A DNA stretch of 40,550 nucleotides from Elusimicrobiota bacterium (lineage in GTDB: Bacteria; Elusimicrobiota; Elusimicrobia; UBA1565; UBA9628): the NCBI GenBank assembly GCA_016191335.1, contig JACPOW010000128.1, positions 1-40,550 of the forward strand, given 5' to 3'. The notes under the pieces were generated by a model that made no database searches, was not told the DNA's origin, and saw nothing but the letters and a program-made list of their open reading frames with translations. Both the position numbers and the translations under genes were made by a program. How positions within the stretch are numbered: position 1 is the first letter of the stretch; each line of letters begins with the position of its first letter. Positions 1 through 40,550 of this stretch are shown piece by piece.

Positions 1-332
1 CGTTGAGTCAGCGGTAGCAGGCCCTGGAAGGTCTGAGCCAGGATAAAATCAGGCCAAACAACAACTGCCAACTCACAGTTGGCTTGGGCCACTGCCTAAA
101 CCGCAGTGAGCACACGCCGGTCCACGACGCCTGCTGGTGGGTCGCCGGTGTAATGAGCAGGATGCGGTCCTTCCCTGTTATTCCGTGGGCGGGGGGCCTA
201 AGACCGAACGGGGTTAGCCCAAGGAGCACGCGTCCATCGGTTTTCCTTGGGCGAAATTGAGGATGGGCTAAGCCTGTAGTGACTTCAGTCGGCGCCGTTT
301 GGACGCGGGTGCAAATCCCGCCACCTCCACCA
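1..332 (+). ncRNA. ssrA: tmRNA (transfer-messenger RNA), 5' end off window
   Basis: tmRNA rescues stalled ribosomes and adds a degradation tag to the unfinished protein. The 3' end shows the diagnostic tRNA-like half: GACGCGGG (302-309) and CCCGC (317-321) form the T stem, followed by the acceptor strand and an encoded CCA at 330-332. The GGCTAAGCCTGTAGT block matches the GACTAAGCATGTAGT region of E. coli tmRNA. Upstream, AAACAACAACTGCC is the usual run-in to a GCC resume codon. The first few tens of bases (5' acceptor strand) lie left of the window. The T loop reads TGCAAAT where TTCRANY is usual. No T-tract terminator is seen, and the next gene begins 6 bases after the CCA. Confidence 0.93.
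67..99 (+). other. tmRNA tag-peptide reading frame
   Basis: From a GCC resume codon at 67 the frame reads ANSQLAWATA and stops at TAA (97-99). An A lies four bases before the resume codon, the position known to matter in E. coli tmRNA. The 10-residue length and the AN start match known tags. The C-terminus ATA differs from the usual LAA that ClpXP recognises. Another frame from an earlier GCC (AKQQL...) gives no tag-like ending, so this frame is preferred. Confidence 0.72.
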
Positions 333-337
333 TTTTA

Positions 338-1654
338 ATGGGCGACTCGCGCTCGAGAGCCGTGACGTTGATGGGGTCGTACGGGCTCTTCGCGGGGCTG
401 GCTTTGCTCGTCGTCGCCCGCCCCGAGCTCGGGCCTTCGGCCGTTCCGGCCTTCGGCCTCTGCCTGCTCTGGTCGGACCTCCGCCAGGACGGCGAATCCC
501 CGGTCGTCCTCACCTTCCTCGCCACCCTCGTCGCCGCCGTGCTGATGGTGCGTTCGGAGGAGCAGCGTCTCCTGCTCGCGGCGGGCCTCGGGGGCCTGTG
601 GCTGCTGGCCGGGGCGCAGGCCGCGCACCGCGGACGGCAGTTCGGCGACGAGCGCGAGATGCTGCTCGAGCAGATGAACCTCCAGGACCAGATTCGGGAC
701 GACGAGCGCGACCTGAAGTACTACCGGTCCTACGAGGAGACGGTCGGCGTGGACACCCGCCTGCGCCGCGACCTGTCCGACGCGGCCAAGAGCCTGTCGG
801 GCACGCTCGACGGGCGCGAGGTCCAGACCCGCCTGATCACCATCCTGCAGGACCGCTTCCCGGCCTCGCGCGTCTCGGTGGTCGGCGGCGCGGGCGACGA
901 CCCTCTCCTGCTCGCGGCGCAGCGCCGCCGGGGCCCCGTCCTGATCAAGGACGCCCGTCAGGAGGCCCAGGTGGTCCCGGGCGCGCGCTTCGTCGCCGGC
1001 ATCGCGATCCCGCTCAAGGTCATGCGCCAGGCCGCCGGCTTCGTCAAGCTCGAGAGCGACGCGCCGGGGGCGTTCGGGCCCGACGAGGTCCGCACCGCCG
1101 ACCTGTTCGCGACGATGGCCTCCCTCTCGCTCGAGAACATACGGCTCTACGAGAGCGTGCACCGGCAGGCGACGCACGACGCGCTGACCCAGCTGCACAG
1201 CCACCGCGCCTTCCAGCAGCGCCTGCAGGAGGAGGTCCTTCGCTCGGGCCGCTCCCAGACGCCGCTGTCGCTGATCATGCTCGACGTGGACCACTTCAAG
1301 CGCTACAACGACACCTTCGGCCATCAGGCCGGCGACCAGCTGCTGCGCACCTTGGCGGGCATACTCGCCTCCTTCGCCCGCCCCGTGGACTTCGCCGCGC
1401 GCTACGGCGGCGAGGAGTTCGCCTTGATCCTCCCGAACTACGTCCGGTCGGAGGCCGTCTCGGTCGCCGAGCGCATCCGCCAGCGCGTCGCCGACGAGCC
1501 GTTCGTCTTCAACGGCGCGCCGACGCGCGCGACGATGAGCCTCGGCGTGGCGTCGTTCCCTACCGACGCCACCACCGCGTCCCAGATCGTCCGGGTGGCC
1601 GACGAGCGCCTGTACAAGGCCAAGCACGGCGGGCGCAACCAGGTGGTCGGATGA
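338..1654 (+). CDS. membrane-bound GAF-GGDEF diguanylate cyclase
   Basis: Makes the second messenger c-di-GMP from two GTP. The 438-residue protein has two or three N-terminal membrane segments (about 13-90), a charged coiled coil (about 105-150), a GAF-like sensory domain (about 155-275) and a C-terminal GGDEF domain (about 285-438). The active-site motif is GGEEF (357-361). The RxxD product-inhibition site is intact: R348-P-V-D351, five residues before the motif, so an active, feedback-inhibited enzyme is expected. The ATG at 338 is 6 bases after the tmRNA CCA end and has no Shine-Dalgarno; an ATG at 371 is an alternative start that keeps the membrane segments. The stop overlaps the next gene as ATGA, so the two cyclases are probably co-translated. 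Confidence 0.9.
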   Translation: MGDSRSRAVTLMGSYGLFAGLALLVVARPELGPSAVPAFGLCLLWSDLRQDGESPVVLTFLATLVAAVLMVRSEEQRLLLAAGLGGLWLLAGAQAAHRGRQFGDEREMLLEQMNLQDQIRDDERDLKYYRSYEETVGVDTRLRRDLSDAAKSLSGTLDGREVQTRLITILQDRFPASRVSVVGGAGDDPLLLAAQRRRGPVLIKDARQEAQVVPGARFVAGIAIPLKVMRQAAGFVKLESDAPGAFGPDEVRTADLFATMASLSLENIRLYESVHRQATHDALTQLHSHRAFQQRLQEEVLRSGRSQTPLSLIMLDVDHFKRYNDTFGHQAGDQLLRTLAGILASFARPVDFAARYGGEEFALILPNYVRSEAVSVAERIRQRVADEPFVFNGAPTRATMSLGVASFPTDATTASQIVRVADERLYKAKHGGRNQVVG

Positions 1655-3004
1655 GCCTCGACTGGGCCGCCGCCGCCGTCGCCCTTCTGCCCCCGCTGGC
1701 GCTGTGGGCCGCCTATCCGCGGCGTGCCGCCGCGGCTGCTTTTATAGGCGCCGTGTCGCTCGCGGCCGGGGCGGCGCTGCTCGTGTCCGCCGACGCCGCC
1801 GGGCGCGCCCACGCGGCGCTGGCCGCGGCGTGGGGGATCGCGGGCTCGGCCCTCGCGTGGCAGCTCGCCCGGCGCCGCGAGGACGAGAGGCGGACGCTCG
1901 CCGAGCGCCTGGCCGGCGTGCGCGCCCAGCGCGAGCGCATGGCCGAGGAGCTCAAGGGCCTCAAGGCCCGAGGCATGAACGCCGAGCTCGCCCACCGCGA
2001 GGCCTCGGCCCTGTACGGCATGGTCAAGAGCCTCTCCGAGGCGATGTCGTGGGAGGAGGCGCGGCCCCGCGTGGAGGGGGCCCTCGAGCAGTACTTCGGC
2101 CCGCGGGTCGAGTACGCGCTGTACGTCTCGGGCCTGCGCGGCGAGGGGGAGGTCCGGCCTCTGGCCGTCCGCGGCCTGCGCGCCTCGCCGGGCGCGGCGT
2201 GGGCCACGCTCGAGCGGCTGCTGCAGGAGCAGGGCGCCACCGCCGCGTCGCCCCGCGCCTTCGAGAAGCCGGAGCGGTCCGTCGGCGTGCCGATCAAGGA
2301 GGGCCAGGAGCTGCTCGGCTACCTGTACGCCCGCGTCCCCGAGGGCGCCGCGGCCGACGCGTGGCTGGCCAAGACCCAGTCGTTCGTCGGCGAGCTCGGC
2401 GTGGCCTTCCGGCGCGTCAAGCTCTTCCAGGAGGTCGAGCGCCTCTCCGAGATCGACGGACTCACCGGCGTGCGCCGCCGCGGCGCCTTCGACAAGAAGA
2501 TCGCCGAGGAGCTCGTCCGGGCCAAGACCTTCAAGACCACCTTCGGCCTGATGCTCCTCGACATCGACCATTTCAAGAGCCTCAACGACCGGTTCGGCCA
2601 CCCGTTCGGCGACCAGGTCCTGAAGCGCCTCGGGGCGGTCCTCAATTCCCTGGTCTACGACACCGACTTCGTGGCGCGCTACGGCGGCGAGGAGTTTGCT
2701 ATCGTCCTGCCGCGGGCCGAGCCGGCCGGCGCGCTGCGCAAGGCCGAGGCGATCCGGGCCGCGATCGAGGCCGAGCTGTTCTCCGTCGGCTTCGAGGAGC
2801 TTCGGGTGACGATCTCGATCGGGGTGTCGCATTTCCCGCGCGACGCGTCGACGCCCGAGGAGCTGATCGCCCGCGCCGACGCGGCCCTGTACGCCGTCGA
2901 CGCCCGAGGAGCTGATCGCCCGCGCCGACGCGGCCCTGTACGCGGCCAAGGCGGGCGGACGCAACAGGGTCGTCGACAGCGACGCCCTGCGCCGTTTGAG
3001 TTAA
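1651..3004 (+). pseudogene. second GAF-GGDEF diguanylate cyclase, frameshifted near its C-terminus
   Basis: Paralogue of the preceding cyclase: membrane segments (about 5-75), coiled coil (about 80-130), GAF-like domain, then a GGDEF domain with GGEEF at 345-349. The inhibition-site Arg is replaced (Y336-D-T-D339), so feedback inhibition would be lost. A 49-bp tandem duplication (2846-2943) shifts the frame after about residue 414. It removes the conserved C-terminal AKAGGRNRV strand and replaces it with Arg/Pro-rich sequence that would run to 4113 across sppA. With one copy deleted, the frame ends normally at TAA 3002-3004, giving a protein of ordinary length. This is either a recent inactivating or switchable slip, or an assembly error. 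The coordinates given are those of the restored gene. Confidence 0.8.
2846..2943 (+). repeat. perfect 49-bp tandem duplication
   Basis: Copy one spans 2846-2894 and copy two 2895-2943, with no mismatch that I can see. Both begin CGTCGACGCCCGAGG and end CCTGTACGC. The period (49) is not a multiple of three, so it puts the diguanylate cyclase gene out of frame. Confidence 0.95.
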
Positions 3005-3013
3005 GGAGCTTTC

Positions 3014-4051
3014 ATGGATCCGATGTCCGAGAACCCCGGCGCGCCCCTCGAGCCGCACCAGCTCAGCCCGCGCCGCGTAAAGCGCCGCCTGATCGCCGCG
3101 CTGCTCGCCCTGCACGCCGCCTCGCTGCTGGCGGCGGTGGTCCTCGTCGTGCGCGCCCGCAACGACGCGCCGAAGGCGCGCGACGGGAGCGCGAAGAGCC
3201 TGCTCAACCTCAAGCCCAAGGACACCGTCGGCTGGGTCTCCATCCGCGGACCCATCATGTCCTCGGAGTCGGGCAAGCCCTGGGAGCGCGGCGCCGAGCA
3301 GTGGGCGCGCCGCATCGAGCAGCTCGCCGAGACGAAGGGCGTGAAGGCCATCGTCCTCGACATCAACTCCCCCGGCGGCAGCGTGGGCGCGGTGCAGGAG
3401 ATCTACATGCGCATCCAGCGCGTGAAGAAGGAGAAGAAGATCCCCTTCGTGGCGCTCTTCGGCGACGTCTCCGCCTCCGGCGGCTACTACCTCGGCGCGG
3501 CCTGCGACAAGATCGTGGCGCATCCGGGGACGCTGACGGGCTCCATCGGCGTGATCTTCTCCGTCTCCAACATGGAAGGCCTGTTCGCCAAGGTCGGCTA
3601 CAAGCAGGACCCGATCAAGTCCGGCAAACACAAGGACATCGGCTCGCCGGCGCGGCCGATGACGGCCGAGGAGCGGGCCATCCTCCAGAGCCTCATCGAC
3701 GACGCCTACGGCCAGTTCGTGCAGGCCGTCGCCGACGGGCGCAAGATGACGGTCGAGCAGGTCAAGCCGCTGGCCGACGGTCGCATCTACTCCGGCAACC
3801 AGGCCAAGGAGCTCGGGCTCGTCGACGTGCTCGGCGACTCGCTCGACGCGACCAAGCTCGCCGCCGAGCTGGGCGGCATCAAGGACGAGAAGCCTCGCGT
3901 GCGCCGCGACGCCGAGAAGCTCAACGACATCTTCGAGATGCTCGAGACCCGCGCGCGCCTCACCTTCGGCCTCGGTGCGGCGGGCGTGACGGTCAGCGCG
4001 GGCCCGTCGGTCCCGCGCGGCCTGCTCTACGCGTGGTCCGGGGGCTGGTAG
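3014..4051 (+). CDS. sppA: signal peptide peptidase SppA, single-domain type
   Basis: Membrane-anchored serine protease that degrades cleaved signal peptides and other membrane-embedded peptides. The 345-residue protein has a cytoplasmic N-terminal stretch, one membrane anchor (about 25-47) and an S49 protease domain. The catalytic Ser is S155 in DVSASGGYY and the general base is K207 in SGKHKD. Their spacing of 52 residues equals that of the Ser/Lys dyad of Bacillus subtilis SppA (S147/K199). The LDINSPGG and TGSIGVI family motifs are present. It is about half the length of the E. coli two-domain SppA and matches the short Bacillus-like form. A strong AAGGAG (3003-3008) sits just before the ATG. 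It follows the cyclase pair in the same run of genes. Confidence 0.95.
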   Translation: MDPMSENPGAPLEPHQLSPRRVKRRLIAALLALHAASLLAAVVLVVRARNDAPKARDGSAKSLLNLKPKDTVGWVSIRGPIMSSESGKPWERGAEQWARRIEQLAETKGVKAIVLDINSPGGSVGAVQEIYMRIQRVKKEKKIPFVALFGDVSASGGYYLGAACDKIVAHPGTLTGSIGVIFSVSNMEGLFAKVGYKQDPIKSGKHKDIGSPARPMTAEERAILQSLIDDAYGQFVQAVADGRKMTVEQVKPLADGRIYSGNQAKELGLVDVLGDSLDATKLAAELGGIKDEKPRVRRDAEKLNDIFEMLETRARLTFGLGAAGVTVSAGPSVPRGLLYAWSGGW

Positions 4052-4052
4052 C

Positions 4053-4628
4053 ATGGACGCCGTCGAGCTCGTCTACGATTATTTCGAGGACCGGGCCCAC
4101 GCCTCGGCGCTGATCCGCCAACGCCGGCCGGCGGCCCTGGGCCTGCTCGCGCTTCTGCTCGGCGCGGCCAGCCTGTACGTCGCCCACGCGCTGGCCGGCC
4201 GCACCAGCTTCCCGTTCGGCTGGCCCGGCCTGGCGCTGGCGCTGCTGTGGCACTCGGTGATGACGTTCACCGCGACCGCGCTCCTGCATCTCATTTTAGA
4301 GCTCGGCGGCGCCCACGGCGACGCCCGCGCCCTGTTCGTCCACCTCGGCCTCTCGGAGCTCGCCTGGCTGACGGCCGTGCCGCTCGTGCTGGTGTGCCAG
4401 ACGGCGTTCTCGAACCCCGCCTGGAGCCTGCGCCTCGTCTTCTTCTTCGTCGGCCTGTGGTCTCTGTCGTACAAGGCCCGGGGCATCCGCGACGAGTACG
4501 GCATCAGCGGCGGGCGCGCGTGGCTCACCTTGGGCCTGCCCTACCTCGCGTGCGTGCTCGTCGTGCTCCTGATGGTCTTCCTCGCGACGCTCGGCTGGGT
4601 GCTCGCCGCTCTGCGCACCTGGGGCTGA
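4053..4628 (+). CDS. polytopic membrane protein, Yip1-like
   Basis: A 191-residue integral membrane protein of unknown function. About five hydrophobic segments (near 27-47, 57-82, 98-116, 122-140, 160-187) follow a short acidic N-terminus, with a conserved-looking DYFEDR stretch at the start. The overall plan resembles Yip1/YIP1-domain proteins, but I cannot confirm the family from motifs alone. The ATG is one base after the sppA stop, and its own stop overlaps the nnrE start as TGATG, so it is translated as part of the same operon. No catalytic motif is visible. Confidence 0.75.
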   Translation: MDAVELVYDYFEDRAHASALIRQRRPAALGLLALLLGAASLYVAHALAGRTSFPFGWPGLALALLWHSVMTFTATALLHLILELGGAHGDARALFVHLGLSELAWLTAVPLVLVCQTAFSNPAWSLRLVFFFVGLWSLSYKARGIRDEYGISGGRAWLTLGLPYLACVLVVLLMVFLATLGWVLAALRTWG

Positions 4629-5347
4629 TGAAGGAGCCCATCCCCGAGGTCTGGGAAGGACTGCCCGTCGTCACCGCCGCGGCGATGCGCGAGCTCGACC
4701 TCGCCGCGACCGAGAAGCACGGCCTCAAGGCCCTCGACCTGATGGAGAACGCGGGCAAGGCCGTCGCGGCCGAGTGCGCGGCCTTCCTCGCCGAGAAGGG
4801 CCTGTCGGTCAAGCAGGCGAAGATCGTCGTCTGCTGCGGCCGCGGCGCCAACGGCGGCGACGGCCTCGTGGCGGCGCGCCATCTCGCGGAGGGGGGCGCG
4901 ACCGTGGCGGCGTTCCTGTGCCCGCCCAAGAACGACGGCGCGGGGAAATACCCGGAGCTGGTCAGCGTCAACCTCGCGCGCGCCCAGGCGGCCGGCGTCA
5001 CGGTCAGCGCGGCCGGGCCGCAGAAGGGCCTCGACAAGGCGCTCGCGTGGTGCCATCTCGCCATCGACGCCTTGCTCGGCACGGGCGCCACCGGCAAGCC
5101 CGCCGGCGCCATCCATCACATGATCCGGGAGATGACGGCCGCCAAGAAGCCGATCGTCGCCGTCGACATCCCGTCGGGCATCCATCCCGACACCGGCTAT
5201 CACAGCGGCGTCTACGTGACCGCGGACCTGACCTTGACCTTGGGGCTTCCCAAGCGCGGCCTGCTCACCCCGCACGCCAAGGCCTCGGTGGGCGTGCTCA
5301 AGGTCCTCGACATCGGCTACCCGGCCCCTCTTCTGAAGAAATCTTGA
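4628..5347 (+). CDS. nnrE: NAD(P)H-hydrate epimerase (YjeF N-terminal domain type)
   Basis: Epimerises R-NAD(P)HX to the S form so that a dehydratase can repair hydrated NAD(P)H. The 239-residue protein is only the YjeF_N domain. It has the glycine-rich CGRGANGGDGLVAARHL segment near residue 75, the DALLGTG loop and the VDIPSGI motif that are hallmarks of the family. The C-terminal ADP/ATP-dependent dehydratase domain found in many bacteria is absent, and no separate dehydratase gene is in the window. The start ATG shares one base with the preceding stop, and the stop overlaps the next gene (TTGA). Confidence 0.92.
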   Translation: MKEPIPEVWEGLPVVTAAAMRELDLAATEKHGLKALDLMENAGKAVAAECAAFLAEKGLSVKQAKIVVCCGRGANGGDGLVAARHLAEGGATVAAFLCPPKNDGAGKYPELVSVNLARAQAAGVTVSAAGPQKGLDKALAWCHLAIDALLGTGATGKPAGAIHHMIREMTAAKKPIVAVDIPSGIHPDTGYHSGVYVTADLTLTLGLPKRGLLTPHAKASVGVLKVLDIGYPAPLLKKS

Positions 5348-5910
5348 AGGGGCACTTCCTCGCCTTATGGCTCGGTCGCGCCTCTCTCGCGGCGCTCCTG
5401 CTCGGCGCCGCCTGCAAGCCGGCCGGGCCGTTCGCGGTCCTGGAGACCTCGAAGGGGCGCATCGTGGCGCGCCTGTACCCGGACCGCGCGCCGAAGACCA
5501 TCGCCCACCTGCGCGCGCTGGCCGGCCGCCCGAAGCCTTTCTACAACGGCCTGATCTTCCATCGCGTGGCGCCCGGCTTCCTGATCCAGACCGGCGACCC
5601 GACGGGGACCGGTCACGGCGACCCGAAGCTGCCGGTGCCCGACGAGATCCGTCCCGGCGACCGCTTCGACAAGCCCGGCCTGCTCGGCATGGCGAGCTGG
5701 GGCCCGGGGACCTCCCAGACCCAGTTCTTCATCACGCTCGGCCCCGCGCCCGACCTCGACGGCCTGCACACGATGTTCGGCGAGGTCATCGAGGGCCTCG
5801 ACGCGGCCAAGGCGATCGCGGCGGTGCCGCGCGAGACCAAGGACGGGATCGACCGGCCCTACGACCCGCCGGTGCTCAAGTCCTTCAAGATCGTGCTGTC
5901 CCGCCCCTAG
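5344..5910 (+). CDS. cyclophilin-type peptidyl-prolyl isomerase, lipoprotein
   Basis: Catalyses cis-trans isomerisation of prolyl bonds, probably in the periplasm. From a TTG start that overlaps the nnrE stop (TTGA) the protein has 188 residues. It begins with a lipoprotein signal peptide ending in the lipobox LLGAAC, with the lipidated Cys near residue 24. The cyclophilin fold follows with the hallmarks FHRVAPGFLIQTGD (catalytic Arg) and SQTQFFITLGPAPDLDG. No in-frame ATG gives a complete signal peptide, which supports the TTG start. It is last in the + operon and ends one base short of the convergent RDD gene. Confidence 0.92.
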   Translation: MKGHFLALWLGRASLAALLLGAACKPAGPFAVLETSKGRIVARLYPDRAPKTIAHLRALAGRPKPFYNGLIFHRVAPGFLIQTGDPTGTGHGDPKLPVPDEIRPGDRFDKPGLLGMASWGPGTSQTQFFITLGPAPDLDGLHTMFGEVIEGLDAAKAIAAVPRETKDGIDRPYDPPVLKSFKIVLSRP

Positions 5911-5911
5911 G

Positions 5912-6802
5912 TCAGTACGAGGGCCAGGGCCGGCCCTTCGAGTCCTTGTGGGTGCAGTCGACGAAGATCTGTCCCCAGCAGTTCGATTTCGGGTCGGCGA
6001 CGTACCCCCAGCCGCCGGTGTCCTTGAGCTTGGACTCGACGATCTCGTACCCGTACTCGTTCTTCGCGCCGCAGACCTCTCCGCCGTAGGCGGTCCAGGC
6101 GGCGGTCTCGGCGTGGTCCGCGAGCTTGGTCTTCGGGATCTCCTTGAGGGTCTCGGGGTTGATGAACGCCTCGAGCGAGGCGGGGTACTGCCCCTCCGCG
6201 TCGCCGTAATAGATCGCGCTGGCCGATCTCAGCATGCCGAGGTTGCCCTTCGTCGCGCCCTCGCCGGACTTGACCTTCAGCTCCTTGAACTTCCCGAAGC
6301 CGCCGATGGCGCCCAGGGAGAACGATCCGATCGAGCCGACGAACATGAAGACCGCCAGCACGCCGAGGCAGGCGAACGCGGCCTTGCGCCCCGCGCCGAC
6401 GCCCTCGACGTAGACGACGCGCGTGCCCGCGATGTAGTCGTGCAGCGCGCGCTTGTCGGAGAAGCCCGCGATGAAGTAGCCGATCAGGAGGACCATGGCG
6501 CTGAGCCACTCCGCCGCGGTGCGCCCGACGGCGCGGCCGACGCCGACCGGCCCTCCGTCCTTCGCGACGACCTTGATGCCGGCCGCCATCTTGCCCGGCG
6601 TCTGTCCGCCCTGCGAGGTGAAGACGACCTTGTACACGAAGCCGACGAGGTAGCCGAGGCCGTGCACCGGCAGGAAGAAGCACAGCCCGAGGATCAAGGT
6701 GTCGACGGCGAGCGCTCCGCCGCGCACCCAGAAGCCGGCGCGGTCGGGCTCGGAGGCGGGGGAGGCGGGCTGCGCGGGAACGGCGGCTTCGTTTTCTTCC
6801 AT
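5912..6802 (-). CDS. RDD membrane domain fused to a pseudopilin-like head
   Basis: A 296-residue membrane protein of unknown role. The N-terminal part is an RDD domain: R27 and D34 in the first helix, QTPGKMAAGIKVV after the second, and RALHDYIAGTRVV (118-130). A further hydrophobic segment (about 141-168) leads to a C-terminal domain (171-296) that resembles the globular head of type IV or type II-secretion pilins. This part has GATKGNLGMLRSASAIYYGD, a QYPASLEAF stretch, DTGGWGYV and a Cys-containing VDCTHKD-KG ending with WPSY. Normal pilins have their own N-terminal helix and cleavage site; here a membrane domain replaces them. An AAGGA precedes the ATG, and a weak -10 (TATTTA, 6810-6815) lies 7 bases upstream. 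The fold assignments are by eye. Confidence 0.85.
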   Translation of the reverse strand: MEENEAAVPAQPASPASEPDRAGFWVRGGALAVDTLILGLCFFLPVHGLGYLVGFVYKVVFTSQGGQTPGKMAAGIKVVAKDGGPVGVGRAVGRTAAEWLSAMVLLIGYFIAGFSDKRALHDYIAGTRVVYVEGVGAGRKAAFACLGVLAVFMFVGSIGSFSLGAIGGFGKFKELKVKSGEGATKGNLGMLRSASAIYYGDAEGQYPASLEAFINPETLKEIPKTKLADHAETAAWTAYGGEVCGAKNEYGYEIVESKLKDTGGWGYVADPKSNCWGQIFVDCTHKDSKGRPWPSY

Positions 6803-6845
6803 AGGTCCTTAAATAGCAGAGATACGGCGATTGCGCAAGGCGGCG

Positions 6846-7604
6846 CTAGGCGCGGCCGGTGGCGGCCCGGACCTTGGCCGCGATCGCGGCGAGGCGTTCC
6901 TTCACGCCCGGGGCGCGCTTCTCGAGGAGGGGGAGGACCTCGCGGCGCACCCAGTTGCGCGTGAACCTCGGGTCGGCGTTGCTCGCGTCCTCCCGCGAGG
7001 CCAGCCCGTGGACCTCGAGGTAGAGGCGCACCTCGGCCCGCGTCAGCGGCAGGAGCGGGCGGATCAGCTCGACGCCCGGACGCAGCGGCCGCCGCGCCGG
7101 GATGCCGCCGAGGCCCTCGAGGCTCGTGCCGCGCAGCAGGTGGAGGAGCACGGTCTCGGCCTGGTCGTCGAGCTGGTGGCCGGTGGCGACGGCCGTGAAG
7201 CGTCCGCGCCGCGCCTTCTCGCCGAGCGCGCGGTAGCGCGCCTTGCGCCCGGCCTCCTCGAGGCCGAGGCCGCGCTCGGCCGCGAGCGCCCGCACCGGCG
7301 CGCGGATCACCGAGACGGGAAGGCCGAGCTTTTCGCCCAGCTTCTCGACGGAGCGGGCGTCGGCGTCGGCGGCGCGCCCGCGCAGGCCGTGGTGGACGTG
7401 GACGAGGGTCACCGCCAGGCCTTTCTTGCGCGCCTGCACCGAGAGCCAATGCGCCAGGCACACCGAATCCGGGCCGCCGGACACCGCCGCGAGGACCCTG
7501 CGTCCCGGGGTCAGAAAGCGCTGCCCGGCCTCGAAGGCCATGAGCTTGGACCAGACGCGGGCGGCGAATTCCTTGCGGTTCAAGGGGGGGTCTCCGACGA
7601 GCAA
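6846..7604 (-). CDS. tilS: tRNA(Ile)-lysidine synthase, N-terminal-domain form
   Basis: Converts C34 of the CAU-anticodon tRNA(Ile) to lysidine using ATP, so that the tRNA reads AUA. The 252-residue protein has the N-type ATP pyrophosphatase PP-loop SGGPDSV (42-48), then the VHVHHGLR and ATGHQLDDQAETVLLHLLRG motifs typical of TilS, and an NWVRREVLP segment. It ends after the catalytic region, without the C-terminal domains of the E. coli enzyme, like other short TilS proteins. The start is a TTG (7604) preceded by AAGG at five bases; another TTG seven codons in has no Shine-Dalgarno. The gene diverges from the exported-protein operon at 7668. Confidence 0.93.
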   Translation of the reverse strand: MLVGDPPLNRKEFAARVWSKLMAFEAGQRFLTPGRRVLAAVSGGPDSVCLAHWLSVQARKKGLAVTLVHVHHGLRGRAADADARSVEKLGEKLGLPVSVIRAPVRALAAERGLGLEEAGRKARYRALGEKARRGRFTAVATGHQLDDQAETVLLHLLRGTSLEGLGGIPARRPLRPGVELIRPLLPLTRAEVRLYLEVHGLASREDASNADPRFTRNWVRREVLPLLEKRAPGVKERLAAIAAKVRAATGRA

Positions 7605-7619
7605 GATGCCTTATTCCTA

Positions 7620-7648
7620 TTGACAAATCAAGGTCCCGGGGCTACCCT
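7620..7648 (+). promoter_or_regulatory. sigma70-type promoter for the exported paralogue operon
   Basis: A perfect -35 TTGACA (7620-7625), 17-base spacer and -10 TACCCT (7643-7648). Transcription would start near 7655 and give a short leader with AGAGGA (7655-7660) before the ATG at 7668. It is one of the few promoters here that serves a gene with a conventional ribosome-binding site. Confidence 0.65.
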
Positions 7649-7667
7649 GAGGTCAGAGGATCCCCTC

Positions 7668-8903
7668 ATGCCCTCCCCTCTGATCGCCGCGGCGTTGTTG
7701 ACGGCCATGCTTTTGGCCGCGGCCCCCGCGCACTCCGGCGAAGCCCCGCCCGCCGCCTCCGACGCCGACGGCGTGTCCGCCTTCCTGCTGCGCGCCGACG
7801 GCGGCGCGCGCCGCTTCGCGGCCGAGACGGCGGACGCCGAAGCCCTCGACGCGGCGGCCCGCTCCTGGGCGGCCAAGTCCGACGCGCGCCGCGTCGCCGC
7901 GCTCGCGTCCGTCTCCCGTCCCGGCTCGAACGGCGAGACGCGCCTGGTCGCGGCCCTGACGAAATGGACCGGGGCCGGCCGCATCGCCGCCGCGCGCGAG
8001 AAGGAGGCCGCGGTCGCGTTCCTCGAGGACGCCGCCGCGAAGGCCTCGGCCCTGCTCGCCGACCCCCGCGTCCGCGAGGAGGTCGACGCGGCCGTCGCCG
8101 CCGCCGACCCGACGGGCGCCCCGGGCCCGGGCTCGCGGGCGGCCATCGAGCGAGCGCGCGCGCTTCGCGAGCGCGGCACCCGCTCCGGGGCCGGCGTCTT
8201 CGGCCCCGACCGCAATCCCGGCGCGATCGGCGACACGTCCGCCGGCGCCCGGAGCCAGGGCGGCAGCGCCCGGGCCCTCTCGGGCGGCGTCAACCCCGGC
8301 GCGGCGGGCGGCGTGACGGGCCAGGCGAGCGGCACGGGCGCGGGGGGCGAGGCCAACCCGGTCGGGACCTCGGCCGCCTCCTTCCGGCCTCCGGTGCCGG
8401 AGCGCCTCCGGAAGGCGAGCGTCGTGCCTCCGCTGAGCACCGCCGATCTGACCACCTCGGACCGGGTGATCAACAACGTCCTGTCCGTCGCCAACATGGA
8501 GTCCTTCTCGCGCAAGGACACCCTCAACCGCGAGTCCGCGGAGGGGACGCAGTCGACCATCTGCAAGTTCCTGATCAAGGCGAAATACGACCCCGACGAG
8601 GCCTGGGGCCTGGCGCTGGCCGCGCGCAACGCCCCCGGCGCCGATCCCGGCGACCTCGACCTGCGCAACGCGGAGCACTATCTCTACGCCTATTCGACCA
8701 CCGCCAAGCCCAACGGCTGGGGCGACAGCACCCCCGTCCAGCTCCTGATGGCCGTGGGCTGGACGCCGTTCAAGACCGTGACCAAGCACGTGCGCCCCAC
8801 GAGCAAGCCGTCGTTGGAGGAGGCGAAGTGGGGCGTCAAGGGCGCCTGGCACGGCCAGCACCCGCCCGACTGGCGCGCGACGTGCCAAGGAGCCAGGTCT
8901 TAG
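7668..8903 (+). CDS. exported protein, shared N-terminal module with unrecognised C-terminal domain
   Basis: I do not recognise the function. The 411-residue product has a signal peptide (about 1-23, ending AHS). An Ala-rich helical module (about 35-182) follows, clearly homologous to that of the next gene: both share an RSW/REWxAK-RxAAL stretch, WTG, AFL-DA--KA, a PG-AAIERAR-LRER segment and end in VFGPDR (177-182 here). Then comes a Gly/Ala/Ser-rich linker (about 183-245) and a distinct C-terminal domain (about 260-411). That domain has STICKFLIKAKYDPDEAWG, a LRNAEHYLYAYS stretch and GWTPFKTVTKH, with no match I can name. AGAGGA lies seven bases before the ATG. It is the first gene of a unit that continues with its paralogue 22 bases downstream. 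Confidence 0.85.
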   Translation: MPSPLIAAALLTAMLLAAAPAHSGEAPPAASDADGVSAFLLRADGGARRFAAETADAEALDAAARSWAAKSDARRVAALASVSRPGSNGETRLVAALTKWTGAGRIAAAREKEAAVAFLEDAAAKASALLADPRVREEVDAAVAAADPTGAPGPGSRAAIERARALRERGTRSGAGVFGPDRNPGAIGDTSAGARSQGGSARALSGGVNPGAAGGVTGQASGTGAGGEANPVGTSAASFRPPVPERLRKASVVPPLSTADLTTSDRVINNVLSVANMESFSRKDTLNRESAEGTQSTICKFLIKAKYDPDEAWGLALAARNAPGADPGDLDLRNAEHYLYAYSTTAKPNGWGDSTPVQLLMAVGWTPFKTVTKHVRPTSKPSLEEAKWGVKGAWHGQHPPDWRATCQGARS

Positions 8904-8925
8904 ACGATAAGGACCCCCGGAGATC

Positions 8926-10428
8926 ATGATGAAACCCCTCGCCTCCGTCCTCTTGGCCGCCGTCGCCGCTCTCGCGTTCTCGGGCCCTTTGCGGGCCCAG
9001 ACCGCGAGCTCTCCCGTCGACGCCCTCGCCAAGAAGCTCGCCGATGACCCCAAGGAACGCGCCGACGCGGCCCAGCGCCTCGAGGCCTTCCTCCTGAGCC
9101 CCGACTCCTCCGGCCGGACCTTCGTGGGCGCCGGCGTCGACCGCGCCGCCCTCGGCGCCGTCGCGCGCGAGTGGACCGCCAAGGAGAACGCCGGCCGCCT
9201 CGCCGCTTTGGTCTTCCTGACCACGCCGAACACCGCCGGCGAGGCCCGCCTTCGCGCCGCCTTGGCGTCGTGGACCGGCCCGTCCCAGATCCGGAGGGAC
9301 TCCGAGAAGCCCTCCGGCATCGCGTTCCTCGCCGACGCCTCCGAGAAGGCCAATATGGGCCTCGCCGACCGCAACATGCGCCGGGAGATCGAGGCCTCGA
9401 TCGCCGCCAACGACCGGACCGCCGCCGTGGTCCCGGGCGCGGGCGCGGCGATCGAGCGGGCCCGCCAGCTGCGCGAGCGGCGCGGCGCCGGGAACGCCGC
9501 CGTGTTCGGCCCCGACCGCGCGGCCCAGGATATCCCCGCGGGAGGCGCCCGCGCCGACTCGGCCGGCGGAGAGGCCCGCTCCGTGAGGACGGCGACCACG
9601 GCCAACGGCACGGGCGCGCGCGGGACTCCCGGCGCCGTCGCTCCGGCGGCCCAGCTGCCTCAGTCGCAGGGCCGGCCCGACGGCATCGTCGTACCGGCGC
9701 CGGGCGCGGGCGGGACCGCGTCCGCGACGGGCACGAGCGGCGGCCAGTCCGGCGCGGGCGGCCAGGGCGGCGCCCCCAACGACGGGCGCGTCGTCCCCGC
9801 CAAGCCGATGAGCGCGTGGGAGCGCGTCAAGGATTCGGTGAAGAACCCGATGTCCGACGCCTACGGCTTCACCTTCGAGGGCCCGGAGCCTCAGCCGGTC
9901 TCCTTCCGCGACCACGCCCCGGCGCTCGCCTACGTCAAGAAGGCGAAGGACGGCGCGTTCACGAAGGTCACGCTGTACGGCCACGGCGCGCCCGGCCTCA
10001 TGACGGTCGGCTCCTGGAGCGGCGACGCGGGCGAGATCGCCTTCCGCTTCAAGGGCAAGATGGCCCGCGGCTCGACCCTCGACATCAAGGGCTGCAACAC
10101 CTCCTCGATCGGCGGGGCGAGCGTGAACCCCGGACGAGGGCTGTCCGGGCTGACGCGGCGCGTCCTCTATTTCAGCATCCCGTACCTGTCCGAGGGCCGC
10201 GACCCTGGGATGCGCGAGCAGCTCGAGAACGACTGGGACTCGGACCTGGCGCGCGACACGAGCCGGGGCCTGCCGGGCGTCAAGGTGTGCGGCCTGCGCA
10301 CCTTCGGCCTCGTCGGCGACCGCGTGCCGCTCGTCGGCTCGCTGATGGGACGCCGCGAGGCGACGAACAGCGACGCGATCCTGGGCTCCAAGGCCTGCTT
10401 CGTCGACGGCAAGGAGGTCGAGCAGTGA
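8926..10428 (+). CDS. exported paralogue with caspase-clan-like His/Cys C-terminal domain
   Basis: A 500-residue exported protein with a signal peptide (1-24, ending RAQ). Residues about 45-198 repeat the helical module of the preceding gene and end in VFGPDR (193-198). A long Gly/Ala/Thr-rich linker (about 199-290) follows. The C-terminal domain (about 300-500) has TLYGHGAPGLMTVG with H353, and after a strand-rich stretch LDIKGCNTSSIGG with C390. The HG...(37 residues)...GC layout recalls clan CD cysteine peptidases and DUF4347-type domains. That is an inference from motif spacing; no substrate is known. The same N-module carrying a different C-domain in adjacent genes suggests a modular secreted family. 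The stop overlaps the next gene's GTG. Confidence 0.85.
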   Translation: MMKPLASVLLAAVAALAFSGPLRAQTASSPVDALAKKLADDPKERADAAQRLEAFLLSPDSSGRTFVGAGVDRAALGAVAREWTAKENAGRLAALVFLTTPNTAGEARLRAALASWTGPSQIRRDSEKPSGIAFLADASEKANMGLADRNMRREIEASIAANDRTAAVVPGAGAAIERARQLRERRGAGNAAVFGPDRAAQDIPAGGARADSAGGEARSVRTATTANGTGARGTPGAVAPAAQLPQSQGRPDGIVVPAPGAGGTASATGTSGGQSGAGGQGGAPNDGRVVPAKPMSAWERVKDSVKNPMSDAYGFTFEGPEPQPVSFRDHAPALAYVKKAKDGAFTKVTLYGHGAPGLMTVGSWSGDAGEIAFRFKGKMARGSTLDIKGCNTSSIGGASVNPGRGLSGLTRRVLYFSIPYLSEGRDPGMREQLENDWDSDLARDTSRGLPGVKVCGLRTFGLVGDRVPLVGSLMGRREATNSDAILGSKACFVDGKEVEQ

Positions 10429-10634
10429 ACAAGCACGTGATCTTCGCCGTGCTCGAGATCGTCGCCCTCTTCGGGACGCCGGTGGCCGCGATGGCCGGAG
10501 GCTGGGCCCTGCGCCGGCGCTACCGCGAGCGGGACCCGCGCCTCGCGTACCACGCCGGGACCGTCCTCCTGGGCGGAGGCGCCCTCGTCATGCTGTGGGT
10601 GCTGGCGCTCGTCTTCATGATGCGCCACTGGTAG
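10425..10634 (+). CDS. small two-helix membrane protein
   Basis: A 69-residue protein with two hydrophobic helices (about 4-27 and 44-66) joined by a basic loop RRRYRERDPR. It starts with GTG at 10425, overlapping the stop of the exported paralogue (GTGA), and has AAGGAGG (10411-10417) seven bases upstream, so translation is well supported. Translational coupling to the gene before suggests it works with that protein, for instance as a membrane partner or a protective factor, but no motif proves this. Confidence 0.75.
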   Translation: MNKHVIFAVLEIVALFGTPVAAMAGGWALRRRYRERDPRLAYHAGTVLLGGGALVMLWVLALVFMMRHW

Positions 10635-10653
10635 CCCCCCGCGGCTCATCTGC

Positions 10654-10659
10654 TAGACT
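10654..10659 (+). promoter_or_regulatory. -10 element placed for a leaderless start
   Basis: TAGACT lies five bases before the ATG at 10665, so transcription would begin at or next to the start codon. No Shine-Dalgarno is present. No strong -35 is seen. Confidence 0.45.
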
Positions 10660-10664
10660 TGGCC

Positions 10665-12101
10665 ATGGCCGTCCTCCGCCCCGCGACCGAGACCGACCTC
10701 CCCGCGATCACCGAGATCTACAACCAGGCCGTCCTGCGCGCGACCGGCACCTTCGACACCGAGCCGAAGACCCTCGAGCAGCAGCGCGCCTGGTTCGCGG
10801 CGCACGGCGCCGGCCATCCCGTGATCGTCGCCGAGGAGGGCGGCAAGGTCATCGGCTGGGCCTCCCTGTCGCCCTACTCCGACCGCTGCGCGTACGCCCG
10901 CACCGCCGAGGTCTCCGTTTACATAGACGAGAGCGCGCGCGGCCGCGGCCACGGCGGGGCCTTGCTCGACGCGGTGCTCGCCGCCGGCGGCAAGGCCGGC
11001 CTCAAGCAGGTCCTCGCGCGCGTCACCGACGGCAACGAGGCGAGCCTGCGCCTGCACGCCAAGCGCGGCTTCTTCGAGGCCGGACGCCTGCGCCAGGTCG
11101 GGGAGAAGTTCGGCAAGGTGCTCGACGTCCATCTCCTCCAGAAGTCCCTGGCCCTGCTCCTCCTGCTGGCCGCGGCCCTCCCGGCGCGCGCCGGAGTCGA
11201 CGAGATCCTCCGTGAATCCGTCGTGCGCCTGACCGCCGGCGACGTCGCCGGCGCCCGGGCCAAGGCCGAGGAAGCCGTCGCCGCCGCTCCGCGCGACCCG
11301 CGGGCCAAGGAGCAGCTCGGCAACGTGGCCCTCGCCGGCCTCGACCCGAAGGCCGCGGAGGCCGCCGCCGAGCGCGCCCTGGCCGCCGGCGAGACCGTGT
11401 CGCGGCGCGTGCTGCGCGCCAACGCCCGCCTCACGGGCGGGAACATCGAGGGCGGCCTCGCCGACGCGCAGCGCGCCGTGATCCTGGCCCCCAACAGCGG
11501 CCAGGCCCGCCTGTCCCTGGCGGTCGCGTTGGAGCTGCTCGGCCGCCCCAAGTCCGAGGTCGTCGGCGAGTACCGCCGCGCCGCCGAGCTCGACCCCACG
11601 CAGGCGCCCGAGGTCGAGGCGGCTCTGCGCCGCCTGAACCCGCCCGCCGCCGCCCCCGCGGGCGCGCGCCTGGGGCCGATCCTCGTCATCCTCGCGGTGT
11701 CCGCCCTGTTCGGCTGGATCTTCGGCAAGGCCTCGAAGGCCGGCGAGGAGGGCGCCGCTCCGGAGGAGCCCTCCGCGTCGCCGCTGCTCCCCGGGTCCGG
11801 CCGCCTCTCGGCCCGCGAGGCCCTCGCGGCCGTGGACGCCGCGGCCAGGTCCGGCGCGCCCGACTCCCTGGCCCTCGCCGAGGCGCTGTACCGACGCCTC
11901 ACCGGACGCCCCGCCTTCCCGCGCGGCACCGACCGCGCCCTGGGCCGCTACCTGCCCGCGTCGGAATCGGCGAAGGGCCTGCCCGCCGGCATCGACGCCT
12001 TCTTCGCCCGCGCCCTCGACCCCGAGCCCTCGCGCCGCTTCTCCACCGCCGCCGAGCTCGTCGGCGCCTTCCGCTCCCTCGTCGACCCGCCCGTATTGTA
12101 A
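10665..12101 (+). CDS. GNAT acetyltransferase fused to TPR, membrane and kinase C-lobe remnant
   Basis: A 478-residue chimera. Residues 1-159 are a complete GNAT domain of the phosphinothricin/methionine-sulfone N-acetyltransferase type, with the acetyl-CoA loop ARGRGHGGALL and a family-like ending KVLDVHLLQKSL. Where such enzymes normally stop, the frame runs straight into a hydrophobic, signal-peptide-like segment (162-178, ending PARAG). TPR-like repeats (about 180-320), a second membrane helix (336-354) and a tail (about 385-478) follow. The tail reads like the end of a Ser/Thr kinase C-lobe: ALYRRLTGRPAF, then GIDAFFARALDPEPSRRFSTAAEL (442 on). The kinase N-lobe, HRD and DFG motifs are absent. 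An in-frame GTG at 11118 could start the second half separately. The GNAT assignment is firm; the kinase relic is an inference. Confidence 0.85.
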   Translation: MAVLRPATETDLPAITEIYNQAVLRATGTFDTEPKTLEQQRAWFAAHGAGHPVIVAEEGGKVIGWASLSPYSDRCAYARTAEVSVYIDESARGRGHGGALLDAVLAAGGKAGLKQVLARVTDGNEASLRLHAKRGFFEAGRLRQVGEKFGKVLDVHLLQKSLALLLLLAAALPARAGVDEILRESVVRLTAGDVAGARAKAEEAVAAAPRDPRAKEQLGNVALAGLDPKAAEAAAERALAAGETVSRRVLRANARLTGGNIEGGLADAQRAVILAPNSGQARLSLAVALELLGRPKSEVVGEYRRAAELDPTQAPEVEAALRRLNPPAAAPAGARLGPILVILAVSALFGWIFGKASKAGEEGAAPEEPSASPLLPGSGRLSAREALAAVDAAARSGAPDSLALAEALYRRLTGRPAFPRGTDRALGRYLPASESAKGLPAGIDAFFARALDPEPSRRFSTAAELVGAFRSLVDPPVL

Positions 12102-12110
12102 CGGCGGGTC
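12084..12110. terminator. hairpin between convergent genes
   Basis: GACCCGCCCGT (12084-12094) can pair with ACGGCGGGTC (12101-12110) with one bulged C and a six-base loop. It spans the stop of the GNAT fusion and lies 11 bases before the stop of the convergent gene. There is no T-tract, so termination in either direction is only plausible. Confidence 0.4.
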
Positions 12111-12121
12111 TGACCCCGACT

Positions 12122-13699
12122 TCAGTGCGGGGGAGGGAAGGGGCGGGGGTAGGAGGGGACGGTCTGCCACTTCGAGCGGTCGAGGGGCGCGCGCAGGAAG
12201 TAATCCACGACGCCGCCGACCGGCTCGCGGCCGAACTGGCGGCTCGACGGGATCTGGGGCAGGCGCACGAACAGGACGGCGAGCAGGTCCTCCCGGATCT
12301 CGTTCTCGAGCGGGGAGTATTCCCGTCCGGACGGCTCGGCGCCGAACGCGCCGGCCATGGTCAGCAGGTCGCCGCCGACGGCGATGAACGACGCGCGTGG
12401 GAAGCTGCGCGTCGGCTCCTCGCGCAGGGACCGGTAGATCTGCTCGCCGGCGGCCGGGTCCTTGATCCCCGCGGCCTTCGCGATGAGCTTGGCGATGACG
12501 GTCGGCGTCTTGCCGGTCTCCGGGAACCTCCAGCCCTGCTCGCGGACCGGGTCGGAGATCAGAGCGGTGCAGTTCTTGCTCGTCTTGTCGTACTTGAGCT
12601 CCTGCGAGTAGTACTTCGCGTACTGCGCCGTGAACGCCTCCTGGAACTTCGTCGGGACGCGCGCGTCCTTCATGACCATGACGAGCATGTACGACGGCCG
12701 GTACCAGCTCTGGCCGCTGTTCAGGTCGGTCATGTACTTGTCCATCGGCACCATGCTCGCGACGATCCCTTTCTCGCTGACGGTGTTCATGTCGTAGAAG
12801 TTGTCGAAGATCCAGTCCGCCATGCTCCCGCCGGGGCCGTAGCGGCCGGTGAAGAGGCTGGAGTGCCCGGCGAGGGCCTCGTCGTCGTCGCCCTGGGCGC
12901 CGTTGAGCATGAAGCCCATGACGGGCAGCCCTTCCCAGACGCGTGAAGTGCCAGGACGCTCCCAGAGGAGCCGCGTCTGGAATTCCTTCTTAGCGCCGCC
13001 CTTGTCGGCGGAGAGGAGCGCGTCGATGTCCGCCGCGTTCTTCGCGTCGGCTTCCTTCAGGTTCGCGGCGTCGATGCGGTAGTCCTCGGGCCAGATCGTG
13101 CGGGCGACGAGGACCTTCACGCCGTCCTTCTCGATCAACTCGCCGCGCACGCGCACGGTGCGGCCGCGCAGGTAGGCGAGGCTCGACGCGTCATAATAGG
13201 AACGGTTCGATTCGATCTTCTCCGTGAGGGCGAACGGCACCACCGTCCCGTCCTTCAGCCTCGCGGTGTGGCCGTCGGCCGACAAGGCCACGCCCTCGAA
13301 CATCTCGCGTGAGCCGAGCCAGACCAGGCCCGCGGGCCCGGACTTGGGAAAGGCGAGCTCGTCGTTCAGGAAGTACCACTTGCCCTCGACCGGGCCGTTG
13401 CAGGCGGCGCAGCGTCCGGTCCCGAGGCCGAAATCCGCCTCGGGGTAGAGGCCGAGGAAGCCGCTGGTGAGGCGGCGTACGGACTCCGCCGGGGCCGAGG
13501 CCGGGGCGGGCGCCTGCGCGGCGACGGGGACGAAGACAGGGCGCGGAAGGACCGGGGCGGCCTGGCGCCAGGTTCCCGCGACGGGGGCGGCGACGCCGGC
13601 GCCGAACAGGCGCGAGCCGTCGAAGACCGCGTCGGGGGCCGCGGACGCGCCGACGGCCAGGGCGAGGATCAGCGCGACGAGCCGGGGCAGGATCTTCAC
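12122..13699 (-). CDS. exported protein with papain-like His / Asn-Cys motif
   Basis: A 525-residue exported protein of unknown function. The signal peptide is residues 1-20 (ending ASA), followed by a Pro/Ala-rich stretch. The middle has CAACNG, a possible metal or disulphide site, and a strand-rich region. The second half has LAGHSSLFTGRYGPGG, then a long segment, then KYDKTSKNCTALISDP. A His followed much later by NC-T is the order seen in permuted papain-like families such as DUF4105-type periplasmic enzymes; I infer a possible cysteine hydrolase and cannot name the family. The GTG start at 13699 is chosen because a perfect TATAAT sits exactly six bases before it; the longer frame to 13717 would start inside the promoter. 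The gene is convergent with the GNAT fusion. Confidence 0.8.
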   Translation of the reverse strand: MKILPRLVALILALAVGASAAPDAVFDGSRLFGAGVAAPVAGTWRQAAPVLPRPVFVPVAAQAPAPASAPAESVRRLTSGFLGLYPEADFGLGTGRCAACNGPVEGKWYFLNDELAFPKSGPAGLVWLGSREMFEGVALSADGHTARLKDGTVVPFALTEKIESNRSYYDASSLAYLRGRTVRVRGELIEKDGVKVLVARTIWPEDYRIDAANLKEADAKNAADIDALLSADKGGAKKEFQTRLLWERPGTSRVWEGLPVMGFMLNGAQGDDDEALAGHSSLFTGRYGPGGSMADWIFDNFYDMNTVSEKGIVASMVPMDKYMTDLNSGQSWYRPSYMLVMVMKDARVPTKFQEAFTAQYAKYYSQELKYDKTSKNCTALISDPVREQGWRFPETGKTPTVIAKLIAKAAGIKDPAAGEQIYRSLREEPTRSFPRASFIAVGGDLLTMAGAFGAEPSGREYSPLENEIREDLLAVLFVRLPQIPSSRQFGREPVGGVVDYFLRAPLDRSKWQTVPSYPRPFPPPH

Positions 13700-13705
13700 C
13701 CGTTT

Positions 13706-13711
13706 ATTATA
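13706..13711 (-). promoter_or_regulatory. consensus -10 placed for a leaderless start
   Basis: TATAAT on the minus strand, six bases before the GTG at 13699. No good -35 is visible at 16-18 bases. The position leaves no room for a ribosome-binding site. Confidence 0.6.
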
Positions 13712-13807
13712 ACCCACCCGCGACCCGGTTCATCGGAAAGTTACCTTTCCTCCATGGCCGCGCGCCTTCCCGAGGGGTACCGTCTACATGAGGGCGGAGG
13801 GTTTCCT

Positions 13808-14323
13808 ATGAGACGACATACGCCGGACGCGTTCGACACGGCCGTGCAGAAGGGCAACATCTGGCTCAAGGACATCGAGCAGGCCGGCAAGCTGCGCAGC
13901 CGCTTCCAGGCCTACGCCGCGCTCCGCTCCGTGCTGCACGCCCTGCGCGACTGCCTCCCTCCCGCCGAGGCGGTCAAGTTCTCCGCCCAGATGCCGCTCC
14001 TGGTCAAGGGCGTGTTCTTCGACGGCTGGAAGGTGACGCCGAAGCCCCTGCGGATGACCCACGCCGAGTTCAACATCTACATCCGTCACGGGCTCAAGGA
14101 AGAGGGCGGGGTCGAGCCGGAGCTCGCCTTGAAGGCGGTGCTCGCCGCCGTGTGCCGCCACATCAGCCCGTCGGTGCTCGACACCCTCGAGCCCGTCCTC
14201 CCGCGCGAGGTCCACGCCGTGGTGCACGCGACGCTCGCGGGCATCCGCGCGGAGGAGGTCGTCAAGACGGCGGCCGCCGCGGATATCCAGTCCGCCGACA
14301 TGGGCGGGCCCTTCGGCGAGTAG
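13808..14323 (+). CDS. DUF2267 family protein
   Basis: A 171-residue soluble, mostly helical protein with two similar halves. The features AFDTAVQKGNIWLKDI, a RSVLHALRDCLPP stretch, SAQMPLLVKGVFFDGW and a second-half VLAAVCRHIS...LP match the DUF2267 family, whose role is unknown. The ATG at 13808 has GGAGG (13796-13800) seven bases upstream and gives the N-terminus usual for the family. An in-frame ATG at 13754 lies six bases after a TACCTT (13742-13747) and could be a leaderless alternative adding 18 residues; the same TACCTT would equally give a 54-base leader for the 13808 start. It ends one base before the convergent caspase gene. Confidence 0.85.
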   Translation: MRRHTPDAFDTAVQKGNIWLKDIEQAGKLRSRFQAYAALRSVLHALRDCLPPAEAVKFSAQMPLLVKGVFFDGWKVTPKPLRMTHAEFNIYIRHGLKEEGGVEPELALKAVLAAVCRHISPSVLDTLEPVLPREVHAVVHATLAGIRAEEVVKTAAAADIQSADMGGPFGE

Positions 14324-14324
14324 C

Positions 14325-15917
14325 CTAGCGCAGGCCGCCGTCGAGCGACCGTCCGAACGCCTGCGGCGTCTGCGCCCGGTTCTGCCGGCGCGCCTCGTCC
14401 TGGACGCGCGGCTTGAGCGCCGCGTACACCTCGCTCACCGTGCCGCGCCCCGCCGTCTCCGTCAGGGCCTTGAGCAGCTGATAGGTGAACAGGCCGTGGC
14501 CTTGCTCCTCCATGGCCCCGGTAATCTCGTCCGAGGACGAGGCGGATAGGGAGACGATCTTCCCTTCCGCCGGCCCGATGTCCATCTTGGCGACGAGCGG
14601 GCGCGTCCCCGTGGCGAGCACCGAGCGGCCGCCCGCCCCCGAGAAGCAGGAGTCGAGCGCGACGAGGACGCGCTTGGCCTTGAGCGCGGCGAGCTTGGCG
14701 TAGAGGCGCTTGATCGGATAGGCCGTCTCCTCCAGGTATTGAGGATCGCCGTCCATCGGGACGAGATACGCCTGCGAGGACTTCGCGTCGGGCGCGCCGT
14801 GGCCGGAGAAATAGAACATCACGGTGGACCTCTCGGTCACGTTGTTGGGCAGCCAGGCCTCGAGGTTCTTGACGAGGCCGGTCCTCGTCGCCTGGGGGCC
14901 GGTGAGCAGGACGATGTTGCGCTGGGGATAGCCCATGGCCAGGAGGTGGGCGTTCATCGCCCTGGCGTCGCGCTCCGCGAAGCGGGCCTCGGGCAAGGTG
15001 TTGTACTTCTCGACGCCGACGACGAGCGCGTAGGCGTCCGGGTTCTCGGAGACCTTGTACGAGGGCTGGTCCACGTCGGACTTGTACGAGACGGCGGCGG
15101 CCGGCGCGGAGGCCGGGCGCGCGGTCTCGGCGGCGGCCTCCCTCATCATCTGGGCGAGCTCGGCCTTGGTGACCCCGGCGGCGGCGGTCTGCGCCGCGGC
15201 CTGGGGCTTGTCGAGGCGCTCGAGGAGCTGGATGGCGGAGCTCTGCTTTTGGATGAAGTCCCGCGCGACCTGCCCGTTGCTCCCTATGGATTCCATGTTC
15301 CGGATGTTCTGCTGCAGGATGCTCCGCGCTTTCTCCACGTCGGCCCCCCGCGAGAGCAGAAGGCGGACGGCGTCGATGTTCCCGGCCTGGGCGAAGCTGG
15401 ACAGAGGGTTATAAGGCGTACCGCCGGCGCCGTCCACGGGGTATCCGGAGTCGAGGAAGAGCTTGATCACGGGGACGGTCTTCGCCATGTAGATCGCCGC
15501 TCCGCCGTAGCGGGTCGTGCCGTTGACCAGAGCGCCTTTGGCGATGAGGGCTTTGACGAGGTCCAGGTCGTCGCACCAGGCCGCGAGGTTCAAAGGGTTC
15601 TGTTCGTTGTACAAGCCGCTTTCGGACTTCGTGATCGCGGCGTTGACGTCGGCGCCGCCTTCCACGAGCCGCAGCGCGTCGGCCCGCCGGCTTTCGAGGA
15701 TGGCCATGATGAGCTGGCGTCCTTCGGGGTTCGCGGAGCGGATCTCCAGATTCTTGTCCTTGGCCAGGAGGGGGAAGATCTCCTCGCGGTTCTGGGCCAC
15801 CGTCGCCTTGAAGAGCGGGGTCCTGGTGGCCTGTATGGCGCCCCCGACGTAGCCGGAGAGGAGCGAGGAGCCGGAGACGAGAGCGATCAGCGCGGCCGCG
15901 AGGCGGAGGGGTCTCAT
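14325..15917 (-). CDS. exported ankyrin-repeat caspase (peptidase C14) protein
   Basis: A 530-residue protein with a signal peptide or anchor (1-25), several ankyrin repeats (about 35-215, with LVEGGADVNAAI and LLSRGADVEKA units), an Ala-rich linker and a C-terminal caspase domain (about 305-530). The catalytic His is H373 in FYFSGHGAPD and the Cys is C424 in ALDSCFSG, the normal order and spacing for metacaspase-like C14 enzymes, so activity is plausible. The fusion of protein-binding repeats and protease, with an export signal, points to an extracytoplasmic protease. The start at 15917 is fixed by a -35/-10 pair whose TATACT is six bases before the ATG; longer frames would cross the promoter. 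It diverges from the response-regulator operon. Confidence 0.9.
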   Translation of the reverse strand: MRPLRLAAALIALVSGSSLLSGYVGGAIQATRTPLFKATVAQNREEIFPLLAKDKNLEIRSANPEGRQLIMAILESRRADALRLVEGGADVNAAITKSESGLYNEQNPLNLAAWCDDLDLVKALIAKGALVNGTTRYGGAAIYMAKTVPVIKLFLDSGYPVDGAGGTPYNPLSSFAQAGNIDAVRLLLSRGADVEKARSILQQNIRNMESIGSNGQVARDFIQKQSSAIQLLERLDKPQAAAQTAAAGVTKAELAQMMREAAAETARPASAPAAAVSYKSDVDQPSYKVSENPDAYALVVGVEKYNTLPEARFAERDARAMNAHLLAMGYPQRNIVLLTGPQATRTGLVKNLEAWLPNNVTERSTVMFYFSGHGAPDAKSSQAYLVPMDGDPQYLEETAYPIKRLYAKLAALKAKRVLVALDSCFSGAGGRSVLATGTRPLVAKMDIGPAEGKIVSLSASSSDEITGAMEEQGHGLFTYQLLKALTETAGRGTVSEVYAALKPRVQDEARRQNRAQTPQAFGRSLDGGLR

Positions 15918-15923
15918 GCCGAG

Positions 15924-15952
15924 AGTATACATCCGCCCTTCCTTGTTGACAA
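15924..15952 (-). promoter_or_regulatory. promoter of the caspase gene, leaderless geometry
   Basis: On the minus strand: -35 TTGTCA (15952-15947), 17-base spacer, -10 TATACT (15929-15924), then six bases to the ATG at 15917. Confidence 0.75.
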
Positions 15953-15962
15953 TGCGTCCCCA

Positions 15963-15992
15963 TGGACAACTTCCACGGCGAATTGATACATT
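15963..15992 (+). promoter_or_regulatory. promoter of the response-regulator/fixCX operon, leaderless geometry
   Basis: -35 TGGACA (15963-15968), 18-base spacer, -10 TACATT (15987-15992), then six bases to the ATG at 15999. It lies back to back with the caspase promoter, so an 81-base gap serves both directions. Confidence 0.7.
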
Positions 15993-15998
15993 CCGCCC

Positions 15999-16373
15999 AT
16001 GGCCAAGAAAGTCCTCGTTATCGACGATGAACCCGAGATGCTCGCGCTCGTGAAGTACACCCTCGAGCACGGCGGCTTCGAGGTCCACACCTGCGACAAC
16101 GGGCGCCACGCCTGGGACGAGATCGCCAAGGTCAAGCCCGACGTCCTCATCCTCGACGTCATGCTCCCGGGCATCGACGGCTACTCGCTGCAGCTCAAGA
16201 TCGCGGCGGAGCCCACGACGAAGGACCTCCCCATCGTCGTCCTCACGGCCCTCGAGCCGTCCAAGACCCTTTTCCAGAAGTTCCCGCAGGTCGTGGGCTT
16301 CATGACCAAGCCTTTCAAGACGGAAGAGCTCCTGAAGACGGTGCAGGACGCCTCCGCGAAGATCGCGGGGTGA
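15999..16373 (+). CDS. single-domain response regulator (CheY-like receiver)
   Basis: A 124-residue stand-alone receiver domain with no output domain. The acidic pocket is D9-D10, the phosphorylated Asp is D53 in LILDVMLPG, and the conserved Thr (VVLTAL) and Lys (MTKPF) are present, so it should accept phosphate from a histidine kinase. No kinase is in the window. Its stop is seven bases before fixC, so it is co-transcribed with an electron-transfer module, an unusual partner for a lone receiver. The start is set by the promoter geometry. Confidence 0.95.
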   Translation: MAKKVLVIDDEPEMLALVKYTLEHGGFEVHTCDNGRHAWDEIAKVKPDVLILDVMLPGIDGYSLQLKIAAEPTTKDLPIVVLTALEPSKTLFQKFPQVVGFMTKPFKTEELLKTVQDASAKIAG

Positions 16374-16380
16374 GGATCAC

Positions 16381-17685
16381 ATGGCCGAGGAACCCGCTTT
16401 TGACGCGATAGTCGTCGGAGCCGGACCGGCGGGGCTCTCCGCCGCCATCGTGATGGCCCGCGCGGGCCTCAAGGTCGTGGTCCTCGAGCGCGGCGAGTAC
16501 CCCGGCGCCAAGAACGTGCAGGGCGCGGTGCTGTACTCGAAGATGCTCCACGAGATCGTCCCCGAGTTCTGGAAGGCCGCCGACGCCCCCGTCGAGCGCC
16601 CCATCGTCGAGCAGAAGACCTGCATCACGACCGAGGACTCCTTCGTCACCGTCGGCTACCGCTCCAAGAAGTTCCTCGAGGGCATCCCGAACTGCTACAC
16701 GATCATCCGCACCCAGTTCGACCAGTGGTACGCCAAGCAGGCCGAGGCGGCCGGCGCCGAGGTGTACTGCGGCATGATGGTCGCCGACGTCCTCAAGGAC
16801 GCCTCCGGCAAGATTACCGGCATCAAGACCTCCGACGGCGACGAGCTCACGGCCAACGTGGTCATCGCCTGCGACGGCGTCAACTCGATCATCGCGCAGA
16901 AGGCCGGCTTCATCGACGAGCTCAAGTCCTCGGAAGTCGCCTTGGGCGCCAAGGAAGTCATCGCCCTGCCCTCCGGCGTCATCGAGGACCGCTTCCAGCT
17001 CAACCCCGGCGAGGGGGCCACGATGGAGATGTTCGGCTCCGTGTCGCTCGGCATGCTCGGCTACGCGTTCCTGTACACGAACAAGGAGTCGCTCGCGCTC
17101 GGCGTCGGCTGCAAGCTGTCCGACTACCAGCGCACGGGCCTGCGCCCATCCGACCATCTCGAGCACGTGAAGGCGCACCCGCTCGTCAAGAAGCTGATCT
17201 CCGGCGGCAAGCTCCTCGAGTACTCCGCCCACCTCATCCCCGAGGGCGGCTACAAGTCCATGCCGCCCCTCGCCGCCGACGGCTTCCTCGTCGCGGGCGA
17301 CGCGGCGCAGATGACGAACCCGGCCTACCGCGAGGGCAGCAACCTCGCGATGACCGCGGGCAAGCTCGCCGCCGAGACCGTCATCGAGGCCAAGAAGAAA
17401 GGCGACTACACGAAGGCGACCTTGTCCTTGTACGTCGAGAAGCTCAAGGAATCCTACGTCCTGCCCGACATGGAGGACATCCAGGACCTCGAGGAGCACG
17501 TCGAGAACTCCCCGGGCTTCCTGGAGTTCTACCCCAAGCTCGCCTGCGAGCTGGCCCAGCTGCGCTTCTCGGCCGACGGCGTGCCCAAGCGCACGCACCT
17601 GAAGACGGCGCTCGGGATGATCCGCGAGCGCGGCTTCGTGCGCGTGGCCAAGGACCTGTTCCCTCTGCGGAAGGTGGCGATCTGA
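16381..17685 (+). CDS. fixC: FixC-type FAD oxidoreductase (ETF:quinone oxidoreductase family)
   Basis: Flavoprotein that takes electrons from electron-transfer flavoprotein (FixAB) and, with FixX, passes them to quinone and, in bifurcating FixABCX systems, to ferredoxin. The 434-residue length matches FixC. The N-terminal FAD-binding motif is VVGAGPAGLSAA (about 11-22), and a second FAD segment reads VAGDAAQMTNPAYREGSNLAM. Electrons should leave through the ferredoxin-like FixX encoded next, whose ATG overlaps this stop (TGATG). The fixA and fixB genes are not in the window and must lie elsewhere if the complex is complete. Confidence 0.93.
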   Translation: MAEEPAFDAIVVGAGPAGLSAAIVMARAGLKVVVLERGEYPGAKNVQGAVLYSKMLHEIVPEFWKAADAPVERPIVEQKTCITTEDSFVTVGYRSKKFLEGIPNCYTIIRTQFDQWYAKQAEAAGAEVYCGMMVADVLKDASGKITGIKTSDGDELTANVVIACDGVNSIIAQKAGFIDELKSSEVALGAKEVIALPSGVIEDRFQLNPGEGATMEMFGSVSLGMLGYAFLYTNKESLALGVGCKLSDYQRTGLRPSDHLEHVKAHPLVKKLISGGKLLEYSAHLIPEGGYKSMPPLAADGFLVAGDAAQMTNPAYREGSNLAMTAGKLAAETVIEAKKKGDYTKATLSLYVEKLKESYVLPDMEDIQDLEEHVENSPGFLEFYPKLACELAQLRFSADGVPKRTHLKTALGMIRERGFVRVAKDLFPLRKVAI

Positions 17686-18002
17686 TGGACATCAAAGACA
17701 TCAAGGTGGAGACGGGCGTCGAGGCCAAGCTCGGCACGCTCGAGTGGAAGAAGCAGCCCGAAGCCAACATCCTGCTCAAGAACTCCGGCGCGGATTCGCC
17801 GTGCGTGAAGACGTGCAAGGACAAGCCCTGCACCACGGTCTGCCCCGCCAAGGTCTACGAGTGGGAGGCGTCCCACAACAAGGTCATCGTCAACTACGAG
17901 AACTGCATCGAGTGCGGCGCCTGCCGCATGCTCTGCCCCTGGGACAACATCACCTGCGAATGGCCCGGCGGCGGCCAGGGCGTCAAGTACAAGTACGGCT
18001 GA
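17685..18002 (+). CDS. fixX: FixX ferredoxin-like protein
   Basis: A 105-residue iron-sulfur partner of FixC. Cysteines fall in two groups: C40, C44, C49, C53 (CVKTCKDKPCTTVCP) and C74, C77, C80, C84 (CIECGACRMLCP). The second is a classic 4Fe-4S CxxCxxCxxxCP motif; the first has wider spacing and may hold a second cluster or be partly structural. The ending CEWPGGGQGVKYKYG is typical of FixX. The one-base overlap with fixC indicates coupled translation. Confidence 0.93.
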   Translation: MDIKDIKVETGVEAKLGTLEWKKQPEANILLKNSGADSPCVKTCKDKPCTTVCPAKVYEWEASHNKVIVNYENCIECGACRMLCPWDNITCEWPGGGQGVKYKYG

Positions 18003-18040
18003 GCCGGGCTGAAGCCCTGGCGTAACCGTCGAGCGGGGGT

Positions 18041-18046
18041 TATACT
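18041..18046 (+). promoter_or_regulatory. -10 element upstream of the HEXXGH-protein operon
   Basis: TATACT at 18041-18046, 21 bases before the ATG at 18068, which leaves a short leader containing TAGAGG (18051-18056). No clear -35 is seen. Confidence 0.45.
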
Positions 18047-18067
18047 CCGGTAGAGGCGACCCCCTCC

Positions 18068-19501
18068 ATGCCCCGAGGCCTCAAACCCGTCTTTTTCGCC
18101 CTTTTCCTGGCCGCCGCCGTCTCGGCGAGCGCCGGTCCCGACGACCTGTTCGACGCCCGCGTCCCGGGCGCGCTCCAGCCCGGCCAGAAGGAGACCATCC
18201 TCGCGCTCGAGGGCGGGCGCTACACCCTCAAGGAAGGACGCTTCTTCGACGCCCGGCCCGTCGATCCGGCCGAGCCCCGCCTGACCAAGGCGCGCGTCGC
18301 CGAGCTCCTCGCCGGGCCGTCGTCCGCGGCGCGACCCGACGGCTCGTCGCCCTCCGCGGCGGGAGACGCGGCGTACCGGCGGGCGCTGTCCCATGTCCCG
18401 AAGGGGACTCCCGCCCAGATGAACTTCGACGGGGGGACGGCGCGGGGCGGCGACATACGCGGGCCGCCGGGCACGGCCGCGAGCGTCGCGGCGGACGCCG
18501 CGGCGAACCCGACCGCCCTGCACGCCCAGTTCGTCTCGCGCCTGGTCTTCAAGGGGAGCCGTCAGGAGCGCGAAGCGCTCGGCGAGGCGGTCGGCCTGAT
18601 CATGCAGTCGAAGACCGGCCGGGAGCTGGCGGCTGAGTTCGTCAAGGAGCGCGCCGCCGCCGAGGTGACGATGGGCGACCTCAACCACAACTCGGGCGAG
18701 ACCGACACGACTTTGGACCCGCCGAAGGTCACCCTCAGCCGCGAGTACCTCGCCCGGGACGCCGCCCACTCGCGCGTCGCGCTGGCGGGCACCTTGGCCC
18801 ACGAGCTGTTCGGCCACTCGTTCGAGGTGCAGCGCAGCAAGAAGGCGGGCTTTTCCGAGGCCGCGCACGATCATTATCGCGGCGACGAGATCGGCTCGCG
18901 CCTGATCGACTGGCTGGTGCAGACCGAGCTGGCGGGCAAGGTCGCCGACGCCGACCCGAAGGGTTTCCTGGACGACCCCGAGGGCTATTACCGCGAGCTG
19001 TTGACGCGGGACCCGTATTACATCCTCACCTTCAGCCCGAAGGAGATGAAGAACCCGGTGACGACGCTCCGCGGCCGGGGCAAGCTGATCGACGCCGACG
19101 CGGCCAGGACCGCGGCGGAGCTGAAGTCGAACGAGGAGTGGCGGCCCATCGTCGCCCACTTCGTCAAGGCCCACGGGATCGCGAAGGAGCGGATGGCCCC
19201 GGCCGAGAAGGAGCTCGACGATTACCTGAAGTGGGCCCAAGGCCATCAGTCGAAGCTCGCCGCCTGCCGCACGGCCCTCGAGGGGCAGATCAAGGAGTGG
19301 TCGTCGCCCGCGGGCGCGAAGGAGAAGAAGGCCCTGTTCGCCGCGGCCGGTTCGCGGAGCGGGCGGCACCCGGCCGCGGTCATCGAGATGCCGCCGCTCG
19401 TCATCGGGCCCGAGCCGAAGACCGGGCCGAAGATCGACCTCGAAGAGGTGGGCCGCATGTACGCGGAAGACATGGAGAAGAACCCGGGGCACTGGAAATG
19501 A
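18068..19501 (+). CDS. secreted putative zinc metallopeptidase with HEXXGH motif
   Basis: A 477-residue exported protein (signal peptide 1-22, ending SASA) of no family I can name. A Pro/Ala/Gly-rich segment (about 75-140) leads to a helical domain with TLAHELFGHSFE: H245, E246, and H250 one residue later than in the common HEXXH. This HEXXGH spacing is the zinc motif of dipeptidyl peptidase III (family M49) and a few others. E274 in RGDEIGSRLIDW, 24 residues on, could be the third ligand. The rest of the protein does not look like M49. The C-terminus is Lys/Glu-rich. The stop overlaps the next ATG (ATGA), so the two are co-translated. Confidence 0.82.
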   Translation: MPRGLKPVFFALFLAAAVSASAGPDDLFDARVPGALQPGQKETILALEGGRYTLKEGRFFDARPVDPAEPRLTKARVAELLAGPSSAARPDGSSPSAAGDAAYRRALSHVPKGTPAQMNFDGGTARGGDIRGPPGTAASVAADAAANPTALHAQFVSRLVFKGSRQEREALGEAVGLIMQSKTGRELAAEFVKERAAAEVTMGDLNHNSGETDTTLDPPKVTLSREYLARDAAHSRVALAGTLAHELFGHSFEVQRSKKAGFSEAAHDHYRGDEIGSRLIDWLVQTELAGKVADADPKGFLDDPEGYYRELLTRDPYYILTFSPKEMKNPVTTLRGRGKLIDADAARTAAELKSNEEWRPIVAHFVKAHGIAKERMAPAEKELDDYLKWAQGHQSKLAACRTALEGQIKEWSSPAGAKEKKALFAAAGSRSGRHPAAVIEMPPLVIGPEPKTGPKIDLEEVGRMYAEDMEKNPGHWK

Positions 19502-20055
19502 AACGACTATGGACGGCGGCGTTGATCCTGATGACGGCGGCCGGAGCGGCCGCGGGGGGGACCGTGAAGACGAAGACGCCGTCCCAGGCGGTCGCGGCGG
19601 CGCTGAGCTTCACGCCGCCGAAGGGCTGGACCGTCGTCGAATATTCCAACGCCGAGGGCGCCGACCCCGTCGTGCGCTTCGAGAGCCTCGCGGACGCCGT
19701 GCAGGTACGGCTGTTCGGCGCGCCCGGGTCGGACTACGCGACGCCCGAGGATTTCCTGGCCGGGCCGGCGGCGTCCGAGCAGGGCGCCGCGCCCGCCGAG
19801 GCCGGCACGGCGCTCGTGGCGGGCCGGAAGCTCGCGCTCCATCGCCGCCGCTTCCCGATCGAGGCGGCCGACCCTCACCGGCCGTCGCCGAGCAAGTCGA
19901 TCATGGGAACGGAGACCTTCTGCGTCCTGCCGCTCAAGGGCGGGCGCTTCGCCGTGCTCGCCTACCGGCGCGCGAGCCCCATGCCGGACCTCCAGCGCAA
20001 GGGCGAGAAGGCCTGGGAGGCCTTCCTCAAGACGGTGCGGCCCAAGGCGAAGTGA
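19498..20055 (+). CDS. small secreted protein, partner of the HEXXGH protein
   Basis: A 185-residue protein with a signal peptide (1-20, ending AAAGG). It has no family that I recognise. The mature part looks like one alpha/beta domain: a strand-rich start (FTPPKGWTVVEYSN, then VVRFES and VQVRLFG), and a C-terminal half with ETFCVLPLKGGRFAVLAYRR. The ATG overlaps the stop of the putative metallopeptidase, so joint action (substrate, inhibitor or chaperone) is likely but unproven. Confidence 0.75.
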   Translation: MKRLWTAALILMTAAGAAAGGTVKTKTPSQAVAAALSFTPPKGWTVVEYSNAEGADPVVRFESLADAVQVRLFGAPGSDYATPEDFLAGPAASEQGAAPAEAGTALVAGRKLALHRRRFPIEAADPHRPSPSKSIMGTETFCVLPLKGGRFAVLAYRRASPMPDLQRKGEKAWEAFLKTVRPKAK

Positions 20056-20062
20056 CGCGCGG

Positions 20063-20248
20063 CTAGTGGTTGCCGTGGTGGCCGGTGTGGTTGCTGTGGC
20101 CGTGCTTCTTGCGCTTGCGCGTGTGGTGCTGATGCCGCGCCATCAGGAAGCAGACGCCCAGGAACGCCGCGGCGATGAGCACGAGTAGGACGGCCGCGAG
20201 GACCGGCTGGTGGCCCTTGACCATCATCGGGACGGTGATCGGGTTCAT
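20063..20248 (-). CDS. small membrane protein with histidine-rich tail
   Basis: A 61-residue protein with one hydrophobic helix (about 14-36) and a C-terminal tail very rich in His and Lys (HQHHTRKRKKHGHSNHTGHH), suited to metal or nucleic-acid/phosphate binding. It starts five bases after the stop of the outer-membrane protein gene, with no Shine-Dalgarno of its own, so translation probably depends on coupling. The function is unknown; the context suggests an envelope role. Confidence 0.6.
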   Translation of the reverse strand: MNPITVPMMVKGHQPVLAAVLLVLIAAAFLGVCFLMARHQHHTRKRKKHGHSNHTGHHGNH

Positions 20249-20253
20249 GAGAG

Positions 20254-21639
20254 TTAGAAGGAGTAGTTGATGTCCATGAAGACCGCCAGGCCGTCGCGGC
20301 CCACGCCGAAGTCGACGGAGCCGACGACCTGGGGCTTGGCGACCGCGCGGACCGCGGCGCCGACGACGGGCCGGGCGTAGCGCGCCGCGGCGCGGCCGGG
20401 GTTGTCGAAGACCTCGCCCATGCCGATGAAGGGGGCGAGCTGGAGCTCGGTCGTCACGCCGGCGGTCTTGGCCTCGTAGACCTTGAAGCGCTGCTCGACG
20501 TTCACCGTGGCCATGCCCCGGTCGATGTAGCGTCCGTCGCCGTAGGCGCGCAGGCTGTACTTGCCGCCGAGGCGGGACTGGACCCAGAACGGGGCGGGCG
20601 GGCCGAGAAGCTGCTCGTACTTGGCCTGGACGGCGAAGACCTTGTCCTTGTCCGATTCCCAGGGGCGGAACCAGCGGGCGTCGAGGCCGTAGCGGCTGTA
20701 GTCGTACTGGCTCTCGAAGCCCCGGATCGCGAACTCGGCGAAAGACTTGACCAGCACGCCGCGGCCGGTCGTGACGCCGTGGTCGCGGGTGTCGTAGTCG
20801 AGGCTGAAGCGGTTCTCGTTGACCTGCTGATAGCGGCGGGAGAGCTGGCCGGGGAAGGAGCGCGCGAAATCGGGGAGGTTGGGCAGGGAGCCCTCGGTGA
20901 AGCGGCCGGACTGGTAGTGCTTGGAGTAGCGGACGCGCCAGGGAGAGCCGTGGGCGAGGGGCACGCCGCCGCCGAGCCGGTACTGGGTGTACTCCTCGCG
21001 GTAGTTCGACTCGGCGTGCTTGGACGAGTCGGGGCCGAAGCCGAAGAAGCGCTGGCCCGCGTCCACGTTGTACTGCAGGCGGGCGTAGATGTCGAAGGCG
21101 GTGCCGAGGAAGCTCCCGTCCTCGTATTCGCCGAGGGCCTCGCGCTCGAACTTCGAGTAGGACGCGCGGGCGATGAAGGTGGCGTCCTCCTGGGGGTAAT
21201 AATAGAAGCGGTAGGTCGGGATGACCTGGAAGTTCTTGTTGTAGGTCAGCGAGGGGGCGTGGATCTGCTGGATGCGGTCGTCGTTCTGTCCTTGGAGGAC
21301 CCAGATCGGCATGACGCCGATCGTGACGCCGCGGTTGGGGTCCGTGTCCATGATGGGCAGGCGGATGAACATGCCCCGCCGGAGGGGCCTGATCATCCAA
21401 CGGACGATGCGCGGGGTCTCGTCCTGCTTGGGCGCCTGCTGCATGGTCGTCGGGAAGTGCCGCTCGGGGGCGACCTCCCCGGAATCGGCGTCGCCGCCGC
21501 CGCGCCCCGGATTGGGGTTGGCCACGGCGGCCTTGGCGGGATGTTTGGTCCGCTTCTTGACGGGGCGGGCATCGGCCGCGGCCGCGCCGGTCGCGGCGCA
21601 GGCCAACAGAAGCGCGAGGCAGGCGTGTCGGAGTTTCAC
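20254..21639 (-). CDS. outer-membrane beta-barrel protein, BamA/Omp85-like surface antigen
   Basis: A 461-residue outer-membrane protein: signal peptide (1-22, ending AAAA), a basic and Gly/Asp-rich linker, then alternating strands for the rest. The stretch LGGKYSLRAYGDGRYIDRG followed by VNVEQRFKV matches the conserved barrel region of the D15/BamA surface-antigen family (LRGY-type motif), and the protein ends in Phe, the usual outer-membrane sorting signal. No POTRA domains precede the barrel, so it is a barrel-only member and not BamA itself. The GTG start at 21639 gives a clean signal peptide and lies seven bases after a TAAAAT -10. Its cargo or substrate is unknown. Confidence 0.85.
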   Translation of the reverse strand: MKLRHACLALLLACAATGAAAADARPVKKRTKHPAKAAVANPNPGRGGGDADSGEVAPERHFPTTMQQAPKQDETPRIVRWMIRPLRRGMFIRLPIMDTDPNRGVTIGVMPIWVLQGQNDDRIQQIHAPSLTYNKNFQVIPTYRFYYYPQEDATFIARASYSKFEREALGEYEDGSFLGTAFDIYARLQYNVDAGQRFFGFGPDSSKHAESNYREEYTQYRLGGGVPLAHGSPWRVRYSKHYQSGRFTEGSLPNLPDFARSFPGQLSRRYQQVNENRFSLDYDTRDHGVTTGRGVLVKSFAEFAIRGFESQYDYSRYGLDARWFRPWESDKDKVFAVQAKYEQLLGPPAPFWVQSRLGGKYSLRAYGDGRYIDRGMATVNVEQRFKVYEAKTAGVTTELQLAPFIGMGEVFDNPGRAAARYARPVVGAAVRAVAKPQVVGSVDFGVGRDGLAVFMDINYSF

Positions 21640-21646
21640 CGCGCGG

Positions 21647-21674
21647 ATTTTATCATTTACGCCGCTCCCGACAA
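21647..21674 (-). promoter_or_regulatory. promoter of the outer-membrane protein gene
   Basis: On the minus strand: -35 TTGTCG (21674-21669), 16-base spacer, -10 TAAAAT (21652-21647), then seven bases to the GTG at 21639. It overlaps the 3' end of queG. Confidence 0.55.
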
Positions 21675-22688
21675 CTTGACCAAGCTCCAGCGAGCCTGCT
21701 CGGCCAGCACGGGGTCGGGGCCGGCGGCGTGCTCCTCGAGGATGGGCCGGAAGCGCTCGAGCCGGGAGTTGCCCATGGCGAGCAGGGCGTTGCGCGTCAG
21801 GCGCTTGCGCACGGCGCGCGCGACCGGGAGCCCCTTGAGGCGGGCGCGCAGTCCCGCCGAGGCGGGCCCGGCGAGCTCCTCGAGCGGGAGCTCGGTGGCG
21901 ACCTTCGCAGGGGGCAGGACCCGGGCGGGCTTCTCGAAGCGGTTCCAGGGGCAGACCTCCTGGCACACGTCGCAGCCGTACACCCAGTCGCCCACCCCTT
22001 CGCGGAACCCCTCGGGGATCGCGCCTTTCGTCTCGATCGTGAAGTAGGCGATGCATTTGGAGGCGTCGAGCGTGTAGGCGCCGGGAAACGCGCCGGTGGG
22101 GCATGCGTCGAGGCATTTCGTGCAGGTGCCGCAGCGGTCGGGGCCCGAGGAGTCGGCGGGGAGCTCGATGTCGAGCCCGAGGCCCGCGATCAGGAAGTAG
22201 GAGCCGAGGTCGGCGCCGAGCAGCATCGTGTTCTTGCCCTGCCAGCCGAGGCCGGCCGCGCTCGCGTACGAGCGCTCGAGGATGGGGCTCATGTCGCAGA
22301 AGGGGACGGCGTGGAGGCCGGGGACCTCGGTCGCGAGCCAGTTCCCGAGGGACCTCATCTTCTCGCGCAGGACCTCGTGGTAATCCTTGCGGACGGCGTA
22401 GCGCGCGACGCGGCCGTGGCCTTCCTTCGGGGCGTGGGGCGCGCCGGGCTCGCCGTAGGAGAAGCCGCACATGAGGACCGACTTCGCGTCCTTCATCCAC
22501 GCGCGGATGTCCCGGCGCGAGTCCGTGTTGCGCGCCATGTAGTCCATCTCGCCGTGCATGCCGGCGGAGAGCCAGGCGTCGTAGGCGGGCCCGCCGGCGG
22601 AGGGCGCCGCGGCCGCGATCCCGGCGAGGTCGGCGCCGGCCGCGCGCGCGCGGCTCTTGAGCTCGGCCGCCAGCTCGGACGGGCTCAG
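21657..22688 (-). CDS. queG: epoxyqueuosine reductase QueG, probable CTG start
   Basis: Cobalamin- and iron-sulfur-dependent enzyme that reduces epoxyqueuosine to queuosine in tRNA. Two 4Fe-4S motifs are present, CGTCTKCLDACPTGAF and CDVCQEVCPWN, with the family stretch WQGKNTMLL and a C-terminal HEAT-like tail. The first ATG (22559) would cut off the start of the fold. Upstream in frame, 43 codons encode a family-like N-terminus (ELAAELKSRARAAGADLAGI, then YDAWLSAG before MHGEMDYM). No in-frame ATG, GTG or TTG exists there. A CTG at 22688 overlaps the greA stop as CTGA, mirroring the ATGA overlaps nearby, so I take CTG as the start, giving 343 residues. Confidence 0.9.
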   Translation of the reverse strand: MSPSELAAELKSRARAAGADLAGIAAAAPSAGGPAYDAWLSAGMHGEMDYMARNTDSRRDIRAWMKDAKSVLMCGFSYGEPGAPHAPKEGHGRVARYAVRKDYHEVLREKMRSLGNWLATEVPGLHAVPFCDMSPILERSYASAAGLGWQGKNTMLLGADLGSYFLIAGLGLDIELPADSSGPDRCGTCTKCLDACPTGAFPGAYTLDASKCIAYFTIETKGAIPEGFREGVGDWVYGCDVCQEVCPWNRFEKPARVLPPAKVATELPLEELAGPASAGLRARLKGLPVARAVRKRLTRNALLAMGNSRLERFRPILEEHAAGPDPVLAEQARWSLVKLSGAA

Positions 22689-23155
22689 GGGGTGCGGGTG
22701 ACTTTGAGGATCTTGAACGTGCGCGGGCCGTTCGGGAGCTGGATCTCGACCGTCTCCTTCGACTTGCGCCCGAGCAGGCCGGCGCCGAGCGGGGACTGGA
22801 CGGAGATCTTGCCCGCGTTCGGGTCGGACTCGTCCTCGCCGACGAGGGTGTACTCGACCTTGTCCCCGTCCGAGTCCTCGAGGTCCACCGTGGTGCCGAT
22901 CGCGACGGTGTCCTTGGGGATGTTCATCTCCTCGATGATCTTGGCGCTCCCGAGCTTGTCCTGGATCTGGCCGATGCGGCCCATGACCTCGCCCATCTTC
23001 TCCTTGGCGGAGTGGTACTCGGCGTTCTCCTTGAGGTCGCCCTTCTCGCGGGCCTCGCCGATGTCGAGGGACAGCTGGGTCTTCTGCTTCATGAGCGCCT
23101 TGAGGTCTTCCTGAAGCTTGAGGTGTCCGGCGCGGGTCAAATAGGTTTCGGCCAT
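22685..23155 (-). CDS. greA: transcription elongation factor GreA
   Basis: Rescues backtracked RNA polymerase by stimulating transcript cleavage. The 156-residue protein is close to the usual 158. It has the N-terminal coiled coil with the acidic tip segment REKGDLKENAEYHSAKE, and the C-terminal FKBP-like domain with ISVQSPLGAGLLG. It begins with MAETYLTRAGHLKLQEDL. GGAG lies shortly before the ATG. Its -10 TATAAT (23186-23181) overlaps the stop codon of the upstream biotin ligase gene, so it can be transcribed on its own or as part of the longer operon. queG follows with a 4-base overlap. Confidence 0.97.
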   Translation of the reverse strand: MAETYLTRAGHLKLQEDLKALMKQKTQLSLDIGEAREKGDLKENAEYHSAKEKMGEVMGRIGQIQDKLGSAKIIEEMNIPKDTVAIGTTVDLEDSDGDKVEYTLVGEDESDPNAGKISVQSPLGAGLLGRKSKETVEIQLPNGPRTFKILKVTRTP

Positions 23156-23180
23156 GTCTTCTCCAAAGGGGGGTGATGTA

Positions 23181-23186
23181 ATTATA
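23181..23186 (-). promoter_or_regulatory. -10 element for greA inside the ligase stop codon
   Basis: TATAAT on the minus strand overlaps the TAA stop (23184-23182) of the biotin ligase gene. It is 25 bases before the greA ATG and gives a short leader with a GGAG ribosome-binding site. The -35 is poor. Confidence 0.5.
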
Positions 23187-23736
23187 CGAAATTGCCCGCC
23201 CGACGGGCGCGGGAAAGGCGGGCCATCGCGGAGCGCAGGACCGGGGCGACGGCGACGGTCCTCCCGGTCGCCTGGCTCAGCGAGGTCGAGCGCTTCAGCG
23301 CCGGGAGATTGGCCACGTTGATCCCGAACCCGACGACGAGCCAGTCGAGGCGGCCGCCGCTCCCCGAGGCCTCGCACAGGATCCCGGCGATCTTGCGTCC
23401 CTTGCCGTCGGGGCAGAGGGCGTACACGTCGTTCGGCGGCTTCACGCTCGTCGCCGCGCCGAACCCGCGCAGCGCCGCGGCCAGCGCCTCGCCGCACGCC
23501 AGCGACAGCTCCGCCAGGCGCTCCGGCGGGAACCTCGGGCGCAGCAGCCAGGAGGCGTACAGCCCGCCGGGCGCGGAGCGCCAGCGGCGTCCCATGCGTC
23601 CCTTGCCGTGGGTCTGCGCGAGCGCCCAGACCAAGGTCCCGTCGGGGGCTCCGGCCTCGGCCAGGCGGCGCGCCTCGCTCTGCGTCGAGTCGACGCGCTC
23701 CAGGCGCACGAGCCTGCGGACCCCGGCGAGCTTCAT
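23182..23736 (-). CDS. birA: biotin-[acetyl-CoA carboxylase] ligase, catalytic domain only
   Basis: Attaches biotin to carrier proteins such as AccB via biotinyl-AMP. The 184-residue protein has the ligase motifs DSTQSEARRLA, GKGRMGRRW (usual GRGRxGRxW, with the first Arg as Lys), KPPNDVY (usual KWPNDVY) and KIAGILCE. There is no N-terminal DNA-binding domain, so it cannot act as a BirA-type repressor, and the C-terminal domain is very short. The ATG overlaps the nadC stop (ATGA). Biotin ligase next to nadC recalls similar pairings with NAD or CoA genes elsewhere. Confidence 0.9.
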   Translation of the reverse strand: MKLAGVRRLVRLERVDSTQSEARRLAEAGAPDGTLVWALAQTHGKGRMGRRWRSAPGGLYASWLLRPRFPPERLAELSLACGEALAAALRGFGAATSVKPPNDVYALCPDGKGRKIAGILCEASGSGGRLDWLVVGFGINVANLPALKRSTSLSQATGRTVAVAPVLRSAMARLSRARRAGNFV

Positions 23737-24575
23737 CCCAGGTCGAGGCCGAGGTCGAGGGCGGGGGCGCTGTGGGTCAGGCGCCCGATCGAGATGCGGT
23801 CCGGGCCGAGCTTGGCCAGCGCGCGGAGCTCGGAGAGGCCGACGCCTCCCGACACCTCGATCTTCACGCGCGGGGCGAGGGCGCGGATGCGGCGGATCTC
23901 CCGGCGCAGGCGCGGGCCGCGCATGTTGTCGAGGAGGACCACCTCGGGCTTGAGCGCCAGCGCGCGCGTCACCTGGGCAGGCGTGTCGCACTCGACGATC
24001 AGCGGCATCTTCGGGAACGCGCGGCGCAGGCGCGCGACGCCGGCCTCGAGGCCGCCGCCCTGGTAATGGTTGTCCTTGACCATCGCCGCGTCGTACAGGC
24101 CGAAGCGGTGGTTCAGGCCCCCGCCGCAGGCGACCGCGTACTTGTCGAGCGCCCGCCAGCCGGGCAAGGTCTTGCGCGTGTCGAGGATGCGGGCGCGCGT
24201 GCCCTTGACCCGGTCCACGAAGCGGCGGGTCATGCTCGCCACCCCCGACAGGCGCTGCAGGAAATTGAGCGCCGTGCGCTCGGCCGTGAGCAGGCCTCGC
24301 CCGCCCTTGACCGCCATGACCGCCTGCCCGGGGCGCACGCGCGCGCCGTCGCGGGCGAGCATGGTCACGCGGGCGCGGGGCTCGCAGGCCTTGAAGGCGG
24401 CGGCCGCGACCTCCAGGCCGCAGACGACGCCGGCCTCGCGGCTGACGACGCGGACGGAGAAGCGGGTGTCCTTGGGCACGAAGAAGCGCGTCGTGACGTC
24501 GCCGGCGCGGCCGAGGTCTTCCTTCAACGCGGCGCGCAGCAGCGCGCGCCAGGCGGAGGGGGGCGGGCGCCTCAT
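23733..24575 (-). CDS. nadC: nicotinate-nucleotide pyrophosphorylase (carboxylating)
   Basis: Quinolinate phosphoribosyltransferase: converts quinolinate and PRPP to nicotinate mononucleotide in NAD synthesis. The 280-residue length fits the family. Motifs seen are LKEDLGRAGDVTTR at the N-terminus, ERTALNFLQRLSGVAS, the active-site ILDTRKTLPGWRALDKYAVACGG stretch (split here), NHRFGLYDAAMVKDNH, VVLLDNM and the C-terminal EVSGGVGL...IS-G segment. nadA and nadB are not in the window. Both ends overlap neighbours by four bases, so it sits inside a coupled operon (DUF502, nadC, biotin ligase). Confidence 0.97.
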   Translation of the reverse strand: MRRPPPSAWRALLRAALKEDLGRAGDVTTRFFVPKDTRFSVRVVSREAGVVCGLEVAAAAFKACEPRARVTMLARDGARVRPGQAVMAVKGGRGLLTAERTALNFLQRLSGVASMTRRFVDRVKGTRARILDTRKTLPGWRALDKYAVACGGGLNHRFGLYDAAMVKDNHYQGGGLEAGVARLRRAFPKMPLIVECDTPAQVTRALALKPEVVLLDNMRGPRLRREIRRIRALAPRVKIEVSGGVGLSELRALAKLGPDRISIGRLTHSAPALDLGLDLG

Positions 24576-25189
24576 TCCCGCCTCTTGTGGCCGGGCCGCT
24601 CGGGGTGGACGGCGCCCGCCGAAAGGACCACCTGGATGCCCTGCTGGACGCTCAGGTGGCTCGGGAGGACGAGCTCGCTCGGGACGAAGATCACGTCCCC
24701 GATGTAGACGTGGTTCGTCGGGATGTACACCGCGGTCAGCTTCTTGTGGGAGCCGTCCGGCAGGTCCAGGACCGTCTCGCCGGTGGCGAAGCCCATGCTG
24801 TAGACGCCGGGGCGGGGGAACTCGACCATGACGACGCTCTTGAAGGAGGCCTTGTTCGCGGGCGAGAAGGCCTCGGTCATCTGCTTGATGGTTCCGTACA
24901 CCCACTTGAACACGGGGATGCGCGCCAGGAGCTCCTCGGCGACCAGGATCAGGCGCTCGCCGACGACGTGGGAGGTCACCACGCCGGCCCCGAGGATCAG
25001 GAACAGCGCGGCGATGAGGCCGAGGCCGGGGAGGTGGAAGCCGAGCGCGGCGTCGAGGATCGGGGCCAAAGTCCGGTCCACCCCGCTGACGAAGCTCCAC
25101 ACGACGAGCACGGAGAGGCCGATCGGGATCAAGGTGAAGAACCCCGAGATGAAATACCGCCTCAGACGAGCCTGGATTTTTTGTCTCAA
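24572..25189 (-). CDS. DUF502 family membrane protein
   Basis: A 205-residue membrane protein of a widespread family with no known biochemical function. A basic N-terminus (RQKIQARLRRYFISG) precedes two membrane helices (about 15-38 and 52-75). The soluble part carries family motifs IPVFKWVYGTIKQ, VVMVEFPRPGVYSMGF, VYIPTNH and the GD-IFVP segment. I choose the TTG at 25189, which gives the usual DUF502 start and lies seven bases after TACCAT (25202-25197); the longer frame to 25243 would run through the amtB promoter region. It diverges from amtB and heads the nadC operon. Confidence 0.88.
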   Translation of the reverse strand: MRQKIQARLRRYFISGFFTLIPIGLSVLVVWSFVSGVDRTLAPILDAALGFHLPGLGLIAALFLILGAGVVTSHVVGERLILVAEELLARIPVFKWVYGTIKQMTEAFSPANKASFKSVVMVEFPRPGVYSMGFATGETVLDLPDGSHKKLTAVYIPTNHVYIGDVIFVPSELVLPSHLSVQQGIQVVLSAGAVHPERPGHKRRE

Positions 25190-25200
25190 CCGCCCTATGG

Positions 25201-25206
25201 TATCAT
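25201..25206 (+). promoter_or_regulatory. -10 element for amtB
   Basis: TATCAT inside the near-palindrome GGTATCATACC (25199-25209), 23 bases before the amtB ATG, leaving a leader with GGGAGGAG. The same short palindrome offers TATGAT/TACCAT to the opposite strand for the DUF502 gene. The -35 is unclear. Confidence 0.45.
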
Positions 25207-25229
25207 ACCGCCCGTTCTCGGGAGGAGCG

Positions 25230-26546
25230 ATGCAGAAATACAAGAAGGAATGGGTCGTCTCGCTCGGGCTGGTGCTCCTCGCGGCCGCCGCCGGGCTGGT
25301 CTTCGGGTCCTATCCCGTCGCCGCCCCCGCCGGCGCCAAGCCGATCGTGCCCGGCGACGTCGCCTGGATGCTCACCGCCACCGCGCTCGTCCTGCTGATG
25401 ACCCCCGGGCTCTCCTTCTTCTACGGCGGCATGGTCCAGCGCAAGAACGTGATCTCGACGATGCTGCAGAGCTTCATCGCGATGGGCGTGGTCAGCATCC
25501 TCTGGGTCGTCGTCGGCTTCAGCCTGTCCTTCGGCGACTCGATCGGCGGCTTCGTCGGCAACCCGCTGACCTACTTCATGTTCCGCGGCGTCGGCGGCGC
25601 GACGCACCCGGACCTGGCGCCCACCATCCCGCTGGCGCTGTTCGCCCTGTTCCAGCTGAAGTTCGCGATCATCACGCCCGCCCTGATCACCGGCTCGTTC
25701 GCCGAGCGCGTGCGCTTCATGTCCTATTTGATTTTCATCGTGCTGTTCACTTTGCTCATCTACTGCCCGGTCGCGCACTGGACCTGGCATCCGAACGGCT
25801 TCCTCCGCCAGTGGGGCGTCCTCGACTTCGCCGGCGGCACCGTCGTCCACATGACCGCGGGCTTCGCGGCGCTCGCCGGGGCGATGTTCATGGGCCCGCG
25901 CAAGCAGCACGCCCCGGGGGCGAGCCACGTCCCGGCGAACATCCCGTTCGTCCTGCTCGGCACCGGCATGCTGTGGTTCGGCTGGTTCGGCTTCAACGCG
26001 GGCTCCGCGCTGGCCGCCAACGAGACGGCCGTGCTCGCGTTCATGACCACCAACACCGCGTCGGCGTCCGCCATGCTCGCCTGGGTGCTGTTCGACGCCG
26101 TGCGCGGCCGGCGCCCGTCCGCGCTCGGCGCCTCGGTCGGCGCGGTCGTCGGCCTCGTGGCGATCACGCCCGCGGCCGGCTTCGTCAGCGTCGGGCAGAG
26201 CCTCGCGATCGGCGCGGTCGCCAGCCTCGTCAGCAACCTGGCGGTGCACCGCAAGGCGCGCACCAACCTCGACGACACGCTCGACGTGTTCCCGTGCCAC
26301 GGCGTGGGCGGCATCGTCGGCATGATCGCGACCGGCGTGCTCGCCGACAAGGTCGGCCTCATCCACGGCGACCCGACGGTCTTCGTGCGCCACCTGGCCT
26401 CGGTCCTGATCGTCGGCGTCTATTCCTTCGGGGGCTCCTGGCTCATCTACAAGGCCTGCGACGCGGCGATCACCCTGCGCGTGCGCCCCGAGCAGGAAGA
26501 GGCCGGCCTCGACGTCAGCCAGCACGCCGAGTCCTACACCGCCTAG
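25230..26546 (+). CDS. amtB: ammonium transporter (Amt family)
   Basis: Inner-membrane ammonium channel. The 438-residue protein has eleven or so membrane helices with family signatures: GLSFFYGGMVQRKNV, the FAIITPALITGSFAERV stretch, DFAGGTVVHMTAG and LFDAVRGRRPSALGA. The pore His residues appear in the DFAGGTVVHMTAG and CHGVGGIVG contexts. The N-terminal hydrophobic segment may be a cleaved signal. It has a clear GGAGG (25221-25225). The usual partner glnK is not adjacent on either side, so regulation by a PII protein would have to come from elsewhere. Confidence 0.97.
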   Translation: MQKYKKEWVVSLGLVLLAAAAGLVFGSYPVAAPAGAKPIVPGDVAWMLTATALVLLMTPGLSFFYGGMVQRKNVISTMLQSFIAMGVVSILWVVVGFSLSFGDSIGGFVGNPLTYFMFRGVGGATHPDLAPTIPLALFALFQLKFAIITPALITGSFAERVRFMSYLIFIVLFTLLIYCPVAHWTWHPNGFLRQWGVLDFAGGTVVHMTAGFAALAGAMFMGPRKQHAPGASHVPANIPFVLLGTGMLWFGWFGFNAGSALAANETAVLAFMTTNTASASAMLAWVLFDAVRGRRPSALGASVGAVVGLVAITPAAGFVSVGQSLAIGAVASLVSNLAVHRKARTNLDDTLDVFPCHGVGGIVGMIATGVLADKVGLIHGDPTVFVRHLASVLIVGVYSFGGSWLIYKACDAAITLRVRPEQEEAGLDVSQHAESYTA

Positions 26547-26579
26547 CGCTCGCCCGTCGTCTTCACCGACTCTGTCATT

Positions 26580-26615
26580 ATTGCTGTTGACAGTAATCAG
26601 ATAAGCTGATAAAAG
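26580..26615 (+). promoter_or_regulatory. AT-rich promoter overlapped by palindromes
   Basis: A perfect -35 TTGACA (26587-26592), 17-base spacer and -10 TAAAAG (26610-26615). The -35 sits in the inverted repeat ATTGCTGT-TG-ACAGTAAT (26580-26597, 7 of 8 pairs), and a second inverted repeat ATCAG-ATAAG-CTGAT (26596-26610) fills the spacer. The stretch is markedly AT-rich for this genome. It looks like a repressor-controlled promoter. The only sense-strand frame it could serve is the 27-codon ORF at 26652. Confidence 0.5.
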
Positions 26616-26651
26616 ATGTGAGGTTTATCGCGGTCGCCGCACGGAGCGAGC

Positions 26652-26731
26652 ATGATCCCCAGACTTCTGATGCCGTGGCTGTTCCTTCGCCGCCGGTCCG
26701 CCTGGACGCCGTTCGCGAAGGTCCGGCGGGA

Positions 26732-26735
<4 letters not shown>
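26652..26735 (+). CDS. possible 27-residue small protein
   Basis: ATG at 26652 with GGAG five bases upstream, encoding MIPRLLMPWLFLRRRSAW and nine more residues, with a stop at 26735 that overlaps the end of uvrB on the other strand. It is basic and hydrophobic and could be a small membrane-associated peptide. The only support is the upstream promoter and ribosome-binding site; it may not be real. The rest of the 26547-26731 gap holds no gene I can see. Confidence 0.3.
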
Positions 26736-28747
<2,012 letters not shown>

Positions 28748-28756
28748 CGGCGAGCC

Positions 28757-29182
28757 TCAGCGCTCGCCGAGCGGTCCCCGGATCTTGATCAGCGTGCGCT
28801 GCGGGTCGAGGACGTTGGCTTCGAGCCGGAAGCGGTCCTCGTCCCCGATGACGGCCAAGGTGCCGATGTCCAAGTTCGCCTTCAGCTTCTCGCGGAGCTG
28901 GGCGCCGTCGGGGGCGGTCGCGAGGAGGGTCTCGAGGTCGTTGGCGTAGGTCTCGTGCCCTTTGCGGTACGCCATCTGCAGGTCGTAGAGGCGCATCAGG
29001 CCCATCTGCGTCTCGTAGCGCTTCGTCGCCAGAGCGAGCTCGGGCTTCAGGACGACCTTCTTGTAGACGGCCGAGCCGGCGGCGACGACCGCGAGGACGA
29101 GCGCGACGATGATCAGGGCGCGCTTATCGCCGAGCGAGGCTTTGAGCCGCGCGAGCGGGGACGACGGGGTGTTCTCTTCCAT
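28757..29182 (-). CDS. single-pass membrane protein with pilin-like ectodomain
   Basis: A 141-residue protein: a short acidic then basic N-terminus, one membrane helix (about 24-43), and an extracytoplasmic part beginning with a long helix (KPELALATKRYETQMGLMRLYD) followed by KGHETYANDLETLL, which resembles the helix and loop at the start of a pseudopilin head. There is no prepilin cleavage site, so it is not a standard pilin. The ATG at 29182 is chosen because it lies just after a strong promoter; the longer frame to 29221 would begin inside it. It precedes uvrB by nine bases. The function is unknown. Confidence 0.75.
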   Translation of the reverse strand: MEENTPSSPLARLKASLGDKRALIIVALVLAVVAAGSAVYKKVVLKPELALATKRYETQMGLMRLYDLQMAYRKGHETYANDLETLLATAPDGAQLREKLKANLDIGTLAVIGDEDRFRLEANVLDPQRTLIKIRGPLGER

Positions 29183-29192
29183 GGCCACGTCC

Positions 29193-29221
29193 ATTATGGA
29201 ACGCGCGGGGGGTCCTGTCAA
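29193..29221 (-). promoter_or_regulatory. promoter of the pilin-like/uvrB unit
   Basis: On the minus strand: -35 TTGACA (29221-29216, perfect), 17-base spacer, -10 CATAAT (29198-29193), ten bases before the ATG at 29182. The leader would be only a few bases long. Confidence 0.7.
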
Positions 29222-29243
29222 GCCTCGGCTAAAGAGGTAGAAT
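29215..29243 (+). promoter_or_regulatory. promoter of the DEAD-box helicase gene, leaderless geometry
   Basis: -35 CTGTCA (29215-29220), 17-base spacer, -10 TAGAAT (29238-29243), six bases before the GTG at 29250. Its -35 overlaps that of the divergent promoter almost completely, so the two should compete for polymerase. Confidence 0.65.
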
Positions 29244-29249
29244 CTCCTT

Positions 29250-30647
29250 GTGAAATCTTTCGAGGACCTGAAGCTGAGCGCCCCCCTGGCCCGCGCGATC
29301 GCGGAGCTGGGCTACAGCGCGCCGACCGAGATCCAGCAGCAGGCTCTGCCGATCCTCCTCGGCGCTCCCACCGACTTCATCGGCCAGGCCGCCACCGGCA
29401 CGGGCAAGACCGCCGCGTTCGGCATCCCCCTGCTCGAGCAGGTCGACCCCCATAAGAAGCACGTCCAGGGCCTGATCCTCTGCCCGACGCGCGAGCTCGC
29501 CGTCCAGGTCTCCGGCCAGATCAACCTCTTCGGCAAGCACAAGGGCGTCAAGGCGGTCCCGATCTACGGAGGGGCGAGCTACGCCGCCCAGCTCGACGGC
29601 CTGAAGCACGGCGCGGCCATCGTCGTCGGCACCCCCGGGCGCATCATCGACCTCATCGACCGGGGCGCCCTCAAGCTCGCCGGGGTCCGCACCGTCGTCC
29701 TCGACGAGGCCGACGAGATGATCTCGATGGGCTTCAAGGAAGATCTGGAGAAGATCCTCAAGGCGACGCCGCGGGAGACCGGCCACATCTGGCTGTTCTC
29801 CGCGACGATGAGCCCGGGCGTGCGGCGCGTGGCGGACACCTACCTGCGCAAGCCCAGGCAGGTGCAGATCAACCGCGGAGAGATGCTCTCGACGACCGTC
29901 GAGCAGATCTACTACCTGGCGCGCGAGTCCGACAAGGTGGACCTGATCGTCAAGATCATCGAGTCGTCCGACGAGTTCTACGGCCTCGTGTTCTGCCAGA
30001 CCAAGGCGCTGGTCATGGACGTCCAGCAGGCCCTGACGGTCCGCGGCTACAAGGTGGACTCCCTCCACGGCGACAAGTCCCAGCACGACCGCGACCGCAC
30101 GATGAACGCCTTCCGCGAGAAGAAGCTGACCATGCTCGTCTGCACCGACGTGGCCTCGCGCGGGCTCGACGTCAAGGAGCTCACGCACGTCATCAACTTC
30201 TCCATCCCGCGCGAGATGGACGTGTACGTCCACCGCATCGGCCGCACGGCGCGCAGCGGCAAGGCGGGCCTGGCGATCAGCCTCGTCAGCCCGAGCAATC
30301 GGCACATGATCAGCCGCATCGAGCACATGACCAAGAGCCGGATGAAGGAGGGGAAGATCCCCACCCGGCAGGAGATCGGCGCCCGGAAGGTGGCCAAGAT
30401 CCTGACCGCCTTCCAGGAGAAGGAGAAGTACTTCCGCGCCGCCGAGTTCCTCGGCCCCGATTGGGAGCTGGCCACGGACGAGATGGACCTCAAGGAGATC
30501 ATCGCCCGCTTCCTGTGCCTGCTCACGCCGGAGACCTTCGAGGACGCCAAGCCCGCCGCCCCGCTTCCTTCAATAGCGGCCAAGCCGCCGTCGCCGTACC
30601 ACCGCAAGCCGGACCATAAAGGCCATTACAAGAAGCGCCCTCACTGA
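29250..30647 (+). CDS. DEAD-box ATP-dependent RNA helicase
   Basis: RNA helicase of the DeaD/CsdA/RhlE type, likely acting in ribosome assembly or mRNA remodelling. The 465-residue protein has the Q motif (SAPTEIQQQALP), motif I ATGTGKT, Ia PTRELA, GG and TPGR, II DEAD, III SAT, then the second RecA domain with LVFCQTK, TDVASRGLDV and HRIGRTAR. After the core comes a moderate C-terminal extension and a basic, His/Pro-rich tail (KPPSPYHRKPDHKGHYKKRP) that may bind RNA. It begins with GTG six bases after the -10, with no Shine-Dalgarno. Its last seven bases overlap the end of the convergent small gene. Confidence 0.96.
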   Translation: MKSFEDLKLSAPLARAIAELGYSAPTEIQQQALPILLGAPTDFIGQAATGTGKTAAFGIPLLEQVDPHKKHVQGLILCPTRELAVQVSGQINLFGKHKGVKAVPIYGGASYAAQLDGLKHGAAIVVGTPGRIIDLIDRGALKLAGVRTVVLDEADEMISMGFKEDLEKILKATPRETGHIWLFSATMSPGVRRVADTYLRKPRQVQINRGEMLSTTVEQIYYLARESDKVDLIVKIIESSDEFYGLVFCQTKALVMDVQQALTVRGYKVDSLHGDKSQHDRDRTMNAFREKKLTMLVCTDVASRGLDVKELTHVINFSIPREMDVYVHRIGRTARSGKAGLAISLVSPSNRHMISRIEHMTKSRMKEGKIPTRQEIGARKVAKILTAFQEKEKYFRAAEFLGPDWELATDEMDLKEIIARFLCLLTPETFEDAKPAAPLPSIAAKPPSPYHRKPDHKGHYKKRPH

Positions 30648-30967
30648 GCCTTCTCCGGCATCGCCGGTGCGGAGTGCTCCTCGACGCCGAGCGCCTTCAT
30701 CACCTCGCCCGCGTCCTTGTACTCGGCGTTGCTCTTCAGCTTCTTGGCGATGCAGGCCTTCTCGGACTTGGCGAACTCGTCCGGCATCTCCTTCTTGCAC
30801 GCCTCCTTGATGGCCTTGCCCTTGGCGGGGTAGGTCACGTGCATCTCGAGATGCTGCTTCAGCTTCGCGGCGTCCTTGAAGGAGCAGGCCTTGTCGTCCT
30901 TCGCGGACGCGCTCCCGGCGGCGGCGAGCAGGCCGAGGCACAGCATCGAGCCGATCATCGTTTTCAT
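30641..30967 (-). CDS. small secreted protein
   Basis: A 108-residue protein with a signal peptide (1-22, ending ASA). The mature part is Lys-rich and helical, with three Cys residues in CSFKD, EACKKE and KACIAKK settings that could form a disulphide. I do not recognise a family. A strong GGAGG precedes the ATG. The 3' end overlaps the convergent helicase gene by seven bases. Confidence 0.75.
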   Translation of the reverse strand: MKTMIGSMLCLGLLAAAGSASAKDDKACSFKDAAKLKQHLEMHVTYPAKGKAIKEACKKEMPDEFAKSEKACIAKKLKSNAEYKDAGEVMKALGVEEHSAPAMPEKAQ

Positions 30968-31047
30968 GGTTCCCTCCTTGGTTTGAACGACGAGGGAGGC
31001 TACCAAAGCGTCCGCCCGGCGCCCATTCCCGCCGGGTAAAGGATTCT

Positions 31048-31056
31048 TGATAGAAT
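31048..31056 (+). promoter_or_regulatory. extended -10 for the aldo/keto reductase gene, leaderless geometry
   Basis: TGA-TAGAAT (31048-31056) is an extended -10 (TGn plus TANNNT), which fits the absence of a -35. TAGAAT ends six bases before the GTG at 31063. Confidence 0.6.
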
Positions 31057-31062
31057 GCCCGC

Positions 31063-31992
31063 GTGCGGATGAACCCACTCGGCCGGTCCGGTCTTTCCGT
31101 GTCCGCGCTCTCGCTCGGCACGATGAACTTCGGCGCGGACTGGCACGGGGTCGGCGCGATCGACGACAAGGCCGCGTCCTCTTTGATCGACCTGGCGCTG
31201 GAGCGCGGCGTGAACCTCATCGACACCGCGGACATCTACGGCCGCGGCGCGGCGGAGGAGATGCTCGGCCGGATCCTCAAGGGCCGCCGCAAGAAGGTCC
31301 TTCTCGCGACCAAGGTGCTCGGCCAGATGGACCTGGACGACCCGTCCACCGGCGGCCTGTCCGCGCGCTGGGTCAAGAAGGCGCTCGACGCCAGCCTCAA
31401 GCGCCTGAAGACCGACCATGTCGACCTGTACATGCCGCACGGCTGGGACCGCGAGGTCCCGCTCGAGGAGACGCTGAAGGCCCTTGAGTCGGCCGTCAAG
31501 GCGGGGAAGGTCCGGGTCCCCGGCTGCTCGAACTTCTCCGGCGAGCAGCTGGCCTCCGCGCGCGGGCGCTTCGCCTTCGACCAGGTGCAGTACAGCCTCG
31601 CCGCGCGCTTCCCCGAGAACGACCTCGTGCCGGTCGCGGAGCGCGACGGGGTCTCTTTGGTCTCGTGGAGCCCTCTGGCGGGGGGGCTGCTCAGCGGCAA
31701 GTACGCCTCGGCGGCGGCGTCCGGGCGGCGGACGAGCGCGGACGCCTTCCCATACGTGGAGCCGCAGCGCGGGGCGGCTTTGGTCAAGGTCCTCCGGGCG
31801 GTCGCCGCCCTCGAGGGCTCGACCTGCGCGCAGGCCGCCCTCGGCTGGATCATGGGCAAGCCGTTCGTCGCGTCGGCGACCCTCGGCGCGCGCACGACGG
31901 CGCAGCTGAGCGAGCTGCTGGACGCGAAACCCCTTTCGCCGCGCGCGGCGGCGCTGCTCGACCGCGCCTCGGAGCTATGTTCTCGGCCCTGA
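31063..31992 (+). CDS. aldo/keto reductase
   Basis: NADPH-dependent oxidoreductase with a TIM-barrel fold. The 309-residue protein carries the catalytic tetrad of the family: Asp and Tyr in LIDTADIYG, Lys in LLATKVLG, and His in DLYMPHGWD. Other signatures are GxSNFS (GCSNFSGEQL), VQYSL and SWSPLAGGLLSGKY. The substrate is not predictable; the sequence resembles the general stress-type subgroup. The GTG at 31063 is chosen by its position after the -10; ATG at 31069 is two codons in. It overlaps the MFS gene by 16 bases. Confidence 0.95.
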   Translation: MRMNPLGRSGLSVSALSLGTMNFGADWHGVGAIDDKAASSLIDLALERGVNLIDTADIYGRGAAEEMLGRILKGRRKKVLLATKVLGQMDLDDPSTGGLSARWVKKALDASLKRLKTDHVDLYMPHGWDREVPLEETLKALESAVKAGKVRVPGCSNFSGEQLASARGRFAFDQVQYSLAARFPENDLVPVAERDGVSLVSWSPLAGGLLSGKYASAAASGRRTSADAFPYVEPQRGAALVKVLRAVAALEGSTCAQAALGWIMGKPFVASATLGARTTAQLSELLDAKPLSPRAAALLDRASELCSRP

Positions 31993-33167
31993 GCCACCGG
32001 AACTTCCGGTACTTCTTCCTCGGTCAGTTCGTCTCGCTGATCGGGTCCTGGATGCAGGTCACCGCCCAGGCGTGGCTGGTCTACCGGCTGACGAAGGACC
32101 CGCTGATGCTCGGGCTCGTCGCCATGGTCGGGCAGCTCCCGGTGCTCGTGCTCGGCTTCTACGCGGGCTTCGCCGTGGACCACGCCGACCACCTCCGCCT
32201 CGTCAAGAGGACGCAGTTCCTGGCGATGGCCCAGGCCGCGCTGCTGGCCCTTCTGACCTGGGGCGGCCACATCCAGGTCTGGCACGTGTTCGCGCTCTCC
32301 CTCGGCCTCGGCGTGGTCAACGCGTTCGACATGCCCGCGCGCCAGGTCCTGATCGGGGAGCTGGTCCCCGTCGACCACCGGCACAACGCCATCGCGCTGA
32401 ACTCCACCATCGTCAACGCCTCGCGCATCGTCGGCCCCGCTCTCGCGGGCGTCGCGATCGCCTCGGCGGGCGAGGCCGGCTGCTTCGCCCTCAACGCCCT
32501 CAGCTACGTGGCGGTCCTGTTCGCGCTGAAGGCGATGCACGGCGTGCGCCAGCCGCCGCCGCCCGAGCCGCGCGGGGGGCCGTGGCAGGAGATCGGCGAC
32601 GGCATGGCCTACGCCTTCGGCCATGAGCCCATCCGCCTCGTCCTCATGGCGCTGACCGTCGTGGGCCTCGTCGGCCTTCCGGTCTACACCTTGATGCCCG
32701 TGTTCGCGGAGGACGTCCTGCATTCGGGCGCCAAGGGGCTCGGCATCCTGTCCTCCTTCTCCGGGGTCGGCGCGATGATCGGGGCCCTGGCCCTGGCCCG
32801 GAGGCGGGGCGCGGCCGGCGTCGGGGCGGCGATGGTGTCCGGCACGGCGGGCATGGCCGTCGGGCTGGCGGGGATGGCCTGGTCCACCCATTTCTGGCTG
32901 TCCTGCTTCTTCATGGCGCTGATCGGCTGGTACGCGATCCAGGTGCTGGCCGGCTCGAACACCGCCCTGCAGGAGCTGTCGGACGACCGCCACCGGGGCC
33001 GCGTCATGAGCTTCTACTCGATGCTCTTCATCGGCCTCTCGCCGCTGGGGAGCTTCGTCGCGGGCGGCCTCGCCTCCCGGATCGGCGTGGCCAAGACCGT
33101 CGCCGGCATGGCCCTGTGCCTGGCCGCGCTCGCCGCGGGCTACGGCCGGCGCCTGAGGTTGATATAG
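31977..33167 (+). CDS. MFS transporter, EntS/MFS_3-like exporter
   Basis: A 396-residue major facilitator with about eleven or twelve helices. It begins SALSHRNFRYFFLGQFVSLIGSWMQ (split here), the typical opening of the MFS_3 group that includes the enterobactin exporter EntS, and has AFDMPARQVLIGELV and the A-ALNSTIVNASRIVGPALAG segment typical of that group. The ATG at 31977 lies inside the end of the reductase gene and has GGAG four to six bases upstream, so expression is coupled. The cargo cannot be told; no siderophore genes are nearby. Confidence 0.92.
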   Translation: MFSALSHRNFRYFFLGQFVSLIGSWMQVTAQAWLVYRLTKDPLMLGLVAMVGQLPVLVLGFYAGFAVDHADHLRLVKRTQFLAMAQAALLALLTWGGHIQVWHVFALSLGLGVVNAFDMPARQVLIGELVPVDHRHNAIALNSTIVNASRIVGPALAGVAIASAGEAGCFALNALSYVAVLFALKAMHGVRQPPPPEPRGGPWQEIGDGMAYAFGHEPIRLVLMALTVVGLVGLPVYTLMPVFAEDVLHSGAKGLGILSSFSGVGAMIGALALARRRGAAGVGAAMVSGTAGMAVGLAGMAWSTHFWLSCFFMALIGWYAIQVLAGSNTALQELSDDRHRGRVMSFYSMLFIGLSPLGSFVAGGLASRIGVAKTVAGMALCLAALAAGYGRRLRLI

Positions 33168-33226
33168 GCCTTATGGCCCATTTCTGTCTGGGCCCTCGGG
33201 CCCTCTCCGATGGGCCCCGTCGGCCC
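33167..33226. repeat. cluster of GGCC/GGGCCC inverted repeats, possible terminator
   Basis: After the MFS stop, GGCC-TTAT-GGCC (33167-33178), GGCCCA (33175-33180) pairing with TGGGCC (33189-33194), and three copies of GGGCCC (33190, 33198, 33212) offer several competing hairpins. There is no T-tract. It may end the reductase/MFS transcript. Confidence 0.35.
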
Positions 33227-33249
33227 GTGCGCGGTGGCGGCGGGGCGGC

Positions 33250-33255
33250 TACAAT
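33250..33255 (+). promoter_or_regulatory. -10 placed for a leaderless start
   Basis: TACAAT, six bases before the ATG at 33262. No ribosome-binding site fits between them. The -35 is not clear. Confidence 0.55.
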
Positions 33256-33261
33256 GTCGGT

Positions 33262-33588
33262 ATGAGCTCCATGGAGATGTACATCAAGTTCATGTTCACC
33301 CTCACGGTCGGCCTCGTGGGCGTCGGCATGGTGCTCAAGACCCTCCTCGAGACGATCCTCCACGAGTGGGACGCGGTCGGCGAGATCCGGGCCGGCTGGC
33401 ATTCGATGTTCCACGCCCGCCCCTACGCCGATTCGGTGCGCGCCGAGGACATCCTGATGGAGATCGAGCGCGATCACGTCAAGAAGCGGACCCCCGCCCA
33501 CGAGCTGGACCGCCGCCGCGAGGCGCTGCGCGACCTGCGCGAGGCCGAAAGCCGCCTGTCCTCTCCCGCCGTCGCCGAAGTCGCGTAA
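33262..33588 (+). CDS. small membrane protein of unknown function
   Basis: A 108-residue protein with one or two hydrophobic helices at the N-terminus (about 7-32), followed by a soluble, charged helical tail (ERDHVKKRTPAHELDRRREA and on). No family is recognised. The -10 TACAAT six bases before the ATG supports it as a real, separately transcribed gene. It precedes the large coiled-coil protein, which has its own -10. Confidence 0.7.
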   Translation: MSSMEMYIKFMFTLTVGLVGVGMVLKTLLETILHEWDAVGEIRAGWHSMFHARPYADSVRAEDILMEIERDHVKKRTPAHELDRRREALRDLREAESRLSSPAVAEVA

Positions 33589-33624
33589 GCCCGCCCCTCG
33601 CTGGCGCGGCCGCGACGCTTTCGG

Positions 33625-33630
33625 TACACT
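33625..33630 (+). promoter_or_regulatory. -10 placed for a leaderless start
   Basis: TACACT, five bases before the ATG at 33636. The -35 is weak. Confidence 0.5.
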
Positions 33631-33635
33631 GAGTC

Positions 33636-36600
33636 ATGAGCCTTGAAACGCGCGCGTCCGCGTGGCGCCGGCAGCGCCGGCGCGCCCTCGTCCTCGAAGC
33701 CGCGGCCCGCGCCTTGGGCTGGGGGCTCGCCGCGGCGGCGGCCATGGCGGCGGCCGACGGCCTCCTCTCCCTGCCGCAGCGGTTCCGGCTCGCGGCGTGG
33801 CTGGCGGGGGCCGCGGCCCTCGCCGTGCACGCCTGGCGGGCGTTGATCGTCCCCTGGCGCGCGGTCGATTGGGAGTCGGTCTTCGCCGACGCCGCCCGCC
33901 GCTGGCCCGAGACCCGCGCGATGCTCGCCCCGGCCTGGGCGCTGCGCTCCGAGAGCGGCGGCCGCGACGTGTCCGCGGAGCTGCGGCGAGAGCATCTCGC
34001 GCGGGCCGACGCCCTGGCGGCGAGGCTCCCCGGCGAGCCGCTGTACGCGTGGGTCCCGTCTCGCCCGGCCCGCGCCGGCGCCGCGGCCGCGGCCTTGGCC
34101 CTCGCGCTCTCCCTGGGCGCGCGCGGCTCCTGGACGCGGGTGCTGGCCCCCTGGCGCGACGCGCCGCTCGACCGCCTCGTCGTGCTCCTTCCCGGCGACG
34201 CGAGCGTGGATCAAGGGGCGTCGGCCGCGCTGACCGCGCGCCTGACGCCCGAGGGCGTCGCCTCGGGCCTGCGCGGCGCGGACCTCTCGCTCGAGACGCG
34301 CGGCGAGGACGGGGGCTGGAGGACGGCTCCGTGGGGCGCGGCGGACGCGGTCTCCGCCTCGGTCGAGACCGGCGCGCTGGCCGGGCCGCTCGATTACCGG
34401 GCCCGGAGCCGAGGCCTCGTCACCTCCACGCGGCGCCTGCGCGCGGTGCCGGCCCCGCGCCTCGAGGAGGCGAAGGCCGTCGTCCACGGCGCCCGCGGCA
34501 CGAGGACCTTCGCGCTCGGCGTGGACGCCCCGGTGCGCGCCCGGCGCGGCGACTGGGTGACGGTGCGCGGCGGCTCCGCCGCCCCCATCGCCTCGGCCGC
34601 GCTTCGGCTGTCCTCGCTCCCGGCGCCGATCCCGATGCGGGAGGAAGGCGGCTCGTGGTCGGCGGGCTTCCTGGCCCAGGAGGACGCGGCGCTGTCCGTG
34701 GACCTCGTCGCGGCGGACGGGCGGCGCGACCCGTCGCCGCCCTCCTACGCGCTGAGCGTCGCCGGCGACGGCAAGCCGACGGTCGAGCTCCTGTCGCCCC
34801 AGGTCCCGCTGCAGGCCGGGCCGCGCGACACGGTCACGATCGCCTACTCCGCGCGCGACGACGGCGCCCTGACGCGCCTCGAGCTCGTCGTCGCTCCCCG
34901 GGGCGCGGCTCTCCGCCGGCGGGCGCTGCCGATCGACCGCGGCTCGTCGGAGACGCTGGGCGACGCCGCGCTCGCGCTGCGCGACCTCGCCCCGGGCGGC
35001 GCCGTCGAGTTCTGGCTCGAGGCGTCCGACGACGCCTCTCCGCCGCAGTCCGCGCGCTCCGAGAAGGGCTCGGTCGAGATCGTCGACGCCGACGCCGAGC
35101 ACGCCGTGGCGCTCGCGGCGCGCGAGCGGGCGCTCGCCGCGCTCGACCGGGCCGCCGCCGCGGCCGAGGCGGCCGCGAAGGCCGCCGCCTCCGGCGACGA
35201 GGACGCCGCGCGCGAGGCGGCCCGGCCCGTCAACGGCCTTTGGTCGGCCGCCGCCGGCGCCCTGATGGCGTGGAACGACGCGATGCGCGACGACCCGCGC
35301 GCCAACCCCGGCCTCGCCGACCAGGCCGCGGCCGCCGCCGAGAGCCTGGCCGCCGCGGGGATGGAGGGCCTTCCGAAGGCGGAGGCCGCGCTGAAGGAGC
35401 GCGACCTCCCGCGAGCCGCCCGCGAGCAGTCGGCGCTGGCCGAGCAGGCGCGCGCCGCCTCGGCCGCCCTGAAGGCGGGCGCGAGCGTGCAGAACGCGCA
35501 GGACATGTCCGACCGCGCCTTCGACGCCGAGCGCGAGGGCCGCGAGCTCGGCGACTCGATCGAGCGCCTGAAGGGGAGCATGTCCCCGGCCGAGGCGGCC
35601 GACCTGCAGAAAGCGCTGTCCTCCGTCGACGCGGCCCTCGAGGAGCTGCGCAAGTCCATCGACTCCCTTCCGGTCGCCTCCGAGGAGACCGCGAAGGTCC
35701 GCGAGCTCCCGCTCGAGGGCGCGCGCGAGGCCGCGTCCACCCTGCGCCGCGCCCTGCAGAGCGGCGACGCCGCCGGCGCCGCGAAGGCGGCCAAGGAGCT
35801 CGCGGAGAAGCTGTCCCGCGTCGCCAAGGGCCTGCGCGAATCCGGCGCGCGCGCGGCCCGATCCCAGGGGGGCCGCGCCAAGGAGGCGTCCGGCAAGGTG
35901 GCGCAGGCCTGGCGCGAGGCCGTGGCTCGCCAGGAGAAGGCCGTCGAGGCCGCGCGCCGCCGCGAGAGCGCGCGCCTCGCGGCGACGGTGCGCGCGCAGA
36001 AGGAGCTCCTCCTCCAGACGCAGGACGCGATCGACACCGCGCTGGCGTCCGCGCCCGCCGCCGAGGCGGAGCGCGCGGCCCGAGCGGCGCGGGAGAGCCT
36101 CAATGGGGGGCGGGCGGACGAGGCGGCCCGGCTCATGCGCGCCGCCGCCGGCCAGTCCCGCCAGGCGTCCCTGTCCGACCGGGCCCGCTCCGCGGCGCAC
36201 GAGGCGGCCGCGAAGACCCTCGACGACGCCGCCGCCGCGCTCGAGCGCGGGGTCACGGGCCCGGCCCTCGACCCGGCGGCGACGCGCGAGGCCGCCGACA
36301 TCCAGGCGACGGCGCGGGAGTCGGCGGGCCGCCTGCGCCGCGCGGTCTCCGACGCGGCCGGCGTCCTCGGCCTCATGCCCGGCGGCCCGGTGCGCCGCAT
36401 CGACGACGCGATGTCCGAGCAGGAGGCGGGGGAGAGGTCCCTGCGCGCCGGCGACGCGGCCGAGGGCCTGCGGCGCGGCGAGGCCGCGCTCGCCATCCTC
36501 CAGGACGACAAGGGCGCCTCCGAGGACGAGCCCGGCGGCGGCTCCGGCGGGGGCGGCGACGCCTTGAGCCGGCCCTTCGAGATCCCGGGCGGCGCCGTGC

Positions 36601-36776
36601 GCTCCGCGCCGCGCGGCGCGCGCGGCAGCGCCACCGGCCGCGTGCGCCTGCCCACCGCCGACGAGTACCGCCCCCCGCGCGAGCTGCGCGAGGAGCTCGA
36701 GCGCTCCCTGCGCGAGCCCCGCCCCGCCGCCCACGACTCCGCCATCAAGGAATACTTTCGCCGCCTGACCCGCTAA
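33636..36776 (+). CDS. large DUF4175-like membrane and coiled-coil protein
   Basis: A 1046-residue protein. Three hydrophobic segments near the N-terminus (about 23-42, 50-68, 145-163) are followed by beta-rich, Ig-like periplasmic domains (about 180-490), then about 450 residues of Ala/Glu/Arg-rich helix with heptad character, a Gly-rich break (DEPGGGSGGGGD) and a C-terminal motif PPRELREELERSL...IKEYFRRLTR. This layout, and the ending of the type PP-xY-R...YF--L, resembles DUF4175 proteins of other phyla; the assignment is tentative. Very high Ala/Arg content gives long open frames on the opposite strand, which I judge to be shadows. The function is unknown; an envelope-spanning structural role is plausible. 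Confidence 0.75.
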   Translation: MSLETRASAWRRQRRRALVLEAAARALGWGLAAAAAMAAADGLLSLPQRFRLAAWLAGAAALAVHAWRALIVPWRAVDWESVFADAARRWPETRAMLAPAWALRSESGGRDVSAELRREHLARADALAARLPGEPLYAWVPSRPARAGAAAAALALALSLGARGSWTRVLAPWRDAPLDRLVVLLPGDASVDQGASAALTARLTPEGVASGLRGADLSLETRGEDGGWRTAPWGAADAVSASVETGALAGPLDYRARSRGLVTSTRRLRAVPAPRLEEAKAVVHGARGTRTFALGVDAPVRARRGDWVTVRGGSAAPIASAALRLSSLPAPIPMREEGGSWSAGFLAQEDAALSVDLVAADGRRDPSPPSYALSVAGDGKPTVELLSPQVPLQAGPRDTVTIAYSARDDGALTRLELVVAPRGAALRRRALPIDRGSSETLGDAALALRDLAPGGAVEFWLEASDDASPPQSARSEKGSVEIVDADAEHAVALAARERALAALDRAAAAAEAAAKAAASGDEDAAREAARPVNGLWSAAAGALMAWNDAMRDDPRANPGLADQAAAAAESLAAAGMEGLPKAEAALKERDLPRAAREQSALAEQARAASAALKAGASVQNAQDMSDRAFDAEREGRELGDSIERLKGSMSPAEAADLQKALSSVDAALEELRKSIDSLPVASEETAKVRELPLEGAREAASTLRRALQSGDAAGAAKAAKELAEKLSRVAKGLRESGARAARSQGGRAKEASGKVAQAWREAVARQEKAVEAARRRESARLAATVRAQKELLLQTQDAIDTALASAPAAEAERAARAARESLNGGRADEAARLMRAAAGQSRQASLSDRARSAAHEAAAKTLDDAAAALERGVTGPALDPAATREAADIQATARESAGRLRRAVSDAAGVLGLMPGGPVRRIDDAMSEQEAGERSLRAGDAAEGLRRGEAALAILQDDKGASEDEPGGGSGGGGDALSRPFEIPGGAVRSAPRGARGSATGRVRLPTADEYRPPRELREELERSLREPRPAAHDSAIKEYFRRLTR

Positions 36777-36782
36777 CCGAAA

Positions 36783-36854
36783 GGGGTCAGGCACGCAAAT
36801 TCGTCGAATTCTCCGCCCCGTTCCCGAATTCAACGAATTTGCGTGCCTGACCCC
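36783..36854. repeat. 72-bp palindromic REP/MITE-like element
   Basis: A 29-base left arm (36783-36811, begins GGGGTCAGGCACGC) is the inverted copy of the right arm (36826-36854, ends GCGTGCCTGACCCC) with one mismatch, around a 14-base loop. The outer GGGGTCAGGC/GCCTGACCCC ends resemble palindromes that accompany IS200-like REP-associated tyrosine transposases. No transposase is in the window. It can also form a strong RNA hairpin and might act as a terminator for the gene before it. Confidence 0.85.
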
Positions 36855-36887
36855 AGGCGGGGGCGTCACCTGGCGTAGTGCGTTAGC

Positions 36888-36893
36888 TATAAT
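36888..36893 (+). promoter_or_regulatory. consensus -10 placed for a leaderless start
   Basis: TATAAT, six bases before the ATG at 36900. The region at -35 reads GTCACC, a poor match. Confidence 0.6.
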
Positions 36894-36899
36894 CAGGGC

Positions 36900-37559
36900 A
36901 TGTCATTCCAAGGGACCATCGAGGCGAACTGTCCGAACTGCACGGACGGGTTCGACGCGCCGATCTGGAGCTTCGTGCACGGCGGCAAGGACGTGATCCT
37001 GCGCGACCAGGCCAAGGCCATGGAGTGCAACCTCCTGCTCTGCCCGTCGTGCGGCGCGGCCTTCCTTCCCGAGGCGGCGTGGATCTACTACGAGCCGGAC
37101 GACGAGATCCTCGCCTTCGTGTTCCCCCTGGCGTTCAAGGCCGAGGAGGCGAAGTGGCGCGAGAAGATGTCGGCCGACTTCGCCGCGATGCGCGGGGCGC
37201 TCGGCGACCATCTGCCGGTCGGCCACGAGCCCGAGGTGTTCTTTGGCCCCGAAGGCCTCGCGCAGCTCCTCGAGCTCGAGGATTGGCGCCGCGACGAGCG
37301 CGACGTGATGGCGTTCTTCGCGAAGGACCTCAAGCTCGGCGTCTACAAGGCGAGCCCGTCGTGGGCGCGCGAGAACGCCGCTCCGTCCTGGCTCCCTTTC
37401 GAAGGCAAGAAGCCGACGCGCGAATCGGTCGTCGCGGGGATCAGGAAGCTCCTCGCGGCCAACGACCGGCTCACGGCGTGGGCCGATTACCTGGCGAAGC
37501 TGGAGAAGCTGGAGAAGGACCCGTCGGCGGGCCTTCCGCCCGCCGCGCTGGCGGCCTAG
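36900..37559 (+). CDS. CpXC domain protein
   Basis: A 219-residue soluble protein. The N-terminus has paired zinc-finger-like motifs, ANCPNC and LLLCPSCGAAFLP, matching the CpXC family, whose role is unknown. A region with the segment YYEPDDEILAFVFPL follows and then a helical C-terminal half. The ATG is positioned six bases after a perfect TATAAT. The stop overlaps the start of the CCA-adding enzyme gene (TAGTG), suggesting co-translation. Confidence 0.85.
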   Translation: MSFQGTIEANCPNCTDGFDAPIWSFVHGGKDVILRDQAKAMECNLLLCPSCGAAFLPEAAWIYYEPDDEILAFVFPLAFKAEEAKWREKMSADFAAMRGALGDHLPVGHEPEVFFGPEGLAQLLELEDWRRDERDVMAFFAKDLKLGVYKASPSWARENAAPSWLPFEGKKPTRESVVAGIRKLLAANDRLTAWADYLAKLEKLEKDPSAGLPPAALAA

Positions 37560-38695
37560 TGAGCGGAGCCATCACGCGGGTCGCCGTCCCCGGCGAGGCG
37601 GCGAAGATCCTGGCGCCGCTGGCCTCGGAGGCGCGGCGCCGCGCGACGCCGCTGTACGCCGTCGGCGGCCCGGTCCGCGACTGGCTCCTGCGGCGCCCGA
37701 ACTTCGACCTGGACCTGACCGTCGCGGGCGATCCGGATCCCATCGCCTCCGCCGCCGCCCGCCTGCTCGGCGGGACCGTCGAGTCGTTCGGCCGCTTCGG
37801 CACCCGCCGCATCGTGTCGGAAGGGAAGTTCCGCGTGGACGTCGCGACCACGCGCGCCGAGACCTATCCCGAGCCGGCGTGCCTGCCGGTCGTCGACGCG
37901 GTCCGCGTCCCCATCGAGCGCGACCTGTTCCGCCGCGACTTCACGATCAACGCGCTCGCGGTGCGCTTGGACGACGGCTCCCACGCCTTGACCGATCCGT
38001 ACGGCGGCCTGCGCGACCTCAAGGACCGCGTCCTGCGCGTGCTCCATCCCGCGAGCTTCCTAGACGACCCGACGCGCGTGTTCCGCGCCGCCCGCTTCCT
38101 CGCCCGGCTCAAGTACCGCGCGGCCCCGGGCATGGTCGACGAGGCCCAGGACGCGCTGGCCGCGGGCCACGCCGCGAAGCTCTCCGCGCATCGCCTCCTG
38201 CACGAGCTCGTCTGCCTGCTGGGCGAGAAGGACCCCCGCCCGGCGTTCGCGCTGCTCAAGTCGTGGGGCTACCTGGACCTGATCCATCCCGACCTGCCCT
38301 GCGCGCTCGCCTTGCCCGCGGGCGTCGCGCCGCGGCTCGCGGCCCTGGCGCTCGCCCTGGGGCCGGAGAAGGGGCGGGCGTTCGTCGACGCGTTCCCGCA
38401 CCCGCACCATCTGCGCACCTTGCTGCACGACGCGCTCGCCCTGTCGTTCTCGGACAAAGCCCCGCGCACGGCGCCGGACCCGACCGTGGCCGCGGCGGCG
38501 AAGCGGTTCCTCGGCAAGCTCCCGCCCGCCGCGCTCAAGCCTTGCTTCCTGAGCGGGGCCGACCTCATCGCCCTCGGCCTCAAGCCCGGGCCGGCGTTCC
38601 ACGCCCTGCTCGACGAGGCCGCCCGTCTCCAGCGCGCGGGCCGGCTCAAGACCCGCGCCGCCGCGCTCGCCTGGCTGTCGAACCGCCCCGACTAG
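37559..38695 (+). CDS. CCA tRNA nucleotidyltransferase / poly(A) polymerase family
   Basis: Class II nucleotidyltransferase that adds or repairs the 3' CCA of tRNAs, or a close relative adding only part of it or poly(A). The 378-residue protein has the head-domain signature YAVGGPVRDWLL, the metal-binding D50-L-D52 in FDLDLTV, the RRDFTINALA motif, DPYGGLRDL, and the R-LRAARF-type segment FRAARFLARL. The C-terminal half is helical, and I see no HD phosphohydrolase motif. It starts with GTG overlapping the preceding stop. Sequence alone does not tell CCA-adding from A-adding types. It converges on the repeat protein with a 4-base gap. Confidence 0.93.
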   Translation: MSGAITRVAVPGEAAKILAPLASEARRRATPLYAVGGPVRDWLLRRPNFDLDLTVAGDPDPIASAAARLLGGTVESFGRFGTRRIVSEGKFRVDVATTRAETYPEPACLPVVDAVRVPIERDLFRRDFTINALAVRLDDGSHALTDPYGGLRDLKDRVLRVLHPASFLDDPTRVFRAARFLARLKYRAAPGMVDEAQDALAAGHAAKLSAHRLLHELVCLLGEKDPRPAFALLKSWGYLDLIHPDLPCALALPAGVAPRLAALALALGPEKGRAFVDAFPHPHHLRTLLHDALALSFSDKAPRTAPDPTVAAAAKRFLGKLPPAALKPCFLSGADLIALGLKPGPAFHALLDEAARLQRAGRLKTRAAALAWLSNRPD

Positions 38696-38699
38696 CCGC

Positions 38700-40550
38700 T
38701 CAGCCGAGCCAGAGCGACTGGCCGTACTCCTCGCGCCGCCAGCCGCGAGCCAGGCTCAGGAAGCCTTCGAGGACCCTCTTCATGCGCCCGGCGTCGGTCT
38801 CTCCGGCCGGCGCCGGACCGAGCTTTCGATCCACGCGCTCGACGAGGTCCGGGGGGAGGGCGTCGAAGTCCGCCTTCGATCCGGCGGGGTCTCCGAGCGC
38901 CGCCTTCGCCAGGCCGCGGTCGACGAGGACCCACACGCCGAGCGGCGGCCGGCGCAGGTCCTCGAGCGCTTCTTCATGTAGGCCGAGCGAGCGCTTGGCC
39001 TCCGCGCGCCACACATAAGCCTCGAGGTCGCCGGGAAAAAGCCGCAGGGCGAGGTCGAGCGCCTCCAGGGCCTCCGCGGCCCTGCCGAGCATCAGCAGCG
39101 CCGCGCCCCGCCAGCAGTAGGCGTGGGGGGAGTTCAGCGCGCAGGCGCGGTCCAGGCGCTCGAGGGCCTTCGCGTGATCGCCGAGCCACAGGTCGAAGGC
39201 CGCGCGCCAGGCCAGGAGCAGGCCCTCGTCGGCGGCCGGCACGACGCGGGCCGCGCGTTCCATCTCCGCGAACGCGTCCTCGCGCCGGCCGAGGACGAGA
39301 CGGGCCTCGGCGAGGAGCGCGTTCGCCCGCCAGTCGGCGGGCTCGCGCGCCGCGGCGAGCGCCAGCCACTCCGCCGCCTTGGGGACGGGCCCCCCGATGA
39401 GGCACAGGCGTCCGGCCATCAGGTACATCCAGCCGTAGCGCTCGCGCGCCGTCCCGGCGCGGAGGCCGAAGCGCTCCAGCGCGCCGGGCGCGCCCAGGAC
39501 GACCCGGTAATAATCGAGCCACGGCCGACGCGCCGGGGACTTGAGGGCGCGTTCCAGGTCCCGGACGAGCCGGCGCTGCCGCGAGGTCCGCGTCGTCCAA
39601 TCCTCCCAGTCCCAGGGGTTGGCGAGGCCCCAGACCTCGGGCTGCCCCGGCCCGTCGTCGAGGATGAGCTCCGCCAGGGCGAGGGCCTCGTCGTAGCGGC
39701 GCAGGCCCATCAGCGCCTTGAAGCGGTCGATCGAGCGCTCCGGCGCCGCGTCGAGGAGGAGCGCCAGCGTCCTCTCCCGCGCGCGCAGACGGCCTTCGAG
39801 CCGCTCAAGCTTCTCGCGCAGGCGCAGCTCCTCGACCGAGCCGGGCTCTCCGGCCCGCTCGCGCGCGCGCACGGTCGCGGCGAGCTCGCGGCCGAGCGCC
39901 GCGCCGGCGGGATCGAGGCGGCCCGCCGCGCGCAGCAGACGCTCGGCCTCCGCCAGGCGGCCGGCGGACTCGCGCGCCCAGGCGCGCGCGCGCAGGGCCT
40001 CGGCGAGCCCGCGGCGCGTCTCCTCGTCGCGGGGAGCGAGGCGCAGCGCCTCGCGCAGGACCTTCTCCGCCGCGTCCGGGGCGTCCGCCGCCAGCAGGTC
40101 CCGGCCGCGCGCGCGCAGGGACTCGACGAGCTCCCGGCGGATGCGCCCGTCGGCGGGGAGGACCTCGAGCGCCCGTCTCAGCTCGCCGCGCGAGCGCAGG
40201 GCCTCGGCCAGCGCCCGCGTCAGGTCCGCGTCGCCGGGCGCGAGCCTCCTCGCCGCGCGCAGAGCGGCGACGGTGCCGCGCGCGCTCAGCCGCCGGATCC
40301 TCTCGGCCCTCGCGGCGCGCCGGCGGGCGAGCGCGGCTTCCGCGCTTTCCCGCTGGGCCGCGTCGAGCGCGCTCCGGACCTCGCGGAGGTCGGCGCGGAC
40401 CGCGCCGTCGCGGGGGGCGCGTGAGAGGGTCTTCTCCGCGGCTTCCGGCCGGCCGGCCCGGAGCTCGGCGCGCGCGCGGGCGCGCAGCGCGGCGGCCAGG
40501 TCGCGGCGGGCCGCGCCCGTCGGCGCCCGGCGCAGGAGCCTCTCCGCCTC
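38700..40550 (-). CDS. TPR/helical-repeat protein, 5' end off window
   Basis: The frame is open from the right edge to the TGA at 38702-38700: 616 residues are visible, and the start lies beyond 40550. The part nearest the stop (about the last 390 residues) has clear tetratricopeptide-like repeats, such as AKALERLDRACALNSPHAYC, RAAEALEALDLALRLFPGDLEAY and EEALEDLRR. The part nearest the edge is made of Ala/Arg-rich repeats with the pattern AEKVLREALRLAPRD-E--RGLAEALRARA, a more degenerate form of the same unit. The first start codon inside the window is a GTG at 39872, but upstream codons continue the repeat in frame, so it is internal. A scaffold role is likely; the partner is unknown. Confidence 0.8.
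   Translation of the reverse strand, partial: EAERLLRRAPTGAARRDLAAALRARARAELRAGRPEAAEKTLSRAPRDGAVRADLREVRSALDAAQRESAEAALARRRAARAERIRRLSARGTVAALRAARRLAPGDADLTRALAEALRSRGELRRALEVLPADGRIRRELVESLRARGRDLLAADAPDAAEKVLREALRLAPRDEETRRGLAEALRARAWARESAGRLAEAERLLRAAGRLDPAGAALGRELAATVRARERAGEPGSVEELRLREKLERLEGRLRARERTLALLLDAAPERSIDRFKALMGLRRYDEALALAELILDDGPGQPEVWGLANPWDWEDWTTRTSRQRRLVRDLERALKSPARRPWLDYYRVVLGAPGALERFGLRAGTARERYGWMYLMAGRLCLIGGPVPKAAEWLALAAAREPADWRANALLAEARLVLGRREDAFAEMERAARVVPAADEGLLLAWRAAFDLWLGDHAKALERLDRACALNSPHAYCWRGAALLMLGRAAEALEALDLALRLFPGDLEAYVWRAEAKRSLGLHEEALEDLRRPPLGVWVLVDRGLAKAALGDPAGSKADFDALPPDLVERVDRKLGPAPAGETDAGRMKRVLEGFLSLARGWRREEYGQSLWLG

What the first reader, a model, noticed from the sequence alone, without database searches (positions are those of the whole stretch)
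10654..36902. Recurrent -10 box exactly six bases before start codons: leaderless transcription as a common mode
Seven genes have a TANNNT hexamer ending six bases before the start codon: starts at 13699(-), 15917(-), 15999, 29250, 31063, 33262 and 36900. Two have five bases (10665, 33636), one clear case has seven (21639-), and 6802(-) is a weaker seven-base case. Several also have a -35 at 16-18 bases (15917, 15999, 29250, 21639). Bacterial transcription begins about 6-8 bases after the -10, so these mRNAs would begin at the start codon. Three use GTG (13699, 29250, 31063) and the rule picks it over nearby alternatives. Genes inside operons instead use Shine-Dalgarno sites or 1-4 base overlaps. 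Leaderless genes are known in Deinococcus and Actinobacteria; I do not know of a description for this lineage.
Basis: partly seen in the sequence, partly recalled or inferred. Interest (0 to 1): 0.75.

Follow-up and report, generated by a model that had tools for sequence, protein, structure and literature searches.

The report
Leaderless gene starts in Elusimicrobiota
In this uncultured bacterium, many genes have their promoter so close to the start codon that the messenger RNA should begin with the start codon itself, a known style of gene start that relatives in four families share and other sampled branches of the phylum mostly lack.

Summary
Ten of the eleven listed sites are exact TANNNT boxes five to seven bases before a start; 6802(-) is not. 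The window is one contig of a 3.66 Mb Elusimicrobiota MAG. In a 1.01 Mb sample (801 usable genes, called without upstream signals), TANNNT ends six bases before the start in 95 genes, against a mean of 5 in dinucleotide shuffles, maximum 11. At that spacing ATG/GTG in the gene's frame number 123, against 5 in the two other frames and about 10 in frame at longer spacings. The sites show -35 elements at 17 bp, an extended -10 G, C before the start codon and almost no TTG starts. They favour transcription-unit heads: 78 of 187 divergent genes, 22 of 384 close same-strand genes.

Counts in 149 whole Elusimicrobiota genomes show the spacing excess in four families of the class (61 of 65 genomes above 1.5-fold) and in 2 of 84 others.

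Best reading: sigma-70 promoters making leaderless mRNAs, a mechanism known from Actinobacteria and Deinococcus-Thermus. No description for this phylum was found in the searches made. No transcript data exist here. The same families have a short S1 protein, but the link is unproven.

The parts
13706..13711 (-). -10 box TATAAT, six bases before GTG 13699(-); gene 12122-13699, no Pfam match
15924..15929 (-). -10 box TATACT, six bases before ATG 15917(-); gene 14325-15917, ankyrin repeats plus caspase-like Peptidase_C14; coding-only start was 15932
15947..15952 (-). -35 element TTGTCA for 15917(-), 17 bp spacer
15987..15992 (+). -10 box TACATT, six bases before ATG 15999; gene 15999-16373, response regulator; divergent from 15917(-)
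15963..15968 (+). -35 element TGGACA for 15999, 18 bp spacer
29238..29243 (+). -10 box TAGAAT, six bases before GTG 29250; gene 29250-30647, DEAD-box helicase; a box at 5-7 bases is present before the GTG of seven named Elusimicrobiota orthologues
29215..29220 (+). -35 element CTGTCA for 29250, 17 bp spacer
31051..31056 (+). -10 box TAGAAT, six bases before GTG 31063; gene 31063-31992, aldo/keto reductase; start choice uncertain (in-frame ATG at 31069, coding-only start 31099)
33250..33255 (+). -10 box TACAAT, six bases before ATG 33262; gene 33262-33588, no Pfam match
36888..36893 (+). -10 box TATAAT, six bases before ATG 36900; gene 36900-37559, CpXC protein
10654..10659 (+). -10-like TAGACT, five bases before ATG 10665; ORF to 12101, GNAT acetyltransferase plus TPR; coding-only start was 10659
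33625..33630 (+). -10-like TACACT, five bases before ATG 33636; gene 33636-36776, 1046 aa, no Pfam match, found in 17 of 19 family genomes
21647..21652 (-). -10 box TAAAAT, seven bases before GTG 21639(-); gene 20254-21639, Omp85
21669..21674 (-). -35 element TTGTCG for 21639(-), 16 bp spacer

Best explanation
About one gene in six in the sampled part of this genome, and about two in five of the divergently oriented ones, is driven by a sigma-70-type promoter whose -10 box ends six (sometimes five or seven) bases before the start codon. RNA polymerase then starts at, or one base from, the first base of ATG or GTG, so the mRNA has no leader and no room for a Shine-Dalgarno site; ribosomes would start on the 5'-terminal start codon. 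Shown by sequence: the promoter anatomy, its fixed spacing, its reading-frame dependence, its preference for transcription-unit heads and its distribution in the phylum. Inferred: that transcripts really begin there and are translated without a leader.
For: Positional peak: 95 of 801 at six bases, 38 at seven, 12 at five, background 4.5; shuffles mean 5.15, maximum 11 in 100 rounds. Frame control at six bases: ATG in frame 91, other frames 2 and 3; GTG 32, other frames 0 and 0; TTG 0, other frames 0 and 3. ATG plus GTG in frame average 9.5 at spacings 12-24, the fairer in-frame background. Logo of the 95 sites: G at -14 in 71%, A at -9 in 67%, TTG-like -35 at a 17 bp spacer; C at -1 in 70 of 95 against 278 of 656 genes without a box, p 1e-8. 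In the 38 seven-base genes the C sits at -2 (79%), as if tied to the promoter. TTG starts: 1 of 133 at six or seven bases, 78 of 668 others, p 9e-6. Box in 78 of 187 divergent and 22 of 384 same-strand genes under 30 bases away. Helicase orthologues: 12 of the 17 examined rows labelled Elusimicrobia, Elusimicrobiota or only 'bacterium' have a box at 5-7 bases before the aligned start (one gene). Whole genomes: own 112 TANAATN6ATG against 14 at spacing 12; complete genome CP096137.1 478 TANNNTN6ATG against 133 at spacing 12.
Against: No transcript 5' ends or protein N-termini for this organism. The gene caller is my own and the sample covers 1.01 of 3.66 Mb. In the 12 five-base genes the C is at -1 in all 12, so the C is not simply fixed relative to the box. 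Five of the 17 helicase rows lack a box at 5-7 bases (L074, L075, L083, L086, L147) and five have it before a TTG start, where a transcript would begin with U or carry a short leader. The seven-base class fits a one-base leader at least as well as none. TANNNT boxes 12-60 bases upstream also carry 17 bp -35 elements (26 of 217), so leadered promoters exist too.
Confidence: 0.88

Rival explanations
1. The motif is an AT-rich, S1-binding or unstructured ribosome-entry patch in a leadered mRNA (the non-SD mode proposed for Bacteroidetes and others), not a promoter.
For: AT- or U-rich upstream bias that might be leaderless promoter signal or S1 binding is discussed for several phyla (passages of PMC5397173).
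Against: The free positions of the logo show a sigma-70 -10 with an extended -10 G and a -35 at 17 bp. The box favours transcription-unit heads; a ribosome-entry patch would be needed inside operons as well.
Confidence: 0.05
2. For part of these genes the promoters are real but the mRNAs carry very short leaders (1-6 bases), or translation begins at a nearby downstream start. This can hold for a subset beside the best explanation.
For: Seven-base class with C at -2; TTG orthologues; an in-frame ATG two codons after GTG 31063.
Against: The six-base class outnumbers the seven-base class 95 to 38, and its base preferences put a pyrimidine-purine initiator pair on the start codon.
Confidence: 0.3
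3. The alignment of TANNNT with starts is chance or an artefact of picking starts by eye.
Against: Starts were chosen by coding potential alone; shuffles, wrong-frame codons and other spacings do not reproduce it.
Confidence: 0.01

Closest known systems
Leaderless ('TA-led') genes of Actinobacteria
   Same: TANNNT about 12 bases upstream of the start, counted from its first T; 19.2% of genes on average in the 86 of 89 genomes where found (PMC3160421 passages). GTG works well in leaderless mRNAs of some actinobacteria (PMC9031893 passages).
   Different: Different phylum. The survey's text does not contain 'elusi'; its supplements were not readable.
-10 region adjacent to ORFs in Deinococcus-Thermus
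   Same: TANNNT next to ORFs shown by experiment to act as the -10 of leaderless genes, with spacing requirements (PMC12340547 passages).
   Different: There about 30-40% of ORFs and all analysed species of the phylum; here about 16% of sampled genes above background and only part of the phylum.
GeneMarkS-2 class of bacterial leaderless genomes
   Same: Genomes mixing promoter-near starts with SD sites; 21.6% of bacterial species predicted to use leaderless transcription (PMC9581028 passage).
   Different: The original paper was not held, so whether Elusimicrobiota are among those species could not be checked.

Membership tests
Bacterial leaderless genes (promoter-near, 'TA-led') | sigma-70 -10 box at fixed spacing so that +1 falls on the start codon | tested here: met
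   95, 38 and 12 of 801 genes at six, seven and five bases; frame control; shuffles
Bacterial leaderless genes (promoter-near, 'TA-led') | no Shine-Dalgarno site at these genes | tested here: inconclusive
   2 of 145 have both, but the box itself fills most of the stretch searched, so the test is largely forced
Bacterial leaderless genes (promoter-near, 'TA-led') | found mainly at single or first genes, rarely inside operons | tested here: met
   78 of 187 divergent, 22 of 384 same-strand under 30 bases apart
Bacterial leaderless genes (promoter-near, 'TA-led') | transcript 5' end on the start codon | not testable with these tools
   no RNA data; initiator base preference only
Bacterial leaderless genes (promoter-near, 'TA-led') | translation from a 5'-terminal start codon | not testable with these tools
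   needs ribosome profiling or N-terminal proteomics
sigma-70 promoter | -35 element about 17 bp upstream of the -10 | tested here: met
   20 of 133 sites have at least 4 of 6 TTGACA at 17 bp; other spacers from 8 to 27 have 0-7
AT-rich non-SD initiation without promoter (Bacteroidetes-like) | diffuse AT-rich upstream bias without fixed hexamer or spacing (definition recalled) | tested here: not met
   sharp hexamer and spacing with G or C favoured at several positions

The most novel reading that the evidence does not exclude
Inside one phylum, a leaderless mode of gene expression became common in one group of families (f1-f4 here, sampled GC 39-69%), together with reduction of the S1-type ribosomal protein from about 570 residues with 5-6 detected domains to about 400 residues with 1-3. 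The sampled long-S1 families mostly lack the promoter signal. If the two are linked, the phylum is a natural experiment on how bacteria move from leadered to leaderless translation.
Probability: 0.3. Interest if true: 0.6.

Novelty: new member of a known kind. Interest (0 to 1): 0.45.

Why it matters
It adds part of a poorly studied phylum to the lineages that appear to use leaderless mRNAs widely, and it suggests that the trait changes within a phylum. Cultured or co-cultured members would allow a test: Endomicrobium proavitum (1,588,979 bp in PMC4505116, whole text; the same length as G023's only contig) as a negative, the amoeba culture behind CP096137.1 as a positive, and an f3 isolate, probably Elusimicrobium minutum (identity recalled), as a weak positive. 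In practice the -10 box can mark the true start codon, including GTG; that gene callers tuned to SD sites miss some of these is my inference.

Tried and rejected
Chance and hand-picking: rejected by shuffles, wrong-frame codons and spacing controls.

AT-rich ribosome-entry patch: rejected, see rivals.

S1 shortening as the cause: not established. In the tree, seven of the ten short rows from f1-f4 form one group (support 94/98, just under the tool's own mark), so this may be one event. The other three (G084, G110, G045 'a' copies) are a second S1-like type; the f7 row sits on a long branch. The G084 'b' row was picked on the wrong strand and means nothing. One search had 6 of 20 rows missing and one wrong ORF; its tree is not used. 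The window's genome itself has a second S1-like match (350 aa). Some f10 genomes have no full-length S1 match (for example G017, best E 1.2e-16) and no excess (104 against 109); f11 and f13 have listed open frames of 455-494 aa and ratios of 1.03 and 1.14. That Deinococcus-Thermus have long S1 is recalled, not tested.

Results that blur the picture: family f8 (long S1) has a ratio of 1.89 on 51 against 27, but 400 against 376 with TANNNT; f5 has 449 against 365 and f7 570 against 509 with TANNNT. TANNNT is unclear in AT-rich genomes: G034 913 against 823, and the presumed negative G023 834 against 716. In the 100 kb samples f3 showed only a small peak, and G094 of the window's own family a weak one. 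Three f4 genera (g16, g18, g19) have ratios of 1.20-1.26. TANAATN6GTG exceeds its reversed control 3.1- to 8-fold in four f1 genomes, 2.6-fold in f2, 1.7- to 2.3-fold in three f4 genomes, 1.0- to 1.1-fold in three f3 genomes and 0.7- to 1.6-fold in the other 11; no spacing-12 control was run for GTG, and the reversed control is a poor one, since negatives also exceed it with ATG.

tblastn of the 1046-aa protein against plasmids: no match.

Full report
WHAT THE WINDOW IS. The window is contig C105 of a genome of 3,659,579 bases in 135 contigs. The DEAD-box helicase at 29250 has its closest relatives in MAGs labelled Elusimicrobia or Elusimicrobiota (89-98% identity for the best five). A complete genome of the GTDB order UBA1565 (CP096137.1; PMC9476967, whole text) has a 71% identical copy. 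No call names the window's own order.

THE LISTED SITES. Ten of eleven are exact; 6802(-) is not. Against a background of 4.5 hits per position in 801 genes, about 0.2 are expected at six bases in the window's 36 genes with complete 5' ends.

GENOME-WIDE TEST. I sampled 60 stretches plus the window (1,009,333 bases) and called 845 genes by codon usage only. 44 with an open 5' end or under 100 bases of upstream sequence were dropped, leaving 801. TANNNT counts by distance to the start show one peak: 12, 95 and 38 at five, six and seven bases. Dinucleotide shuffles of the 50 upstream bases gave a mean of 5.15 and a maximum of 11 at six bases in 100 rounds. As a second control I counted ATG, GTG and TTG at each distance after any TANNNT near gene starts, by frame. 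At six bases the gene's frame had 91 ATG, 32 GTG and 0 TTG; the other two frames together had 5, 0 and 3. Because the gene's frame holds real starts at any spacing, its own background is higher: 9.5 ATG plus GTG on average at spacings 12-24. Internal in-frame start codons show no peak (13,200 codons).

PROMOTER ANATOMY. At the 95 six-base sites the unconstrained positions show G at -14 (71%), A at -9 (67%), T, T and G at -35 to -33 (38, 41, 44%) and C at -1 (74%). The -35 match count peaks at the 17 bp spacer (20 of 133; other spacers from 8 to 27 have 0-7). C at -1 is 70 of 95 against 278 of 656 genes without a box (p 1e-8). In the 38 seven-base genes C sits at -2 (79%); in the 12 five-base genes it stays at -1 (12 of 12), so it is not simply fixed to the box. 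TTG, which would start a transcript with U, is the start codon in 1 of 133 six- or seven-base genes and 78 of 668 others.

PLACE IN OPERONS. A box at five to seven bases occurs in 78 of 187 divergent genes, 30 of 104 same-strand genes 30-100 bases apart, 12 of 102 further apart, 22 of 384 under 30 bases apart, and 3 of 24 with no called neighbour upstream in the stretch. SD-like sites (five 5-mers, bases -17 to -4) are in 21, 14, 16, 76 and 4 of these. Both occur in 2; this near exclusion is largely forced, because the box fills most of the stretch searched.

ORTHOLOGUES. Around the helicase start I looked at 23 of the 80 fetched loci: all 12 labelled Elusimicrobia or Elusimicrobiota, five of the six labelled only 'bacterium', and six of the rest. 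L069-L073, L105 and L110 have a box five to seven bases before a GTG (L069 is 98% identical in protein and says little). L076, L077, L079, L081 and L082 have one six bases before a TTG. L074, L075, L083, L086 and L147 have none. Of the six others (L078, L084, L088, L091, L094, L102), one has a box at the aligned start (L078) and one only at an upstream GTG (L091). This is one gene.

THE PHYLUM. Whole-genome counts of TANAATN6ATG against the same pattern at spacing 12, in 149 genomes of at least 75% completeness, the own one included: f1 625 to 192 (7 of 7 genomes above 1.5-fold), f2 91 to 24 (1 of 1), f3 6006 to 2610 (42 of 43), f4 1950 to 1011 (11 of 14). In the other 18 families (84 genomes) the median is 1.12, and 2 of 84 exceed 1.5 (f7 79 to 47, f8 51 to 27; one genome each). 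Only one control spacing was used, and relatedness makes the rank test (p 3e-24) overstated. Base -1 of the first listed six-base matches is T in 52 of 78 in three f3 genomes and 9 of 52 in two f6 genomes; in two of the f3 genomes at spacing 12 it is T in 14 of 52. So f3, presumably the gut family (recalled), also shows an initiator-like preference. CP096137.1 has 478 TANNNTN6ATG against 133 at spacing 12.

S1 PROTEIN. The rpsA matches listed have open frames of about 400-440 aa in f1-f4 (profile positions about 4-347), apart from one of 840 aa in G084, which also has a short one. They are 564-600 aa in f5, f6, f8 and f9, and mostly 520-690 aa in f10; f11 and f13 have 455-494. The list was cut, so some genomes' matches were not seen. 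Pfam finds 1, 2, 3 and 3 separately significant S1 domains in the short proteins of the window's genome, f2, f3 and f4, 2 in f7, and 6, 6, 5 and 5 in four long ones (f6, f8, f9, f10). A review reports that bS1 is not required for leaderless mRNA translation (PMC9031893 passages). The match is suggestive, but may rest on one event, and some f10 genomes without a full-length S1 match lack the promoter signal.

LITERATURE. A search for leaderless with Elusimicrobi gave two papers. One lists the anti-SD type of Elusimicrobia and Endomicrobia as CCUCCUUU (PMC10783764 passages). The other names the phylum in an unrelated table (PMC7448276 passages). Elusimicrobi with Shine-Dalgarno gave five papers (only PMC10783764 was opened). 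None of the 15 papers listed (of 24,351 holding at least three of its five terms) holds the phylum name. The 2011 survey found leaderless genes in 207 of 953 bacterial genomes, pools 20 genomes as 'other bacteria' (8 with leaderless genes), and its text does not contain 'elusi' (PMC3160421 passages). The 2025 study scanned species across bacteria (PMC12340547 passages). Supplements could not be read and most subscription papers are not held, so an entry for this phylum in a table cannot be excluded.

VERDICT. A real and strong signal of a known kind: promoter-near starts that imply leaderless mRNAs. Its spread over one group of Elusimicrobiota families and its weakness or absence in the others is the part worth keeping.

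Noticed in passing
window 14325-15917 (-): Caspase-like (Peptidase_C14) protein with ankyrin repeats belongs to a family with many copies: 16 matches in the window's genome and 34 in one relative (G157), with matches in 18 of 19 family genomes.
   Followed up: partly
window 33636-36776 (+): 1046-aa protein without any Pfam match at E 0.001, found in 17 of 19 genomes of the family, 16 of them with a single match; main matches outside the own genome are 25-74% identical. No match in the plasmid collection.
   Followed up: partly
window 29250-30647 (+): The DEAD-box helicase has many 50-70% identical relatives in MAGs labelled Bdellovibrionales, Oligoflexia and the like, interleaved by score with Elusimicrobiota copies; lateral transfer is possible.
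   Followed up: no
L237 364-2664 (G084), L236, L238: A second S1-like protein type exists in families f1 and f4; in G084 its open frame is 766 aa, so it may be fused to another domain.
   Followed up: no
L076, L077, L079, L081, L082, upstream of 1501: Helicase orthologues with a -10 box six bases before a TTG start, against 1 of 133 TTG at such sites in the window's genome.
   Followed up: no
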